64,000 bases of DNA from Pelagomonas calceolata (lineage: Eukaryota > Sar > Pelagophyceae > Pelagomonadales > Pelagomonadaceae). The translations under genes were made by a program, and so were the position numbers. Shown piece by piece: positions 1 through 64,000 of this stretch. Under the pieces are notes generated by a model that had not been told where the DNA came from, made no database searches, and saw only the letters and a list, made by a program, of their open reading frames with translations. Where the stretch lies: contig CAKKNE010000005.1 in NCBI GenBank assembly GCA_918797485.1, forward strand, positions 4,092,001-4,156,000. The letters are read 5' to 3'. Position 1 is the first letter of the stretch. Each line of letters begins with the position of its first letter.

Positions 1-232
1 GCGTACACACACTAGCAACCACGCAGCCTCAGCAAAAACCGGACGTTGCTCCCGTAAGAAATCGACGCTGTCAGTGGCTATATCATATTAGTGGCCCCGG
101 AGTACGTCGGAAGCAGGCGGCGACCGTCCGACGACCGTTACGCCGTCGAGTAGCAGCTGGCAGCCACTGCATAACCACTGCATAGCTACGCCGCAGCGCG
201 CATAGTCGTGCCGTAAGCCGCGGGCAGCAAAC

Positions 233-2111
233 ATGATCGAAGCGATCGTACTCATTTGGTACGCCACAACGACGGTCGGCGCGACGAACACGCTCGCGTA
301 CTGGCTCGTCACATCACTATTTGCGTGGATTTTGATGGGCCTCTTCACGCGCGGCCGCAACGAGGACCTCGAGGAGCTGCTGCGGAACGGAAAGGAAGAA
401 GAAAAGGTCGAGTGCTGCGCGCCCTTCCAGGACCCGGCGGCCCTGGCCGCGGCGCAGCGGCCTTCCGTGAGGCGGTCGAGAAGCGGCCACCGCCTCGAGA
501 TGTGCGCCGAATTACCAAGAAGCGTGAACCCCTGGGTGAACGCGACGTGGCGCGTCACGAGCGCCGAGCGCCTGAAGATGGCTCTATTAGCCCCGTGGCT
601 GCTCCCGGCCCGCGTCGCGTTTTTGGTGATAGCGGCGAGCGGCGCGTCGTTCTTCGCGACGATCGCTACAATAGGCTGGGGCGCGCGGGCGCCGTCGGGT
701 GAGTCGCTCCCGCTCACGACGCCGCCGGACGACGCCCGGTTGCCGCGCTGGCGGCGGGTCCTAGGCTTGCCTGTTTTACTGTTCGTGCGCCTCGCTCTGC
801 TGGCTCTAGGCTTCTGGCGCGTCGAGGTGAGAGGGCGAGAAAAACTGGACGCAAACGCGAGGGTGCTCGTCTGCAACCACCTCAGCATGGTCGAACCCCT
901 CGTACTGCTCATAGAGACGCGGTGCACGCCCGTCACCGCGTCGGCTTTCGCCAAATTACCGGCGCTGGGCGCTGTTGGAAGGTTACACCAGTTGATTTGG
1001 CTCGAAAGGGGCGACCCGGCGTCTCGTTCAAGAGTCGTCGACGCGATTCATCGACGCACAAGGCCCCAAGCTACCGAGTGGCCGCCTGTGTTAGTATTCC
1101 CTGAAGGGACGACGTTAAACGGTAGGGCCTTGATCTCGTTCAAGCCCGGGGCCTTCGCGCCTCAAGCTAAAGTGCAGCCGGCGGTCGCGCGGTTCCCCTT
1201 TGCGGTCAGATGCGGTATGGGATTGGATCCGTCCTGGTGCACCGCGGGCCCGCAGTTCGGCGAACTCTCACTCAGAATGATGCTGCAGCCCTGGAACCGG
1301 GTTCGCATCGACTTTTTGGATCCTATTGAACCATTGGAGGAGTCGACGGCCGCATTTGGTGGGAGGGTGCGCCGGGCGATGGCCGATTCACTGGGCGTGC
1401 CGGTCACGGACCACTCCTGGGCGGACATGTGGCTGAACATGACGGCGCGGTGATTAGCTGTGTGGAAATCATATTTCAGGCGCCCCACGCCATCGCCGCG
1501 ACGTCGTTCTAACCTGAGTCACTGGTTGATTTCCGCACAGGCAATTGGGCCTGCCGCCGCACAAGACGCTCGTGCAGCTCAAAGCTTTACAGAAGGCCCT
1601 GCCCGAGACGCCCGTCGAGCGGCTGCGCGCGGCGGACGCCCTCAAGAGGTTCGCAAGGGCTGATCAACAAAAACACGGCAAGTTGTCCGTGGTGCAGTTC
1701 CGGGCCGCGCTGCGCGGCAACGTCGTCGAGCAGCAGGAGGACCTGCGCCTCGACGATAGTACCTTGGACGCGTTGTTTGCGAAGCTCGGGGGCGGCTCGG
1801 ACGACATCGACTTCTTCTCGTTCTTAGTCGGCTTCGCCGTGCTCGACGCGCTGCACTCGTGCGAGGACGGTGCACTAGACCTGGTGTTTAGTTTACTGGA
1901 CGCGGACGGCGTCGGGAAGGTTCCTAGGAGCCGCGTCGACGTCGCTTTGCAGCTGCGGCCGGACGACGCTTCCATTAGAGACGACGCGTTCATCTCCGTG
2001 GACGCGCTCGAGGAGGTCGACGAGGACCCGCTGCTCGACGGGGACGCCTTCCGGGCCCACGTCCGTGCGAACCGCGAGCGGCTCTCGCGCACGTGGAGTG
2101 TTGTGTCATAG
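233..2111 (+). CDS. LPCAT/LPEAT-type lysophospholipid acyltransferase with C-terminal EF-hand region
   Basis: Two exons, 233-1449 and 1541-2111, give 595 residues. The joined frame reads ...NMTARQLGLPPHK, which lines up with the acyltransferase to EF-hand linker of animal LPCAT1/2, so the two open frames are one gene. Hydrophobic stretches lie near residues 1-40, 118-148 and 178-198, as expected for an ER enzyme that reacylates lysophospholipids from acyl-CoA. Motif I is NHLSMVE (residue ~215), with Glu where the family usually has Asp (NHx4D). Motif III, PEGTTLNGRALISFKPGAF (~290), is intact. The EF-hand loops after residue 406 are degenerate, so Ca2+ binding is doubtful. The intron is an introner insertion. 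Confidence 0.88.
1458..1540 (+). mobile_element. Introner element forming the intron of the acyltransferase gene
   Basis: The element runs from CTGTGTGGAAATC to GATTTCCGCACAG, a terminal inverted repeat, with the core CACGCCATCGCCGCGAC inside. The left flank GTGATTAG (1450-1457) and right flank GCAATTGG (1541-1548) match 5/8, all differences being transitions. Splicing from GT at 1450 to AG at 1540 restores the frame. Confidence 0.85.
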
Positions 2112-2123
2112 TGTTTTTATGTC

Positions 2124-2495
2124 CTAGAAGCTAGCCGACGCGCTTGTCGCGCGCGCTCGCGCCTGCGTGGGGGGGGCGCGTCGATGGCGTTTCTGAGGCG
2201 GTGCCCTGCCACCAGCACGCCATCGCCGCGACCGTCGCACGTCGAAGGCTCCGCCTGGGGACGCCGCATGCATGCCGCCGCCCGCGCCGACGCCGCGGTA
2301 CTTCGACGTGTTGCGTTTGCTGTTTTTCAGGCGGAACTCTTTCCACTTCCGCCGGTAGACGCGCGCCTCGCGCGAGTCGGACGTCGCGGCCCACGCGACG
2401 AACAAGGCGCCGCAGGCGGCGGCCACTGCTGCTGCTATGAGTAGGAGCTGCAGGGTCTCCATTGAGAGTGCTGCACTGCACTGTTGCTTGCCCAC
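2124..2495 (-). CDS. Small single-pass membrane protein, unknown function
   Basis: An open frame of 123 residues, with a start at 2495 or an in-frame Met at 2462. Residues ~12-36 form one hydrophobic helix (LQLLLIAAAVAAACGALFVA), followed by a basic segment RRKWKEFRLKNSKRNTSKYRGV. A decayed introner probably lies at 2163-2240 (donor GTGCGACG, acceptor CACGCAG). Removing it keeps the frame and gives about 97 residues ending in ARARATSASASF. The SKYRGV string resembles the start of an AP2 domain but nothing after it does. I do not recognise a family. Confidence 0.4.
   Translation of the reverse strand: MGKQQCSAALSMETLQLLLIAAAVAAACGALFVAWAATSDSREARVYRRKWKEFRLKNSKRNTSKYRGVGAGGGMHAASPGGAFDVRRSRRWRAGGRAPPQKRHRRAPPTQARARATSASASF
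2163..2232 (-). mobile_element. Decayed introner-like intron
   Basis: It carries the inverted core of the introner family (ACGCCATCGACGCG facing GTCGCGGCGATGGCGT) and ends in CACGCAG on the minus strand. Candidate flanks GTGCGACG and GCGCGAGC share 5/8. The terminal repeats are no longer recognisable, so the assignment rests on the core, the frame and the flanks. Confidence 0.4.
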
Positions 2496-2825
2496 GACCT
2501 TTTACAACAAGTTATGCGTCGCCAGCGCTGCACAGTGCTCTGCTGGATGCGAGGTTGGAGAGAGAGCGTCAAGCGCAGCTTGCTTGCTTGGTGCAGCGTG
2601 TGTAACACTCTAGAGTGCATTAAATTTTATGCATTTTGTTGCAGCAGTGGATTGGAACGTTCTGTCCGGGTCGTGCGCTATCCTCCGACTCGCCAGACGG
2701 ATGCATGCGTGCTGGGTAAACGGTGCCTTTTCTGATATCTTCCCTCCCAGACCCTCCTCCCTGTCTGGGAGAGTAGATTCGTTCGAAAAAAAGGCCGGGA
2801 GACGCGTTCGTAGCTAAAGGGCAGC
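2496..2825. other. Divergent intergenic region
   Basis: This 330 bp between two divergently oriented genes is less GC-rich than its surroundings. I see no gene and no convincing copy of the CTAG box. Confidence 0.5.
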
Positions 2826-4121
2826 ATGGCGGACGACGAGCAGCAGCTCCTCGTGGATACGGACTCGGAGCAGCAGCCGCTGGTACCGAAGAAGAAGAGC
2901 CGCGCCCTGGTGGCGGGAGCCGCGTTCGGCGCGGCGCTGCTGCTCGGCGCGGTCGCGGCGCGGGGCGGGGCGGGGCCGCGGTCGCAGGCCCTGCGCGCCG
3001 CGCCGTCGACCGCGGTCGCGACTCGGGACGTGGGCGACGTCGTCGAGCCCGACTTCATCGACTGCGCGGAGACCTGCATTCCCTGGCTCGACCCCGGGTT
3101 CGAGTGCAGCGGCGACGGCGTGACCATCGGCGTCGAGTTCGACGGCGACGGCCTGTGCGTCTACGACCTGCCGTGCGTCTTCCGCATCGTCCTGGACCTC
3201 GAGTTCGACCTCGTGTTCGGGGTCTGCTTCGACGTGGACGGCGAGGCGAGCTACGCGCGGGAGCGCACGGTCGCCACGGCGTACGGCGTGGCGAACGCGG
3301 TCATGACCGCGGGCGTCAAGGCCGAGGTCTTCACCACCCAGGGCCTGCGCAAGACCCACGCGGCAGCCATGAGCGAACTCGCGGGCGCCGGGGAGGAGCG
3401 GCAGCGCGAGTTCCTCGCCGCCGCGGACAAGGCCTTTGCCGCGCAACATGGCCGCGCCGTCACCGAGCCGGAGAAGCCCGAGGCCTACTACCTGTTCGCC
3501 CGGGACCTGGTCCTCACCGCGCGGGCGAAGAAGGAGGCCGCGCCGGGCACCGAGGCGGCCACGCCGGACTTCTTCTGGGGCGATGATGTGATTGGGCTCT
3601 GGGACGACGGCGGAAGCTGGTTCTGGGACGACTGGGGCAGCGGCGGCGGCGGCAGCGACGGCAGCGGGCTCATCTGCAAGATGTATCCGTGGTGCGACAT
3701 CTGGTACAACGGAAACGGCGGCGGCGGCGGCGACGCGTGCGCGTTCGAAGCGGAGGTGCGCGTCCCGGTCCAGGTGCAGGTGGATACCTACGCCGGCGCC
3801 AACGCGGCGTCCGTCCACGTCGGCGACCCGTGGGTGAGTTACTCGACCGGTAACGTGCAAGTCGAGTTCGAGGGCAAAGTGACGTTCGAGGCACAGGACG
3901 CGCTCGGGACCCTCTCTGCGGGCGCGGAAAGCTCGATTTCGACCGTGTGTGATACGAGCGGCTGCACCAGACCGGGCGGGGAAACGTGCGTCTTCGCGAG
4001 CTTGCAAGTGCCTTGGCTCGAGCTCCCAGACGCCAGCATATGCGGCATTAGTGTCCCCTACGCCTCCATCGGCGAAAGAGGGCTCTCTGCGGAGGTGTGC
4101 CTGTGCACGACCTGCTGGTGA
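2826..4121 (+). CDS. Type II membrane protein of unknown function
   Basis: 431 residues. A short acidic cytosolic tail (ADDEQQLLVDTDSEQQPLV) and KKKSR precede one Ala-rich membrane anchor at ~28-46. The lumenal part is Cys-rich (CAETCIPW, CDTSGC, CLCTTCW), with an acidic Trp/Gly low-complexity segment around residues 255-300. The N-terminal design matches the sulfatase at 7308 and the YHS protein ending at 12791, so Golgi or endomembrane residence is inferred. No catalytic motif is visible. Confidence 0.75.
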   Translation: MADDEQQLLVDTDSEQQPLVPKKKSRALVAGAAFGAALLLGAVAARGGAGPRSQALRAAPSTAVATRDVGDVVEPDFIDCAETCIPWLDPGFECSGDGVTIGVEFDGDGLCVYDLPCVFRIVLDLEFDLVFGVCFDVDGEASYARERTVATAYGVANAVMTAGVKAEVFTTQGLRKTHAAAMSELAGAGEERQREFLAAADKAFAAQHGRAVTEPEKPEAYYLFARDLVLTARAKKEAAPGTEAATPDFFWGDDVIGLWDDGGSWFWDDWGSGGGGSDGSGLICKMYPWCDIWYNGNGGGGGDACAFEAEVRVPVQVQVDTYAGANAASVHVGDPWVSYSTGNVQVEFEGKVTFEAQDALGTLSAGAESSISTVCDTSGCTRPGGETCVFASLQVPWLELPDASICGISVPYASIGERGLSAEVCLCTTCW

Positions 4122-4181
4122 AGTTCGGAGGTGCCCTCCCCCTTGCTGTTCCCCCTTGCCTAAACACTCATAAACTTACGC

Positions 4182-5406
4182 TCAGATCCCCTCGACGCTG
4201 CGCCCGAGCTCGTTGTACGTCGTCGGGTTCAGCTCGACGCTCAGCGACGGGCTGGCGAAGGCCGGTCGCCGCCGCCACGGCACGAGGTAGACGATCAGCG
4301 CGCCGACGACGACGAGTAGCACGACGACGAGCGCCAACAGAGCGTCGACCTCGCGCTTCATCGCGTCCACCCGCTCGACGAGTTCCTCGTCGCGCATCCC
4401 CTCGTCCTCGTCCTCCCACTCCTCGTCGCGCGACTTGCAGTTCTCGTCCTCGCCCCAGGCGCAGCAGAACGTCGGATCCACGCAGCAGCAGACCGCCCAC
4501 TGCTCGTCGCGCTCCCAGGCGGCGAAGCCGCAGGTCCCCGACTGGTACCCCGCAGCTTTTTCATCCTCGTACGGGTAGGCCTGCCGCCGCGCGTCCCAAT
4601 TTTTGGGGGCTAACCCATTCTCTCGACAGTACCGGAAGTAGCCCGCCTGATCTTCATCTTCATCAGGATCCTCCTCCTCCTTCTCCTTGCAGTCATCGTA
4701 GTCGTGAGCGTTCTGGTCGAGGCGCACGCGGTCCCGCCGGTAGTTCGTGCCCGCGAGCTGGCCCCGCCGACACAGACAGTGCGCCCAATTGGGAATCGTG
4801 CACGACGCGTCGACCCAGCCGTCCCAGAGCCCCGGCGCCAGTAAGCCGCAGTCCTCGTCCGTGCACCACTCGTTCGGCTCGCCGGGCTGCCTGTGTGGAA
4901 ATCAAAATTTTATGGCGCGTTCGTGCTGAATCGTCGCGTCGACCTCCACGCCATCGACGCGACGCCTGCTCGATGGCGTGGCGATGCCAGTTCCTCACCG
5001 CTCGACGGAGCCAGCGCGACCACGTCGTCGCCGAGAAATGACTTAGTGAAGAATTGGCACCCGACGCACTGGTTGATTTCCACACAGCGGGCTGCCAGTT
5101 GCGCCACGTATCGGACATGCCGTTGACCCACTCCCACACACCGCTTTCGTCCTGCTCGCCGGACTCGAACAATCCGATCCAGACCGCGCGCTGCGTCGTC
5201 ACCAGTTGGCGCACGTAGTCGTCCTCCGCCTTCGACTTAATGGTGGCCAGCGAGCCGCCGTTCGACTCGCAGTGCTGCTGGCACTGCGAGAACGTCGCCG
5301 GGAAATCAGAAATCAGGAAGCAAGCATCGATGCTCGTGCCCTGATAGGGGCTCGGGCACTGTGCCGCGCCGAGCGGTGCCAGCAGCGCGACGAGAAGAGA
5401 GCGCAT
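4182..5406 (-). CDS. C-type lectin domain membrane protein
   Basis: Exons 5406-5096 and 4890-4182 encode 339 residues. A signal peptide (MRSLLVALLAPLGAAQ) leads into a C-type lectin domain with WIGLFESG, WEWVNG, NWQPGEPNEW and a Cys-rich end WVDASCTIPNWAHCLC. The WND-type core is therefore present. An acidic Cys-rich segment follows, then a membrane helix near residue 305 (ALLALVVVLLVVVGALIVYL) and a short tail. The NWQPGEPN string, diagnostic of the fold, exists only if the introner is removed with a GC donor at 5095. Expected role: carbohydrate or ice/cell-surface recognition; the ligand is unknown. Confidence 0.85.
4891..5087 (-). mobile_element. Intact-looking introner element with perfect 8-bp target duplication
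   Basis: 197 bp with near-perfect terminal inverted repeats (CTGTGTGGAAATC / GATTTCCACACAG). The flanks CGGGCTGC (4883-4890 and 5088-5095) are identical. Inside is a hairpin, CACGCCATCGA ... TCGATGGCGTG. On the gene strand the duplication begins GCAGCCCG, so splicing uses a GC-AG pair. Confidence 0.93.
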
Positions 5407-5851
5407 ATTGTGCCGGTGTAGAGGGATTCTTGCTGCTGCTGCGCCTCGACCGGCGTCACTGCGGTACGTCACTGCGGTACGACTAGCGCTCCGCGGGCGC
5501 GCCGCGCGTAGAGCTGTAGTTGTTTTATCTGGAGAGGCTGCCTGCCTCTTGCCTCGCCGCTCGCGGTACGAATGGCTGCCCCTACCGCTTTGGTCGGCTC
5601 GTTTGCGTGTCCTAAGCACGCCCCGCAACGCCTGTTGCCTGCCAAAATTGGAATGGAGCTGTGTTGCGCCAAGCCTTGGCAGAGCGGCACGTGAGGCCGC
5701 CGCGGCCCCCACCAGGAAGCCTCGCGACGACGGCTCTCGCCGCGGAGGACTCCTACGATCACAAAAAGACGCCTCAGGTCAGGCCCGGACGACGGGCTCC
5801 ACCGCGACGGAGCTCGCGGCGGCGACTCCTACCGATCACAAAAAGCCATCC
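5407..5851. other. Intergenic region with short repeats
   Basis: No gene seen. It holds a 13-bp tandem duplication (CGTCACTGCGGTA at 5454-5466 and 5467-5479) close upstream of the lectin start, and an imperfect direct repeat near the 3' end of the next gene. Confidence 0.6.
5748..5845. repeat. Imperfect direct repeat downstream of DIM1
   Basis: GACTCCTACGATCACAAAAA at 5748 recurs with one inserted base at 5824-5845. Similar GC-rich sequence precedes both copies. The pair lies within 105 bp of the DIM1 stop codon, so it is likely in its 3' UTR. Confidence 0.7.
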
Positions 5852-6772
5852 TTACGTGAAGTGCAACCCCTTGGCGTTGAACGCCACCAACAACGCGAGG
5901 AAGTCGTCCTGGTCCATCTTGGCGGGCCGCTTCCCGTCGAAGCGCTCGCCACCGACGACCTCCTCGACCATGGCCTTCACGTCCGGCGTTTCGCCCGAAG
6001 CACCGCGGAGCGCCGCGAACGTCTTCCAGGACGTCTCCAGGTCGGCGATCACTTTCTTCGACGTGAATAATGATCTAAGGGTCTTGTTCTTGCGGTTGAA
6101 GCACAATTTCACGAGGCCGTCCCATTCCACAAAATTGACCGGCGGCGGCGGGTTCTTCAGCTCGATGCGCACGACGCGCGAGTCGACTTTTGGCGGGGGC
6201 CGGAAGTTGTTCCTCCCTACCTTGATTAATTGTGTCACTTTGGCCAGCAACTGCGTGTTGACCGACAATCTACAGTACAACGCGTCGCCCGGCCTCGCGG
6301 ACAATCTCTGAGCAAACTCCTCCTGGAACATGACCACCGCGCACCGAAAGTAGGGTCTATGTGCTAATAACTTGAACAAAAACGGCGACGAGATGTTGTA
6401 CGGCAGATTAGCGACGCAGACGTCGAAGAACGGCAGCGGCGTCTTCAGGATGTCGCCCTGGATCAATTCGAGGCGATGCTTGCGGGGATCGCCCTCCACG
6501 CGCTTCTTGACCTCGCGGACCATGCGCGGGTCGAATTCCACCGCGACGAGCGACTTGGCCCTCGCTAATAACTTGACAGTCAAGTTCCCCGTACCGGGAC
6601 CGACCTCGAGCACGGCGTCCGTCGGTCTGAGTTTAGCTCTTTCCACTATACTATCAACAACAGCAGGGTTCTTGAGGAAGTTCTGGCCCAAGCTTTTATC
6701 TGCGGCTAATAGGCCCGAGTCGTGGCGCTTGCCGCCGCCTCCACTCGAGTCCTTGCCCTTGCGCTTGGGCAT
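5852..6772 (-). CDS. DIM1: rRNA adenine-N6,N6-dimethyltransferase (DIM1/KsgA family)
   Basis: 306 residues, the usual length of eukaryotic DIM1. The start of the catalytic domain, SLGQNFLKNP, is followed by the SAM-binding VLEVGPGTGNLT (~55-66), the acidic VAVEFDP, QGDILK and the catalytic NLPYNISSP (~121). The C-terminal domain VDSRVVRIE...FNRKNKTLRSLF is typical. The lysine-rich N-terminus without a presequence points to the nucleolus, where DIM1 dimethylates two adjacent adenosines near the 3' end of 18S rRNA and serves 40S assembly. It shares a 535-bp divergent promoter region with the sulfatase gene. Confidence 0.96.
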   Translation of the reverse strand: MPKRKGKDSSGGGGKRHDSGLLAADKSLGQNFLKNPAVVDSIVERAKLRPTDAVLEVGPGTGNLTVKLLARAKSLVAVEFDPRMVREVKKRVEGDPRKHRLELIQGDILKTPLPFFDVCVANLPYNISSPFLFKLLAHRPYFRCAVVMFQEEFAQRLSARPGDALYCRLSVNTQLLAKVTQLIKVGRNNFRPPPKVDSRVVRIELKNPPPPVNFVEWDGLVKLCFNRKNKTLRSLFTSKKVIADLETSWKTFAALRGASGETPDVKAMVEEVVGGERFDGKRPAKMDQDDFLALLVAFNAKGLHFT

Positions 6773-7307
6773 TTTTTATAGCGTTGTTTTTAGACTTTGT
6801 CGCTGCGGCGGCGTGTCGCTTCGGCGTTTCGCGCTGCGCGCTGCAATGTGTTGCTGCAGGAGCAGGGCTGCTCTGCTCTGCTGTATACAGTACGGTAGGG
6901 ACACGCGGCTGGGCGCAGTCGTCGGCACAACGCTGTGAGGGCTTGATGCGCTACACGAATTAGTAACTGACTATCTCTAGGCCGTAATGCAGCTCCGCGT
7001 CCCGTCGCCCGCTTGTCCATGCTTGCTAGTGCCTTCATGCCGCTAGCATTTCGGCTAGGACTACGTCGCGGGGTAGTCTGAGGGCTCCCCACACCCCCGG
7101 GGAGGCCAGGAACGGGTCGCGCGCGTCGCTTCAATCAAATAGTGGCTCGCTTTTCCACAGGAGATGGGCTTGTGAGTTTGGCTTTTGCGGCTGTTCGACG
7201 ACCGCGTAGAGCAGCCCCACCGAGGCAGCGCGCCCAAGAAGGCGCGCCCGAGGCACCCGAGCGTGTGTACCGCCAAAACAAGCAAAAACAAGGCAGCCCG
7301 AGAGACC
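6773..7307. other. Divergent promoter region between DIM1 and the sulfatase
   Basis: No gene supported. It contains a CTAG box at 7026-7046. Confidence 0.6.
7026..7046. promoter_or_regulatory. CTAG box
   Basis: CTAGTGCCTTCATGCCG followed by CTAG. It lies 262 bp upstream of the sulfatase ATG and 254 bp upstream of DIM1. Confidence 0.5.
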
Positions 7308-9206
7308 ATGGACGGGCAGCCCATCTACGACGCGTCGGAGGGCGAGGAGACGACCAGCCTGCTGCCCCACCAACAGCGGCGAGCGAGGCGCCTGCGCCCC
7401 GCCGTCGGCGCCGCCGTCGCCTGCGTCGCGGCCTTCGGCGCCGTCGCCGTCGTCACGAACGCCCGGACGACGGAGCTGCGCCGAAGCAACGACCCGGAGA
7501 TCGGGAACGTCGGGCGGCGGAGCGCGGCGAAGACGCCGACGATCGTCATCTCGCTGCTCGACGACCAGGGCTACGCCGACGTGCCGTGGCTCGCGCAGGA
7601 CGCCGCGACGCAATCCGCGATGCCCTTCGCGGACGCGCTGCGCAAGGACGCGGGCGGCGTCGACGTGAAAAACTACCACACCTGGCGCGACTGCACGCCC
7701 TCGCGGGCCATGCTTCTCACCGGAAGGCACCACGCCCAGCTGGGGATGCACGTGCCGCTGCTGGCCGGCGCGACGGCCGCGCTCCCGACGGACGAGCAGA
7801 CGATCGGCGAGCTCCTCGAGAAGGCGCGGCCGGGCGCCTACCACAGGGCCATCGTCGGCAAGTGGGACCTCGGCGCGGCTTCCCCCAAATACGTCCCCAC
7901 GGCGCGGGGCTTCGACGCCTTCACGGGCTTTTACAACGCGATGATCGACTACTTTGACTGGACGATCGAATCGGTGGCCATGACCGACATCGCCGGGACG
8001 ATCCTCGACGCGCAGCGCAACGACGGGCCGTCGCCCAAGGCGGCGGGCCAGTACACGACGCGGTTCCTGCGCGACGCGGCGCTCGGCGAGGTCGCCGCGG
8101 CCAAGACCGCGGGCAAGGCGCTGTTCTTGTACGCGGCCTGGAACGCGATCCACTACGACGTGGCGATCCCCGACGCGCACGCGCTGGGCCAGCCCGTCTA
8201 CATGAAGGCCGTGGGCCTCGGGCTGCCGCAGGAGCGGGCGCTGGCCCTGGCGGCGCTGCGCATCGTCGACGCGGCGAACGAGTGGATCTACTCGCGCTTG
8301 GACCGGGACAACACGATCTGGATCCAGACGAGCGACAACGGCGGCGAGCCCCACAAGGGCGCCTCGAACTACCCGCTGCGCGGCGGCAAGGGCTCGGGCT
8401 GGCAGGGCGGCACCCAGGTGCCGTGCTTCATGTGGCTCGGGGCGAACCTGCGCGGCTCGCTCAAGTCCTACGAGGGCCTCGTCCACGTCACGGACTGGGT
8501 GCCGACGTTAATAGGAGGCGCCCTGGGCGCGCCGGAGGCCCTCCCCGACGACCTCTACGGCCAGGACCTCTGGGAATCTTTGAGAGGCAACAGCGAGAAG
8601 AAGCGCGAGGACATCCTGCTCCTGGCCACGGCCGGCACGGGCGACGACGCGGGCGAGGCCATGGTCTCGCTCCGAACGGACCGCTATAAGGTGCTCATCG
8701 GCCAGGCGCCGTGCGCCGTCGGGACGCCGTCGAGCGAATACGCGGGCTGCGACTGCTCGGCCGACCGCACGACGGTCTGGGTCTCGGATCTGTTGGAGGA
8801 CCCGTCCGAGAGCACGAACCTGAACTGCGGCGACGCGCTGCCGGCGGACGTGCGCGCCGACCTCGCGGACCGCCTCGCCAAGAACTGGGACATGCACGTC
8901 CAGCCGGCCCAGCGCCCCTGCTACGACGAGACGCGGGCCGCGACCTTCATCGAGGCCGAGTGCTCGTACGACGACGTGCAGTACTACTGCCCCTGGCTCG
9001 CCGCGGACGTCGCCGACGCGCCGCGCTACGAGGCGGACGTGCCCAAATCCACGCACTTCAACTGGCTCGCGCGGGCGCCCGACGTTTGTATAAAGGACGC
9101 CGACAGCGCCCAGTTCGACGTGACCTGCGAGAACGCCTTCGTCCTCGACGAGCTCACGCTCACGACGGACCACATGGAGGACTGCTCGGCTCTTCGCGGT
9201 TCGTAA
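7308..9206 (+). CDS. Membrane-anchored sulfatase (arylsulfatase-like)
   Basis: 632 residues from the ATG at 7308; the open frame extends further upstream but this Met precedes a cytosolic tail and a membrane anchor (~30-50). The metal-binding opening is LLDDQGYADV. The formylglycine signature is DCTPSRAMLLTGR (~128), with the Cys to be converted. Also present are GKWDLG (~183) and the metal-binding SDNGG (~342). Most family members have GKWHLG, so the active-site His is Asp here. A Cys-rich C-terminal segment follows the catalytic domain. Expected to hydrolyse sulfate esters in the endomembrane lumen or at the cell surface; the substrate is unknown. Confidence 0.9.
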   Translation: MDGQPIYDASEGEETTSLLPHQQRRARRLRPAVGAAVACVAAFGAVAVVTNARTTELRRSNDPEIGNVGRRSAAKTPTIVISLLDDQGYADVPWLAQDAATQSAMPFADALRKDAGGVDVKNYHTWRDCTPSRAMLLTGRHHAQLGMHVPLLAGATAALPTDEQTIGELLEKARPGAYHRAIVGKWDLGAASPKYVPTARGFDAFTGFYNAMIDYFDWTIESVAMTDIAGTILDAQRNDGPSPKAAGQYTTRFLRDAALGEVAAAKTAGKALFLYAAWNAIHYDVAIPDAHALGQPVYMKAVGLGLPQERALALAALRIVDAANEWIYSRLDRDNTIWIQTSDNGGEPHKGASNYPLRGGKGSGWQGGTQVPCFMWLGANLRGSLKSYEGLVHVTDWVPTLIGGALGAPEALPDDLYGQDLWESLRGNSEKKREDILLLATAGTGDDAGEAMVSLRTDRYKVLIGQAPCAVGTPSSEYAGCDCSADRTTVWVSDLLEDPSESTNLNCGDALPADVRADLADRLAKNWDMHVQPAQRPCYDETRAATFIEAECSYDDVQYYCPWLAADVADAPRYEADVPKSTHFNWLARAPDVCIKDADSAQFDVTCENAFVLDELTLTTDHMEDCSALRGS

Positions 9207-9622
9207 GGGCACATTTGTTTACTTGCTTTGCTTAGCGCTAGGCCGCCTAGCCACGAAACCGACACCTCTCTGCGTGACCGCACGCCCGCCCCGCCCCCGG
9301 CCCCCATACGCCGCCCGAGTGTTAGCTTGGGTGAGGCCTACAGGCAATCCGGACGACCTCTGCTGAACCTGACGTGCGGATGTTTCCGCCGCAGCAAGCT
9401 CGCGTCGGGGAAATCCGCGTGCTAGCGGCCTGTAAGACACTAGGCATCCCTAGCAAGCAGCAAAAAAGTAAGGACACGGCACAGGGCTGCCCAAGCGCAT
9501 AAGCGATGGAACGGGCGTGCGTGGACGTTTTATCGAAGCCGCCGGCGCGTTGCTGACGCCCAAAGACGGACTGCTGCCCCACGCCATCGCCGCGAGGCAG
9601 CACTGCCTCTAGCTACACAACC
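9207..9622. other. Intergenic region with CTAG box and duplicated leader
   Basis: No gene seen. It carries a CTAG box at 9422-9443 and the first copy of a tandem leader duplication beginning near 9577. Confidence 0.6.
9422..9443. promoter_or_regulatory. CTAG box
   Basis: Reverse orientation: CTAGCGGCCTGTAAGACA followed by CTAG. About 180 bp upstream of the ATG at 9623. Confidence 0.55.
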
Positions 9623-9673
9623 ATGGCCGCACGCCATCGCCGCGGCAGCTCCGCCTCCAGCTGCACACCCATG
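9577..9673 (+). repeat. Imperfect tandem duplication spanning the start codon
   Basis: Two ~49-bp units, each beginning CACGCCATCGCCGCG and each ending in an in-frame ATG (9623 and 9671). Both begin with the core sequence found inside introners. Confidence 0.7.
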
Positions 9674-10936
9674 CGTCTTATGATATGCCTCGCCGCCTTC
9701 ACAACGGCCTCCGAAATGGTCAAGCACAAACCAAAGCCGATGCGGACCTACACCGCCGACTCCGAGCCGCCAAAGCGATGTGGTATTCAGAACGTGCCGC
9801 ACGACCCCGCGCAAGGAACCCGAGTCGCGCTAGCTCTCTTTGGACTCGTCAGGAATAACGCCACGGCCTTGAACTTCGAGCGGTTCCTGCTCGCACCACT
9901 GTTAGATGATACGAAGGAAAAGTACACGATTGACGTCGTCTTACATGCGAACGTCGCCAGTAGAATAACGAACGCGCGAAGCGGCGAGGCGCTCCAGAAA
10001 TTACCGGGATATGGGGCGTGGAGAAGGTTCGCGCCCTGCCGATGGACTCTGGAAGATCAAGACGCCTTGGATGCCAGACTCCAGAAATTCAAGCGCCAGG
10101 TCATGAAGGTGACGTCGGACACGTATCATGATGATGGCCAGTCGATCATGAACTTGTTGCGGGCGCTGCATTCGTTGCGGGAATCGGGGCGATTAGTCGA
10201 AGCGCGGGAGCACGCCACGGGTTTGAGGTTCGACGTCGTCGCTTCGGTAAGAGTCGACACGATCTTCACGCGCGAGGTGCCCGCGCCGGTGTTTGCCTTC
10301 GCGTCGAAGTCGCCCGTGGCCAAGATCTTCGTGCCCCACTTTGGGTGTTCCATCAACGGCGACCTGGTGCTCAACGATCGCTTCGCGCTCGGCCAGCGCC
10401 AGGAGATGCTTTATACTTACTTAAACAGGATCGAGACGCTCATCACGTACCACGTCAACACGAGCGAGACGCGGCACGTCGGCATCAGCGGGGAGCGGCA
10501 TTTATTGAACGCGGTGTCGGACAAGCACATCCCCGTCGCGCGGCTCTTCGAGTTTTGCCTGCGACGCGTCCGCGCGGGCGGGCGCATCTGGTACAAGCTC
10601 TTCGTGTCGCAAGACGGCCACACGTGCCCGCTCGAGGAGACGGACCAGTGCGACCAGGCCTGCATGCTCGCGCAGCCCCGCTGCGAGGCGGGCCGCGGCT
10701 GCCGCCAGCGGGGCCAGCACTACGCCGCGCGCTTCTTCGACGGCTACGACTGGTGCGACAACAAAAAAAGGCCGGACTACGTCTGCCGCTACGACACGGT
10801 GCGCCTCGGCTTCTCCGAGGCGGGGAAGAAGATTATCAACGTCCCGGGGGCTGCGAACGGCAAGCAGATGCCGCCGCGCGGGCGCGCGCGCGGCTGGCGC
10901 GCGGCCGCCGCGGCGAAGAGTAAGGGGGAGATGTAG
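9623..10936 (+). CDS. Glycosyltransferase-like secretory protein, family not certain
   Basis: 437 residues from 9623 or 421 from 9671. The second start gives a better signal-anchor (MRLMICLAAFTTASEM) and may be the real one. The body has a Rossmann-like opening, RVALALFGLVRNNATALNFERFLLAPLL, then YTIDVVLHANV and FDVVASVRVDTIF with an acidic pair like a sugar-nucleotide site. A Cys-rich segment (residues ~340-390) and a basic tail follow. The pattern resembles uncharacterised algal glycosyltransferase-like proteins. No experimentally known family is recognised with certainty. Confidence 0.7.
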   Translation: MAARHRRGSSASSCTPMRLMICLAAFTTASEMVKHKPKPMRTYTADSEPPKRCGIQNVPHDPAQGTRVALALFGLVRNNATALNFERFLLAPLLDDTKEKYTIDVVLHANVASRITNARSGEALQKLPGYGAWRRFAPCRWTLEDQDALDARLQKFKRQVMKVTSDTYHDDGQSIMNLLRALHSLRESGRLVEAREHATGLRFDVVASVRVDTIFTREVPAPVFAFASKSPVAKIFVPHFGCSINGDLVLNDRFALGQRQEMLYTYLNRIETLITYHVNTSETRHVGISGERHLLNAVSDKHIPVARLFEFCLRRVRAGGRIWYKLFVSQDGHTCPLEETDQCDQACMLAQPRCEAGRGCRQRGQHYAARFFDGYDWCDNKKRPDYVCRYDTVRLGFSEAGKKIINVPGAANGKQMPPRGRARGWRAAAAAKSKGEM

Positions 10937-10987
10937 TAGTTCTTAGGCCGACGGAGGGTGAGAAGTTCGAATTCGTGCGGTTTTTTT

Positions 10988-12619
10988 TTATGTTTCGGCT
11001 TCGGGCTCGAGCGCAAATTGCTCGGCGCGCAGCTCGACTTGCAGATTGGAGAACCCCGGGCTCAGCGGCTGCTCGGGGGCGGCCTCGATCGCGACCTCCT
11101 CCACGGCGCTGGCCTCGCCCTCCGGCACGAGCTCGCCGTCGACTGGCTCCTGCTCAGGCTCCGCCCACACCGCGGTGTCCGGCACGACCTCGCCGTCGAT
11201 TGGCTTCTGCTCAGGCTCCGCCCACACCGCGGTGACGCGCGCGGCTATTTTTCCGAGCCAAGAGCCAATCCATCCAGGTCCCATGGCGGCGACGGCGTCC
11301 AGGTACTCCTGCTGACTAATCGTCCCGTTTTGGTCCTTGTCAGCCTTGCTCATTATTTCGTGAACGCGCTCGAGGGTCACGTCCGCATTGTTCTTCGAGA
11401 GCGCCCGGAAGATCTCGTCGGCGGTCAGCTCGCCGTCACCATCAGTGTCCATCTCGGCAAATGCGGCGATTGCGGCGCGCTGTTCCTCTGAAAGTTCGGG
11501 TGTTGGCGCCGGGGGCTCCGCGTCCCGTAGTGCGACCTCAAGGAACCAGACCATCTTCGGGGGGCCGGGGCAACAACACCCGTCCGACTTGACCGTCGTC
11601 TCCCGGCGCTTCAGCGTGACTCCGACAGCCTCGTATTTTTCCCGCAATTTAGCTATCGCACCGTCGAATTTTGCCCTGCTGGTAGGTTGCGCCCTGACTT
11701 CGGGGAAACCCCGGAGGTCGTCGACGAAGTCGTCAGGCGGGATGCGTCCGCGGAGGAAGAGCGGGTACTTGACCTTGAACCCGGCCTGACTTCTTCTAAT
11801 GTAGTACCACTCAACCAGCGCCGCGAATTTACCGACTTTACCCCCCTCCCGAAACACGCCCTCCTTGTTCCACAGAGGCACCATTTGCTCGGGATCGAAG
11901 GACATCCGACTCGTGCGCCAGGCGCCAACCGATGTCGCCAGCGATGCGTGCAGCGCCCAGGTATTATCTCTAACGTTGTGTACGACGCGCCAATCCTTGG
12001 CCGACTGGAGCCAGCTGCCGCCCGGCATAGGGGGCGGCGATCTCGGGTCGACCGTGATCGCCACGCGATATTCCACGTCTCCTTCGGCACCTGCCAGAGT
12101 CGAAATATCGTGTGGCGTGAGAACCATCCAGCCGCCGTCGGTTCGGCAAGATATGCGCCTCCCGACGATACCGTCGCAATATTCGAGGGCCACCCGCCCG
12201 GGGGCTCGCGGCTCTCTCACAAATTTCCTCCATTTTTCCAAACCCCCCTTGGCTGTCCGCCCCCAGTAATACCCGTCTTCCCTGGCGGACCACGCGATGA
12301 AGTCGTAGGATGACCCCCGCGGCTGGTTGGCAACCATGTGTTCACCCCTTCGCCCGAGCCAGCCGTCCCTGCTCTGAAGCCTGTACCTGTTCAAGCGATC
12401 AGTCTTGTACAAAGTAAAGACAGCGGCTTGGTCGCGCGAATACACGCAACGCACAGAGTTGTCGCCGTCGCCGTCGATGCCGACCCAGTTGTTGTTTTGG
12501 TTGCCCCAATGCCCCGTCACGCACTGGAGCTTTACCGCATCGCCGGCGGCGAGCCACTCGATGGGCTCGACCCCGTCGGCCGCGAACAGGCCCATCGCTG
12601 TGCACACAGAGTCAGTCAA
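10988..12619 (-). CDS. EF-hand protein with a C-terminal 19-residue tandem repeat
   Basis: 543 residues. The first ~370 have no recognised family; the first part is rich in Trp/Gly strings (GHWGNQNNNWVGIDGDGDN, YYWGRTAKGG) suggestive of a beta-rich binding domain. Two canonical EF-hands follow near residues 388-460, with loops DTDGDGELTADE and DKDQNGTISQQE, both complete for Ca2+ binding. The acidic C-terminus has two copies of TAVWAEPEQxPxDGExVPx. A Ca2+-regulated scaffold is a reasonable inference. There is no signal peptide. Confidence 0.8.
   Translation of the reverse strand: MTDSVCTAMGLFAADGVEPIEWLAAGDAVKLQCVTGHWGNQNNNWVGIDGDGDNSVRCVYSRDQAAVFTLYKTDRLNRYRLQSRDGWLGRRGEHMVANQPRGSSYDFIAWSAREDGYYWGRTAKGGLEKWRKFVREPRAPGRVALEYCDGIVGRRISCRTDGGWMVLTPHDISTLAGAEGDVEYRVAITVDPRSPPPMPGGSWLQSAKDWRVVHNVRDNTWALHASLATSVGAWRTSRMSFDPEQMVPLWNKEGVFREGGKVGKFAALVEWYYIRRSQAGFKVKYPLFLRGRIPPDDFVDDLRGFPEVRAQPTSRAKFDGAIAKLREKYEAVGVTLKRRETTVKSDGCCCPGPPKMVWFLEVALRDAEPPAPTPELSEEQRAAIAAFAEMDTDGDGELTADEIFRALSKNNADVTLERVHEIMSKADKDQNGTISQQEYLDAVAAMGPGWIGSWLGKIAARVTAVWAEPEQKPIDGEVVPDTAVWAEPEQEPVDGELVPEGEASAVEEVAIEAAPEQPLSPGFSNLQVELRAEQFALEPEAET
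11121..11234 (-). repeat. 57-bp tandem duplication inside the EF-hand gene
   Basis: Units 11121-11177 and 11178-11234 differ at only a few positions, and each codes for 19 residues in frame. A recent in-frame duplication. Confidence 0.9.
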
Positions 12620-12719
12620 AAACGCGGCCGCGGGCAGCCCCAGGCGAATTGTCGGCTGCAGATCGCCGCGCGCGTGGAAGAATAGCTTCTAGCACTGCTT
12701 GCGTCTCTTGTTTCATTAC

Positions 12720-12738
12720 CTAGAGTGTCACTACCTAG
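12720..12738. promoter_or_regulatory. CTAG box, divergent copy
   Basis: CTAGAGTGTCACTACCTAG, 101 bp upstream of the EF-hand gene start on the minus strand. The inner sequence is diverged. Confidence 0.35.
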
Positions 12739-12790
12739 GTATAGCTCCGCGCGACGCGACCGACGAGGGGCCATATATAACCACTATGTC

Positions 12791-14644
12791 TTAGTACGGC
12801 AGCGCCGAGTCGTCGTCGCCCTTCTGGAGGGGTGCGCTGCCGTCGCGCATCTCGCACGTGCCCTGGTAGAGGTCCGAGATGACGCCGTCGAACATGAAGT
12901 TCGTCTCGAAGATGTCGCCGAAGCACTGGCGCCACCGGCCGCTCGCGATGGCGAGCGACTGGTCGATCCCCCCAGGCTCTGTCTCCAACCAGTCCCAGAG
13001 CCCGTAGAAGAGCAGGAAATACAGCTTGCCGTCCTTGATGTACCACGAGTTCGGGTCCGCCGGCGGCAGCACCAATACACCATTGCCGACGCAGCCCCAC
13101 CAAGTCTCGTAGGCAATTCCCCAGGTACAGAAACCGCCAAACGCCGGAACATATGCATTCGGCGACTCGATGAACTTATCCATGTTTTCCTGGTTCGCGA
13201 AGTACCACACATGTCCTCCATGATTCACAGCATACTCGCTCTTACCTTTGACGGCCGGCGCGGGCATCGGCGTCGACCCATCCGGCATCTTGTCCGTTGT
13301 TGAGGGAAGGGACCAGTACGCGACCGTGTCGTAGCCGCCGATCGCAATATAACTTTCGCGGTCGATCGCCGCGTCGTAGGCGCAGGCCTTGTGGTCGCTC
13401 TCGACCGGCGCGCTGAGCCGCTCCTGCTCCGTGGCCGTCCGCGACCCCGTCCACGTCGCGTCGGGGCTCCTTCTGGTAATCGCGTGGCGGTCGGGGTTCG
13501 GCGGCGTGGCGTCGACCTTGGCCTTCTTGGCCTGCTTGTTTTTGCGCGATTGCTCAGTTTCGCCCGCATCAGCGTGGCGCTGCGGTAATGTGGTGTGCGT
13601 CTTCTGGGCCTCGGCGAGCTTCGACACGTCGGCCTGGCCGCTCTCGGGGTACGTGCCCGTGTAAATAGCGGCTCCGGTCGGCACGTCGTATTTCGCGTTG
13701 GGGTCGTACGTCCCAGCATCAATAGCCTGCTGCACGTCATCAGAACACCAGTAGCTCAACTCCTTGTCGACGAAGAAGGCCTCGGCCGTGCCGACGTTCG
13801 TCTCGCTCCGCAGCAGGTCGGGGTGGGCCTTCAGGAAGGCGTTGCAGTACTTATTATCGGCACCGCAGGCCGAGCAGAAGGCGTTCGCCTGGCACAATCT
13901 ACAATCGTCCGAAGATACCTCCGTATTAGTTAATTTCGTGCAAGCATCATCATCACTAGGCTTGACGGGTCTCAGACTAACACCAGGCAGCAACTCGGGC
14001 ACTTGCGGGCTGAACTTATCCGAGCAAAATTCACCCATGTTCGCCACGGCCTGCCACTCGCAGGGCCGCAGCCAATTGAAATCGGTGTTCTCCGAGACCG
14101 AGCACTCGTCGAGGTGCGTTTTCAGGCCTTGCGCGTCGAAGAAGGCCTGCTCCACGGCTAGGAGGGAGCCACCCGGAGCGGCGTTCTCGAACGAGTCGCA
14201 GACCGTCCAGTCGACGAGCGGCGATGAACTGATGTCGCACATCGCCGCTACCATACTTTGATCAGTCTTCTCGACGGCGGCCTTGGCGTTCAATTCGTCG
14301 ACCATCGCCCGGTAGTGCGCCATGCGCTGCTCGGCGGTCTTGAGGCCTTCCTTGTAGGCGTTCTTCTTCGGGCCCGGCTTCTTCTGCGCGGCGGCGTGGA
14401 GCCGCGCCGGCTCGACGGCGCCGATGCCGACGCCGGGCGTCATGGAGAAGGAGCTCGTGGAGGGTGCGCCAATGGCTTCGTGGGACGGCGCGCGCGCGAC
14501 GGCGACGGCCGCGAACAACAGCCCGGCGCCGCCGAGCGCGGCGACCAGGGCCTTCCGCGGGCGTCTCGATACGGGCGCCGCCTCAGGGACCGCGCCGTAG
14601 GTCGGCGCCGGGGTTTGCAAAGGGGTGTCGGCGGCCTCGTCCAT
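12791..14644 (-). CDS. Type II membrane protein with a C-terminal YHS domain
   Basis: 617 residues from the Met at 14644; an upstream Met at 14686 is in frame. The N-terminus is an acidic/Pro tail, RRPRK and an Ala-rich anchor (~32-52), like the proteins at 2826 and 7308. The middle is Cys-rich (CRLCQANAFCSACGADNKYC). Residues ~433-506 are a YHS domain: IGGYDTVAYW, then YAVNHGGHVWYFANQENMDKF and PAFGGFC. YHS domains are thought to bind metals or act in heavy-metal transport and dehydrogenase proteins. Here it would face the lumen. The region after it is acidic and aromatic and not recognised. Confidence 0.82.
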   Translation of the reverse strand: MDEAADTPLQTPAPTYGAVPEAAPVSRRPRKALVAALGGAGLLFAAVAVARAPSHEAIGAPSTSSFSMTPGVGIGAVEPARLHAAAQKKPGPKKNAYKEGLKTAEQRMAHYRAMVDELNAKAAVEKTDQSMVAAMCDISSSPLVDWTVCDSFENAAPGGSLLAVEQAFFDAQGLKTHLDECSVSENTDFNWLRPCEWQAVANMGEFCSDKFSPQVPELLPGVSLRPVKPSDDDACTKLTNTEVSSDDCRLCQANAFCSACGADNKYCNAFLKAHPDLLRSETNVGTAEAFFVDKELSYWCSDDVQQAIDAGTYDPNAKYDVPTGAAIYTGTYPESGQADVSKLAEAQKTHTTLPQRHADAGETEQSRKNKQAKKAKVDATPPNPDRHAITRRSPDATWTGSRTATEQERLSAPVESDHKACAYDAAIDRESYIAIGGYDTVAYWSLPSTTDKMPDGSTPMPAPAVKGKSEYAVNHGGHVWYFANQENMDKFIESPNAYVPAFGGFCTWGIAYETWWGCVGNGVLVLPPADPNSWYIKDGKLYFLLFYGLWDWLETEPGGIDQSLAIASGRWRQCFGDIFETNFMFDGVISDLYQGTCEMRDGSAPLQKGDDDSALPY

Positions 14645-15072
14645 CTTCGAAGGCTGCCCTGTCGTCGCTGGCGGCCGCGCGTGCACTTGTCTCCGCGCTG
14701 CCGGGCTGTCGACGACGTCCGGACCGCGTGGAGCCTAGTTTGGATGCTGCCCGACTGCTTTATTTCGTCGCAGGGGCTGGCTATTTGCGAGTCCAATCCC
14801 GCCCAGGCAGAGGAAGCGGCCTCAACAATAACCTGGCGTCTAGCCTTGCTGTTGCTCCCTGGGGCGGCGCGCGGACTCCATCCAGCCCGTGCTTGCGTTG
14901 GCGATCGCTGAACTCCGTAGCTAGAGGCTGATACCGAAAACCCGTCACCCAGAGAGCGCAGTGGATTTGGCACCCCAGCATCCTGTACTTGCAAGCTTAG
15001 TGCCGAGCAAGGAGGCAATCTGATAGTTTACAGTGCACACGTATCGAACCGCAAGAGAAAAGGAGCCGTACC
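14645..15072. other. Divergent intergenic region
   Basis: 428 bp between the YHS gene and the plastid-targeted gene. No gene, repeat or full CTAG box seen. Confidence 0.5.
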
Positions 15073-15564
15073 ATGCGAGATTATTGCATAATCCTCCTCT
15101 CTGCAGCTGCTGCGGCAGCCTTTGCGCCGCACAGATCATTTCCGCTGCGCCTCGCGGCGAGCAGAGCCACCGTTGAGGAAGCCACGGATGCAGCAGTGGC
15201 CCTGTGCGCGAAGGCAGGCGCGCCAGCCGCTGCGGAGGAGGACCGTCGGCTAGACTTCGCCGGCGCCGCCGACGCGGAGACGGTGCGCGCGAATTTTGTA
15301 GAGTTAGTCGAGACCGTCGGCGACGCCGACGCCGCGCTGCGAATCGTGACCAATAATAAGATGGTCGTCGGCTGGAAGCCGGACCGCGTGAAGGCGTCCT
15401 TCGACGCGTGGGTGGAGCGGTGCGAGAGCAAAGACGAGGCGCTCGACCTCGTGTCGAAGAATCCCGGACTCTTATTCTGCAAACCGGCCGACGTCAAAGA
15501 CGGTCCTCTCGGCCAGGCGAAGATGATCGCGAACGCGATGGACTTCTTCCGGTTCGGTAAGTGA
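15073..15564 (+). CDS. Small plastid-targeted helical protein
   Basis: 163 residues. MRDYCIILLSAAAAAAFAPHRSFPLRL is a signal peptide ending in an A-F-A-P type cleavage motif followed by a basic transit-like stretch. This predicts import into a secondary plastid. The mature part is helical, with ALRIVTNNKMVVGWKPDRVKASF and DEALDLVSKNPGLLFCKPADV. These strings recall mTERF-like helical repeats, but the match is weak. The gene stands alone between a divergent neighbour and the checkpoint gene. Confidence 0.75.
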   Translation: MRDYCIILLSAAAAAAFAPHRSFPLRLAASRATVEEATDAAVALCAKAGAPAAAEEDRRLDFAGAADAETVRANFVELVETVGDADAALRIVTNNKMVVGWKPDRVKASFDAWVERCESKDEALDLVSKNPGLLFCKPADVKDGPLGQAKMIANAMDFFRFGK

Positions 15565-15638
15565 TAGTTTCGCATACTAGTATCTCTTCTGCTGGGACGC
15601 AGCGACAGCGTTCCCGGCAAAGGACCCGTCGGAACTTT

Positions 15639-15660
15639 CTAGTGTGTTACGGGCCGCTAG
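15639..15660. promoter_or_regulatory. CTAG box
   Basis: CTAGTGTGTTACGGGCCG followed by CTAG. 171 bp upstream of the Mad3-like start at 15831. Confidence 0.6.
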
Positions 15661-15830
15661 CCCACGCCGCGACGTTGCGACCTGCGCGGAGCCAACTAGC
15701 TCGAAATTGATCGCACAGAACACTAGCGCGAAAGCGCCGTACAGCGCAGACGCCACCGCAGCGATCCGCGCCGCGATCTGCACTCTCTACGCTACAAACA
15801 CGCTATCTACGCTACACAGCAGTCGCTGCG

Positions 15831-16905
15831 ATGTCCGCGCTAGACACGGAAGCCCCCGCGTGGGAGACGAGCAAAGAAAACGCCGCGCCGAGGAAGAAGG
15901 GCCGCGACGTGGCGAAATTAAACCGAGCCTTCGGCGCCGCGCCCGACGACGACGCCGCCATCCGCCACCACGAGGCCGCTCTATCGACGGAAGGCGACGA
16001 CCCCCTCCAAGCGTTCACCACATATGCGGCGTACCTGGAACAGCACCGCCCGACGGACGCGCTCGCCGCGTTTGAGCTGAGGGAAAGATGCTGCCGGGCG
16101 TTCCGCGACGACGAGCGCTACAAGAACGACGCGCGCTACGTGCAGATGTGGCTCGACTACGCGGACAACCTCCAGGACCCCGACGACCTCTTCAAGTTCA
16201 TGAAGAAGAAGAAGGTCGGTCTGCAGTCGGCAGCGTTCTGGTGCGCGTGGGCTTTACGAAGTGAAGAGCGCGGCCACGTCAAGAACGCCGCGGAGCTCTA
16301 CAAGAAGGGCCTCGAGAAGGGCGCGTTGCCGACGGAAATGCTCACGGCGAAGCAGGCGGCCTTCGAGGCGCGCGCCGTCGACCGCGAGCGGAACCCGCCT
16401 CCGCCGCGGCCGCGGCCCCGCGGCCTGACCGCGCAACGTCCGTCGCGAGCGCCCACGCAACAGCCGCAGTCGACGCCGGCCGCCTCGGGAACAACTCCGG
16501 CCCTCGAGATCTTCGTCGACGAGGGGCTCCGGCCCGTGACGGCTCCCGTTGACGACTGGCCCGACTTCGGGTCGCCGCCCCGCGTTTCACCTCCACGCCA
16601 TCGCCGCGACGTTGGTTTGCGCACAGGTCCCTCCGCGAGCGCGCCAAGGAGAACACGCGCGGCCCGACGCCCTGGACCGAGGCGGCGCTGTCCGCGCCCA
16701 AGACGTCTGCGCCGACGCTCGCGTCGGCGGTCCGCGGTCCGGCGTCAGAGGCACAACTTTTGGTCGCATTGGATGTACTCGCCGAGAGAGAAAAACACCA
16801 CGCGCTCACGCGCAGGCGCCGCCGGCCTTCGACGTCTTCGTCGACGACGACTGCGTCGCGGCGCCCGCGCCCGCGCCGGACGCGCCCACGACGCTCCGCG
16901 ACTGA
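15831..16905 (+). CDS. MAD3: Mad3/BubR1-like (MADBUB) spindle checkpoint protein without kinase domain
   Basis: Proposed exons 15831-16570, 16627-16708 and 16816-16905 give 303 residues. A KEN box (TSKENAAP, ~15) precedes the Mad3/Bub1 N-terminal TPR region (DPLQAFTTYAAYLEQH to AELYKKGLEKGA, ~60-165). After splicing come an ABBA-like motif LEIFVD, a second KEN box (ERAKENTRGPTPW) and an exact ABBA motif FDVFVD. This order, ABBA-KEN-ABBA, is the Cdc20-binding cassette known for MADBUB proteins. The protein is expected to inhibit APC/C-Cdc20 in the mitotic checkpoint complex. The first intron is introner-like. The second (GC donor at 16709) is inferred from frame and a 7/8 flank match and is less certain. 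Confidence 0.82.
16579..16626 (+). mobile_element. Short introner element in the Mad3-like gene
   Basis: The intron is 16571-16626. Left flank GTCGCCGC (donor) and right flank GTCCCTCC share 5/8. The element holds CTCCACGCCATCGCCGCGAC and ends GCGCACAG. At 48 bp it lacks most of the terminal repeats. Confidence 0.7.
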
Positions 16906-16966
16906 CTAAAGATACACGTTACTTACTGCACGATACCGACTGCTACAGCGATTCCCATGTGAGACT

Positions 16967-17659
16967 TCAAGCCGCGCGCTCGAGGGGCTCCTCGTCGTCG
17001 TCCGCGGGCTTCCCCGGCCGCTCGCGCGCCGCCACGACCTCGTCGACGACCCCGAACTCCTTCGCCTCCTCGGCCGTGAAGTACGTGTCCCGGTCCATGA
17101 CGCGCTCGATGGCCTCGACGTCCTTGCCCGTGTGGCTTACGTAAATCTTGTTGAGCTTCTCGCGCGTCTTCAGGATCTCCTTGGCGACGATGGCGATGTC
17201 GGCGGCCTGGCCCTGGGCCCCGCCACTGGGCTGGTGGAGCATGACCTGCGCGTTCGGCAGGCAGCGCCGCATCCCGGGCTCGCCGGCCGCGAGGAGGAGG
17301 GACCCCATCGACGCCGCCTGGCCCAGGCACAGCGTGCCGACAAGCGCTCGGATGTACTGCATCGTGTCGTAGATGGCGAGGCCCGCCGTGACGCTCCCAC
17401 CTGGCGAGTTGATGTAGAGGCTAATAGCTCGTTCCGGATCTTCGGCTTCGAGGAACAATAACTGCGCCGTAACGAGCCCGGCCATCTCGTCGTGGACCGG
17501 CCCCTGCAGCATGATGATGCGCTCCTTGAGCAGCCTCGAGAAGATGTCGAAGGCGCGCTCGCCCATCCCAGAGGACTCGATGACCATGGGTACTAAAGGC
17601 ATGCCGCGCGTGGCGGTCTTGAGGACGGGTGTTGTTCTTCTTAGGGCGTGGCGGAGCAT
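16967..17659 (-). CDS. CLPP: ATP-dependent Clp protease proteolytic subunit ClpP, mitochondrial
   Basis: 230 residues from the Met at 17659; upstream in-frame Met at 17719 is less likely. [19 protein letters not shown] is an Arg-rich amphipathic presequence without acidic residues, so the matrix is the likely site. The family core is clear: [31 protein letters not shown], the catalytic Ser in [11 protein letters not shown], the catalytic His in MLHQPSGG and Asp in MDRDTYF. It forms tetradecamers that degrade proteins fed by ClpX. It diverges from the gene at 18032 across a 372-bp region with a CTAG box. Confidence 0.95.
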
Positions 17660-18031
17660 TTTTCTTGTTTTCTCGAAGCGGCCGGCGTACGGTGTTACGG
17701 ATTGGCAGTGCGCGTGCAAGCGTTCTTATGTGGAGGCTCAAGGGTGGGACGAATCGCTCTAAATGCTGCGTGTGTGGTTCGAGTTGCTTAAGGTGGCAGC
17801 TCTCCAGTGGTTCGTGTGTCCAGGCGGTCACGAGCCGTGCGAGGAGGAGCTCCAGTGCAGCTGAACGTATAGGTGCGAGCTAGCTCGTAAAGGCACTAGA
17901 AAGACGGCTGCTCGCGCGCAAGCTCGGCCCGCAGACCGCTGCGTCACCGGAACACACGTGATTCCAGCGCTTTACATCCTATCAAAACCATACATTCGGT
18001 CGCCGTCGCGCCGGAGTCCACAGGAAGACAC
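17660..18031. other. Divergent intergenic region
   Basis: No gene seen. Holds the CTAG box at 17880-17899. Confidence 0.5.
17880..17899. promoter_or_regulatory. CTAG box
   Basis: CTAGCTCGTAAAGGCACTAG. 221 bp upstream of the ClpP start and 133 bp upstream of the gene at 18032. Confidence 0.5.
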
Positions 18032-18481
18032 ATGAAGAGCGCTCTGCCAGCTTTACAGAAGCGCCGCTTCAGCACCGACGAGGAAGATAGTGATGACGAG
18101 TCCGCGATCGTGCGGCCGGAAGACCTGGTGCGGCGTTGGGGCGGCGTTCATGTGCGCGGCGATTCGCTCGAGCCGGTGACGGCGCGGCCCCTCGAGGTCG
18201 ATCAAAACGCGAGGCGACGGCGGCGGTGCGGCGTCGCCTTTGCGGTGTTTTGTATCACGGTCATCGCTCTGGCAGTCGCGTTCCCGACGGTGTGGCGCGC
18301 CGCAAGGCCGCTCGTCCGCGTCGCGGCCTACCCCGTCGGCGTTGTGTGTATTGTGCTGGTAGCGGCAGCACTGCTCGCAGACGCCTACGCGCGCTGCTGC
18401 CGGCGGCGGCGCGCCGCGGCCGGCGACGACCGCGCGGCGCCGCTCATGCCCAACAGCGCGGCGGACACGGAGTTCTTCTGA
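18032..18481 (+). CDS. Small two-pass membrane protein, unknown
   Basis: 149 residues. An acidic N-terminal region (STDEEDSDDESA) leads to RRRRR and two hydrophobic helices at ~67-87 and ~94-117. A CCRRRR cluster and a short tail follow. No family is recognised. Arg on both flanks and the lack of a signal peptide suggest a hairpin with both ends cytosolic. Confidence 0.6.
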   Translation: MKSALPALQKRRFSTDEEDSDDESAIVRPEDLVRRWGGVHVRGDSLEPVTARPLEVDQNARRRRRCGVAFAVFCITVIALAVAFPTVWRAARPLVRVAAYPVGVVCIVLVAAALLADAYARCCRRRRAAAGDDRAAPLMPNSAADTEFF

Positions 18482-18966
18482 GCTTGCCCGGAGGGGTCCT
18501 CTCCCGTTGTACGTATATGTTGATGTAAGAGAAGCCTGAGTCCGAAAGGGAGTCGTGCATTCTGCGACCCGAAAAGCGATTTTAGGAATTAACGCAAAAG
18601 AAGCCAGCCCTCAGCTCTCCGGGCTTTGCACCGTGACAAGCCGTGTCTGAAAACGTTAAACGCGCGCAGTAGCTCAGCTCTATCCTGCCGTTGACGGCGG
18701 TTCGCGAAGGAGCGCGTCGATCCGCAGCGCCTGTGGCGAGCACGAGCCCTCTCGATCTAGAGGCAATCAAGGCCTGATTCACGTCCCGAGCGCGCGACTG
18801 TACACAGAAACGCCGTCGCCGACGCCGCGCCCAACACCCCACTCCCGCGCAGGCACAAAACGCGAAAACTCGAGCCGGTCTCCGAGCCCGCTCCGCCGCA
18901 ACACCGACAGGGTCTCCAGGCCCGCTCCGACGCAACAAGCCAGTCACCCCAGACACAGCAAAGACC
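18482..18966. other. Intergenic region
   Basis: 485 bp between two genes on the plus strand. I see no gene and no full CTAG box. Confidence 0.5.
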
Positions 18967-19608
18967 ATGGGACAGCAAATGAGCTACCTCCAGGACCAGG
19001 CGATGGCCGCCGCCGGCTACAAGAAGTCCGGCAAGGACCAGGAGGCGGCTCTCGACAAGGCGCTGAAGAGCGCCGACTATTTGGCGAGCCGCGGCGCCGA
19101 CGGCATCGCGGCGCTCAAGGATCTGTGCAAGCAGAAGAAGGTCGGCGGGACCACGCTGCCCAAGGGCTGGCAGCAGAAGATCCCCTTGCAGGGCGCGTGC
19201 ATGAACAGCCACATGAACACGTCGCTCAAGTTTCTGGTGGAAGAAATCAAGGTCGACTTAGATGCTCCGGAACCGTTGTCGGGCGACCCGCCCATCCACA
19301 CGGCCGTGGCCTGGGGCCGCCCGGAGGTCGTCGCTTACTTACTGGCCAAGGGGGCCAACGCCAACGCCTTAGATGCCGAAGGATTGACCCCTCTGCAGGC
19401 CGCCAAGCGCCGCCAGGCCCTCCTCGAGTCCGGCGACGCCAAGTACGTCAACCGCTGCGAGGAGCAGGGCATGGACCTTAAGAGCCTCCGCGAGGGCGGC
19501 AAGGCCCTGGTCGCGCTGCTCCAGGGCGTCGCCGACGAGAACGGCTACGGGAACCTCTCGCCCAAGGCCAAGCTGCCGTCCTATTCCAACTTATTTGGGA
19601 TGGCCTAG
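18967..19608 (+). CDS. Ankyrin-repeat protein
   Basis: 213 residues. The helical N-terminal half has no recognised family. Residues ~85-150 contain ankyrin-type repeats: LSGDPPIHTAVAWGRPEVVAYLLAKGANANALDAEGLTPLQAA. The MGQQMS start offers Gly2 and Ser6, compatible with N-myristoylation, though not proof of it. Probably a protein-interaction adaptor; the partner is unknown. Confidence 0.8.
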   Translation: MGQQMSYLQDQAMAAAGYKKSGKDQEAALDKALKSADYLASRGADGIAALKDLCKQKKVGGTTLPKGWQQKIPLQGACMNSHMNTSLKFLVEEIKVDLDAPEPLSGDPPIHTAVAWGRPEVVAYLLAKGANANALDAEGLTPLQAAKRRQALLESGDAKYVNRCEEQGMDLKSLREGGKALVALLQGVADENGYGNLSPKAKLPSYSNLFGMA

Positions 19609-20203
19609 ATCCAAGGTTTGTTCGCGGAGGGCGAAACGCGCCTTCGCGTAGAAGAGAATTCCCTACGCCGGCGGTCTAAGCATACGGCTGGCTCTAGTTT
19701 TTTTGGGCGCCGCGGCGATGGCGTCTTGGCTTGAGTAGTCCTGCGCCGAGCCCCCCGGACCGTCGCGGCGCGAATCGCCGCTACCGCCCTGCGAGTACGC
19801 CTGGCCCTTCGAGTCGACGTTTCCTGACGTGCGGAAGGGTATTCTAACCGGAGTCTCGGACGGTGCTCGGGCGAGGTCCTGGCTGTCCAAGTAGCAGTGA
19901 CTGCGTGCTCTCATTGCCGAGCACCAACTCTCGCAGAGAAGCAGCACAGGTGCCGACGCAGCGTCACATTAGCTAACAAGTCGAATCGGAAGAGATGCGG
20001 AGGCCTGCGTTCGCCTCGACAGGAACAAAAGCATGCACACTCTGCCACAGCGATGCAGCAAATTGCATGAGCGAACTAGCCGTCGAGACCCAGGACTCAC
20101 CTCGATAGTAGCAAAAGCAAACGCGTCGAGAGATTCGTACGAGTCACCCTTCACGCCATCGAGCCGACGCATTTACGGGGTCGTCGTCGACGCAGGTAAC
20201 GAG
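19609..20203. other. Intergenic region with introner-core fragments
   Basis: 595 bp before the NDP-kinase-like gene. It holds two copies of the introner core (GCGGCGATGGCGT near 19710 and TTCACGCCATCGAG near 20150). The second is followed by CGACGCAG at 20188-20195 just before the start codon, so a 5'-UTR intron is possible. Confidence 0.45.
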
Positions 20204-21223
20204 ATGAAGCTGCTCTGTGTAATAGCGGCCGCGACGACCGCCCAGGCCTTCGCGCCGACGCGCGCGACGACGCCGACGGTTTGTAGAGGAGGCGGCAGCG
20301 AGCTGCAAGCCGTCAAGAACTCGGCCTTCGTCTTCGTGAAGCCCCACGCTGTGACGCCGCCGACGATCGAGCTCGTCAAGAGCAAGCTTACGGGCGCGGG
20401 CCTCACCATCCTGTCCGAGGGCGACATCTCGTCCGAGGATATTGATCAGAAGAAGCTCGTGGACCAGCACTACTACGCCATCGCGTCGAAAGCCACGATC
20501 ACGCCGCCGGCGGAACTCGCCGTGCCCGACGACAAGTTCACCGAATTCTTCGGCGAGTCCTGGAGCGACGTCCTGTCACAGGGCCGCGCGTTCACGGCCA
20601 TCGACGCCTGCAAGGAGCTTGGATTAAGTGGTTCGGAGATGGACGAGGCCTGGGGCGCGGCCAAGGGCGCGGGCAAGATTATTAAGTTAGGGGGCGGCTT
20701 CTACGCGGGGCAGCTGGCCAAGGGCGACTCGTCGATCTACACGTTCAACGCCTTCTACATGAGCATGCGGGACCGCTTCACGCAGCCCGGGGGCTCGATC
20801 CACTACTTTGCCGTGGAATGGGACGCCTCCACCTTACCGTGGGCCGACTTCCGCGGGAAATTGTTAGGACCGACGGACCCGGCCGCGGCGCCGGCGGATT
20901 CGATCCGGGGTCTGATCTACAGCGACTGGAAGAATTTGGGCTTGAGCGGCGAGCCGAACACGGGCGACAACGGCGTCCACGCGTCGGCGTCGCCCTTCGA
21001 GGGCCTCGCGGAGAAGATGAACTGGCTCCAGGTCAAGCCGAGCGAGGACGCCTTCGGCGCGGCGATCATCGCCGACGGTTTGGACGAGGCGACGCTGGCG
21101 AAGTGGATCCTGGACCCCGTGGTCACGTACCCGGACGGGAAGGGCTCGCTCTTCGACGCGCTCGAGGACAGCAACGTCGACGCGTGCGCGGCGAAGCTGA
21201 AGGAGCTGAAGGCGCTGGCGTAG
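20204..21223 (+). CDS. Divergent nucleoside diphosphate kinase-like protein, plastid-targeted
   Basis: 339 residues from the ATG at 20204, chosen because MKLLCVIAAATTAQAFAPTRA is a signal peptide with an A-F-A-P motif; the frame is open upstream. The kinase fold opens with SAFVFVKPHAV (residue ~44) and closes with LGPTDPAAAPADSIRGLI and GVHASASPFEGLAEKMNWL (~265-290). The phosphate-accepting His is kept in GVHAS. Between these halves lies an insertion of over 100 residues not found in the ~150-residue canonical enzyme. Transfer of gamma-phosphate between nucleotides is plausible but activity is not assured. Confidence 0.82.
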   Translation: MKLLCVIAAATTAQAFAPTRATTPTVCRGGGSELQAVKNSAFVFVKPHAVTPPTIELVKSKLTGAGLTILSEGDISSEDIDQKKLVDQHYYAIASKATITPPAELAVPDDKFTEFFGESWSDVLSQGRAFTAIDACKELGLSGSEMDEAWGAAKGAGKIIKLGGGFYAGQLAKGDSSIYTFNAFYMSMRDRFTQPGGSIHYFAVEWDASTLPWADFRGKLLGPTDPAAAPADSIRGLIYSDWKNLGLSGEPNTGDNGVHASASPFEGLAEKMNWLQVKPSEDAFGAAIIADGLDEATLAKWILDPVVTYPDGKGSLFDALEDSNVDACAAKLKELKALA

Positions 21224-21253
21224 AGGCTAAGTATTTGTTACGCGTCGGCAGCG

Positions 21254-22840
21254 TCAATTTCCTAGGCACTTCTTGCACCGGCCCTTCCCATTCGCCGCCT
21301 TTCCCCACTGTTTTTTGGAAAAGTCCGATTGCGGCAGGGACGTGGAGCATTGGGCGCACGACCGCCGCTTGCTCGGCGGCAGCTTGCACGACCGGCAGAG
21401 CCGGTCATTTTTTTCCCATTCCCCCTCGTCGGGGAAGTGGTAAGGGTCTTTTGACCTGCCGCATCTCGAGCAAGCCCGGACGTTGCAGGTCCGACACTCG
21501 CGGCCGGTGGCGCAATCCCACTGCACCGACGAAAACTCGCTCCGCCCCTTCGACGCGCCGCACTTGCAACAGTCGCGAACGTTGCACACCCGGCAGAGCC
21601 GCTCGTCGCCCTCACGTTCCCACTCCGGTTCCTCGAAGTCGGCGCGCGCCTTCGACGCGCCACATTTGCGGCAGGCGCGAACGTTGCACGTGCGACAGAG
21701 CCGCGTGTCGCCGGCCCACTCCCACTCCTCCTGCTCAAAGTCGTCGCGCGTCTTCGGCGCGTTACATTTCGTGCACACCTGCGTGGCCTGAGCCATGCGG
21801 AGCAAGTTGGCAATCGTATCGTCGTCGTAATAATGACTAAAGTTCCCTCCCGCGCTGTGCGTCACCCCTACTTCAGGCACGACGCCGCAGCGGGTAATCA
21901 AGTACTCCACAAAGTTCTCCACCTCGCGTATCCACTTGCTCCCGGAAACGGGAAATATGTTCTCACGATGAATCCAATCCAAGTCGTACGTCGAGGTGGA
22001 AACCAGCGATGGGTTCTCCTTGAGTAGCGTCGGTGTGAAAGCGCCTCGGCCGTCCATAGCATTAGCATTACCCATGTCAATTGTAATCGCGAGCTCGGTC
22101 GGCTTGGCCCCTAGCTCGAGCAAGGCGTCCATGATCTCCATCGCCCAGGGCGACTGAACTGACACGCTGAGCTCCAGCGGCGTGATCGGTTTGTTGGGTA
22201 ACTTGCCGTGCCACTCCTCGTACTCCTGCTCAAACAATCGATGGCCGAGCTCTTCGTCACCATGACGGCTCAGGAAGACCCGACGATATCTCTTCTTCCC
22301 GGGGGGCTGGGGAAAGTCGTCTAGGGACAGAGGCGGCCAGTGCCGCTGATCCAGCGCGTCCGGGAACTTCTCGGCGACGAGGGATAATCGTTTTTCTGCG
22401 GCGCGGCTCAGACCCTGGTCCTTCATGGCCTGTACGACCAGGTCCATCACGAGCTCGCCCGGCGCATCCCTTGCGCGGTCCGAGAGAGGTTTCCCCTGCA
22501 GCAATGGCTGCAGTTGTTTGCTCGTCGTGGCCAATAATACGCAACGCGGGTAGCTCCTCACAAACGAGAGCATGTGCTGCAAGACGTCGTGATCCAGACT
22601 AGCCATGCCTGTGGTCGCGGAGGCGGCCACAGGCTTGCCCTCTTTTCCGATGTAGCAACCGCTCACCGCGGCCAGCTTTGCGACGCGATCCTGCTGGCGC
22701 AGCTGATCCTGTCTTACCTTGAGCTGATTCGCATCGATGGCGCCCTTGGCGGCTAATTCCTCCAGTCGCTTGAGAGCCTGTGATATGGCTGCATCCATTA
22801 TGGCCCCGCTTGCAGCTTCGATTGCTCGCTTGTTGGCCAA
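21254..22840 (-). CDS. Protein with five C-terminal CxxC repeats (Stc1-like)
   Basis: 528 residues. The N-terminal ~330 are helical; a segment near residue 80-110 (DHDVLQHMLSFVRSYPRCVLLATTSKQLQ) resembles an F-box-like helix bundle. From ~365 to the end, five ~33-residue modules follow: CxKCxAxK, an acidic/aromatic middle with Phe and Trp, then RLCRTCNVR. The spacing and the F...W pair resemble the Stc1 zinc domain, which in fission yeast links RNAi to heterochromatin. Function here is inferred only from that likeness. Confidence 0.72.
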   Translation of the reverse strand: MANKRAIEAASGAIMDAAISQALKRLEELAAKGAIDANQLKVRQDQLRQQDRVAKLAAVSGCYIGKEGKPVAASATTGMASLDHDVLQHMLSFVRSYPRCVLLATTSKQLQPLLQGKPLSDRARDAPGELVMDLVVQAMKDQGLSRAAEKRLSLVAEKFPDALDQRHWPPLSLDDFPQPPGKKRYRRVFLSRHGDEELGHRLFEQEYEEWHGKLPNKPITPLELSVSVQSPWAMEIMDALLELGAKPTELAITIDMGNANAMDGRGAFTPTLLKENPSLVSTSTYDLDWIHRENIFPVSGSKWIREVENFVEYLITRCGVVPEVGVTHSAGGNFSHYYDDDTIANLLRMAQATQVCTKCNAPKTRDDFEQEEWEWAGDTRLCRTCNVRACRKCGASKARADFEEPEWEREGDERLCRVCNVRDCCKCGASKGRSEFSSVQWDCATGRECRTCNVRACSRCGRSKDPYHFPDEGEWEKNDRLCRSCKLPPSKRRSCAQCSTSLPQSDFSKKQWGKAANGKGRCKKCLGN

Positions 22841-22933
22841 TTAGTATTCGACTGCTTGCGTATCTATGAAGTGCGATTGATAATGATTCGCGAGAGCTGT
22901 GGAATCGCGCAAAAAGCCTCGCAAAAAACGCAG

Positions 22934-22955
22934 CTAGCGGCATGTAACATACTAG
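22934..22955. promoter_or_regulatory. CTAG box
   Basis: CTAGCGGCATGTAACATA followed by CTAG, 94 bp upstream of the start at 22840. Confidence 0.5.
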
Positions 22956-23023
22956 CGTTTCGTTTACGTAAGAGAATTAAAGGGAGCAGCCATCGGCAGA
23001 TATTGATGATAACAGTTACTAAA

Positions 23024-26000
23024 TTAAGATTCCTCGCCGGAAGAGGAGAGTTCCGCCGCCAGGTCGTCCGCCTCGGCGCGGAGCCGCGCAGCTTCTTCGA
23101 GCAGCGCCTCCGCATCAGGTTCATCGTCGGCAACGTCGGGTTCATCCTTCGAGAACCGCTCGCGCAACCCGCGCCCTAAGTCAACAGGGAACTCGCGGAC
23201 ATTCAGCCACACGTCCCTGGCCTTGTCCCCAAAATTCTGTTCCGCCTTGGCCTCCTTGGTGACCGCGGGCAGGTCCCGCGGCCCGTCGCGCTTCAGCAGA
23301 TACGACTCGTAGCTCTGCTTGCACCGCGCGGCCAGGTCTGCATCCAAATACTCGTCGAGCAGTAGATTGCGACACGCCGCCGCGGCGCCGCGCGTCGTGC
23401 CCTTGCGGGCCAGCCGTCGTAACGTCCTTCGACTGAGCTCGTCCTCCGTCGCGAGCAGCGCCACGAGGGCCGCCCGCGACCGGTCGCCCGCTTCCCTCAC
23501 CCGAGCCGGCCCGTCGACTTCTGCGACTATACGATCGTACCTCGTAATCCCATAGGCCGCTACCGCTACCAAACCCCCGACTATTAAGGCGTCTTCGGCT
23601 AACGCGGTGGTCAAATCATCGAGCGTTTCCGGTGGAGTATCATTTATGAGGAACAATCTACCAGCCACGACGACGCCCGCTAGAGCAATGGCCTTGGCGC
23701 CCACAGCGACAAATGCGCCCATCTTGATTAGACCAGCGCCCAAGGCTGTTTTCGCTCCTAAAGCGCCGCTAAAACCCGCTAGTACGTTTCTCGCAGCAGC
23801 ACCGACGACGACGCCCCCGGCGCCGGCCTCGACGTACGACTGCACCGCCGTCGAATTCAATCCCTTGTCGAGCGTGTCCACGACGTCCCGCAACCCTCGA
23901 GAAATAGGATCCGGCAGCTGCGCGAGGAGCAGGCGGTCCCACAAGCCGACCACGAGTAACCGCGACAACGACTCATACGCGTCCGGCGGTAAGGCAGCCA
24001 GAGTCTCCAGGGTCAAATCCAAAATGACCTCGGGCCGCAGTTCCTTGAAGGCCGCCGTGATGAGCTCCTCGAGCGTCGACGCGTCCTCCTCTACCGTAGA
24101 AGTCTTCTTCCGCAGAAACAGATTCTTGAGATTCGACGCGAGCTCCTCGCGTCTCACTTGATTGTTGATGGGCACCTCTTCGACGACGGGCGTCTTGGCC
24201 GCGAGCATTGATTTCAAAGAGCCGTACTTCGCGGCTTTCGCGCTGGCCGCGTCGAGGGCACGCAAGACCCCTCCCCTTATGTTCTCCGAGGGCGTGGACA
24301 GTAATATATCGCGCACTTTTTGTGTGAGGGCTTCGGGCGGCGCGCCGTACAGCAAGGTTTTAGCCGTCGTTCTTAACAAAGCTTGGTCATAGGTATCGAC
24401 GGCCACACCCAAAGTCTGTAGTGTGACGACGCCGCCCGTCGCTAGACCTTGCGTGAGTTTTAGTCTGGATGCTGTTGCCGCATCCAATAAACGAGACACG
24501 AGCGAGCGTAAAACGCCCTCCGGGGCCGCATCTACTAAACCGGCAGCCGCGTCCACAAGTTCTTTCGACGGTAAAGTTTCTAACAGAGTGACGGCCTCCT
24601 GCCGGACAAAGTCCGCCGGCAGACGAGCGACAACCGCCCTTAGCTGCGACGCGACTAGCGCCGGCGGCAGCGTGTCGACAGCATCCGCGACGGCCGCCTC
24701 CGCCACCCGCTGCCCCGCGTCGAGCCGCGCGACGGACGGCCCCGTCTCCGCTGCGGCTCGCGCCGCCGCCGCGGCCTCGGCACTCAATGAAGGTCTTCGT
24801 CTAGGTTCCCGTTTGGAGAAGGACGGAAATTCGACACCAGCTAAAGGTCCGGCGTCGCGCGGCTGCGCTAAAGCCTTGACGGCGCCCCTCAGGACCCGTT
24901 CTTCCACGTCTTGCTGCCTAGCGACGGACGCCACTAAACGCGCATTCAGTGCGCCGCCTGTTCCGCGCGGCGATCCAGAAACTCGTGGCGCTCCACTCAG
25001 AAAGCCTAGGGCAGCATCGGCATATCTGCGAGCGCCGCCGAAGTCCCCCAGTGACGCCAATAACTCCAGGTCATCGGCGAAGGACGGCGCCAGCATCTTC
25101 AGCAACTGATTTTTCACACGAGTGGGTAGACGTTTCGCCAACGTGCGCTCCGCGACAACCGCATCAGATCTTGGATCAGATAAAGCCACCTCGAGCACTC
25201 GCTCCAAAGTAGCATCCCCCGGCTCCCACGATAAAGCCAAATCGTTCAGCAGCGCCCGCGCGTCGCCATCAGATAAACCCTCGATATTTCGGATGAGAGC
25301 CTCGGACCGATCCGAAGCGGGTAGAGCCAAGGCCAGTCGCGGCGCGACCCAGGCCGCGCAGGCTGGGGACAGCTCCACGACCTCCTGCGCCACGAACTCT
25401 TCCTTCACTCTCGGGGGCTGGTCAAAAACCGCTGCAAGGCAGTCGGGCGCGATCATTTCCAGTCGCCGCGTCCCGACTCGCTTCAAGGCGTTCGTGACGA
25501 CCTCTTTGAGTTCGGACGCGTCGCTTTCCCGCAGCCACCGGTTGACAAAGGCCTTCGCGGCCCTCTTGGGCAGTAAGGCTCGGCCTACCGCTCTTGTAGT
25601 CCCATTCACGGCGTTCTTTATGGAGTCCGGCGACGCGAATGTGAGTAAATCAGGGCCCAGGTTGCAGCAGATGTTCTTGTGGTACTGCGGCGCGAGATTG
25701 GCGCCGATCGCCAGCAGAAAAGCCTTGAACTCGTCCGGCGGGAGACTCGCGCAGAGGTTCTCCAGTATGAGTTTTATTTCAGCGCCGGGCAGCACCCCAA
25801 GGGCCATGACCGACGACGCTATGACCGACAAGCTGCGGCCCTCACTCTTACCGTTGACGGGCTGCGGCTCGCCGTTGCGCTGCTCGCCGTTGTTCCGCCG
25901 CCGCACGCCGTTGCGCCGCCGTCGTTTGGTGGGAGGCGGCTGCTCCGTGCGCCGCTCCGTCTCGACGTTGACTTGTATTCGTCGTCTTGCGGCGGCGGGC

Positions 26001-26095
26001 ATGCGGCAACGCGGCGGTGCGGGCGCGAAGCCCGCTAAGAGCCAGGGCGCTGCAGCTAGAGCGAGCATGGCCACTGCGCCGGGCCGCCGCGCCAT
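23024..26095 (-). CDS. Large plastid-targeted helical-repeat membrane protein, unknown
   Basis: 1023 residues from the Met at 26095; a Met at 26116 is also in frame. MARRPGAVAMLALAAAPWLLAGFAPAPPR is a signal peptide ending at a G-F-A-P motif, as in secondary plastid precursors. A basic Asn/Arg segment follows. Residues ~80-660 are a long run of amphipathic helices with recurring phrases such as LPPDEFKAFLLAIG and LPADFVRQEAVTLLETLPSKELVDAAAG. Residues ~715-860 contain several Ala/Gly/Val membrane helices. The end is acidic and coiled-coil-like. No family is recognised. A plastid-envelope scaffold is one possibility. Confidence 0.78.
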   Translation of the reverse strand: MARRPGAVAMLALAAAPWLLAGFAPAPPRCRMPAAARRRIQVNVETERRTEQPPPTKRRRRNGVRRRNNGEQRNGEPQPVNGKSEGRSLSVIASSVMALGVLPGAEIKLILENLCASLPPDEFKAFLLAIGANLAPQYHKNICCNLGPDLLTFASPDSIKNAVNGTTRAVGRALLPKRAAKAFVNRWLRESDASELKEVVTNALKRVGTRRLEMIAPDCLAAVFDQPPRVKEEFVAQEVVELSPACAAWVAPRLALALPASDRSEALIRNIEGLSDGDARALLNDLALSWEPGDATLERVLEVALSDPRSDAVVAERTLAKRLPTRVKNQLLKMLAPSFADDLELLASLGDFGGARRYADAALGFLSGAPRVSGSPRGTGGALNARLVASVARQQDVEERVLRGAVKALAQPRDAGPLAGVEFPSFSKREPRRRPSLSAEAAAAARAAAETGPSVARLDAGQRVAEAAVADAVDTLPPALVASQLRAVVARLPADFVRQEAVTLLETLPSKELVDAAAGLVDAAPEGVLRSLVSRLLDAATASRLKLTQGLATGGVVTLQTLGVAVDTYDQALLRTTAKTLLYGAPPEALTQKVRDILLSTPSENIRGGVLRALDAASAKAAKYGSLKSMLAAKTPVVEEVPINNQVRREELASNLKNLFLRKKTSTVEEDASTLEELITAAFKELRPEVILDLTLETLAALPPDAYESLSRLLVVGLWDRLLLAQLPDPISRGLRDVVDTLDKGLNSTAVQSYVEAGAGGVVVGAAARNVLAGFSGALGAKTALGAGLIKMGAFVAVGAKAIALAGVVVAGRLFLINDTPPETLDDLTTALAEDALIVGGLVAVAAYGITRYDRIVAEVDGPARVREAGDRSRAALVALLATEDELSRRTLRRLARKGTTRGAAAACRNLLLDEYLDADLAARCKQSYESYLLKRDGPRDLPAVTKEAKAEQNFGDKARDVWLNVREFPVDLGRGLRERFSKDEPDVADDEPDAEALLEEAARLRAEADDLAAELSSSGEES

Positions 26096-26292
26096 GTTGT
26101 ACGCCACCGCTCGCACAGGACTTTTACCGGAGAGCTCGAGCGAGTTTCAACTCTCTCCGTGCCGGTCGCAGCGTCTCTCGAGCTGGCTGCTTAGGAAGTT
26201 AGTGTCAGCATTTTTAGGAGTTCCTCCCAGCGATTCGGGTCGAATTGACCCCTGGTTTACCGTCGCTTGACTCTGTTGCTGTCTTGACAATT

Positions 26293-26314
26293 CTAGTGGC
26301 CTTATGCGCGCTAG
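26293..26314. promoter_or_regulatory. CTAG box
   Basis: CTAGTGGCCTTATGCGCG followed by CTAG, 198 bp upstream of the start at 26095. Confidence 0.5.
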
Positions 26315-26384
26315 CATTTTCTCACTGAAGCGCGCGAGGAGGCGGTCAGACCGAGAGACTACTCGAAGGCCACATGAAAACACC

Positions 26385-27804
26385 CTACACAACCCCATCG
26401 CCATCATCATCGACCGAGGAAGGCCGCCCGCGGCACAGCGCCCGCCACGCGGAGAGATCAAAGACGCGCGCCCCGGGCTCCAAGACGGAGTCGTCGCCGT
26501 CGTAGGAACAGGACGTCATCGCGAGCTGCATCACCAGTGGCGGCGAGACCAGCGCCATGCCGAGCGCTGGTCTCGAATCACCAGCGTAGTAGACGACCGC
26601 GAGCGCCGACGCCGCGTACACCACCAGGCCGGCGACCAGGAACGCGAACTCGTGGCATCCTGCGCGGGAATCGGGCGGTAGGCGCCGCGTCGCGTCGATG
26701 GCGTAGGAGCGCAGGTCGAAGGCCTCGCAGACGCCGGACCGAACGGAGCCGCACGTTGCGCACGAGCACCAACGCCGCCGCGGCGCCGCCCACGGCGCCG
26801 CCGAAGTGCGCCGCGTAGCCGAGGTTCGGCTGGCGGTACCAGTAGCGGCCGGCGATCTCCGCCGCTATTACGAAGACGCAAGCCAGGAGCCGGAAGTAGC
26901 GAAGAGGCATCTCGTGCCAGTTCATGAACATGGTCGAAACGTGCGCGGCCATCACGCCGTAGACGCCTCCCGAGGCGCCGCGCACGAAGGCGTGCGGCTT
27001 CCATAATGAGTGGTACGCCGCTCCACAAGGCACCGCGCACGCAAAAATGCACAATACGCAGAGCGGCCCCTCGACGGCCTCCAGGACGCCGCCCACCAAT
27101 AGCATGGAAACCACGTTCGAGTAGAGGTGCTCGCGCGAGGAATGCGCGTACGCGTGGGCGAAGACCGTCTTGAACGGCGTGTCGGGCCCGAGGCAGTACG
27201 CGTCCTCGTCGTATGGGGGGTAGCCGCGTTCTTGCTGCACGAGGCACCAGGATGCCACGAGCGCCACGCTCATGAACGGCGGCCGGTCGTAGAAGGCCAA
27301 GTAGCCTCTCTTCCGCAGCATCGTGAGCCGGTCGAGCTGTTCCTCGTCCTCGTCTTCCACGTAGACGTCTATGTCTACGGTTCTGTCCTGCTCGTCCGGC
27401 ACGAGCAGCACGGACCGGGGCGAGACGCGCTGCTGGAGCGGCTTGTGGCGCGGCGGCACCGCGTCGTCGTCCGGCGGGAGCGGGCTCAGTGGCGGCGGCG
27501 GCGCGGGCTCGGCGTCGTCCGGCGCCGCCGCGACGACGACGACGGCGGGCTCCTCGGGCGGCGGCGCCGCGTTCGCCGCGGGTCGTTCTGGTGCGGTCGG
27601 CGCCGCATCCGCGTCCGGTGGTGGCTCCGCATGGGCAGTCGCGTCGGCCTCATCGACGACGGCGCGCGGCCGCACGAAGACCGGGCCGCTCGGCGAAGGC
27701 GGCCCCATCTCGACAGTACCAGGCGGGATCATGAGGTCGCTCCTCCGCAGCGGCCGCTCGCGCCGCAGCGCCGCCGATATGGACCGCGCGGGCTGGTGAG
27801 CCAT
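26385..27804 (-). CDS. Rhomboid-family intramembrane serine protease
   Basis: Exons 27804-26733 and 26659-26385 give about 448 residues; another Met lies at 27828. The first ~160 residues are Pro/Ala-rich and disordered. Then come YAHSSREHLYSNVVSMLLVGG (the H-x3-N region), VRGASGGVYGVMAAH with the catalytic Ser of GASGG, and NLGYAAHFGGAVGG with the catalytic His. The last membrane helix, FAFLVAGLVVYAASALAVVYY, is in exon 2. The proposed intron (26660-26732) holds the introner core TACGCCATCGACGCGACG, and its donor is chosen by frame. Substrate unknown. Confidence 0.88.
26660..26724 (-). mobile_element. Decayed introner in the rhomboid gene
   Basis: The core TCCTACGCCATCGACGCGAC is retained and the end is CCCGCGCAG. 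Terminal repeats and target duplication are not clear. Confidence 0.45.
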
Positions 27805-27882
27805 CGGTGGGTTATGCGGCAGCCTCACCTGTGTCTATGGAGCTTCGCAACAAAGCCGGGTCACAAAATGAACCGGCAAAAG

Positions 27883-27903
27883 CTAGCTGCTGTAAGACAC
27901 TAG
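27883..27903. promoter_or_regulatory. CTAG box
   Basis: CTAGCTGCTGTAAGACA followed by CTAG, 79 bp upstream of the rhomboid start. Confidence 0.55.
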
Positions 27904-27968
27904 CCGACTAGCCACAGCCACTGGTTGCCGCTAAAATACCGACTGCAGTTAGGCAGGCACGCGGCACC

Positions 27969-28709
27969 CTAGAAGTAGTCCGTCTCCTTGGACCAGGCGT
28001 CGCTCTTGCCCTCGGCCTTGGCGCCGCCCGCGCCGCCGCCGGACGTCTTGGCCTCGGCCTTCGCACCACCAGAAGCGTTCTTGGCGCCCTTGGCCTCGCC
28101 CTTCGACGAACTACCGTACTTCGCCTCGTAGGACTTGCACTGCGCGGAGGCATCTTCCCGGACGTACTTGTAGAACGCCTTGTTGTGCATGATCAGCTTG
28201 TCGCCGACGAAGTAGAATGAATCGGAAGACGTCTCGTAGGGGTGGTCGATCATGTCCTTGACGAGGTCCGGGTCCATGGGCGGTAAGGCATATACCGCCT
28301 CCCACGTGTTCGTCGAACCAGGGATACAGAACCCGAACGAAAAGTCGTAGGACTTGATCAGGCGATCCCGGAAGTAGTGGCGCTCGATCATGCGGAAGTC
28401 CTTGAGAGGTTCTTGCCCGACAGAGAAAACTAATGTGGTGCTAATCTGCGGCAGCATGAGAAAGTCCTCACTCAACTCATAGTTGATCTTCCTCAGACTA
28501 TCAGGATCCAAGGCGTCGTGCGTCGAAAAATCTATCGGTAACGGTCGATCCCTACTCACCTCGAAGATGGTCTTTTTCGACCTGTAGTCTTGGATGACAA
28601 AAGACAAAAACTCAATCCCGTACTCGTTCGCCGTCAGGGGGCAGAGGAACTTCTTCGTGGGCGCCTTGAGGTCGAGGACGTCCTCGGGGATGACCCGTGC
28701 GGACGGCAT
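27969..28709 (-). CDS. UNC119: UNC119/PDE-delta family lipid-binding chaperone
   Basis: 246 residues from the Met at 28709 (alternative 28727). The N-terminal strand pattern EDVLDLKAPTKKFLCPLTANEYGIEFLSFVIQDYRSKKTIFEV is typical of UNC119, followed by ISTTLVFSVG, YDFSFGFCIPGSTNTWE and SFYFVGDKLIMHNKAFY. These form the immunoglobulin-like sandwich that buries myristoyl or prenyl groups. UNC119 extracts lipidated proteins from membranes and, in ciliated cells, delivers them to the cilium. The Lys/Ala/Gly-rich tail (~200-246) is low complexity and extra to the usual fold. Confidence 0.9.
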   Translation of the reverse strand: MPSARVIPEDVLDLKAPTKKFLCPLTANEYGIEFLSFVIQDYRSKKTIFEVSRDRPLPIDFSTHDALDPDSLRKINYELSEDFLMLPQISTTLVFSVGQEPLKDFRMIERHYFRDRLIKSYDFSFGFCIPGSTNTWEAVYALPPMDPDLVKDMIDHPYETSSDSFYFVGDKLIMHNKAFYKYVREDASAQCKSYEAKYGSSSKGEAKGAKNASGGAKAEAKTSGGGAGGAKAEGKSDAWSKETDYF

Positions 28710-29145
28710 GGCGGCTCCGCGGCGCACCGAGCGGCAGCGAGAGGCTGAATCGGCGGTGGGCTGCCTCTACTCAGCCGCGGCGGCGGCGCAGCAATGGAAC
28801 GTCTTGGCAATGGTCAGTGGGCAGCGCGCGCGCTCCAGCGGAACCCGCGCGGCACGGACAGGGCAGGCCCAAAACAAATTTGCGAGCTCTACTGTGTTTC
28901 GGGTTTCAAACGCGGAGCGGCGCATCCCGTATTTCACATGCGAGCGCACGTGTGGATGCCTAACCGCAACGCCCGGAGGGCTGGGGTTGGTCTTTTTTTT
29001 CGTTGCGAGTTTTTGTGCCGCGCGGCGGGCGTGCAGCACTCGAATCCATCGTCGTGAAAGCGCCAATTCAACGGGGCCATATGTCCGCGAGAGTGCCCGC
29101 GTCCGTCCAACGGGTGTCGTCCGTTCTACGCGAAGATAGACTAGT
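28710..29145. other. Intergenic region
   Basis: 436 bp between two minus-strand genes. No gene or clear motif seen. Confidence 0.5.
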
Positions 29146-32100
29146 TTACACCCTCGGGCCGGCGACCAGCCCGATCGGCTCGTCGTCTGAGTCGTCCGAG
29201 CCCTCCGGCGGCGCCGCCGCCGCCTCTTCTCTAGCCGCTCGCGCCGCCGCCGTGGCCATCTCGGCGAGCGACGGCTTTCTTGATTCGGCCGGCGGCGCCG
29301 AGGCCGACGACGGCTCGGCCGCGGACGGCTGCACGGCGGGCTTGGACGGCTCGACGGCGGGCTCGGCGGCGGGCTTGGGCTCCTTCCGCCCCCGTTTCTT
29401 GGGCGGCAGCGCGGGCGCCTCCTCGGCGGGCGCCTCCTCGGCAGGCGGCAGCGCGGCCTCGGCGGCCGCGGGCTCCGCGACGGGCACAGGCTCGACCGCC
29501 ATGGCCACGACGTCCTCCTCGGGCGCCAGGACTTCCAAGTCGTCGGACGGCCACGCCTCGTCCACCGCCTCGTCCTCGCCGTCGTAGCGCACTAATAGCA
29601 ACATGCTGCGCCCGCGCCGGCACGTGATGCCCACCACACTACCATGGAACCACTTCTCGGCCCCCTCGTGCTTGTAGCGCCCGCGCACCCTAGCGCCCTT
29701 CTTGGGCGGCGCCGGCGGCAGCCGCAACGCTTCTAGAATTTCCACACCATCGTTTGACAGTAGGGGAAAGTCCTCCACCTCGACCGCCTCCTCCTCGACC
29801 TCGTCATCCTCCTCCACAAAAGGCGACGCCCAATCAAAAGCACCAGGAACAAAAACCGACCGCAGCTCCTCCCTCTTTACTCGTTCGCGGCCGTCGCCAT
29901 CGTCGAAGACCACATCGTACACGTCGCAGGCCGCGTCCATGGGGTTCGACGGCGTCGCGCAGCCCGGATACCACTCGAGAGCCTCGTCGTCACTCCAGGC
30001 GTCGTCGTGCCAGCCGCACAGCACTCGCGAGTTCTCGGCGAGTTTGCGCCGTGTCATCGTGGTCGTTTGGGACGCCTCTTCCACCGCATTCTTCGCGCGG
30101 CGCGCGGCTCGTAAAGCGGGCTCCGCGTGGTCCTCAATAAATTCGAGTAGGGCGGCCTCGAGCTCCTTGTTTACAGTACCGTATTTTTGGGCGTGCGCCC
30201 GCGTCTCTGTCACCAGACCTTCTAATTGCTTGGCTTGCTTGTCCTTCTCCGCCACGAGACTGCTCAGCTCGGCGGCGTAGCGCGCGACGACGGCCGCGCG
30301 CCGCGCTTCAATATCATCCGTCGAGGAGGACAACGTTGGCGACGGCGACGGCGACGGCGGCTCGACCTTGGCCTTGGCGGCGGGCGTGGCCGCCTCGGCC
30401 GCCGGCGCCGGCGCTGCCACGGCTTCAGCCATCGCGGGCGTGGCCGTCGCGGCCGCGGTCGGAGCGGCCGCCGGCGCCGGCGCTGCGTCCGCCATGGTCG
30501 CGTCCGCCGTCGTCGAGTCCGCCGCAGCAGCGGTCGACACAGGCCGCGGCAGCGCGCTCTCGCGGACCACGACGCGGTGCAAGGAAGCAATCAAAACCGG
30601 CACGAAGCCCTTGGCCGCAAGCAGCGCTTCGGACGCCGTATAATCACCAGGAGGATCTCTCTCGTAGTAGATGGCCACGACCTCATCAATTATGTGAGGG
30701 TAGTCCTCTAACAGTGAAATGAGGCCGCCCTCGCAGTCGGCGACTAACACTGTGGGAGCACCACCTAACAAATCCTCGACTTCGGACAGCGGCGCGCCCC
30801 TGACATCGACCTTACGCGACGCCGACGCATCAATAGTGCCCCACATCCAGGCTCGCGGGTGGTTCGGGTTGATGTCGCCCAGCCCAAATGCTACTTTGTC
30901 CTTGGAGGACACAACTCCTCTGATCACATCGAAGCGCGAACCGTGCCGCAGGCGATTCCTCAGTAACGGACCGTCTGACAACAACGCATTGGGCTCGACG
31001 ACGACGTGCGGCGCGTCAGAATCGACCATCTGCAGGTTCTGCTGGATCATCGTGCTCACCGCACCGATGCCGCCGCCCAATTCCAACACTCTAATGGATG
31101 GCTTCGTCTCATCCACTTCCACGCTCACCCCCTTCGCATCCACTTTTCCAGGAACCCGGCAGGTTCGAGGAATGATCTCGTTAAACAGCCAGCAGACGAC
31201 GAACTGCTCGAAGGCCTCGTGGTTTTCGTTCGTGACGTCGTTGCCATCAATGTTCTCGAGCAAGAACGAGGGCATGATGCCTCTACCTCTCGGGAATTTC
31301 CTCGTCCCGTCAAAGTCCGGGTGGAGCTGATGCAAGGCCGTGTTGAGTTTGAGGTGCGAGTCCGGCCGCGCCGAGGCCGGGCGGTTCTTCGGACCGATCA
31401 TCCGTCGGGTCTGGGACACGACGCGCGCGCGCTTCGCCGGTCGACTCGACGACGACGCCCTTGACCTGCGAGTCGCGTCGACGTTTCGATCTCTCGCGGG
31501 CGAGCGGTCTCCGGCGGTGCGCCGCGTCGACGGCGTCCAGCCATGGATACGGGCCAGCTTCACGCCATCGACGCGCCGCTCGAAAAAGGACGCCGTTTCA
31601 CGCACTTGACCGGTGCGCCTTCCATCGATATTTCCTTTCCAGATACCTTCTCCAGCGCCTCGACGTGCGCGTTGCCCCTCCGGCAAGACGCAAAGTGGCC
31701 ACAATGCGACTTGATCGAGTGCTGGGCGGCGTGCCAATTCCGGTGGACGTCGCCTCCTAAATCCCAGGTCGTCTCTTCGCATAACGCGCATCTTATAATA
31801 GAGCCCTCGACTACTAATTGGCGCTTCTCACTGCCATCGCTAGCAGTGAACCGATTGCCAATAACACCTTGACGAGAAGGCAGCTTGACCAAACCATCGA
31901 CCCTCAACCTTAACCAATCATCTGGCGCCATTTCTTTACTACACGCGAGGACCTCATCCGCACTTAACTCAATGCTCTCGACCTGCGTGCTCCGCACCTC
32001 AATCACGTCGCCCGTCGTCGTCTTCAAGTCGATCCAGGTGTGCGCGTTGCCCTTCGTGTAGACTTTGGACGCGACGCCGCGGACGTCGCCGTGCTTCAGG

Positions 32101-32411
32101 TGCGCGCCGACCTTCGGGGCCGCGGTAGGCGGGGCGCGCCGCTGCGGCGTCGGCCTTGGTCTAGGTCTTGGCACGGCTTTCGGCGTGCCCGCCGCGTCGC
32201 GCTTCCTAGGAGGAGGCTCCTCTGGTCCTGTCAAAGCAGCTAACAGGCGGTCCATGGACGTCGTGCCCGTCCTCAATAAAGCTTCCTTGCACGCTTGTTT
32301 GCCAAAGCCCATGGCTACCAAATCTTTCAAAGCGCGCTGCTGCGCCGCGCCGAGCTTGACGGAAGTGTCGAGCGGCGCCGTGCGCGCGGTGTTCGTGGGG
32401 ATGGAGGCCAT
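29146..32411 (-). CDS. UBA / FkbM-like methyltransferase / Tudor-like fusion protein
   Basis: Proposed exons 32411-31606 and 31465-29146 give 1041 residues. Residues ~20-65 are UBA-like (RALKDLVAMGFGKQACKEALL); ~205-250 hold a Cys/His cluster (CALC ... HRNWH ... HCGHFASC). Exon 2 begins with an NLS-like SRPAKRARVV. From ~330 it carries a Rossmann methyltransferase of FkbM type: VLELGGGIGAVSTMI, VVEPNA and VLVADCEGG. A coiled coil follows, then two Tudor-like barrels (VYDVVFDDGDGRERV; LLLVRYDGEDEAVDEAWPSDDLEVL) and a disordered acidic end. The join uses donor GTGCGT after GTCAA. If the donor is 5 bp earlier, the first part ends separately near 31313 and the methyltransferase is its own gene. 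Confidence 0.65.
31466..31602 (-). mobile_element. Introner-like insertion between the UBA and FkbM parts
   Basis: Flanks GTCAAGTG (31603-31610) and GTCAAGGG (31458-31465) match 7/8. The insertion contains GGCGCGTCGATGGCGTGAAG, the family core, and ends GACTCGCAG. Terminal repeats are decayed. Confidence 0.6.
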
Positions 32412-32827
32412 TTTTGCAGCGGTTTCTTGCTGGCGCTTGCAGTGGTTTCTTGCTGGCGCTCCTCCGAGAGCCCTGCGTTGCGCGTGCAACTACTCTGCGC
32501 GAGTGTTTCTGTCTGAGAGCTTGTGGCTCTGGAGAGCTTGGTGCTGCTCTCGGTGCAACGGGGCCGCTGGAAGTTGCTGCGCGGTACGGCACAGCAACGA
32601 TACGTCGCCGACGATTGTTTTACGTCCCCGAGCGTTCGATATCCGCCCGCGCGCCTGCAAAAAGTGCTCGTCGCAGCGTATTTCCGTTCGGGTTATGAAA
32701 TCTACGCGGATTTGTATTCGTCGTTCGGCACGTATCCGTCGTCCCGGGACGTCTGGCTGTCCTGCGAGGGGCAGCTGCGGGACACAGACGCCGCGCCGCG
32801 CGGACGCGGGCTCACACAAAACAGGTC
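32412..32827. other. Intergenic region
   Basis: 416 bp upstream of the fusion gene. No gene seen; contains the 23-bp tandem repeat. Confidence 0.5.
32416..32461. repeat. 23-bp tandem duplication
   Basis: GCAGCGGTTTCTTGCTGGCG plus three bases is repeated head-to-tail with two differences, directly 5' of the start codon at 32411 (minus-strand gene). Likely in the 5' UTR. Confidence 0.75.
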
Positions 32828-33400
32828 TTACACACCGTACGCCTCCGCGCAGAAGAGCACGCCCTCTTCGAACGAAGAAAAGACGGGGAACCGCTGGCGC
32901 CCGCCGCGAAACACTTTTCCCAAAGTCTGCTCCCGTTTTTTCAGGATGTACGTCTCGTTCGACCACCGCTCGTGGTGTTTGTCTCCTACCGCTTCGTTGC
33001 GCTTGGCGACGTTGCGCCTGATGTCCTTCAGGAACGGCACGACGAAGACGTAGGCCACGTCTGGTAGTGATGAGTGCTTGTCGAGGTGCGCCGACCCGAG
33101 CAGCACCGCGCACGCGTCGTACGCCAAGAGTAGGGCGCTGCTCCGATTCGCGCCCTCGAAATCATCAAAGTCCAGGAGCCTGCAGCCCAGGTACTTCGCG
33201 TCGTGGTGGCGGATGAAGTAGGTTTTACCGGCTCCGGTGTGCGAGTTGACCTTGAGCCGCAGGGGCTTGCGTTGTCGCTTCAATCGTTGGAGCTGGTCGG
33301 TGAGCTTTGTGTAGACGGGGTCCGAGACGTTGTAGGTGTAGTCTGCCTCGGCGGCGGCCGCGTGGCCTGCCAGCAGCAGCCAGCAGAGCAGTGGCAGCAT
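32828..33400 (-). CDS. Secreted P-loop-like protein, unknown
   Basis: 190 residues. MLPLLCWLLLAGHAAAAEA is a clear signal peptide. The mature part has KVNSHTGAGKTYFIRHH, a P-loop-like GxGKT (the first Gly/Ala of the Walker A is Ser), and then RLLDFDDFEGANRSSALLLAYDACAVLLGSAHL, which could hold an acidic Walker-B-like pair. This resembles small nucleotide kinase folds, but in a secreted protein that is unusual. Possible N-glycosylation sites are NVS, NRS and NET. Confidence 0.65.
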   Translation of the reverse strand: MLPLLCWLLLAGHAAAAEADYTYNVSDPVYTKLTDQLQRLKRQRKPLRLKVNSHTGAGKTYFIRHHDAKYLGCRLLDFDDFEGANRSSALLLAYDACAVLLGSAHLDKHSSLPDVAYVFVVPFLKDIRRNVAKRNEAVGDKHHERWSNETYILKKREQTLGKVFRGGRQRFPVFSSFEEGVLFCAEAYGV

Positions 33401-33536
33401 CCTTGGGGCTGCTATCGCTGCCCCCGCGCGTTCTATGGCGCGGTGTTACGTATTGATAGCCTCATCGTAGTATTACCATCGCTGCGCCATCTTGGGCCTC
33501 GCACCAGCATGCAAAATGCGAAAAATCGTGCCAAAC

Positions 33537-33556
33537 CTAGTGTGTCGACACACTAG
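33537..33556. promoter_or_regulatory. CTAG box, perfect palindrome
   Basis: CTAGTGTGTCGACACACTAG is a perfect 20-bp palindrome, followed by TCCGTAACA. 137 bp upstream of the start at 33400. Confidence 0.55.
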
Positions 33557-33685
33557 TCCGTAACATCGACTGATCGCGCCCACTCGTCCTACCGTACACA
33601 AAGAGTCCCCTTCGCGTGGAACACCGGTACGCCGCCGACGCGCGCGGGCGACGAGAGACTGGACGAGAACCTTACCCCCGGCCCC

Positions 33686-34948
33686 CTAGATCATCTCCTC
33701 CTCCTCGTCCTCCTCCTCCTCCACGACCTCCTCGAAGTCGCCGTCGACCTCCTCGAACAGGTCGTCGCTCTCCGCGTCCATGCGCGCGCGCTTCTCCTGC
33801 TCGCGCTTCTGCTGCTCCTTGAACGCGGCCTTGAGCTCTTCCGCGGTTTCCGGCTTCTTCTTCTTCTTCTCCTCCGCGGCCTTCTTGGCGTCCTCCGTGA
33901 AGTCCTTGCCGCCCGTGATCGTCGCTTTTTTGGCCTTCGTCTTTTTGGACCTTCGGTAGATGCCGAGCGTGTTGATGTCCTTCTTGATGTCTACTAGTTT
34001 GGCGTATGGTTTTTCATCACTGTCAAGCGACACAGTCCCCAGAAACTTGCCTAGGGCCTCGGTCGTCAACGCGCCCTTGTGGGCCAAGGCCTTCAACGTA
34101 GCTGAACCAGTGACGTTCCGGAAGTAGATCGCCCGGTGGTTCCCGGCCTCGAAGCTTCTTAGCTTAATAGCATCACCCAAATCATACCCTTCGAAGGGTA
34201 GTCTATGCTCGGCGGCGTCCATAGACACGAAGACCACTTGTGATTGATCTTCGGCGCTGGGACCTGTTCTACCTTTGCCGCCCCTCGCGTGGTGTCCCGC
34301 CAAGGCATGTAGCGCTTTCTCGACGGGCGCTTCCAGCGTGCCTCCTTGTAACACGAGCAAACACCGCGCCTTCGACCAGCACTTCTCCCTTAATAATTCA
34401 GTGTTCTTGGCCATAAACGGTCGCCGTAAGGCTAATAAGCGCAGTTCTCGGATGAGGTCGTACTCTGATCTAAAATACTGGGCGCCTATTTGTTCGACTG
34501 AGACCCCGTTCGACAGAAACACAACGGGATCGTCGGCGTGCTGCTTCTTGAGCTTCCAGCGCTGCGTTAACGTGTAGCCCTTACCGGGCAGCTGTGCTTT
34601 GCAGTCCACCACCCCAAAATTCATCTCCTTGTTCAGGCGATGCGCCACGGCCTCGACACTATCAGGTAACGGCTTCCTGCCATCTTGACACGCGACGGCC
34701 CAGACCTCGCCGCCGAAGAAGACTTTCCTTAACGCAGCTTCGTCGTTTACATCTAAGTCGACGAGGGGATTGGCGCCGCCGCCGCCCAGCGCCATGATCA
34801 CCGCGACGGCGGCCACCACAACGCCGCCCATTTTCATGAGGCCGCCGCCACCTTTTTTCTTCTTGGCCGGCGCAGCCGCGGTGGCGCCCCAGTCGTCGAC
34901 CGTGACCGGCGTCGCGGCTTTTTGCGCCGCTGCCTTCTTTTTCGCCAT
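33686..34948 (-). CDS. ER-type thioredoxin-like membrane protein
   Basis: 420 residues. A Lys-rich N-terminus, one membrane anchor (~38-56, GGVVVAAVAVIMALGGGG) and a lumenal thioredoxin-like region follow: RKVFFGGEVWAVACQDGRK, then FGVVDCKAQLPGKG and DPVVFLSNG. There is no CxxC redox motif, so it is not a classical disulfide isomerase. The C-terminus is charged, Lys-rich then very acidic (EEEEDEEEEMI). Resembles uncharacterised thioredoxin-fold ER proteins of protists. Function unknown. Confidence 0.65.
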   Translation of the reverse strand: MAKKKAAAQKAATPVTVDDWGATAAAPAKKKKGGGGLMKMGGVVVAAVAVIMALGGGGANPLVDLDVNDEAALRKVFFGGEVWAVACQDGRKPLPDSVEAVAHRLNKEMNFGVVDCKAQLPGKGYTLTQRWKLKKQHADDPVVFLSNGVSVEQIGAQYFRSEYDLIRELRLLALRRPFMAKNTELLREKCWSKARCLLVLQGGTLEAPVEKALHALAGHHARGGKGRTGPSAEDQSQVVFVSMDAAEHRLPFEGYDLGDAIKLRSFEAGNHRAIYFRNVTGSATLKALAHKGALTTEALGKFLGTVSLDSDEKPYAKLVDIKKDINTLGIYRRSKKTKAKKATITGGKDFTEDAKKAAEEKKKKKPETAEELKAAFKEQQKREQEKRARMDAESDDLFEEVDGDFEEVVEEEEDEEEEMI

Positions 34949-35320
34949 TGCTGTGCTTAATCAACTCTAGGCTGTGCTGCTGCAACTTTATGCCAGCGGT
35001 GATCGCAATGCACGCGCGCGCTGCGAGTGCAGCTCTGATCACTTGCGCAGTGAATAGCAGTTCTTAAGACAAGCCAGTGATGCGAGCGTGAGGCCTAGCG
35101 CTGTGAACGCGTGGTGCTGTGGAGGCTCACCAAAATCGCTAGCGGCCCGTAAAGACACTAGAAAACGGAACCCTGCGACGTAAACTAGCCGCCACCAGGA
35201 GAGACGTGCGCGCGCGAAACTGGGATATCCCGCCGACGGTAATCGTCCACGCACACTCATAACAAGGGTTCGGACGCGGCTCTACTCGTCGAAGACGCGG
35301 TCTCTGTAACAACAAGTACA
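34949..35320. other. Intergenic region
   Basis: 372 bp with the CTAG box at 35139-35161 and nothing else recognised. Confidence 0.5.
35139..35161. promoter_or_regulatory. CTAG box
   Basis: CTAGCGGCCCGTAAAGACA followed by CTAG, 191 bp upstream of the start at 34948. Confidence 0.55.
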
Positions 35321-36685
35321 TTACTCCTGAGGCATCCGCCCCCGCGGCGGCACCTCGTCGCCACCGCCAGGCAGTTCCAGCTCCAACAGCCCACACAACC
35401 GCTGCCGCGCCACGCCGTGGAACGCCGCGAGCGCCCGCAACCTTTCAGCAGCGTCGGTCCCGGCGTCCGCCCGCGTCGCGACGAGCATCGTGTTCTTCGC
35501 CGTGTGGTCGAGGGGCGCCCATTCCACCATCCTAGCTTCGTAGCCGACGCATTCCAGCGCCAAACACCGCATCGTATCTGTCACCGCCTCGGCGTGCCGG
35601 TCCGCGAGAATACCATGATGCAGGATCGCCTGCAGCGCGGGATCCGCCTCAGAACCCTTGCGGTGCCGCTCGAGCTGGGGCCTTAATTGCTTGTGGCAGC
35701 ACGGCGCGGCGACGATCGCCCGCGCGCCGCCGAGGACCGCGGCATGCAAAGCGTCGTCCGTGGCCGTGTCGCACGCATGTAACGCGACGACGACGTCCAC
35801 CTTTCCTTGAGGTGCGATGTCGCCCGCCATGAACGACAATCCAGCATCGTCGCGACACGCCCAATTACAAGCGTCGACGAGCTCGCGCCGCCGCTCGACG
35901 CCGACGACGTCCAGCGCCGCCTGACTCTTCTTCTTCAGCAACTCGTGCGCCGCGAAGGTCAGGTAGCCCTTGCCGCAGCCCTCGTCGACCAGACGGATTG
36001 AATCGGAAGCATACAAATCCGTCTTGGAGAGCGTATGATCTAAAAGCTCGGCGAACCTCAAGATCTGCTTGCGTTTCCTTTCCATGCCCGGCCGCGCCTT
36101 GCCCGCGGCGTTCGTCACGTTGAGCGCCACCAAGAAGTCGTCGCTGACGACGCGCTTTTTAGTGCGGTCATGTGAAGCCGTCTTCTTGGCCGGGGCGCAG
36201 CTTGTAGATGTCAAAGAGCCTTTTGTGAGGTCGTAGCGCGTGGCGCCGACCGTCGCCTTCGCGTGCGCGCCGCCCGTCAAAGCGTGCGCGACGGCCTTGC
36301 GCGCGGACCATTTCTTGGGCGGCAGCAGGTCGCCATCAGTACCTTCGGCGCCGTCGTCGCCCTGAAACGCGTGGTTGCGCTGGAGGTCGCAGGCGCCTCT
36401 CCTCTTATAGGTGAGCTGGAGCAGCCGCTTGTTCTTCAGTTCCACCACGCGGCCGCTCACGCGCTTGAACATGGCGTCAGCTTCTCCCCTATTGACGCGT
36501 AGGTCTATAACAGCGTCCGTTTCGAGCGCTGCGGCGACGACGTCGGCGAGGGCTTCCGCGTCGGTCTCGGAGATGAGTTCGGCGGCCGTGACGGTTATTG
36601 CGCGGCGCGGTGCTTTTGGGTGTAGTGCGCTGTGGGGCTGCAGCGCGCAGCACGTCGCGGCGACGACCAGGAGGAGCCGCGGCAT
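35321..36685 (-). CDS. SAM-dependent methyltransferase (Methyltransf_32-like), organelle-targeted
   Basis: 454 residues. MPRLLLVVAATCCALQPHSALHPKAPRR looks like a signal peptide plus transit-like stretch, so plastid or endomembrane import is likely. The catalytic part has RLVDEGCGKGYLTFAAHELL (SAM loop, ~236-255), VVGVERR, the acidic VVVALHACDTATDDALH and APCCHKQLRPQL. The PCCHKQ string is characteristic of the Methyltransf_32 group (GSTCD/METTL25-like). The substrate is unknown; related proteins are suspected RNA or protein methylases. Confidence 0.82.
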   Translation of the reverse strand: MPRLLLVVAATCCALQPHSALHPKAPRRAITVTAAELISETDAEALADVVAAALETDAVIDLRVNRGEADAMFKRVSGRVVELKNKRLLQLTYKRRGACDLQRNHAFQGDDGAEGTDGDLLPPKKWSARKAVAHALTGGAHAKATVGATRYDLTKGSLTSTSCAPAKKTASHDRTKKRVVSDDFLVALNVTNAAGKARPGMERKRKQILRFAELLDHTLSKTDLYASDSIRLVDEGCGKGYLTFAAHELLKKKSQAALDVVGVERRRELVDACNWACRDDAGLSFMAGDIAPQGKVDVVVALHACDTATDDALHAAVLGGARAIVAAPCCHKQLRPQLERHRKGSEADPALQAILHHGILADRHAEAVTDTMRCLALECVGYEARMVEWAPLDHTAKNTMLVATRADAGTDAAERLRALAAFHGVARQRLCGLLELELPGGGDEVPPRGRMPQE

Positions 36686-37031
36686 CGCTTCCTACAGGCC
36701 GCAGCAGTGTAGTGATATGTAATATCGTGCGCTAGCGATATATGCGTGTGCGTACGGCTCCCCAGAGCCAAAGGCGCCGTACTTTCTAGTATGTCTTACG
36801 GCCGCTAGCTCACCTTGCCTCCGCCGTAGCTTTTTAGGTGGATTCCAGCCTCAAGCGACCTCTGAAGATCCTACGCACGCCTCTGCGCCTCACACGCAGC
36901 AGTCTCAGCGCCAGTCACGCCGCCGCCGCGTCCATTTTACGGCGTCTACGGCAGCAATCAAGATCCACGCGTCGGGAACGCGCGACAGCCGCAAAGCCTC
37001 CACTACCACAAGATCCACCGCGAGACCAGCC
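36686..37031. other. Divergent promoter region
   Basis: 346 bp between two divergent genes, with the CTAG box at 36786-36808. Confidence 0.55.
36786..36808. promoter_or_regulatory. CTAG box
   Basis: CTAGTATGTCTTACGGCCG followed by CTAG. 101 bp upstream of the minus-strand start at 36685 and 224 bp upstream of the plus-strand start at 37032. Confidence 0.6.
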
Positions 37032-37961
37032 ATGGCCCAGCAGCCGAACCCCCACAACGCCCAGCTCGCGAACCTGGAGCCCGGCGAGGCCGCGACGACC
37101 GCCGTGACGATCCTCACCAAAGCGACCATAAACACCGCCAGGGCCCATCCCAAGATCACGGGCTCCTGGATGTTGGGACTGGCGCTCGTCGTCTTCGCGA
37201 CGGGCTTTCGCGTGTCGGACACAGTTGCCTCTCAATATGAGCAAGACGTCCAGGCCGCAGATCTGTCCGAACCGATCAGTCGGGCGGCCGCGCGCGTGCG
37301 CCGCGCGCGCAGTTTGCAACGAAGCGCCTCGGGCTGGTTCTCCTGCGACGACCGGTGTCAGTACCATAAATCAGAGGCGGAAACCGCGTCCAGAGAATTG
37401 GCCGACTTGAGAGCTAGGGAAGATGCTGGATTATCAGATGCGAAGCGAGGCGTGGGCGTCCTCAGCGAGTACGCCGTCGCGGAGGCTCGAGATTCGTTCT
37501 GGCGCGCCTTTGCCGGGGGCAAGTCCTTCGCGAAGCGGCAGTCGATGTGGGATCTACTTTTCTCGGGGTTGCGCTTTTCTGGTAGGAGAGATGAGTCGAC
37601 GGCGGCGGTCGTCATAAGGTGGCTCATCAACTTACTGTTCAACTTCACGCTCGGGTTATGTGGCGCATTGGGCGTTTTTCTATGGCGTTTGCGCGCGCTC
37701 GTGGCGTCGTACCAGCCGGGCCCGCTGCACGCTTTGGCGTTCACGCTGGCGGCGGCGCTCGCGGCGACGGCCATGGTCGCCACTTACTTATTTGCGATGT
37801 ACTTCTGCGCGGCGTCAGGGGTGGCGGCGGTGGGCGCGGCGGCCTCGGCCCAAGCTCGCATCGAGGCCGAGCGGCGCCGCGACCCGCGCTACCGCGTCCA
37901 GCAGCAGCAGCAGCCTCCGGGGGGTTTCGGCCAGCCGCGGTACCGGCCGCGCACCTACTAA
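37032..37961 (+). CDS. Multi-pass membrane protein, unknown
   Basis: 309 residues; the frame is open further upstream but this Met follows CCAGCC and is the first with good context. Hydrophobic segments lie at ~46-60, ~195-215 and ~232-270. Between the first two is a long charged, helical loop (~65-160) with one CDDRC pair. The tail has a Gln run and RYRPRTY. The ends and the Gly/Ala-rich helices suggest a transmembrane scaffold. No family is recognised. Confidence 0.7.
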   Translation: MAQQPNPHNAQLANLEPGEAATTAVTILTKATINTARAHPKITGSWMLGLALVVFATGFRVSDTVASQYEQDVQAADLSEPISRAAARVRRARSLQRSASGWFSCDDRCQYHKSEAETASRELADLRAREDAGLSDAKRGVGVLSEYAVAEARDSFWRAFAGGKSFAKRQSMWDLLFSGLRFSGRRDESTAAVVIRWLINLLFNFTLGLCGALGVFLWRLRALVASYQPGPLHALAFTLAAALAATAMVATYLFAMYFCAASGVAAVGAAASAQARIEAERRRDPRYRVQQQQQPPGGFGQPRYRPRTY

Positions 37962-37977
37962 GTTTACCACAATATAC

Positions 37978-39326
37978 TTACTCGGGCTTCGCCTCGATCA
38001 TGTCGTCCGTCCACCACGTGCCAGCTTTCCCCTCGCCGTAGCCGGACGGGTCCTTCAGGAGCCGCGCCACTCCATTCACGTGGAGCGCGCCGAGGATCGC
38101 GACCTGTGTTACGGCGCGTTCGTTCTGAATCGTCGCGTCGTCCTCCACGCCATCGACGCGATGCCTGCTCGATGGCGTGGCGGTGTGGGTCTTACACCAC
38201 TCGATTCAGTTATCAAGATTGCGTTGTCGCCGAGAAATGACTTGCATCCGACGCACTGGTTGATTTCCACACAGATCGCGACGACGTTGCCCCTGCTTCT
38301 ATCAGCGGCCTCGGTGATGGACCGGGCTAAGCGCACGTTCCGCTCCTCGAGCATGGCGACGAGCAACAGCCGCCCGAAGACGATGGGAAACAAGATGTCG
38401 AGCACGATCAGCACGCCGCTGAGCAACAGGTAGGACGCGGAGGAGTCGCCACCTGCGGCCGCGAGGGCGTCGGCCTCGCGCGCCGCTTGCTCCAGGTAGT
38501 GCGCGCCAAATGCTGAGCCGAGAAGTAGACCCCCAACAGGTATAGGAGCTTTGACCAGGGCCGCCGCCGGGTACGCGAGCAAGGACGTCACGAAGCCTAG
38601 TAGTAGGTCCGGCTTCAGGAAGTCCGAGAACTCCAAGGCGTCGCCGTCGAGGTCGCTCGTGTCGAACGCGAGTTTCGCACCACGCCGCAAGTCGTCGCCG
38701 ATTCTCCGCCAACCCTCGCCGGGACTGAGGAGGTCCATCAAACTCGCGATGAGGAGCTCTTTCAGCCGCGGACCGAGCTCTCCGACGTCCGTGTCGCCCA
38801 GAGAGATCGGAACGCCGCGCTCCTCTGCCGCCTCGGCGGCGGCGAGCATCTCGGAAGGCAGCAGCACGCGGCCGATGCTTCCCGGTGGGCTCACTTCTTG
38901 CGTCCGCCGCCACCGCGATTCACAGCTCTCGACGACGACGGCGCCGAGCCCTTCCTGCTCCTCGACGCATCGCTCTGCCAGAGCAATGCTCACTGGGTTA
39001 TAATGCATAGCTCCAACCAATGTGACGTCTCTTTTACTGTGGACCTGTGCGCAAGTCGATCCGTGAGTCGAGTCGTATTCTCTCGCAGCGAAACGCGACC
39101 GTGCTGGCTGAATAGAACGGTGAGAGATCGGACCGCCACACCATCGAGCTGGCGTCGCGTCGATGGCGTGCGGCCGCGATTGGAGGCCGTGATTCAGCAG
39201 TGGTGGAGACGCGCCGCGACAATTTGACTTATGCACTGCTGTTACGTCTCTTAGCGTCACGGTCTGTGGCTGTCTCAGGGCGGAGGCAGCGCTGAGCAGT
39301 AGCAATGCGGTGCATGCACGCGCCAT
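37978..39326 (-). CDS. TraB-domain (PrgY-like) membrane protein
   Basis: Exons 39326-39246, 39044-38283 and 38103-37978 give 322 residues; all joins keep the frame. MARACTALLLLSAASAL is a signal peptide. The TraB domain opens with VTLVGAMHYNPVSIALAERCVEEQ and VVVESCESRW, continues with LPSEMLAAAEAAEERGVPISLGDTD, and closes in exon 3 with GNVVAILGALHVNGVARLL. Three hydrophobic helices lie at ~180-250. TraB proteins include bacterial pheromone-shutdown factors and mitochondrial regulators; the role here is not known. The stop lies 16 bp from that of the convergent gene. Confidence 0.88.
38104..38274 (-). mobile_element. Introner element with perfect 8-bp target duplication
   Basis: 171 bp, about 75% similar by eye to the element at 4891. 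One terminal repeat, CTGTGTTACGGCGCG, has lost bases. The flanks ATCGCGAC (38096-38103 and 38275-38282) are identical. On the gene strand they read GTCGCGAT, giving a GT donor. Confidence 0.9.
39045..39237 (-). mobile_element. Older introner element in the same gene
   Basis: The intron is 39045-39245. The internal hairpin (CACGCCATCGA facing TCGATGGTGTG) and ...GCTGAATC segment match the family, and the end is GCGCACAG. Terminal repeats and flanks are strongly diverged, so it is older than its neighbour at 38104. Confidence 0.7.
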
Positions 39327-39438
39327 GCTGGCCAAGGAATGCTGCGCAAGGCGCGTAGAAATGCTTGCCAAGCGTCAGTACTAGCTCTACGAGTTGTACG
39401 CTGGCAAATAGCGCACGCTTTTGTGGGCTTGGACTGGC

Positions 39439-39459
39439 CTAGTGGTGTTGTTACGCTAG
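39439..39459. promoter_or_regulatory. CTAG box
   Basis: CTAGTGGTGTTGTTACG followed by CTAG, between divergent starts at 39326 and 39625. Confidence 0.45.
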
Positions 39460-39624
39460 GTTTACTTTTTGTTCGTCATCCGGACACGTCCTCCCCACTA
39501 AGCTCGCCACGCAACTGCCAGACGCGCTAAGACACTCGAATACAACCTACTTGCACCACACGCGCGAGCTCAGCCAATTTAATTCGCCGGCCAGCGCACA
39601 AAGACAAGATAAATTACAAACAAA

Positions 39625-40601
39625 ATGTTCCGGCAGCTTGCCCGCCTCGCCGAGGAGCACGAGCTGCTCGAAGCCCTACCATTTTTAAGCAGCAACGCGG
39701 ACGACGAAGACGATTTGATCCAAGACGCCATCGCGGCCCTACCGCCGCTCGTCGCGAGGTTCTTCTTCGCGCCGCGCGGCGGGCCGAAGGCGCCGCCGCT
39801 CCTCGGCCGCTGCTTCACCCTCAAGAAGCTGAGCGCGCCGCACGATGTGCGGGAGGCGTGCCTGCGCGGCGCGGCGAACTCGTTCCGGTTCCGCGCCGAG
39901 TACCGCTGGAGCGCGTGCGCTGTCGGCTTCGTGGCTGGTTTTGCGGATGGCAGCGCGTGGTCGGCGTCGTGGCTTGTGGCCGAGGCGGCCTGCGTCGTGC
40001 TCGCACGGGCGCCGCCGGCCGTCCAATTCCCCACGGAGGACCTCAAAACTCGCAGAGCGGCCGCGCGAAAGGCGGCGCGACGACGACGTCTCGCCGGCCG
40101 CCGCGTCTGCGTGAAGAACGTCGGTGCCGACCAGTGCCGAAATCAAAGGGAGAGAGCGCTTCCACGCCATCGAGGCAACAGTGGGTCCATTTCCAAACAG
40201 GCGCCGGCACGCTCGAGCTCAAGGACGGCGCGCTGCGGCTCCGCGACGACCGCGGCCACAAGCACGCCTTCGACGCGGGCGTAGACTTCGTCCTGCTCTC
40301 GCCGCGCGACGCGCTGTGGCAGGCGCGCTACGTCATCGGCGCGCTCGCGCTCGCGGCGTTCCTCGCGCCGCCGGCGGCGCAGCGCGCGCGGCGCTGGGCG
40401 GGCCTCGCGTTTATCGGCCATGCGGTAGCCAGGCGCGTGCCGCGGGCCTGCCGCGAGCGCGTCGATGCGGCCCTCGACGGCACCGACGACCTCGAGCGCA
40501 CGCTCCGCGACCTGGAGTACTACGTCATCTCGGGCGCGGACGTGCCGGTGGAGACGCCTCGGCGGCGCTGGTGGCAGCGGGGCCGGAGCGCGTCCTCGTG
40601 A
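39625..40601 (+). CDS. Unknown protein with one introner intron
   Basis: Exons 39625-40123 and 40201-40601 give 299 residues. The N-terminal half is helical with two hydrophobic stretches; a basic cluster (RRAAARKAARRRRLAGRR) precedes the join at VKNVGAGTLELKD. The exon 2 product begins with beta-rich sequence and has a hydrophobic segment, YVIGALALAAFLAPPAA. The end is RRRWWQRGRSASS. Membrane association is likely. No family is recognised, so only the gene structure is firm. Confidence 0.6.
40132..40200 (+). mobile_element. Diverged introner element
   Basis: Flanks GTGCCGAC (40124-40131, donor) and GCGCCGGC (40201-40208) match 6/8, both changes being transitions. The ends CAGTGCCGAAATCAAA and CATTTCCAAACAG are decayed versions of the family terminal repeats, around the core CACGCCATCGAGGC. 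Confidence 0.78.
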
Positions 40602-40766
40602 TCCACGGCAACCATCTCCCAAGACCGACGACTCACTCCGACCGGCGGATTCGATTTTGTAATCATGATTTCTGTTTCAAGTTCATCTATTTATAATTCT
40701 CACAAGAGGAGGGGGGAGGAGGGCGATCGGATGAGAACGGGGGGGGGGTCGGAGGATACGAATTCT

Positions 40767-41858
40767 TCAGCGCGCGAACGCGGGCTGCGGGCGGAGCGCG
40801 TCGACGACGGCCGCCGGCTGCGCCCCGCGCCAGGCCACGTCGTTGATCGACGCCAGCAGCGGGAAGGCGCCGCGCCAGCCGCGCTCGTCGAGCACGTCAC
40901 CGACTAGTTGGGCGGCGTGCCAGTCCGGCAGCTTCATGCCGTCAAACAACTCCTTTTCCAGGCGCGCCCACTTCGCCTCGGCCGGCTCCTCCACAGAATC
41001 GTTCGCGAAAGCCTTGGCCAGGACGCGCCCGCGGCCAGACGACGTCGTCAATACTAAATCGCCGAGGCCGCACGGCGACTCGAAGAACGTCGCCCGCTCG
41101 GCGTCGCGCAATCTCGACGCTAAGGCGTGGATCTCGACGAGGCCTGCTCTTATGAGGGCGGCGCGCGCGTTCGGGCCCGCAACGGCATCGGCGAATCCAG
41201 AGCCCAAAGCGACGACGTTCTTGAGGACCCCACAGAGCTCGACGCCCGCCCGGTCGTCTACCGTATCGACGCGGAACGCGGGGCTGGCGAAGACGCGCGC
41301 GGCTTCGGCGGCCGTCGTTTCGTCGAGCGCCCCGACGGTGGCTTCCGCGAACTCGCCGCGAGCTAATGACCCATAAATGTTCGGGCCGGACAGCGCACAC
41401 GCGCGGCACGTCTTGAACTTCGCCTCGACGTCTTCGCAGACCGTCGCGACGTCTCCTTTTATCTGGCGTGCGGACTTGACGAGCGAGATCGCGACCTTTC
41501 CGTCCAAGTTGATCTGCTCCAGCGTCGTCCCCAGAAACTCGCCGGGCACGGCCAGCACTACCACGTCCGCATCCGAGACGGCTCCTCGCAAGTCCGTCGT
41601 CGCCTCGACGTTCGACGGGAACGGGTCCGCGTCCTCCGGCAGGTAGCGGCCGTTCCGGCGCTGATCGTTGATCTCGTCGACGACGGCGTCGCGCCGCGCC
41701 CAGATCTTGATCGAGGCGTCGGGCTGGGCTCTCGCTGCCACCAATGCCATTGCCGAGCCGAAGCTACCGGCGCCGACGAAGACGACTTTGTTCCGGCTCG
41801 GCGCTGCGAGACCGTGCGCCGCGCGAGCTACCAACGCGAGCATACAGCAGCGTCGCAT
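40767..41858 (-). CDS. GPDH: NAD(P)-dependent glycerol-3-phosphate dehydrogenase (GpsA type)
   Basis: 363 residues. MLALVARAAHGLAAPSRNK is a signal or transit-like leader. The NAD-binding VVFVGAGSFGSAMALVAA (~25-43), WARR, DADVVVLAVPGEFLG, SLVKSARQ, LSGPNIYGSLARG and the catalytic-Lys segment GVLKNVVALGSGFADA match the bacterial/plastid-type enzyme. It reduces dihydroxyacetone phosphate to sn-glycerol 3-phosphate for glycerolipid synthesis. It might supply the same lipid pathway as the LPCAT-type enzyme at 233, but no linkage is implied. Confidence 0.95.
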   Translation of the reverse strand: MRRCCMLALVARAAHGLAAPSRNKVVFVGAGSFGSAMALVAARAQPDASIKIWARRDAVVDEINDQRRNGRYLPEDADPFPSNVEATTDLRGAVSDADVVVLAVPGEFLGTTLEQINLDGKVAISLVKSARQIKGDVATVCEDVEAKFKTCRACALSGPNIYGSLARGEFAEATVGALDETTAAEAARVFASPAFRVDTVDDRAGVELCGVLKNVVALGSGFADAVAGPNARAALIRAGLVEIHALASRLRDAERATFFESPCGLGDLVLTTSSGRGRVLAKAFANDSVEEPAEAKWARLEKELFDGMKLPDWHAAQLVGDVLDERGWRGAFPLLASINDVAWRGAQPAAVVDALRPQPAFAR

Positions 41859-42241
41859 TTATTCTTCTGGGTCAGTGCCTTGAGCGCTGAGTTCTTTACG
41901 GCGCCAGTGGTGGCCAGCAATGCGCGTGCGCAGTGCAGTGGCGCGCTGCGGCAATACGTAAGCCGCCTTATGCGCGCGGTACGCCTCAGTACGGCCTCGG
42001 CGCCGATTTTTACCTCGAGGCCTCATCGAGATGCTGAGACGGGTTTTTGGCGCACGGTGTTTCAGGCCCGGATTCGATAACCACAGCCACCAATCACATG
42101 AACAAGATTCGACCAAGCATCATTCGTGCGGGTCGGCCTGATGCTGATGAAAATTGCCGACGCACCCTCATCCGCAACCAGCTCGTGGTGCATCATGTCT
42201 GTGCGAGGTAGTTGACTGCTTTTTCAGCGGCCGCCGAGACC
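41859..42241. other. Divergent intergenic region
   Basis: 383 bp, no gene, repeat or CTAG box seen. Confidence 0.5.
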
Positions 42242-42787
42242 ATGCATCCGCCAGCAGCAGCTGATCCAACCGACGAGCGCATGGTGAGTGCACTCAATTA
42301 TGCATTGAGCGGCAGAGGAGGCGCCGTCGACGATGCGGCGCTCGCGCTGGGCCTCGCGCTGGCCGGACGCAGTGGTGGCCACGGCGCGCGCCATAGCTCG
42401 CTCTCGCCGAGCGAGTCGTCCGTGGCGTCGACGACGTCGATGATGTCGACGTCCTCCTTTGCCTCGTCGCTGGCGCCGGCCGACGCGCCGGCCGACGAGC
42501 ATGTCGTGCTACCCGGCGACACTCTAGCGGGCATTTGTATTCGCTACGGCGTGTCCGCGCGATCGCTCCGCCGCCTGAACCGCCTCGACGAGGGCGATCA
42601 GGTGATGCAGCACGCGATCCTGCGCATCCCGCCTGCACGGCGCGGTCGCCGCCAGACGCCGCAAGCGCAAACTCCGGACGTTCTGGCCGCGCGGCAGCGA
42701 CTGGCGTTCCGCGAGAGCGGCGCGTGGACCGAGGACGAGTCCTTCCGGGTCGCTATTCGCATCATCAACGGGCGGCGCGTGCGGTGA
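42242..42787 (+). CDS. LysM-domain protein, probably intracellular
   Basis: 181 residues from the ATG at 42242. No signal peptide is seen. After a Ser-rich disordered stretch, one LysM domain spans ~96-140: HVVLPGDTLAGICIRYGVSARSLRRLNRLDEGDQVMQHAILRIPP. A short basic and helical tail follows. LysM domains usually bind GlcNAc polymers, but cytosolic eukaryotic versions (LYSMD type) are known and have other roles. The substrate is unknown. Confidence 0.85.
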   Translation: MHPPAAADPTDERMVSALNYALSGRGGAVDDAALALGLALAGRSGGHGARHSSLSPSESSVASTTSMMSTSSFASSLAPADAPADEHVVLPGDTLAGICIRYGVSARSLRRLNRLDEGDQVMQHAILRIPPARRGRRQTPQAQTPDVLAARQRLAFRESGAWTEDESFRVAIRIINGRRVR

Positions 42788-42858
42788 TTGTATGCGCCGC
42801 ATCTCCTCCTTTGTTTGTTAAAACTTTATGTCTGCATTGACTTCTCTCGAATATATCC

Positions 42859-43236
42859 TCACGGGCCGCGCGGACGTTGAGTACTCCTCCCCCAGTACGC
42901 CATCGCCGCGACCCGTGCAGGTCTTCGTCGGGGGTAATCGAGCGTTGGAGAATGGGGGCTTAGGCCTAGTCGGAGGAGCGGTCCAATGGCCAAGGGGAAT
43001 GCCGGCGCGTTACCCTCGTACCACGGCTCGCGCCACGGCTCGGCTAGGCTCGACGCGTTCCAGGCGCCGTTTGTTGGCAGAGCGGCGGCTTGCGGCGCGC
43101 CTTTGCGCTTCCTTCGGCCTGAACCCCTTTGCCGAGGAGCAGCAAATGCATCAAACTTTTGGAGCTTTGCCTTTGCTTGATCTGTGGGCCGCGCGGCGGC
43201 GACGACGAGGCAAGCGAGCACGAGCAGTCGTCGCAT
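42859..43236 (-). CDS. Small secreted protein, unknown
   Basis: 125 residues. MRRLLVLACLVVAAARPTDQ is a good signal peptide. The rest is basic and Pro/Trp-containing (WREPWYEGNAPAF), and no family is recognised. The C-terminal region overlaps an introner-core-like string (CGCGGCGATGGCGTAC, ~42890-42910), so the true end may differ. A plus-strand frame of 138 residues overlaps this one; the signal peptide makes the minus strand more likely. Confidence 0.45.
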   Translation of the reverse strand: MRRLLVLACLVVAAARPTDQAKAKLQKFDAFAAPRQRGSGRRKRKGAPQAAALPTNGAWNASSLAEPWREPWYEGNAPAFPLAIGPLLRLGLSPHSPTLDYPRRRPARVAAMAYWGRSTQRPRGP

Positions 43237-43406
43237 GCTTCTAAATTGATCACGAAACGCCTGTCGCCTGAGCGATCTCCAGTTGACCCCAAAATTTTTG
43301 CCGGAAAAACCCGTCCTGGTCATTAGAGCAGCTATCCAGCCGGACGGGTGGGCCAGGGGGAGCGGGAGGGGCGACGTAGAGAGTAGTTCAACAACACCCA
43401 TCTTAC

Positions 43407-46400
43407 TCAGCGCATCGCCTCGGGCTCCGGCGCACCCGGTGCGAAGGCGGTCAGCAGGTCCCGCTTGAGCGCGTCCGTCACGGGCCACTTCTCTTTGGCG
43501 GCGGTCGTCTGGAACCACGTGATGACCGTCGTGAAGGGGCAGTCCCAGGGCTGCTTGGCGTGGGTCTGGAACTCGTTGCCTCTCCGGTAGACGTGGCCCT
43601 GGCCCATGCCGCCGCTGTATTTCGAGGAGGCCCGCACCATGAGCTCGCCCGCGAGGAAGGGCGTCTCTCTCCTTATAGACTTTCGCGTTTGCAGGCGGCC
43701 CGCCGTCTCTGGCACGACGTAGCAGAAACTGAGGGCCTTGCCGTCTCGTTCCGCCGCTTGCAGGAGTTCGACGACGTGGTCCTCGACCGCCGTCGATCTT
43801 ATGGTGAAGGGAGGGTTCAGCTCGAAGGAGCCCATCTTCGGCCGCCAGTCGAAGAACGAGCCCAGCGAGCCAAAGCACCTATCCGCTTCAGAATGAAGCG
43901 AGCAGTAACTTTGGAGCGTCGCATTCAAGGGCGTCGCGAAGCCTTCGCCCTCGCAGCCCCACTCTTGTAAAGTGCCAAAGACCGCCAAGGGCAGCATGCC
44001 GTGCTGGCCCGGGTCGCTCAATAACGCGCCGTACTTCAGCAACACAACCAAACAGCGTGTGAGGAACCGCGCCTGCTCCAACTGCTGCTTCTGGGCATTC
44101 CCAGCACACGTCGCCCGTATGAAGTGGTCGTGCCTCCTTTTGAGGCGGAAGAGGACCTCGAGGCGAATACACGCCCGTAATTTCGGCGCGGCCTTGCAGA
44201 CGAGCTCGCACGTCTGGCCCCGCGGGTTGTCGACGCGGTGCACGCCTGTGTAGACATCAAGCAGTGAGTCGGGTGCGCGTCGATGGCGTGCGGGCCACGA
44301 TTCAGCCGGAGAAGCGCCACGAAGATTTTCGTCATTGTGTGTGCTTGTCGATCGACGCGGTGCCAGGGACGACGTCACGGACGGCGTCGGGGTTGCGCCG
44401 CCGCCGCGACGTCTCGCGCGGGCGGATCGAAGGCCACACAGAAACCAAGGACGCCGCACACAAACCACAAGTCGCGTCCGTCCAGTCGTCCGTCGCGCAG
44501 TCGCGCGAGAACGTCTCGAGCGTGTCCGACGTCTCGTCGTTGGCCTTGAGCCAGGAGCGAGCCGCATCGCTCGCAAGTTTTTTAGCATTGGCGCCGGCGT
44601 AGGGCGAGGCCGGGTCGGGCTTGGCCTTGTGGACGAAGTCGAGGATGGACTCTTCCAGTTTCTGGTGCGTCTCAGAACATTCTAGAGACGGCAGGGGCCG
44701 CGTCCGCGTCCGCGACGGCGCGCTCCCGGCCCAGAAGCTACAATACCCGAACAGGTTGCCCGCCTCCTTCTGGCCCTCGTATCCCGAGGGCTTGATGCGG
44801 CCGGCCCTAACACACGCGTCCCGCAGCAAAAAGTCCAGGTCGGCCCGCGAGTCCTGGGCCGCCTCGCAGCCCTTCTCGACCATGAGCAGCGGCGACGTCG
44901 TGTAGTCTATAATAGGTGTCCGCGGCCTCGCGGACGGGTCGTGCTTGTAGGGGCACGCGTCGCCGTTCCGGCACTCGCCGCGCGCCCAGAAGTGGCACGC
45001 CGTGTCTCCTCTAGGATCGGGGCTCGGCCTCCTCTGGACGACGGCGGGCTTCTTCGGCTTCCTAGGGACGGCCGTCGGCTTCACGACAGGTTCGACGGCG
45101 GGCGCCTTCTTCGCCTTGAGCTTGCGGCGCGGGATCTTCGCGACCGGCGCGGCCGCGGGCGCGGCGGCGGCGCGCTTGCGGGCCTTGGTCTCCGCAGAGC
45201 GCTCGACGGCGGCCCACGCGTCCGCCGCGGTACTCGGCGCCCGCGCCGCGGCGGCCCAGACGGCCTCGGCGCGGGCCTGGGCCCGCGCGCCGACGGCTGA
45301 CGCCGCCTTCTTCGTCGCCTTCTTCTTCTTCGGCGGCGCGCGGGCCTTCTGCTGCGGCGGCAGCCGGATGTCGTGGTTCTCGCGCGGCGTCACGCCGCAC
45401 TGCTTCAGGCGGCGCTCGGCCTTCTTGTTGGGCCTAGCTTGCCGCAAACTGCGCAGGATGCCGGCCTCGCACCGCCGGAAACACTCCTTGGCCCGCATCA
45501 CCTCCCGCTCGCCGTCGTCGAAAACGACGTCGACGTCCCCGTCGCCCCTACTATTAAGATCGGCCTGGACCACGGTCCCGCCCCACCACTCCTGGCCGTG
45601 CTCGTCCTTATCAAATAAAGCCCACAACCGGTCGCCTCTTTGCACGCCGCGCGCCGAGCGGTCGTTCTCTGCTATGACCATCGTTACTACTTCCTCCTCT
45701 TCGAACTCCTCTTCCTCCTCTTCTACCTCTTCTTCGGCGGCCTTCGCCTTCTTAATAAGTTCTTCGACGCCGGCCTTCAGTCTCCTCGCCTTCACGGGGT
45801 CCGCGTCGTTGCGAGCCTGAATAGCGCCGTTCGCCGCCTTCCAGCGCTCGAAGAGCGTCGTTGCTTGTTCTATCGAAGCGCTGGCGTCGGCCTGGCCGTA
45901 GGTCTTCTGCTTCTTGAGCTGCTTGAGGGCCTGGATGACGCCCGTGGCGCCGAGGCCCTCGTAGGACGTAATACTGTTCTCGACGTCCCCCAGAGCGTCG
46001 AGGGCGCCGAGCGCTTTCACTGCGGCCGCCGGGTCTCCCTCGGACGCGGCTTTTCCTAAATCGGCGCCGCAGCGGGCGAGCCGCGCGAGCAGCGCCGCCT
46101 CCTCGGCCTCGGCGGCGGCCGCCCGCTCGGCCGCGCCGCCGTCGTCCTCTTCTTCCTCCTCGTCCGCGATGCGGCGCCGCGCCCGCGGCGAACGTGGCTT
46201 CTCGTCGGGGATCTCGGCGGCCGCCTCGTCGACGGGCTCCTCCTCGTCGGGCGGCGCCTCGTCGGCGTCGACGGGCTCGTCCGCCTCGTCCGCCTCGTCC
46301 ACGACGGGCTCCTCGTCCTCGTCAGCCGGCGGCGCGGGCGCCTCGTCGTCGTCGTAGGGCTGCGTGTCGACGGGCTCCTCGTCGGCGCTCTCCGTGACGA

Positions 46401-48033
46401 CGCGCGCCGGCGCCGCGGCCTCGACCGGGCCGGCGCGCGGCGACGACGACGGCGACCGCCGCTTCCGCAGCGTCGCGACGTCCTCGTCACTGTCCTCGTT
46501 GGTCGACGGCGGCGTGTCGTCGGACGGCCGGCGCGAGCGCGCTTCCGGAATGGCGACGGCGAGCGGGCCGAGCACGGACGCCGCGACGTCCGGCTTGTTC
46601 CGGTTGTTGTCGAGGCGGCTCGCGAGGACCGTCGCCGCGTCGAGCGACGCCGCGCGCCGCATGGGCCGCTCCTCCGCGCCGGCGGGCTCTTCGACGACAT
46701 CATCAATCTCCGCCTCGCCGAGGCCACTCGCGTTCACGCACGTGTCGCAGCGCCACGTCCGCCGCCGCCGCCGCTGGCCCGAGCAGTCGCGGCACATCTC
46801 GACGGCGCACGCGTCGCAGCGCACGCAGCCGTCCGCGTCGAGCGACCCGTCCGGCAGTCTGGTGGATTCCCCGCACATGAGGCACGCGCGGTTTTCTGTG
46901 GATGGCGTCGCGGGCGTTGGTGGAGGCGGCGGCGGCGCCGCGGCGGCGCCGTGGATCAAACATTTCCGCATCGTCGTCTCGGCGTAGGCCTGGCGGTAGC
47001 CCGGGTCGTCGTCCCAGCGCACCTCCCACTTGCCGGACGCGCGCTGGGCCGAGATCGTGCCGAGCCACTTGCGTGCGCCGAAGCCGGGGAAGGATTTGGC
47101 CACTCTTGCTCCTACTCGTACGTCGTTCATCGGCGGCGGCGGGGGCGTCGGCGGCCGCGGCGGCGGCGGCGGGCGCCGGAGGCGGACGATGGTCTCGCCC
47201 TTGGCGTTGAAGCGCGCGCCGGGCGGCAATGGTCGCGGCGGCGCGGCGGCCGCGGGAGCTGCCACGGGAGCCGGCGGCGCTGCGGGCGGCGCGGCGGCCG
47301 CAGGAGGCGCCGGCGCAGCGACCGCGGGAGGCGCCGGCGCCGCGGGCGGCGCACCGGGGCCGATCGTCTGGCGCTTCACGCGTTTGCCCTTCGTCGCGGC
47401 CGGCGCGGTGGCCACGACGACGACCGGCGGGGCCGCCGCGTCCGACGCGGCGCGCGGCGCGGGCGGGGTGAGCGCCATCGGCGCCGCGGGCGGCGTGAGC
47501 GCCATTGGTGCCGCGGCGGCTGTCGGCGCGGCGTCCATCGGAGCAATCGACGTCGACGGCGGTACGGCCGGCGTGAGCGCCATCGGTGCCGCCGTAGCGG
47601 TGGGCGCGGCGTCCATGGGAGCCGTCGGCGGTACGGCCGGCGTGAGTGCCATTGGGGCGGCCGCGGCGGTCGGCGCGGCGTCCATCGGAGCTGTCGGTGG
47701 TACGGGCGGCGTCAGCGCCATGGGCGCGCGTGCGGGCGGCGTTAGGGCCTTTGGCGCTCGCACACTGGGCGCCGCGTCCATGGGCGCCAGCGCGTCGCCG
47801 CAGAGCATCGGGTCGCCGGCCGCGTCGGCCTCCGTGAGCCAGGGGTCGACGAAAGGCGGCGCGGCGCGCTGCGGCGCGGCGACGGGCGCTGTGCGCCCCC
47901 CGTCCAAGGGCATTGGGGCCGCGTGGGGGGTCCCTGGCGGCTGTGCCTCCTGAGGGGCCATGTCCATAGAGCCTTCATAGGAAGCGGGGCAAGCCGGCAG
48001 TGCGTCGCCGGCTGGTGGATTGTTGAAATCCAT
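43407..48033 (-). CDS. PCIF1/CAPAM-type cap adenosine methyltransferase fused to Tudor-like, PHD-like and CCCH modules
   Basis: Exons 48033-44364 and 44245-43407 give 1502 residues. The first ~300 are Pro/Ala-rich with repeats of APMALTP. Next are a Tudor-like barrel (~305-365), a Cys cluster of PHD/RING style (CLMC ... CVRCDAC ... CRDC ... CDTC, ~385-440), a long acidic region, and a second Tudor-like barrel (~795-840, RLWALFDKDEHGQEWWGG). A CCCH finger (CHFWARGECRNGDACPYKH, ~1011) follows. The C-terminus matches the PCIF1 catalytic domain: ATPLNATLQSYCS, FGSLGSFFDW and the catalytic SFELNPPF (~1366). In animals this enzyme makes m6Am at the mRNA cap. Donor choice is not settled (GC at 44363, or a GT upstream in the same phase). 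Confidence 0.85.
44246..44355 (-). mobile_element. Introner element in the PCIF1-like gene
   Basis: The end CACTGCTTGATGTCTACACAG minus one base, the TGGCGCTTCTCCGGCTGAATC-like segment and GCACGCCATCGACGCG match the family at 4891. A 12-bp direct repeat, GCACCGCGTCGA, occurs at each side of the intron, so the target duplication may have shifted. Confidence 0.75.
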
Positions 48034-48315
48034 GATCGCCTGGAGCCGCGCGCGCGCAGGCGCGCAGCACTCGGCGTCTCTCTGCGCGTCGATTTGCGCT
48101 AGCTAGCGGCTGTAAAGACACTAGCAAACCAGGCATAATATATTATCTGTAACATCGACGAAGGAGCATAAATATTCTGTGGCGCGGCGCGATGGAGCTA
48201 GGCGTCGGAGTCCATTTGCGCGCGAGCCCGACGCGGACACATGACCGCGACTGTGGGGAACACGCCGTCGCCGCGCTCCATCACCAACGGATCCACAACG
48301 AATCAGTAGAAGAGG
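48034..48315. other. Intergenic region
   Basis: 282 bp between two minus-strand genes. Contains the CTAG box at 48103-48124; nothing else seen. Confidence 0.5.
48103..48124. promoter_or_regulatory. CTAG box
   Basis: CTAGCGGCTGTAAAGACA followed by CTAG, 70 bp upstream of the PCIF1-like start: the closest of all copies. Confidence 0.6.
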
Positions 48316-49803
48316 TTACTTCGGAGGCGTAGGCGTCGCGTGCTTGACGTCGACGACCTTGTCGAGGATGACGTGCTTCGCCGTGCGGGCGCAGTCGCGC
48401 GCGGCTCCCTCGTCGGCGTAGGTCACGAACCCGAAGCCGCGCGAGCGCCCGTCGCGCCGCATCACGATGCAGCTCGTCACGCGCCCAAACCGCTGGAAGT
48501 GCGCCCGGAGCTCGCCGTCGCCGCATGCGTGCGAGAGGCCGCCCACGAAGAACTTGCGGTTGCCGATGTTGAGGTCGGCTGTCGGCGGCGGGCCGTGCGC
48601 GAGCTGTCTCCTTGCAGCTTGAGAAGCCGGCGACGGGGGGCGCCGCCCCGGCGGCCGCCCCGCCGTGCCGTCGTCGTCGGGATCGGCCCAGCGGAAGCCG
48701 TCCCAGACCTTGCCCGGCGGCGGCCCGCGGGGCGGTCCGCGCGGCGGCCCGCGCGGCTGCGGCGGGCCGCGCCCCCGGAACCGCTCGGGCGACCGGCCAC
48801 GTGGCGGGCCCCGCATGTCGTCGCGTGGCGGAGGGCCGCGGTTGTCGCGTGGCGGGCCCCGCACGTCGTCGCGTGGCGGAGGACCGCGGTTGTCGCGTGG
48901 CGGCCCCCGCACGTCGTCGCGTGGCGGAGGACCGCGGTTGTCGCGTGGCGGGCCCCGCACGTCGTCGCGTGGCGGAGGACCGCGGTTGTCGCGTGGCGGG
49001 CCGCGGAAGCGGTCGTCTTCGCGCGGCGGCAGCGCGCCGGGCGGAGGCACGTCGAAGCGCGGGTCGTAGCCCGTTTTCGGGCCGGGGCCCCGCGGCGGGT
49101 TGCCGCCGCGCCCGTGCGGCGGCGGCCGCCGGTCGGGCGAGCGGCCGCGCGGCGAACGCCGGTCCGGAGAGCGCTCGCGCGGCGGCGGACCTCTGAATCC
49201 GTTATCGCGTGGCGGCGGGCCGCGGTCGGGGCCGCGCGGCGGCGGCGCACGGAAGCCGTCGCGAGGTGGGCCCCGCAGGTCGTCGCGCGGAGGCGGGCCG
49301 CGGTTGTCGCGCGGTGGGCCGCGGAAGCCGTCACGTGGCGGCCCGCGCCGCGGCGGCGAGCGCGAGCGTCGATCGCCGGGCCCGTCGCCGCGCGGCGGGC
49401 CCCGCCGATTATCACCACGCGGCGAGCCCGGCGGCGTGCCGAGGTTCGGGGGCCCGCGGGAGTCGCGCGGCGGCGACCGCGACCGGCGGCCCGGCGGCGA
49501 GCGCCCGCGTGGCGGCGGCCGCCGCTCCGGCGAGCGGCCGCGCGGCGGAAACTGGCCGCGCGGCGGCGGCGGGCGCCGATCCGGCGAGGGCGAGCGTCGC
49601 GGCGGCGACCGCCCGCGAGGGCGCCGGCCGGGCGGCGAGCGCGACCGCCGGTCGTCGAAGGGCGACGCTCCATAGGGGATCTGCTGCGATCGTTGCTGCT
49701 GCGGTGGTTGCCTTGGCTGGCGTTGCTGGACCTGTGACCGCTGCTGCGCACTTTGGCTGAACTTGCGTTGAGTGGATTGACTGGCTTTTTTTTGAGGGGG
49801 CAT
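48316..49803 (-). CDS. RRM protein with long Arg/Pro/Gly/Asp-rich repeats
   Basis: 495 residues from the Met at 49803 (or 501 from 49821). A Gln-rich start is followed by ~330 residues dominated by RSPxRRxPP and RGPPxRDxxRGPP, including four 16-residue units of the type DNRGPPPRDDVRGPPR. One RNA-recognition motif closes the protein: RNP2 KFFVGGL and RNP1 RGFGFVTY, ~415-485. The design is typical of splicing or RNA-granule proteins that phase-separate. The exact target RNA is unknown. Confidence 0.85.
   Translation of the reverse strand: MPPQKKASQSTQRKFSQSAQQRSQVQQRQPRQPPQQQRSQQIPYGASPFDDRRSRSPPGRRPRGRSPPRRSPSPDRRPPPPRGQFPPRGRSPERRPPPRGRSPPGRRSRSPPRDSRGPPNLGTPPGSPRGDNRRGPPRGDGPGDRRSRSPPRRGPPRDGFRGPPRDNRGPPPRDDLRGPPRDGFRAPPPRGPDRGPPPRDNGFRGPPPRERSPDRRSPRGRSPDRRPPPHGRGGNPPRGPGPKTGYDPRFDVPPPGALPPREDDRFRGPPRDNRGPPPRDDVRGPPRDNRGPPPRDDVRGPPRDNRGPPPRDDVRGPPRDNRGPPPRDDMRGPPRGRSPERFRGRGPPQPRGPPRGPPRGPPPGKVWDGFRWADPDDDGTAGRPPGRRPPSPASQAARRQLAHGPPPTADLNIGNRKFFVGGLSHACGDGELRAHFQRFGRVTSCIVMRRDGRSRGFGFVTYADEGAARDCARTAKHVILDKVVDVKHATPTPPK
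48800..48991 (-). repeat. Four tandem 48-bp units inside the RRM gene
   Basis: Each begins CGTGGCGGGCCCCGCA (or a one-base variant) and encodes 16 residues in frame. Differences among the four are single bases, so the array is young. It is coding sequence. Confidence 0.9.
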
Positions 49804-49836
49804 CGCGCTAAGGGGGGACAAGACTGAGGGTGAGAT

Positions 49837-50341
49837 TCAAGACGCGGCGAAAAGGAAAAGAAACCATGCCAGAACTAAGGAAACGTACCCCTTGGCAGCA
49901 TCATCTGTCGTTGTTGTGTCCCACTTCGAGGGCCGCCGCCGCCGCCGCGGCGACGCCGACGACGACGACCGCCGGCGGCGGCCGCGATCACGGGACCGCG
50001 ACCGCGACGGCGACGGCGACGCCGCGGCCGGCGACGGCGGCTTCAGGTTTTTTAGTTCTGCAGCGATCTTCGCCTGTAGACTCGACCATGAACATACTAA
50101 TATCACAAAAAACAACAAGCTGCTCTACTAAATGCTATCTGACTCCGCCCGGGACCTCCCGGCTCTTCAAACTGTTGCGCAGGTCGCGCTGCTTCATCAG
50201 GGCCACGGCCCGCTTCTGGAGCTCTTCTGGATCTTCATCAAAGACCCCTAAATCATACATCTCCTCGTCGGCCTTCTTCTTTGGTTGTTCGGTTGTTGGA
50301 GGCTCGCCGGGGTCGTAGCTCTCCTCGGAGTCGCTACCCAT
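49837..50341 (-). CDS. Small acidic/RS-rich protein, two exons
   Basis: Proposed exons 50341-50144 and 50073-49837 give 144 residues. Exon 1 is acidic (MGSDSEESYDPGEPPTTEQP) and then helical (LQKRAVALMKQRDLRNSLKSRE). Exon 2 continues KIAAELKNLKPP, then SPSRSRSRDRGRRRRSSSS, an RS-like domain, and a hydrophobic end (LVLAWFLFLF) that could be an artefact of a missed stop or splice. A splicing-related role is inferred from the RS tract only. The donor (GT at 50143) is chosen by frame. Confidence 0.5.
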
Positions 50342-50346
50342 GGTTG

Positions 50347-50476
50347 TATCTAGGTAAAAAGAAAGCAAATATGGAACGAAGCTCACTGCTATCTGCTGCG
50401 TTGACTAACTACTGAAGCTGCTATTGTGAGCGGTGCGGCGTATCTAGGTGAAAAAAATACAAATATGGAACTAAGC
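50347..50476. repeat. Imperfect 36-bp direct repeat
   Basis: TATCTAGGTAAAAAGAAAGC and following bases at 50347-50382 recur at 50441-50476 with a few changes; both include CAAATATGGAAC. They lie just upstream of the start at 50341. Confidence 0.7.
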
Positions 50477-50682
50477 ATTGCGGAATACCACTGTTGGATG
50501 CGGCTAAAGTGCTGGCGACCAAAGCTAGGCTAACCTGGGGAAGCTAAAAAACAGCGCTGCGATCTAACTAAAAGCCAGAGCGTGGCAACTAAAAGCCTTC
50601 GAGCGTTGTCTGTATGTCACAGGCCGTCGCGCGGGGCCGCGCTGGGCGTTTTATGGACGTACGCTGAAAAAGCTGCCTCTTT

Positions 50683-50702
50683 CTAGTGTCTTAGTCCGCT
50701 AG
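50683..50702. promoter_or_regulatory. CTAG box
   Basis: CTAGTGTCTTAGTCCGCTAG, 342 bp upstream of the start at 50341. Confidence 0.55.
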
Positions 50703-50805
50703 CTGGCGCCCGCGGCGACGAGTCCGTGCGCCGAGTGATCGAGGGGCGGCGGCGGCGGCGCGAGCTTTTGTTGTTGTTGGTACTGTTTTTAAAACTTCAC
50801 ATTAA

Positions 50806-51612
50806 CTACCTAGGCTTGTGCAGGACGTGGAGCGTGCCGCGGACCGGGAGCCCGCTCTCCATGCGTGGCTGGAAAGATATGGCCTCCCGCGGTTCCAGTC
50901 CGATCGATGTCGCCACGTCGCGCACGTAATCGGGGTGGTGCGCGTAGCGCTCGATAGCCTGGAGGACCCACCGCCAGTCGCCTTCTGGCAGGGTCTCCAC
51001 GGTGAAGATGAGATCCCCCCCCGGCGCCGTCTTCGCGGCTAGGGCTCCGAGCACGTCCCTCAGGTCCCCGAAATAACACAACACGTCGGCCGACACGACG
51101 AGCTCGTACTGCGCGTCCAACCCGCATTTGTCGAGCTGTAGCAGGTTGCCCGTCTCGACGCGGCGGTAAATCGTCTCCCAGCCCGTGGCCTTGCGCGTCG
51201 CCGCGTCCGCGCGCTCGAACTCACCGCCGTCCGTCAGACAGAGCTCCGCCGCGTACTCGGCCATCTTCGAGGAGAGGTCGACGCCGTCTAGGGCTCCCTG
51301 CACGGCGTCGCGCAGCTCGAGGCCCGCGAGGCCCGTGCCGCAGCCGGCGTCGAGCGCGCTCGCGTATTTTGTGCCGCGAAGTGCCGTGGCGTTGATCGCC
51401 GCTTCCGCCACCTTCGCTGGTGCACAATATTCCAACTGCTCGACGAGCACGCCCTCGAAGGTGTCGGCGAAGCCGTCGAAGAGGGACTCGACGTAGTCGC
51501 TCGTGAGCTTGGTACCTTTGCAGGGTGTGTGCCGTCGTCGTCGCGGTGCTGTTGTGAGGTGCAGTGCGTGGGTGAGCTGTAATACCAGCAGGGCGCGATG
51601 GATGTGCCGCAT
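50806..51612 (-). CDS. SAM-dependent methyltransferase with targeting leader
   Basis: 268 residues from the Met at 51612, since MRHIHRALLVLQLTHALHLTTAPRRRR is a signal/transit-like leader; 51663 is also in frame. The class I fold shows SALDAGCGTGLAGLELRD (SAM loop), GVDLSSKMAEYA, LVVSADVLCYFGDL and GGDLIFTVETLP. It resembles the COG4976/UbiE-like methyltransferases. Substrate unknown. Organelle import is likely from the leader. Confidence 0.82.
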   Translation of the reverse strand: MRHIHRALLVLQLTHALHLTTAPRRRRHTPCKGTKLTSDYVESLFDGFADTFEGVLVEQLEYCAPAKVAEAAINATALRGTKYASALDAGCGTGLAGLELRDAVQGALDGVDLSSKMAEYAAELCLTDGGEFERADAATRKATGWETIYRRVETGNLLQLDKCGLDAQYELVVSADVLCYFGDLRDVLGALAAKTAPGGDLIFTVETLPEGDWRWVLQAIERYAHHPDYVRDVATSIGLEPREAISFQPRMESGLPVRGTLHVLHKPR

Positions 51613-52506
51613 TGTAGCACTGCCTGCTGCAGCCTCACTGATTTGTGCGATGCAGTGCCCCAAACTGCTAGATTTTTGGCCCAGTCAAAGAATAATGCGA
51701 ACTCCGAAGCTCCTTGCAAGGCAACGCGTGCAGCAACTCGCGCAAGGTCGAGGCTGGCTCATGCAGCGTCGAGCAGTCGAGGCAAAGGACCAGGCCGCCG
51801 CAAGGTGGGCAAAGAGGCCTCCTATACGCTCAAGCACACGTGGAAATGTCGCTGGATTCGCTCAGAGGACTTCTGCAAAAATCGCACAAAAAACCCGTGT
51901 CTCCGTGTCTAGCCGCGCCAAGGCATGCCGCTGCTTCCGCATGAGGGCCAGGGCCCCATTGAGGAGCTCCTGGAGAGGTGAGGCTGCTTCCCCGCGGTCT
52001 GATGGTGGTTTGAGAATGGCGCGCGCGCGCGGGGGCTCCAGCTGGGCTGCCAGACTCGTGCATTCGCGGGAAAGGACCGCGTCTCTGTTCCGGGCCGACC
52101 CGCAGCGCCGGCAGACCGAAAAGACGCGGCGAGAAGCTTGTTATCGTGCGGGTATCAAAAGTCTCTAGGAGTTAGCGGCCCACCTCTAGCAAATTGCCTC
52201 CGCGCTTCCACTTTTAGGGAGATCCGCAGTTCCCCCGAACGTTGTAAGGCCTCAGTGTGTTGCATCCTTCGATCTCAGAGCTTCCCCACCTCCTGCGGGG
52301 CCTGCGCCAGCTCGTTTCGCCAGCAACAGCCATTTGCAAGGCTTGGCCGCTCCGCTTCCGACGGGCCGCGCGCGCCCTGTGGCGCCTCGACAGCCTTGCC
52401 ACAGCCACGACCAAGCCTCCGCCCGACCGCGCGACGCCCCCGCACCGCCAGAACCGCCAAACCAGACGTAAACCGCCGCCCGCAGGTTCGAAGCGCCCGC
52501 CCAAGC
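51613..52506. other. Long divergent intergenic region
   Basis: 894 bp, the longest gap of the window. Open frames here have the composition of chance frames. I see no gene, RNA or repeat I could support. A poor CTAG-box-like string lies at 52167-52192. Confidence 0.45.
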
Positions 52507-53154
52507 ATGGACCAGGGCCAGTACTACCCCGGCCAGCCCCTACCGGTGGCCTACGGCATCCCCTCGGGCCTGCCCTCCGCCAAGTCCGAGGAAGATAGAC
52601 TCAGAGAAGAAGTAGCGCGCCTCAAGTCGGAGAACGCCGAGTTGAGGGGTGAGGACGACGAGGAGCTCGCGCCCCTCGGCGGCGGCCCGCCCAAGAAGCG
52701 CGGCCGCCCGGCCAAGGACGACGGCCAGCGCCCGAAGAAGGGCGGCCGCCCGCCGAAGTGGGCCCTGAGCGAGGGCCAGAAGCCGCCGGCCGGCGGCGAC
52801 GACGCGCCCAAGGGCAAGGGGACTCATTCTAGACGCCCGAAGAAGGCCGAGGGCGCCAAGAAGCCGCGCGGGGCGCCCACCTCTGAATATCATGGTGTGA
52901 GCGCGGCTCCCTCGAAGAAGAACCCGTGGCAAGCTAGAGCGACGAACCCCGTGTCCCTCGGCGGCGACGGCAAGTACAAGTCCATCGGCCTCTTCCCGAC
53001 GGAGAAGGAGGCCGCCATGGCCGTCGACGACTACCTCTACAAGACGTTCCCCGAGAAGTACGCCGCCTTCCGCGCGAACTTCCCGCGCAACGCCGACGGC
53101 ACCTGCGACGTCTCCGGCGTGCCGGGCCCGCCGCCGGGCGGGCCGCCCCTCTAG
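52507..53154 (+). CDS. AP2-like DNA-binding protein with AT-hooks
   Basis: 215 residues from the ATG at 52507; the frame is open upstream. A short coiled coil (DRLREEVARLKSENAELRGE) is followed by AT-hook-type KKRGRPAK and KKGGRPPK. Residues ~120-195 resemble an AP2 domain: TSEYHGVSAAPSKKNPWQARA, then KYKSIGLFPTEKEAAMAVDDYLYKTF. The SEYHGVS and GLFPTEKEAAMAVD phrases are the hallmark strings. A transcription factor is likely; target genes are unknown. Confidence 0.82.
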   Translation: MDQGQYYPGQPLPVAYGIPSGLPSAKSEEDRLREEVARLKSENAELRGEDDEELAPLGGGPPKKRGRPAKDDGQRPKKGGRPPKWALSEGQKPPAGGDDAPKGKGTHSRRPKKAEGAKKPRGAPTSEYHGVSAAPSKKNPWQARATNPVSLGGDGKYKSIGLFPTEKEAAMAVDDYLYKTFPEKYAAFRANFPRNADGTCDVSGVPGPPPGGPPL

Positions 53155-53527
53155 AGGCTGAAGCCGCGCCGCCTAAGTAGGCCCGGGCCACCGTATCTTT
53201 TGTATTGAGTCGCGGCGATGGCGTACCGCGGGGGTATTTCTGTTGCGCCCGACCAGTGCGAGCGTCCGGTATTGTTACGGTGCTGGAAAGTGCGCGGAGA
53301 TGAGAGTTATGTGCGCGGATAAATTGCTAGTATCTTACGGCACGCTAGCCGACTATCGTGAAAAGGCGAGGCGCCACTGTGAGCCAAGCGCTGCAGCAGA
53401 GTGCACAAAAAAGCAACAGAGCGCAGCATTCGTGCGCATCTCCCACTCCACAAAACCCCAGACGAGGAGCGGCACGGCTAACGCAAGCATCAACCTCGCC
53501 GCCTGCTGACCAGGCCAGCAAAACGCG
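53155..53527. other. Intergenic region
   Basis: 373 bp with an isolated introner-core string (GTCGCGGCGATGGCGTAC near 53210) and the CTAG box at 53327. Confidence 0.5.
53327..53348. promoter_or_regulatory. CTAG box
   Basis: CTAGTATCTTACGGCACG followed by CTAG, 180 bp upstream of the ATAD3 start. Confidence 0.6.
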
Positions 53528-55354
53528 ATGGCCTTCCGCCTCCTAGCAGCGCGCCGCGGCCTCTACGTGACCGGCGCCACGGCGGCCGCGGCGGCCTGCC
53601 GCTACCGCATCGCGAGGCTGGAGGACGCGCCGAGTGAACCGCCGAAGCCGCCCGGCATCTACCAAGAAGCTCAGTTCGACCCGACCAGTATCGAGGAGGT
53701 GGCTGAATTAGCAAGACAAAACCTCTCGAAATCTGATTTGCAGTACAAATTGAAAGACGCCCAAGACAAACAGGCCGAGGAGCGCAAACGGCAGGCCGAG
53801 TACCAGGCCGCGTCGCGGCAAGCCCAAGCCCAAGCGCGCCAGGCGCAGCGCCAGGAGACGGAGGAGACGCGGAAACGCAAGCAGGAGGAGTTCCAGCGGC
53901 GCGAGGCCTTCAAGGCTAAGTTGAAGGAAAAAACGGACGAGGCCTGCGCGAGGTACGACGAGGAGTTGAAGGCGGGCGAAGAGGAGGACCGGAAGGCCCA
54001 CGAGTTAAGGGTAGAGAAGGAGCGGCGAAAAACGGCGGAACTCGAGCAGGAGCTCAAACGGACCACGGACGCCGTATATGTAAAAGCGAGTGCCGAGGCG
54101 ACAGCTAGAGCGGAAAGCCAGAACCAGGATTTGAGGCTGGAACAAATTAAAGAGAAGGCGAAGGTGGCTCGCGATACGACTTTGGAGGCCGTGAAGGCGA
54201 CTTTGACGAATCTCGGTGCTGCGAAAGATGCGTTGTTGAATGATAGCGATAGAGCCGTGGCTGTTGTTGGAGTGTTAACAGCTACGGCGGCCGGGGTGTA
54301 TTTTTCTCGGAAATTCGCGGCGGTGGTCGGTGATTATGTGGACGCGCGACTGCGGAAGCCCGCCTTGGTGCGAGAAACGTCTCGCGGGTTCGCTGTCGCC
54401 TCTTCTGCTGTCGGGAGTGGTACTGTTGGTTCTGTAGTGTCTCGTCTAGGCTCCTTGACAAAGCCAAAAGCTGTGGACCCCGAACTGCTCATGAAGGGCG
54501 CGGTCTTTGAGAGTAAGCTCGAGCGATCGTTGCTGCGCATCGCGGCGCAGGCGAACGGTGCGAGAGCAGCAAAAACGCCGTTCCGACATTGCTTATTTGT
54601 CGGGCCGCCGGGCACGGGCAAAACATTATTTGCGAAACGTCTAGCCGCACACGCGAGGATGGACTACGCCGTCATGAGTGGCGGCGACGTCGCGCCGCTC
54701 GGCCGAGACGCCGTGACGGACATGCACAAGATGTTCGACTGGGCGCAGCGCTCTCCGAACGGTCTACTACTGTTGATCGACGAGGCCGACGCGTTTGTAA
54801 GGAAGAGAGGTAAGGACATGTCCGAGGACTCGCGGAACGCGCTGAACGCGTTTCTGTTCCGGACGGGGACGCCGTCTACCGACGTCATGGTCGTCTTCGC
54901 TTCCAACCTACCGGAGCTGTTCGACAGTGCCGTGCACGATCGAGTGGATGAGATCGTGCAGTTTCCCTTGCCTGCCCTCGAGGAGCGTCGGAAGATCCTC
55001 CAGGAGTACGTCAGGGAGATGCTCGAGCCCTTGCCTCGGACGAGCTTTTTTCAACCGGCGCCGCGGCCCATCACGCTCGATGACGGTGTTACTGATGACA
55101 TGATTGTGAAAGCGGCAGATAAATGCGAGGGGTTTTCGGCCAGAGAGCTGTCGAAGCTGGCGCTGGCGTGGCGCGCGGCGGCCTTCGCGACCGAAGAGAG
55201 AGTATTGACTCCATCCTTGGTCGAGGAGACGCTGAACCTGCAGCTCGGCCAGCACGCCGTCCGCGTGTCGTGGCTGGAAAGGTCGATCAAGCGGAAGCGC
55301 GAGCGCGACGAGGCGCTGCGGGCGAACGCGCCGCGGCGGCCGGCGAAGGCGTGA
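53528..55354 (+). CDS. ATAD3: ATAD3-type mitochondrial AAA+ ATPase
   Basis: 608 residues, near the usual length. Order of parts: a short leader, a long charged coiled coil (~55-230, rich in Arg/Glu/Lys/Gln), one membrane helix (~240-260, AVAVVGVLTATAAGVYF), then the AAA+ domain with Walker A GPPGTGKT (~358), Walker B LLLIDEADAF and the sensor-like VVFASNLPELFD. ATAD3 sits in the mitochondrial inner membrane and organises nucleoids, cristae and lipid contacts. Fully open frame, no intron. Confidence 0.93.
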   Translation: MAFRLLAARRGLYVTGATAAAAACRYRIARLEDAPSEPPKPPGIYQEAQFDPTSIEEVAELARQNLSKSDLQYKLKDAQDKQAEERKRQAEYQAASRQAQAQARQAQRQETEETRKRKQEEFQRREAFKAKLKEKTDEACARYDEELKAGEEEDRKAHELRVEKERRKTAELEQELKRTTDAVYVKASAEATARAESQNQDLRLEQIKEKAKVARDTTLEAVKATLTNLGAAKDALLNDSDRAVAVVGVLTATAAGVYFSRKFAAVVGDYVDARLRKPALVRETSRGFAVASSAVGSGTVGSVVSRLGSLTKPKAVDPELLMKGAVFESKLERSLLRIAAQANGARAAKTPFRHCLFVGPPGTGKTLFAKRLAAHARMDYAVMSGGDVAPLGRDAVTDMHKMFDWAQRSPNGLLLLIDEADAFVRKRGKDMSEDSRNALNAFLFRTGTPSTDVMVVFASNLPELFDSAVHDRVDEIVQFPLPALEERRKILQEYVREMLEPLPRTSFFQPAPRPITLDDGVTDDMIVKAADKCEGFSARELSKLALAWRAAAFATEERVLTPSLVEETLNLQLGQHAVRVSWLERSIKRKRERDEALRANAPRRPAKA

Positions 55355-55551
55355 GAGTGGTTGTTTAACTTAGATATTTATCGTACTACAAGTGCTTTCT
55401 CGCGCGGTTTTACCGGGTAAGGTATCGGTATGGTACCTTACCTCGGTGGTAGGAGCCAGCCGCAGCCTCAGTTTTTCAGCAGTTTGCCACCAGCCGTGCT
55501 CTTTCAGTGCTCGGAGCAACATCGCTCATATTTTCCATCAACTGCAGCCAT

Positions 55552-56880
55552 ATGATTGCTGAAATTCCCCTCGCATCCACGGATCCACCACGCAGCAGCA
55601 CAGTAGCGCGCACGCGCACGCGCCTCGCGGCGGCAAAAAGCGATCGACACCTGTACGGCAGCGTGCCAGCAACTGCGCCGCCAGCGACGCGCGTGCAGCA
55701 CTCGAAGTTATACCAACTTCTCAATAGCAGCAGCAGGGCGCACGGGTCGGTGCTCTTCGACCGAGCATTATTATTGCTCATCCTGGCCAACGTATACGTA
55801 GACGTCATGCTGACGGTCGACGAGTGGGCGGCGCAACACGGAGCCGCCGCGAAAGTTTTCGAGACGGTGTCCTCCCTGCTGTTCATCGCAGTCGAGAGCT
55901 GTGTGGAAATCAGCCAGTGAGTTACTGGAATTTTCACGCCATCGAGCAGACGCAGCTACGGAGAAAATATCGCGTCGATGGCGTGGGGCGCCCGAAATTT
56001 GATTTCCACACAGGAGTACATCACGCGCTTCGCCGTCGCGGGCGAACGAGCAAAATATCGTGGCACTGCCGGCCGGTGGCGCTTTGTCACGAGCTGGGCA
56101 TCAATCGTCGACCTCTGCTCCTTCATGCCATGGATCGCCGAAAAGATTATCTACTGGGGCGAGGACGGAGATGTGCCCTCCACCGCATATGTGAGGGCGT
56201 TCCGAGTCCTGCGCATCCTCAAGACGGACCGGTTCACGGGCGCCGCCGACGCGCTGGGACGGGTCTTCTATGTGAATATGCACATCCTGGGCGTCGCCGG
56301 AGTACTAGCGGGGATGTTGGTGCTGTTCACGTCCTCGTTGCTCTACTACAGCGGCAAGGGCGCCGAGGGCTTCGAATCCATCCCGGCAACGATGTACCTG
56401 TCGATCCTCATGCTGACGGGGCAAGGGGAGCCCGACGGTGAGTTGACGACTCTCCTGAAATCGCTCTGCGCGTTCACGGCCATCTTCTCCGTGGCCATGG
56501 TCGCCATCCCCGCGTCGATGCTGACGTTCGGCTTCGAGATCGAGGCGCAACGCTTAGTCTTGAAGCGACGCGAGCGGCGGCTTAGAAGACGGATCCGCGC
56601 CGAGCGGCTCGAGAACCACTGGATCGAGTCCTGCAGCGACAGCGAGGACGGCGACGCGCACTTTCTTGCCCGCGAGCGGCAGCGGCAGTCGCGGTGCCGC
56701 GGCGGCCGCCGCGCGGACGCGTCGGACCTGTCGTCCAGCGAAGAAGAGTACGAGACGCTCGTGCTAGGCGAGACGCAGGAGGCGACGCTCGAGCGCGTCC
56801 GCCGCGAACTCCAGGCGAAGCAGGCGCAGTACGACTCGCTGCTGCGGGCCATGGAGGACGCGCCGCCGGCCGTTCTCTAG
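55552..56880 (+). CDS. Single-domain voltage-gated cation channel with an unusual filter
   Basis: Exons 55552-55890 and 56014-56880 give 401 residues; Met at 55507 is also in frame. S1 (LLLLILANVYVDVML) and the start of S2 (VFETVSSLLFIA) are in exon 1; S2 continues EYITRFAVAGE in exon 2. S3, an S4 with spaced charges (AYVRAFRVLRILKTDRF), S5 and S6 follow. The pore is IPATMYLSILMLTGQGEPDG: the TVGYG of potassium channels is absent. A charged tail ends in a coiled coil (ERVRRELQAKQAQYDSLL). The family is certain to the voltage-gated superfamily; the ion is not. Confidence 0.88.
55899..56013 (+). mobile_element. Introner element in the channel gene
   Basis: 115 bp with good terminal repeats, CTGTGTGGAAATC and GATTTCCACACAG, and internal TCACGCCATCGAG / TCGATGGCGTG. 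The left flank GTCGAGAG gives the donor. The right flank GAGTACAT matches poorly (3/8), perhaps after a small deletion. The join is in frame inside S2. Confidence 0.88.
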
Positions 56881-57023
56881 CCACGGTCGACGCGTCGCGC
56901 TACGCGAGCCGTGGTTCACCACATGGACTAGTCTAAGGATTGTGTTGTGTACTACTTAGCATTCTTGGAAGAGAAGAAACAGAGCTTATAGTGTGCAAGC
57001 GAAAAGGCTCAAGAAGGACGTCA

Positions 57024-60000
57024 CTACTCGTGGAAGGAAATCGCCTTCACTATTCGAGTACGACCGGGCCCCGGATCATCGTCGCCGTGGTACTCCTTGT
57101 ACTCCTCGTTCGACTCCGAAGGCTGCAGAGGCGCCCGGAACGACGGTTCAGAAGGTAGAATCGACTCCTCTCTTGATAATGCTTCGTGCGTCGCCCGGAG
57201 ATCCGCGTCGTCCGCATCCGAGTGGTCCCACGGGGGCACACTATGTAATAGATGATCTCGAATGCCCTTCGGCGAGTTCACCGTGAAGTACCGGAACCCT
57301 TTGGACACGTCGAACCTTCTCCCAATAAAGGCAGCCACGGCCTCCAACGCCTGGGGCACGTGGCGCTTCTTGTGCCGTTGCCGCGCCGTCCGGCCACCGA
57401 CCAACAGCAAGTGGTGCTCATCCTCAGGATGGGCTCTGTCTAATTCAGAGTGCAAAATGTCCGCGTCGCGCGCGGTGCCGACGTCGCCGTCTTTCTCACC
57501 GATCAGTAGACAATGAGTACCGGAAAAGGCGTGGTTCGTTATCGCCGTCTGCGGGGCCACGGCTTTGAGGCCGACGCCTGTTCTCTTCCGGAACCTTTCA
57601 TCGACCAACGCTACGACGTCATCCACTAATTTCCTCCTTAAAGCAGAAGTAGGCTTGATCGCTAGCGACGCTAGGTCGGAGACGTGCGTCTTTAGTTGCG
57701 TCGTGCAGCCGTCCAAGACCATGCCCTTGAGAGCGACTTCTAACCTCACAGAACCATATAAGGCACACGCTACGGCACCCGTCGGCGCGCCGCCCCACAA
57801 TACGATTTTTGCTGACGGGAACTGACGTTTGGCGTACCTCACGGCAGCCAACAGATCATAGCGCTCCCAGTACCCGAACGACGCGCCGGCGTCCTGGGAC
57901 CCACCGGACCCTAGAAAGTCGACGGCTACCAAGGCACATCTCAATTCACAGCATATCGTAAGCGCTCCCGAAGAAATCGCGTCGGATCGTCCCGACGAGC
58001 GCGTGGACGAGCAGTACACGACGACGTCGTGCTCGCCCATCTTCGTAGTTCCATGACCAGGATGCCACTGCTCGACGTGGCGCCAACACGAGACCGACAC
58101 CTTCCGCCCTTCGCGCTGCGTTTCTAGCATGACGTCGTCCCGCTCATAGGTTAAAATCTCGCCGAGCTGCCCGATGGCGTCGCGCACGCGATAGGCGAAG
58201 ACTCGAGGACCTAACGAAGCTGTATCGACGCGAGGAGGCCTTGTTAATCTTTCTAGAATGCGCTTCGCGGAGTGCTGCACGACGACCCACGAGTCCGGGT
58301 CGTTGTGCGCCGCCGCCGTCTCCGCCGCGTCACTGACTGACTCGGCGACGGCGTCTAACGAACCCGTCCTTTCACTGCTTCTACAGTGTCTTGGTAAAAA
58401 TTTCTGCGCGCGGGGGTCCGCCGGTAGCCCCAGCTTCATGGTTCTCTCTTGAATCCGTTGGAGCCGCTTCCACCAGGCATACAACTCTCGACGTGTCGCA
58501 AATTTGAGCTCTACACTCCCGTTCTTCTTCGATTCAATTTCTAGGATACCTTCGCTGTCGGCCCTATCCCCACAAACGAACGAGTCCTGCCAGTGGATGG
58601 AAAACGATTCCGAGGGCTCGTCCGGTGCGGCGTGGCAGGCGTCGGCGCCCTTCCAGCTCCTCACACTATACCTTAAATAAGCATCCCTAGAAGCCCCGGG
58701 TCGGTCCGCGTGGGGGCCCAACACGAGCCATCTTTGGGTCGAACGCTTCTTCTGGGGTCCGACATGGGTCCCCGGTCTTGTAGGTACACCTGCATTCACT
58801 GTATTGGCGAGAGTCTCGGACCAGTGAATACCCAAGCAGCTACAAGCATAAGCCAACGCGCCGACTTGACCGCCCACCGCGTCATCTAATAATTCCCCAA
58901 CACCTTCGCCACTATCCCGCTCGAAGGACACGGCGCACGGCCCGCGGTACGACGGCCAGAACTTGTCAAATTGCCGCCTACCCTGCTCTTCATGCCTTTT
59001 CAAAGTTGTAGGAGACATTAATGAAGCGTGGTGGCCGCCGCGCACCCGAGGCGTGTCCTTTGGCGGATAAAACCTAATCTCAATCATGATTTGACCCTGG
59101 ACGTCGCCAAAGCCGTCGGTCGGCGCGACGCGGTGCCACGCGCTACTTGATTGGTACTGGGCACCTGATATGGGTTCCGCTCTTAGCTGCTCCGCTAGGA
59201 CATCGACATCACATCTTCCGAGAGGTGTGGGGGCCTTGCCCTTCCGGCGATGCCACAACTCGACAGAGACGACCTCGCCGTGATGACTCCCGTCCTCTAT
59301 ACTGGTTAAATGTTCGAATCGGGGTGAGTGCGTATAGGATCTCAACCGACTACGAGAAAAGGGCTCTCCATCAACCGACACGGTGCAGAACGTGTGTTCC
59401 TCCAAAGCGTCTGTGGTACAGCACCACGTACTCTTTTTCACCGAAGAAGCATGAGCCAGGCCCCGACACGAATGGACGACGACATCTACGCGACTAGGTA
59501 GTTTGCGAAGAGCCGCCCGTTTCGCGGCGGCCCGCACCTCGTCGAACGTCACGTGCTCGTCGCCGTCGAGGTCGGCGTCCCGAAAGAACAGCTGCGCGGC
59601 GTGGTTCGGCGTCATTGTGTTATCTGTTGAATAGACCGCGTCGAGATCTCGCAGCTTCGCATATAAGCGTCTAAACTCATCCCTATCTAACTCGCCATTT
59701 TGACTCGTGTCGCAGCGGTCGAAGAGCGCACCCAATAAATTCAAAGATCTTGCATCGGCGTCCAAGAACAGCCCTTTGCCGAAGCTCTGCAGCTTCTTGG
59801 GGGGCTGGTAGTCGATTTCAATTTCGATCTCGCCGTAATTGGAACCGTGTCTTGGGGTGCGTCGCGGTGGCCGGACCTCGTACCATTGTCTGCTTATTCG
59901 TAACTTCTCGTCGAGGCCACCCAACGACCCGACATCCACCACAACCGTCCCCAGCGCGGCGCCGTGGCCCTCGAACACGTCCTTGAGGTCTCGTAACGTA

Positions 60001-60275
60001 TTCATCTTCTCGCGCAGCTCGAGCGTTATTTTTTTATGGGGCTTGTGGCTCGGCGGCCCCGCCGTCGTCGCTATTACTGTAACGTTCCATTCCGACGTCT
60101 GCGCGACCTCGGTCTCGCCGTAATACGTCGTGATGCAGGGCTCTCCAGCTAATCCGCGGCCCTTCACGATCCTCACGCGGAGCTGGCCGCCGCCGTCGCC
60201 ATCAATGCTATTGCGGGTCGAGCGCGGCGTGGGGTTGCTCTGGCCGCTGAGGCTGCGCGTGAGGTTGTTGCGCAT
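57024..60275 (-). CDS. C2 / EF-hand / C2 / PH-like / degenerate alpha-beta hydrolase protein
   Basis: 1083 residues. Order: a C2-like domain (~30-150, LRVRIVKGRGL), two EF-hands (~185-255; loops DTSQNGELDRDE and DADLDGDEHVTFDE, both complete), a second C2-like domain (~268-420, RVDVVVHSCRGL), a PH-like region (~540-640, RWLVLGPHAD ... FATRRELYAWWKRLQ) and an alpha/beta hydrolase-like domain (~720-1010). The hydrolase nucleophile elbow reads VLWGGAPTGAVA, with no Ser at the GxSxG position. Ca2+-dependent membrane binding is likely. Enzymatic activity by the normal mechanism is not. Confidence 0.82.
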   Translation of the reverse strand: MRNNLTRSLSGQSNPTPRSTRNSIDGDGGGQLRVRIVKGRGLAGEPCITTYYGETEVAQTSEWNVTVIATTAGPPSHKPHKKITLELREKMNTLRDLKDVFEGHGAALGTVVVDVGSLGGLDEKLRISRQWYEVRPPRRTPRHGSNYGEIEIEIDYQPPKKLQSFGKGLFLDADARSLNLLGALFDRCDTSQNGELDRDEFRRLYAKLRDLDAVYSTDNTMTPNHAAQLFFRDADLDGDEHVTFDEVRAAAKRAALRKLPSRVDVVVHSCRGLAHASSVKKSTWCCTTDALEEHTFCTVSVDGEPFSRSRLRSYTHSPRFEHLTSIEDGSHHGEVVSVELWHRRKGKAPTPLGRCDVDVLAEQLRAEPISGAQYQSSSAWHRVAPTDGFGDVQGQIMIEIRFYPPKDTPRVRGGHHASLMSPTTLKRHEEQGRRQFDKFWPSYRGPCAVSFERDSGEGVGELLDDAVGGQVGALAYACSCLGIHWSETLANTVNAGVPTRPGTHVGPQKKRSTQRWLVLGPHADRPGASRDAYLRYSVRSWKGADACHAAPDEPSESFSIHWQDSFVCGDRADSEGILEIESKKNGSVELKFATRRELYAWWKRLQRIQERTMKLGLPADPRAQKFLPRHCRSSERTGSLDAVAESVSDAAETAAAHNDPDSWVVVQHSAKRILERLTRPPRVDTASLGPRVFAYRVRDAIGQLGEILTYERDDVMLETQREGRKVSVSCWRHVEQWHPGHGTTKMGEHDVVVYCSSTRSSGRSDAISSGALTICCELRCALVAVDFLGSGGSQDAGASFGYWERYDLLAAVRYAKRQFPSAKIVLWGGAPTGAVACALYGSVRLEVALKGMVLDGCTTQLKTHVSDLASLAIKPTSALRRKLVDDVVALVDERFRKRTGVGLKAVAPQTAITNHAFSGTHCLLIGEKDGDVGTARDADILHSELDRAHPEDEHHLLLVGGRTARQRHKKRHVPQALEAVAAFIGRRFDVSKGFRYFTVNSPKGIRDHLLHSVPPWDHSDADDADLRATHEALSREESILPSEPSFRAPLQPSESNEEYKEYHGDDDPGPGRTRIVKAISFHE

Positions 60276-60803
60276 CGTCTCTGGTAGTGCGGTCTCGCGT
60301 CTGGCGCAAGTGCTGGCGTGGGCTGCTTTGGAAGTGGTCTATGCAGTGTCGTAGGCGTGGGCGCTGCCCGTTCACCTTGATTCGCTGGGAGCCAACGAGC
60401 GCCGACGCTGGAGAAGCGAGTGATGGCTGCCCTCGCGTGCCGTGATTGGATTCCCAGCCGCAGCCAAAATAATTGAGATGGCTTTGAGATTTGTGTGAGA
60501 GGTGCGGGGTTTTCGCGAGGTGTTCCCAAGCTTGCAGCGCTCGGCATGATAGTTCGATTGCTTCTCATACCCGTGTATAGGGCGCGGGCCTAGTGCTAGT
60601 GTGTGTCGACACGCTAGCTAGCTTCAGCCTTCAGCTGCTCTGCCTTGCGGTTAGCGCCGGTGTACAATCAGATAGATTGGCTGGCATCACTACCAGGACT
60701 GCTGACACGTGCACCGAGCGTGCGAGCGATTTAGCATCACCGCTGCGGTACAGCTGTTCAGCAAAACCTCACAGTGCACTGAGGCTGCTGCCAACACACA
60801 GAG
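60276..60803. other. Divergent promoter region
   Basis: 528 bp with no gene. Contains the near-palindromic CTAG box at 60596-60617. Confidence 0.55.
60596..60617. promoter_or_regulatory. CTAG box, near-palindrome
   Basis: CTAGTGTGTGTCGACACG followed by CTAG. It shares the GTGTCGACAC centre with the copy at 33537. 187 bp upstream of the ABCG start and 321 bp upstream of the start at 60275. Confidence 0.5.
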
Positions 60804-62558
60804 ATGCACTCAATGCTCGTCTTCACACTCTGCGCCACGGCCGCGGCCGACGTGACCTGGCGCAACCTCAGCGTGCAGCGCCCGGACCGCCAGTTCTTAT
60901 TGAAACCGACGAGTGGCGTCGCGCGGGCCGGCAGCGTCACGGCGGTGCTGGGCGCGAGCGGCGCGGGCAAGTCGACGTTCTTAAGAGCATTGGTCAATGC
61001 GGCGCCGCGGGGCCGCGCAACATCATCAGGAAATGTGCAAGCGGCCGGTACTAAGGTAAAGGGTTTGAGATATGGCGACGCCGCCTTGCTGGCGCAGGAC
61101 GGTGCCCTGTTCGCGATGTTGACGGTGCGGGAAACGCTGGAGTTCGCCTTGGCTCTAGCTGGCGTCGACAAGGCTACGCGACGGAAGCGCGCCGACGCCG
61201 AGCTGAGGAGACTCGGATTTATGAACGTGGCCGACCGGCGCGTCGGGTTCGATGATGGTGGTTCAAGTGCAGCGATTAGTGGAGGGGAACGGCGGCGGTT
61301 ATGTGTGGCTGTCGAGTTAGCTAGAGCTCCGGAGCCGCGCGTTTTGGCCGCCGACGAGCCGACCACGGGCCTCGATGGAGTGTCGGCCGAGCGGGTCGTA
61401 AGGGCCCTGAAGGAGCAGGCCGTTTCAGGCAATACCGCGGTGGTTGCCTCATTACATCAGCCGTCGTCGAAGATTTGGTTGAAGCACATCGATGCCGTCG
61501 TGTTACTGGCGCCGGGGGGCACGGTCGCGTACGCTGGAAGTACGGAGGACGTCCCACTCTTCGTGAAGCGTATTACGGGCGAAGCTTTGCCGCCTTATAC
61601 GAACCCGGCGGAGTGGCTCCTCGAAATTGTTACTGATAAAAGCATGGTGGAGAAGCTCGCCGAGGCCTCTCTCGTCGAGCCGCCGGCGAGTGATGACCAA
61701 TCTCGAGCCTTGAGGCCGCCGAAGCGCGCTCCCTTGCTCCAGCGCATCTCGTTGCTGTTCGGACGGGCCCGGCGCCAGGTCCTGAGAGATGGTAGAGTGC
61801 ACGCTTTACGGCTCTTCGCGACGGCGGGCCTAGGCGCCGTATTGGGGCGAAGATACCGCGGCGACGGGAATATTTTATCGGTGGACGGCTGCGCGGACCG
61901 CGTCGCGATGCTCAGCTTCGCCGCGATCTCTACCGCAGTACTGGGCGTGACGCGGTCGCTGGATCTCTTCGCGAAGGAGCGGCCCGTCGTGGCCCGCGAG
62001 ACGGAACGAGGTTCGTACGGAGGCGCCGAGTACGTCCTCGCCAAAGCTCTAGCTGAATTACCATTGGACGCGTTCTTCGCGGCGCTCATGGGCTGGGGGC
62101 TACATTTCTCCACACCAGGGGGTCTACGGTCGAGACCGGCGGGGCCGCTGGCGTTGGTCGCCGTCGCGGCGTCTACTTTGGGGTTGGCCGTCGGTGCGGC
62201 TACGCCCGACGCGGATGCCGCGCTGGCGTTGGGCGTACCTCTGACGGTCATCCACATGCTCACGGGGATCATCAATCCCGCCGGCGAGAAGGCTCGCAAG
62301 AAACCCGTGGCGGCTCTATCCCCAATCAAGTGGGGCGTCTCGTGGCTCATCGACCGCGAGTTCCGCGGCGCGACGCTACAGCGGGGCACGGGCCCTCGAT
62401 TAGGCGGCCTGGCTTCCGTCGTGACGGGCGACCAGGTGCTCGAGCGGCTCGGTTTGGCCGCGACGCGGCCACACTTGGGGGCGCTCGTGGCGTTGGGGGT
62501 GATTCATTTGACGGTCGCTGCTGTTTGCTCGGCGTTTCGCGGGCGGGGGCGGCGGTGA
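60804..62558 (+). CDS. ABCG (White-type) half-transporter
   Basis: 584 residues; MLVFTLCATAAA may be a signal peptide, unusual for the subfamily. The nucleotide-binding domain is first: Walker A GASGAGKS (~49), Q-loop AQDGALF, signature ISGGERRRL (~157) and Walker B VLAADEPTTGLDG (~183), then HQPS. The ABC2-type membrane domain (~340-580) has about six helices. This NBD-TMD order defines ABCG. Such half-transporters dimerise to export lipids, sterols or hydrophobic compounds. Substrate unknown. Confidence 0.93.
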   Translation: MHSMLVFTLCATAAADVTWRNLSVQRPDRQFLLKPTSGVARAGSVTAVLGASGAGKSTFLRALVNAAPRGRATSSGNVQAAGTKVKGLRYGDAALLAQDGALFAMLTVRETLEFALALAGVDKATRRKRADAELRRLGFMNVADRRVGFDDGGSSAAISGGERRRLCVAVELARAPEPRVLAADEPTTGLDGVSAERVVRALKEQAVSGNTAVVASLHQPSSKIWLKHIDAVVLLAPGGTVAYAGSTEDVPLFVKRITGEALPPYTNPAEWLLEIVTDKSMVEKLAEASLVEPPASDDQSRALRPPKRAPLLQRISLLFGRARRQVLRDGRVHALRLFATAGLGAVLGRRYRGDGNILSVDGCADRVAMLSFAAISTAVLGVTRSLDLFAKERPVVARETERGSYGGAEYVLAKALAELPLDAFFAALMGWGLHFSTPGGLRSRPAGPLALVAVAASTLGLAVGAATPDADAALALGVPLTVIHMLTGIINPAGEKARKKPVAALSPIKWGVSWLIDREFRGATLQRGTGPRLGGLASVVTGDQVLERLGLAATRPHLGALVALGVIHLTVAAVCSAFRGRGRR

Positions 62559-62722
62559 GTAGGAGTAACAATTAATTAATTGAAATTATTAGGCACTGTG
62601 ATCAGCACTCTCGCCTCCGGACCCTCCGCTGGGGACTCCGGCGCACTCGTGGTGATTCTTAGGGGTTTCCCACATCCACCTCCTCGCCTCAGACGCAGCG
62701 CCCTCTCCCACGACTCGATATA

Positions 62723-63220
62723 ATGATCAAGTACTTGGTAATTGTCCTTTGCTGTACCCCTACTGCGTGCGCTGGCGCGACCGATGACAAGGCAGTAAAC
62801 GAGGCGACGGTGGCCTCGAAGAAAATTGGCGCCGGGCTCGGCATCGGAGGACTCGCCGGGGCCGCGGTCCTGCCGACGTTTCTCCTCGCCATCGGCCTGA
62901 CGCCCGCCGGGCCCGTGGCCGGTGGCTGGTTCGCCGCGAGCCAAGGGGCCGGCGTCGCGGCGGGCTCCTGGATGGCGTCCTGGCAATCCATGGCCATGTT
63001 CGGGAGCCTCGCCAAGAGCTTCGCTGTTGGCGCAGGCTTCACCGCCACCGGCGCGGGCGCCGGGGCGCTGACGGCGTCGAAGGCTGAGATCGACGTCCGC
63101 TCCCTGACGCGGAAGATCGCGGGCACGACGGCCGCCGGCGCCCGGACCGCCGCGGCCTACACGTGCGACAAGGCCGCGAAGGTCTACTCGTACGCGAGCG
63201 ACACGCTCAGGGGCGACTAG
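62723..63220 (+). CDS. ISG12/IFI6-16 family small hydrophobic protein
   Basis: 165 residues. A signal peptide (MIKYLVIVLCCTPTACAG) is followed by a Gly/Ala-rich hydrophobic region (~35-120) with GPVAGGWFAASQGAGVAAGSWMASWQSMAMFG. This phrase pattern is that of the interferon-induced 6-16 (ISG12) family of small membrane proteins, in animals mostly mitochondrial or ER. The C-terminal ~45 residues are more polar. The function in a protist is unknown. Confidence 0.7.
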   Translation: MIKYLVIVLCCTPTACAGATDDKAVNEATVASKKIGAGLGIGGLAGAAVLPTFLLAIGLTPAGPVAGGWFAASQGAGVAAGSWMASWQSMAMFGSLAKSFAVGAGFTATGAGAGALTASKAEIDVRSLTRKIAGTTAAGARTAAAYTCDKAAKVYSYASDTLRGD

Positions 63221-63245
63221 TTCACACGACTGTTAATTCACTACA

Positions 63246-63980
63246 CTATAATTGCTCCGTCACGGGCAGGAGCTTCTTCTTCTTTTTCCGATTCTTCCGC
63301 TGCTTGTCCCGGACCGCCCGCTGCCGTTTCGCCTCCGCCAGCACCGCGTGCGCGGACGCGACGGCGACGGGCGAGACGCGCGGTTTCTCCGGCTGGCTGT
63401 TCACGAGGGACGCCGCGTCGATGTCGCCCGACGGCAGTAAATCAGGGGCCAGCAGCGACGCGTTCAACAACACGCCAAGCCCGCCCTGGCGTCTTAATCT
63501 ACAATCATCGCCCAGCACGTGCTTGCAGGCCAACGCGTGTCGAGCTAACGCCGCGGCGTAGAAGGCGTTCTCGAACAGCAGGAACCGCCTTATATCAGCC
63601 CAGTAGCCGTCTCCTCTTAAATCGCGAACGATGTCCACACTCGACAAGGACTTCGAGGCCGTGTTTTTCTTCCTCGCACTATCACGGTAGCGGTCCCACA
63701 TGTACGGCGCCTGGTCCGTGGGATCAAGCATGGCCTGCAACAGGTCTATAGTGGTCGGCCAACTTTCAACAACCCCAACCACCAGGACATCCTCCAGATT
63801 CGACAAAGCCGACACGAGCTTCTCGGGCATCGGGGCTTTCCGCCCCAACGGTAGACCATCGACGGCCCCCAGATACGTCAAACCATTTTGATAGAAGCGG
63901 TTCGACCCTCGAGGTAAAAATTTCTCGGCCGCATTGCGGACATCACTCACCGTTTTCAGGGACTTGTCGTGGTACCTCAT
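63246..63980 (-). CDS. Sulfotransferase-like protein, 5' end beyond the window
   Basis: 244 residues are visible from a Met at 63980, but the frame stays open to the window edge (ISGMRYH...), so this is probably partial. LEDVLVVGVVESWPTTIDLLQAM resembles the substrate-side core of Sulfotransfer_2 enzymes. Later, CKHVLGDDCRLRRQGGLG carries a Cys pair. A basic tail, RKNRKKKKKLLP, ends the protein. The PAPS-binding loop expected near the N-terminus would lie outside the window, so the family call is tentative. Confidence 0.5.
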   Translation of the reverse strand: MRYHDKSLKTVSDVRNAAEKFLPRGSNRFYQNGLTYLGAVDGLPLGRKAPMPEKLVSALSNLEDVLVVGVVESWPTTIDLLQAMLDPTDQAPYMWDRYRDSARKKNTASKSLSSVDIVRDLRGDGYWADIRRFLLFENAFYAAALARHALACKHVLGDDCRLRRQGGLGVLLNASLLAPDLLPSGDIDAASLVNSQPEKPRVSPVAVASAHAVLAEAKRQRAVRDKQRKNRKKKKKLLPVTEQL

Positions 63981-64000
63981 GCCCGAGATCCACGTACTGA

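What the first reader, a model, noticed from the sequence alone, without database searches (positions are those of the whole stretch)
7026..60617. Recurrent CTAG...CTAG box upstream of many unrelated genes
About 16 copies of CTAG, a 12-15 bp core like TGTCTTACGGCCG, then CTAG occur in both orientations at 7026, 9422, 12720, 15639, 17880, 22934, 26293, 27883, 33537, 35139, 36786, 39439, 48103, 50683, 53327 and 60596. None lies in a coding region. Each sits roughly 70-345 bp upstream of at least one ATG. Genes behind it are functionally unrelated (ClpP, ATAD3, the PCIF1-like gene, rhomboid), so it behaves like a general promoter element. I know of no description of it.
Basis: partly seen in the sequence, partly recalled or inferred. 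Interest (0 to 1): 0.75.

Follow-up and report, generated by a model that had tools for sequence, protein, structure and literature searches.

The report
Shared promoter box in an ocean alga
A 20-27 base DNA signal framed by two CTAGs sits, one copy at a time, in about half of the sampled gene-start regions of a tiny, very abundant ocean alga, where it looks like the landing site of an unknown protein that opens promoters in both directions.

Summary
By contig number and size the genome is the pelagophyte Pelagomonas calceolata RCC100. Genome-wide there are 5,914 pairs at gaps 12-15 against 950 at gaps 26-29. The consensus is TTG-CTAGTGTCTTACANGCCGCTAG-CT, with similar inverted ends.

In 284 kb of nuclear DNA with my own gene models, 48 of 62 boxes (matrix score 12 or more) lie in divergent or tandem spacers, none in 212 kb of exon, 1 between convergent genes, 7 in doubtful introns, 6 at edges. 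One box lies in 48 of 102 promoter regions; none has two (9 expected). Divergent genes share a central copy. Most starts lie 90-300 bp away; no orientation bias was detected. In relatives, 11 of 12 boxes have an orthologous box, and 3 of 3 box-less spacers stay box-less.

Best reading: the site of an unknown, probably dimeric general regulatory factor (working like yeast Reb1/Abf1) that opens a shared bidirectional promoter. Binding, chromatin and start sites are untested. Seven library searches found no description.

The parts
7026..7046 (+). CTAG box, divergent: 253 bp from the start of 5852-6772(-) (rRNA adenine dimethylase family) and 261 bp from 7308(+) (sulfatase family)
   Evidence: (score 32.8)
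9422..9443 (-). CTAG box, tandem: 272 bp upstream of 9716(+); exact consensus
   Evidence: (38.7)
12720..12738 (.). CTAG pair with 11-bp gap, 124 bp upstream of 10988-12595(-) (EF-hand); doubtful member
   Evidence: (no hit of 6 or more)
15639..15660 (+). CTAG box in a doubtful predicted intron, 184 bp before the predicted exon at 15844(+)
   Evidence: (38.0)
17880..17899 (-). CTAG box, divergent: 220 bp from the start of 16967-17659(-) (ClpP) and 132 bp from 18032(+)
   Evidence: (27.3)
22934..22955 (-). CTAG box, 135 bp upstream of 21254-22798(-)
   Evidence: (32.0)
26293..26314 (+). CTAG box, 197 bp upstream of 23024-26095(-)
   Evidence: (18.6)
27883..27903 (-). CTAG box, 78 bp upstream of 26385-27804(-) (rhomboid)
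   Evidence: (31.0)
33537..33556 (.). Perfect palindromic form CTAGTGTGTCGACACACTAG, 136 bp upstream of 32828-33400(-)
   Evidence: 94 places within 2 mismatches in the genome, control 0; 10.7
35139..35161 (-). CTAG box, 190 bp upstream of 33686-34948(-)
   Evidence: (33.1)
36786..36808 (+). CTAG box, divergent: 100 bp from the start of 35321-36685(-) (methyltransferase domain) and 223 bp from 37032(+)
   Evidence: (26.1)
39439..39459 (.). CTAG pair, divergent: 430 bp from 39008(-) and 165 bp from 39625(+); doubtful member
   Evidence: (no hit of 6 or more at this place)
48103..48124 (-). CTAG box, 189 bp upstream of 43407-47913(-) (CCCH zinc finger)
   Evidence: (40.9)
50683..50702 (+). CTAG box, 341 bp upstream of 48316-50341(-)
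   Evidence: (35.7)
53327..53348 (+). CTAG box, 179 bp upstream of 53528(+) (ATAD3)
   Evidence: (36.9)
60596..60617 (+). CTAG box, divergent: 320 bp from 60275(-) and 186 bp from 60804(+) (ABC transporter)
   Evidence: (28.0)

Best explanation
The box is the binding site of an abundant, as yet unidentified, probably dimeric DNA-binding protein of Pelagomonas and near relatives that works like a fungal general regulatory factor. It occupies one site per promoter region, keeps nucleosomes off, and lets transcription start on either or both sides at unrelated genes. Shown here: the motif, its similar inverted ends, its concentration in promoter-containing spacers, one copy per region lying between divergent genes, spacing from start codons, no detected orientation bias, and conservation with one moved and one flipped copy. 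Inferred: that a protein binds it, that the protein is a dimer (half-sites resembling GCTAGYGKC in inverted order with a variable centre), and that it acts through open chromatin.
For: Spacing peak at gaps 12-14; 5,914 against 950 genome-wide; matrix of about 32 bits (sum of the columns), information ending 5 bp to the left (TTG) and 2 bp to the right (CT). Of 62 boxes in 284 kb: 25 divergent, 23 tandem, 7 predicted intron, 6 edge, 1 convergent, 0 exon. 48 of 102 promoter regions carry one and 0 carry two (9.1 expected, p=0.00005). If each gene needed its own box, 11 of 52 divergent regions would have two; P(0)=4e-6. Boxes sit centrally between divergent genes (p=0.00005; 0.0006 with the second annotation) and avoid the last 80 bp before a start codon (1 of 47 against 13 expected). 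Orientation 9 same: 14 opposite. Local AT-richness (GC about 0.54 at the box, about 0.68 at 300 bp). In relatives, 11 of 12 boxes have a box of score 12 or more in the orthologous region, one flipped and one moved. In the eight pairs that align in place without stitching, CTAG letters agree in 64 of 64, core in 91 of 105, flanks in 1,213 of 1,623 (from the rows). 3 of 3 box-less spacers stay box-less.
Against: No protein, chromatin or start-site data. Half of the promoter regions lack any such box and nothing equally discrete was found in them. Gene models come from my own simple gene finder; 7 of 62 boxes fall in its predicted introns, a density like that of spacers; with introns forbidden 6 of the 7 lie in tandem or divergent spacers, while the window's 15639 is left without a downstream start model nearby and the convergent count rises from 1 to 2. 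Convergent spacers are short (55 regions, 5.9 kb), so their near-lack of boxes is weak evidence on its own. The relatives' boxes were chosen for being there (three by the exact scan, nine on contigs taken because they show box-like pairs). One of the 12 (L036 462) has only a non-scoring CTAG pair in P. calceolata, another scores just 12.3 (L047), and two of ten alignments counted as in register by the script (L036 462 and 5353) are stitched with large gaps.
Confidence: 0.62

Rival explanations
1. Core promoter element: the box is read by the initiation machinery at or near the transcription start site of one gene.
For: Concentration in promoter regions and a tight distance to start codons; stramenopiles are known to have unusual core elements (oomycete INR, FPR, DPEP; abstract of PMC3599244).
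Against: No orientation preference in tandem regions (9:14); divergent gene pairs have one box, never two (25 with one, 27 with none of 52); the box lies centrally, in 6 of 26 divergent cases 150-260 bp from both starts.
Confidence: 0.2
2. Insulator or boundary/loop site separating neighbouring transcription units, not a promoter activator.
For: One per spacer, no orientation bias, found between unrelated genes.
Against: Spacers between convergent genes almost never carry it (1 of 55 regions, though these are short: 5.9 kb in all) and the distance is tied to start codons.
Confidence: 0.1
3. Remnant or terminal repeat of a mobile element (transposon or introner).
For: Thousands of dispersed copies; the genome has introner-like introns (passages of PMC9481584) and other short repeats.
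Against: No similarity beyond 5 bp to the left and 2 bp to the right (56 sites); few decayed copies (49 hits of score 27 or more, 13 of 12-27, 9 of 6-12); it aligns in place in relatives at 8 of 11 aligned sites; no box of score 12 or more in exons.
Confidence: 0.03
4. RNA hairpin in the 5' leader (the inverted CTAGs as a stem).
For: The ends are inverted repeats.
Against: Both orientations are used and one copy lies between both divergent genes; in one orientation the stem would carry a C-A mismatch at the fifth pair (inference from the consensus). No Rfam match in the window.
Confidence: 0.03

Closest known systems
Fungal general regulatory factor sites (Reb1, Abf1, Cbf1, Rap1)
   Same: Promoter sites at many unrelated genes; lineages swap one such factor for another (passages of PMC2897762); such factors also shape transcription direction (passages of PMC9481977).
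Oomycete core promoter elements INR, FPR, DPEP (stramenopile relatives)
   Same: Lineage-specific promoter motifs in the same larger group (abstract of PMC3599244).
   Different: Those lie near the start site in one gene's core promoter; the CTAG box shows no orientation bias and lies singly between divergent genes.
Bacterial TrpR operator (recalled, no call)
   Same: Inverted CTAG half-sites bound by a dimer.
   Different: Bacterial, closer spacing, one regulon; an analogy of site layout only.

Membership tests
General regulatory factor site (fungal type) | Concentrated in promoter-containing spacers | tested here: met
   48 of 62 boxes in divergent/tandem spacers, 0 in 212 kb exon, 1 convergent, 7 predicted intron, 6 edge
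General regulatory factor site (fungal type) | Serves functionally unrelated genes | tested here: met
   Genes with a box upstream in the window include rRNA dimethylase, sulfatase, ClpP, rhomboid, methyltransferase, CCCH zinc finger, ATAD3 and ABC transporter families; 11 of 20 window proteins scanned had a Pfam match
General regulatory factor site (fungal type) | No fixed orientation; one site shared by a promoter region | tested here: met
   9:14 orientation; 0 of 102 regions with two; action itself not measured
General regulatory factor site (fungal type) | Bound by a protein and nucleosome-depleted | not testable with these tools
   No binding or chromatin data; only lower GC around the box
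Core promoter element | Fixed strand relative to its gene | tested here: not met
   9 same, 14 opposite in tandem regions; 12:16 with the second annotation
Core promoter element | One per gene | tested here: not met
   0 of 52 divergent regions with two; 11 expected
Core promoter element | Fixed distance to start site | not testable with these tools
   Start sites not available; distance to the start codon in tandem regions has SD 69 bp
Mobile element end | Similarity extends beyond the motif; decayed copies common | tested here: not met
   Flank information near zero beyond 5 bp left and 2 bp right; 9 hits of score 6-12 against 62 of 12 or more
Insulator site | Found in all kinds of spacer, including convergent | tested here: inconclusive
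   1 of 55 convergent regions, but only 5.9 kb of such DNA

The most novel reading that the evidence does not exclude
Promoters of these algae fall into heritable classes. In the largest, one box of about 27 bp organises a whole bidirectional promoter unit. Its information (about 32 bits) is more than twice what is needed to mark some 6,000-7,000 sites in this genome (about 13 bits, my arithmetic), which suggests that two proteins, or a dimer plus a partner, read it together. This would be a lineage-specific promoter system with no counterpart known to me in plants, animals or fungi.
Probability: 0.35. Interest if true: 0.82.

Novelty: new variant of a known kind. Interest (0 to 1): 0.68.

Why it matters
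P. [quoted passage not shown] A discrete box that points to promoter regions and a promoter class from sequence alone would give a handle on transcription in pelagophytes, help gene annotation, supply parts for genetic tools, and offer a natural case of how general promoter factors arise and are replaced outside fungi and animals.

Tried and rejected
Mobile-element, RNA-hairpin and core-element readings were tested and disfavoured (see rivals). A search for a partner motif in the 53 box-less promoter regions gave GGGCWGCCC (15 in tandem/divergent spacers, 4 of them in box-bearing regions) and AAACCCG words, neither as discrete as the box; an EM search from six seeds drifted to low-complexity sequence. 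Comparison of genes with and without a box (69 and 69) showed no clear difference in length or GC3 and a slightly lower coding score with a box (p=0.026, one of three tests, uncorrected). Scans of viral contigs with three versions of the consensus found nothing (the tool may leave out records near the window's genome). The exact consensus in prokaryote genomes gave 3 places, where the stretch with the box or the contig around it matches P. calceolata at 82-96% identity; I read these as mis-binned or chimeric algal DNA. Literature searches gave no description; in the two P. calceolata papers whose main text I searched, 'motif' and 'promoter' occur 0 times.

Rows dropped: organellar loci L026 and L027, and L001-L008 (cut around motif matches), were left out of the 284-kb sample, which is the window plus 22 of the 24 fetched 10-kb stretches. 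Spacers of 1.1 kb or more were left out of the placement test (47 of 48 boxes used; 52 of 54 with the second annotation). L034 was left out of the letter-by-letter identity count (11 of 12 pairs aligned). Of the G001 contigs with box-like pairs, C18 and C170 were not fetched, and C141, C146 and C182 only in part (6,000 of 8,293, 9,000 of 9,645 and 3,500 of 9,938 bases).
Full report
What was checked. The window contains exactly 16 CTAG-N11-15-CTAG pairs, at the 16 coordinates given; 100 dinucleotide shuffles gave 1.8 on average and at most 5. In the first 244 kb of nuclear DNA, distances between CTAGs peak at gaps 12, 13 and 14 (10, 15 and 23 pairs; most other distances 0-5), while six other palindromic tetramers show no such peak, TCGA having only a three-base rhythm. 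In the full 284 kb, gaps 12, 13, 14 and 15 hold 12, 17, 28 and 4 pairs. Genome-wide there are 5,914 pairs at gaps 12-15 and 950 at gaps 26-29. The commonest form, CTAGTGTCTTACNNGCCGCTAG, has 1,064 + 1,012 matches within two mismatches and the reversed control none. A palindromic form, CTAGTGTGTCGACACACTAG, has 94 places and no control match.

Which organism. The window lies in a genome of 32,445,274 bases in 8 contigs, two of them 90,574 and 39,373 bases. This matches the published P. calceolata RCC100 assembly: six nuclear contigs of 32.4 Mb, a 90-kb plastid and a 39-kb mitochondrion, 16,667 genes with 0.45 introns per gene (passages of PMC9481584). The identification is an inference from those numbers.

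Anatomy. Sites of gap 12-15 give a two-block matrix with consensus TTG-CTAGTGTCTTAC-(0 to 3 bases)-GCCGCTAG-CT, about 32 bits in all (sum of the printed columns). 53 of 61 sites were used for training, with spacers of 2, 1, 0 and 3 in 28, 12, 10 and 3. Information ends 5 bp left and 2 bp right of the CTAGs (56 sites). The two ends are similar half-sites in inverted order (GCTAGTGTC and, on the other strand, GCTAGCGGC), which suggests a dimer (inference). Of 71 hits of score 6 or more, 49 score 27 or more, 13 score 12-27 and 9 score 6-12; 56 of the 62 of score 12 or more have both CTAGs at gaps 12-15. Random sequence of the same dinucleotide make-up gave 0.2 hits of 12 or more per 70 kb. By this matrix 13 of the window's 16 pairs are clear members, the palindrome at 33537 is borderline (10.7), and 12720 and 39439 do not score.

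Where it lies. I trained a simple gene finder on the sample. Of the 62 boxes, 25 lie between divergent genes, 23 between tandem genes, 7 in predicted introns, 6 at stretch edges, 1 between convergent genes and none in 212 kb of exon. Plain CTAG pairs at gaps 12-15, without the matrix, give 26 divergent, 21 tandem, 7 intron, 5 edge, 1 convergent and 1 exon of 61. Predicted introns thus carry boxes about as densely as spacers, which would count against a promoter role if those introns were real. With introns forbidden the 62 become 26 divergent, 28 tandem, 2 convergent and 6 edge, and 6 of the 7 intron cases lie in tandem or divergent spacers; the seventh is the window's 15639, which then has no downstream start model nearby. 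Of 102 promoter-containing regions 48 have one box and none has two; 9.1 with two are expected if boxes fall by length (p=0.00005). If every gene needed its own box, 11 of the 52 divergent regions should have two (P of none 4e-6). Boxes lie centrally between divergent starts, 60 of 72 start distances fall at 90-300 bp (36 expected), and tandem distances have SD 69 bp (144 expected); the second annotation gives the same picture. Orientation relative to the downstream tandem gene is 9 same to 14 opposite. GC content drops from about 0.68 to about 0.54 at the box. Of 20 window proteins scanned, 11 have a Pfam match; those with a box upstream belong to unrelated families: rRNA dimethylase, sulfatase, EF-hand (doubtful box), ClpP, rhomboid, methyltransferase, CCCH zinc finger, ATAD3, ABC transporter.

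Conservation. A scan of prokaryote genomes for the exact consensus gave three places, where the stretch with the box, or the contig around it, matches P. calceolata at 82-96% identity; I read these as mis-binned or partly chimeric algal DNA. One bin (G001) holds contigs of a relative whose aligned blocks are about 76-90% identical to P. calceolata. For 12 boxes of these relatives (three found by the exact scan, nine on three G001 contigs taken because they show box-like pairs), the orthologous P. calceolata region holds a matrix hit of 12 or more in 11 (one only 12.3); the twelfth (L036 462) has only a CTAG pair that does not score. One of the eleven is flipped (L036 5353) and one moved (L033 7907). 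Eleven of the 12 were compared letter by letter. The script counted ten as in register (CTAG letters 79 of 80, core 110 of 131, flanks 1,459 of 1,972), but two of these (L036 462 and 5353) are stitched with large gaps; the other eight give CTAG 64 of 64, core 91 of 105, flanks 1,213 of 1,623, the flank figure ignoring insertions in P. calceolata. Three box-less spacers of the relative have no hit of 12 or more in P. calceolata either (best 7.2). No match was found in viral contigs.

Mechanism. One box per region, lying between both divergent genes, without orientation bias, mostly 90-300 bp from start codons and preserved through movement and inversion: this is what the site of a general regulatory factor would do, opening a nucleosome-free promoter from which both sides can start. 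Fungal lineages exchange such factors over time (passages of PMC2897762), and they also restrain unwanted divergent transcription (passages of PMC9481977). The step from site to protein, and from protein to open chromatin, is inferred. About 6,000-7,000 boxes (62 per 284 kb scaled up; 5,914 strict pairs with some background) need about 13 bits to be told apart in this genome (my arithmetic); the box carries more than twice that, though choosing training sites by their two CTAGs inflates the figure. The excess may mean that more than one protein reads it (inference).

Limits. The sample is 0.9% of the genome, stretches were taken at round coordinates and the gene models are mine. The matrix was trained on the same sample; the relatives are a separate test, but their boxes were chosen for being there. 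Half of the promoter regions have no such box, and what marks them is unknown: GGGCWGCCC is enriched in spacers (about 3 per 10 kb against 0.4 in exons) but not sharply. Searches of the open-licence library found no description of the box; papers outside it and supplements were not seen.

Noticed in passing
window 9484 and 12632; L009 3075, L016 9351 and others: Short palindrome GGGCWGCCC is enriched in tandem and divergent spacers (15 in 49 kb) over exons (9 in 212 kb): a possible second promoter element.
   Followed up: partly
L011 2880, L019 7873, L023 3961, L032 1527 and five more: A dispersed short repeat around TTACGGTGCTAGGACTAGTGGGCGGAGCCCC, distinct from the box (9 places in 284 kb for its core GCTAGGACTAG).
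   Followed up: partly
L036 299-455; L038 1432-1545 and 2251-2400: Dispersed repeats of about 60-160 bp with dozens of copies (about 70-97% identity) in the P. calceolata genome; possibly introners or small transposons.
   Followed up: no
L033, L034, L035 (bins named Spirochaeta and proteobacterium): Marine bacterial genome bins contain contigs or contig parts that match the nuclear genome of P. calceolata: apparent eukaryotic contamination or chimeras in public bins.
   Followed up: partly
window 9422-9453 and L031 4521: Two boxes share an extra CTAGGGATGC directly before the left CTAG, giving a third CTAG 10 bp away.
   Followed up: no
284-kb sample: The word CTAG is below expectation in predicted exons (233 against 296) and above it in non-coding DNA (321 against 231), by a simple Markov estimate.
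   Followed up: no
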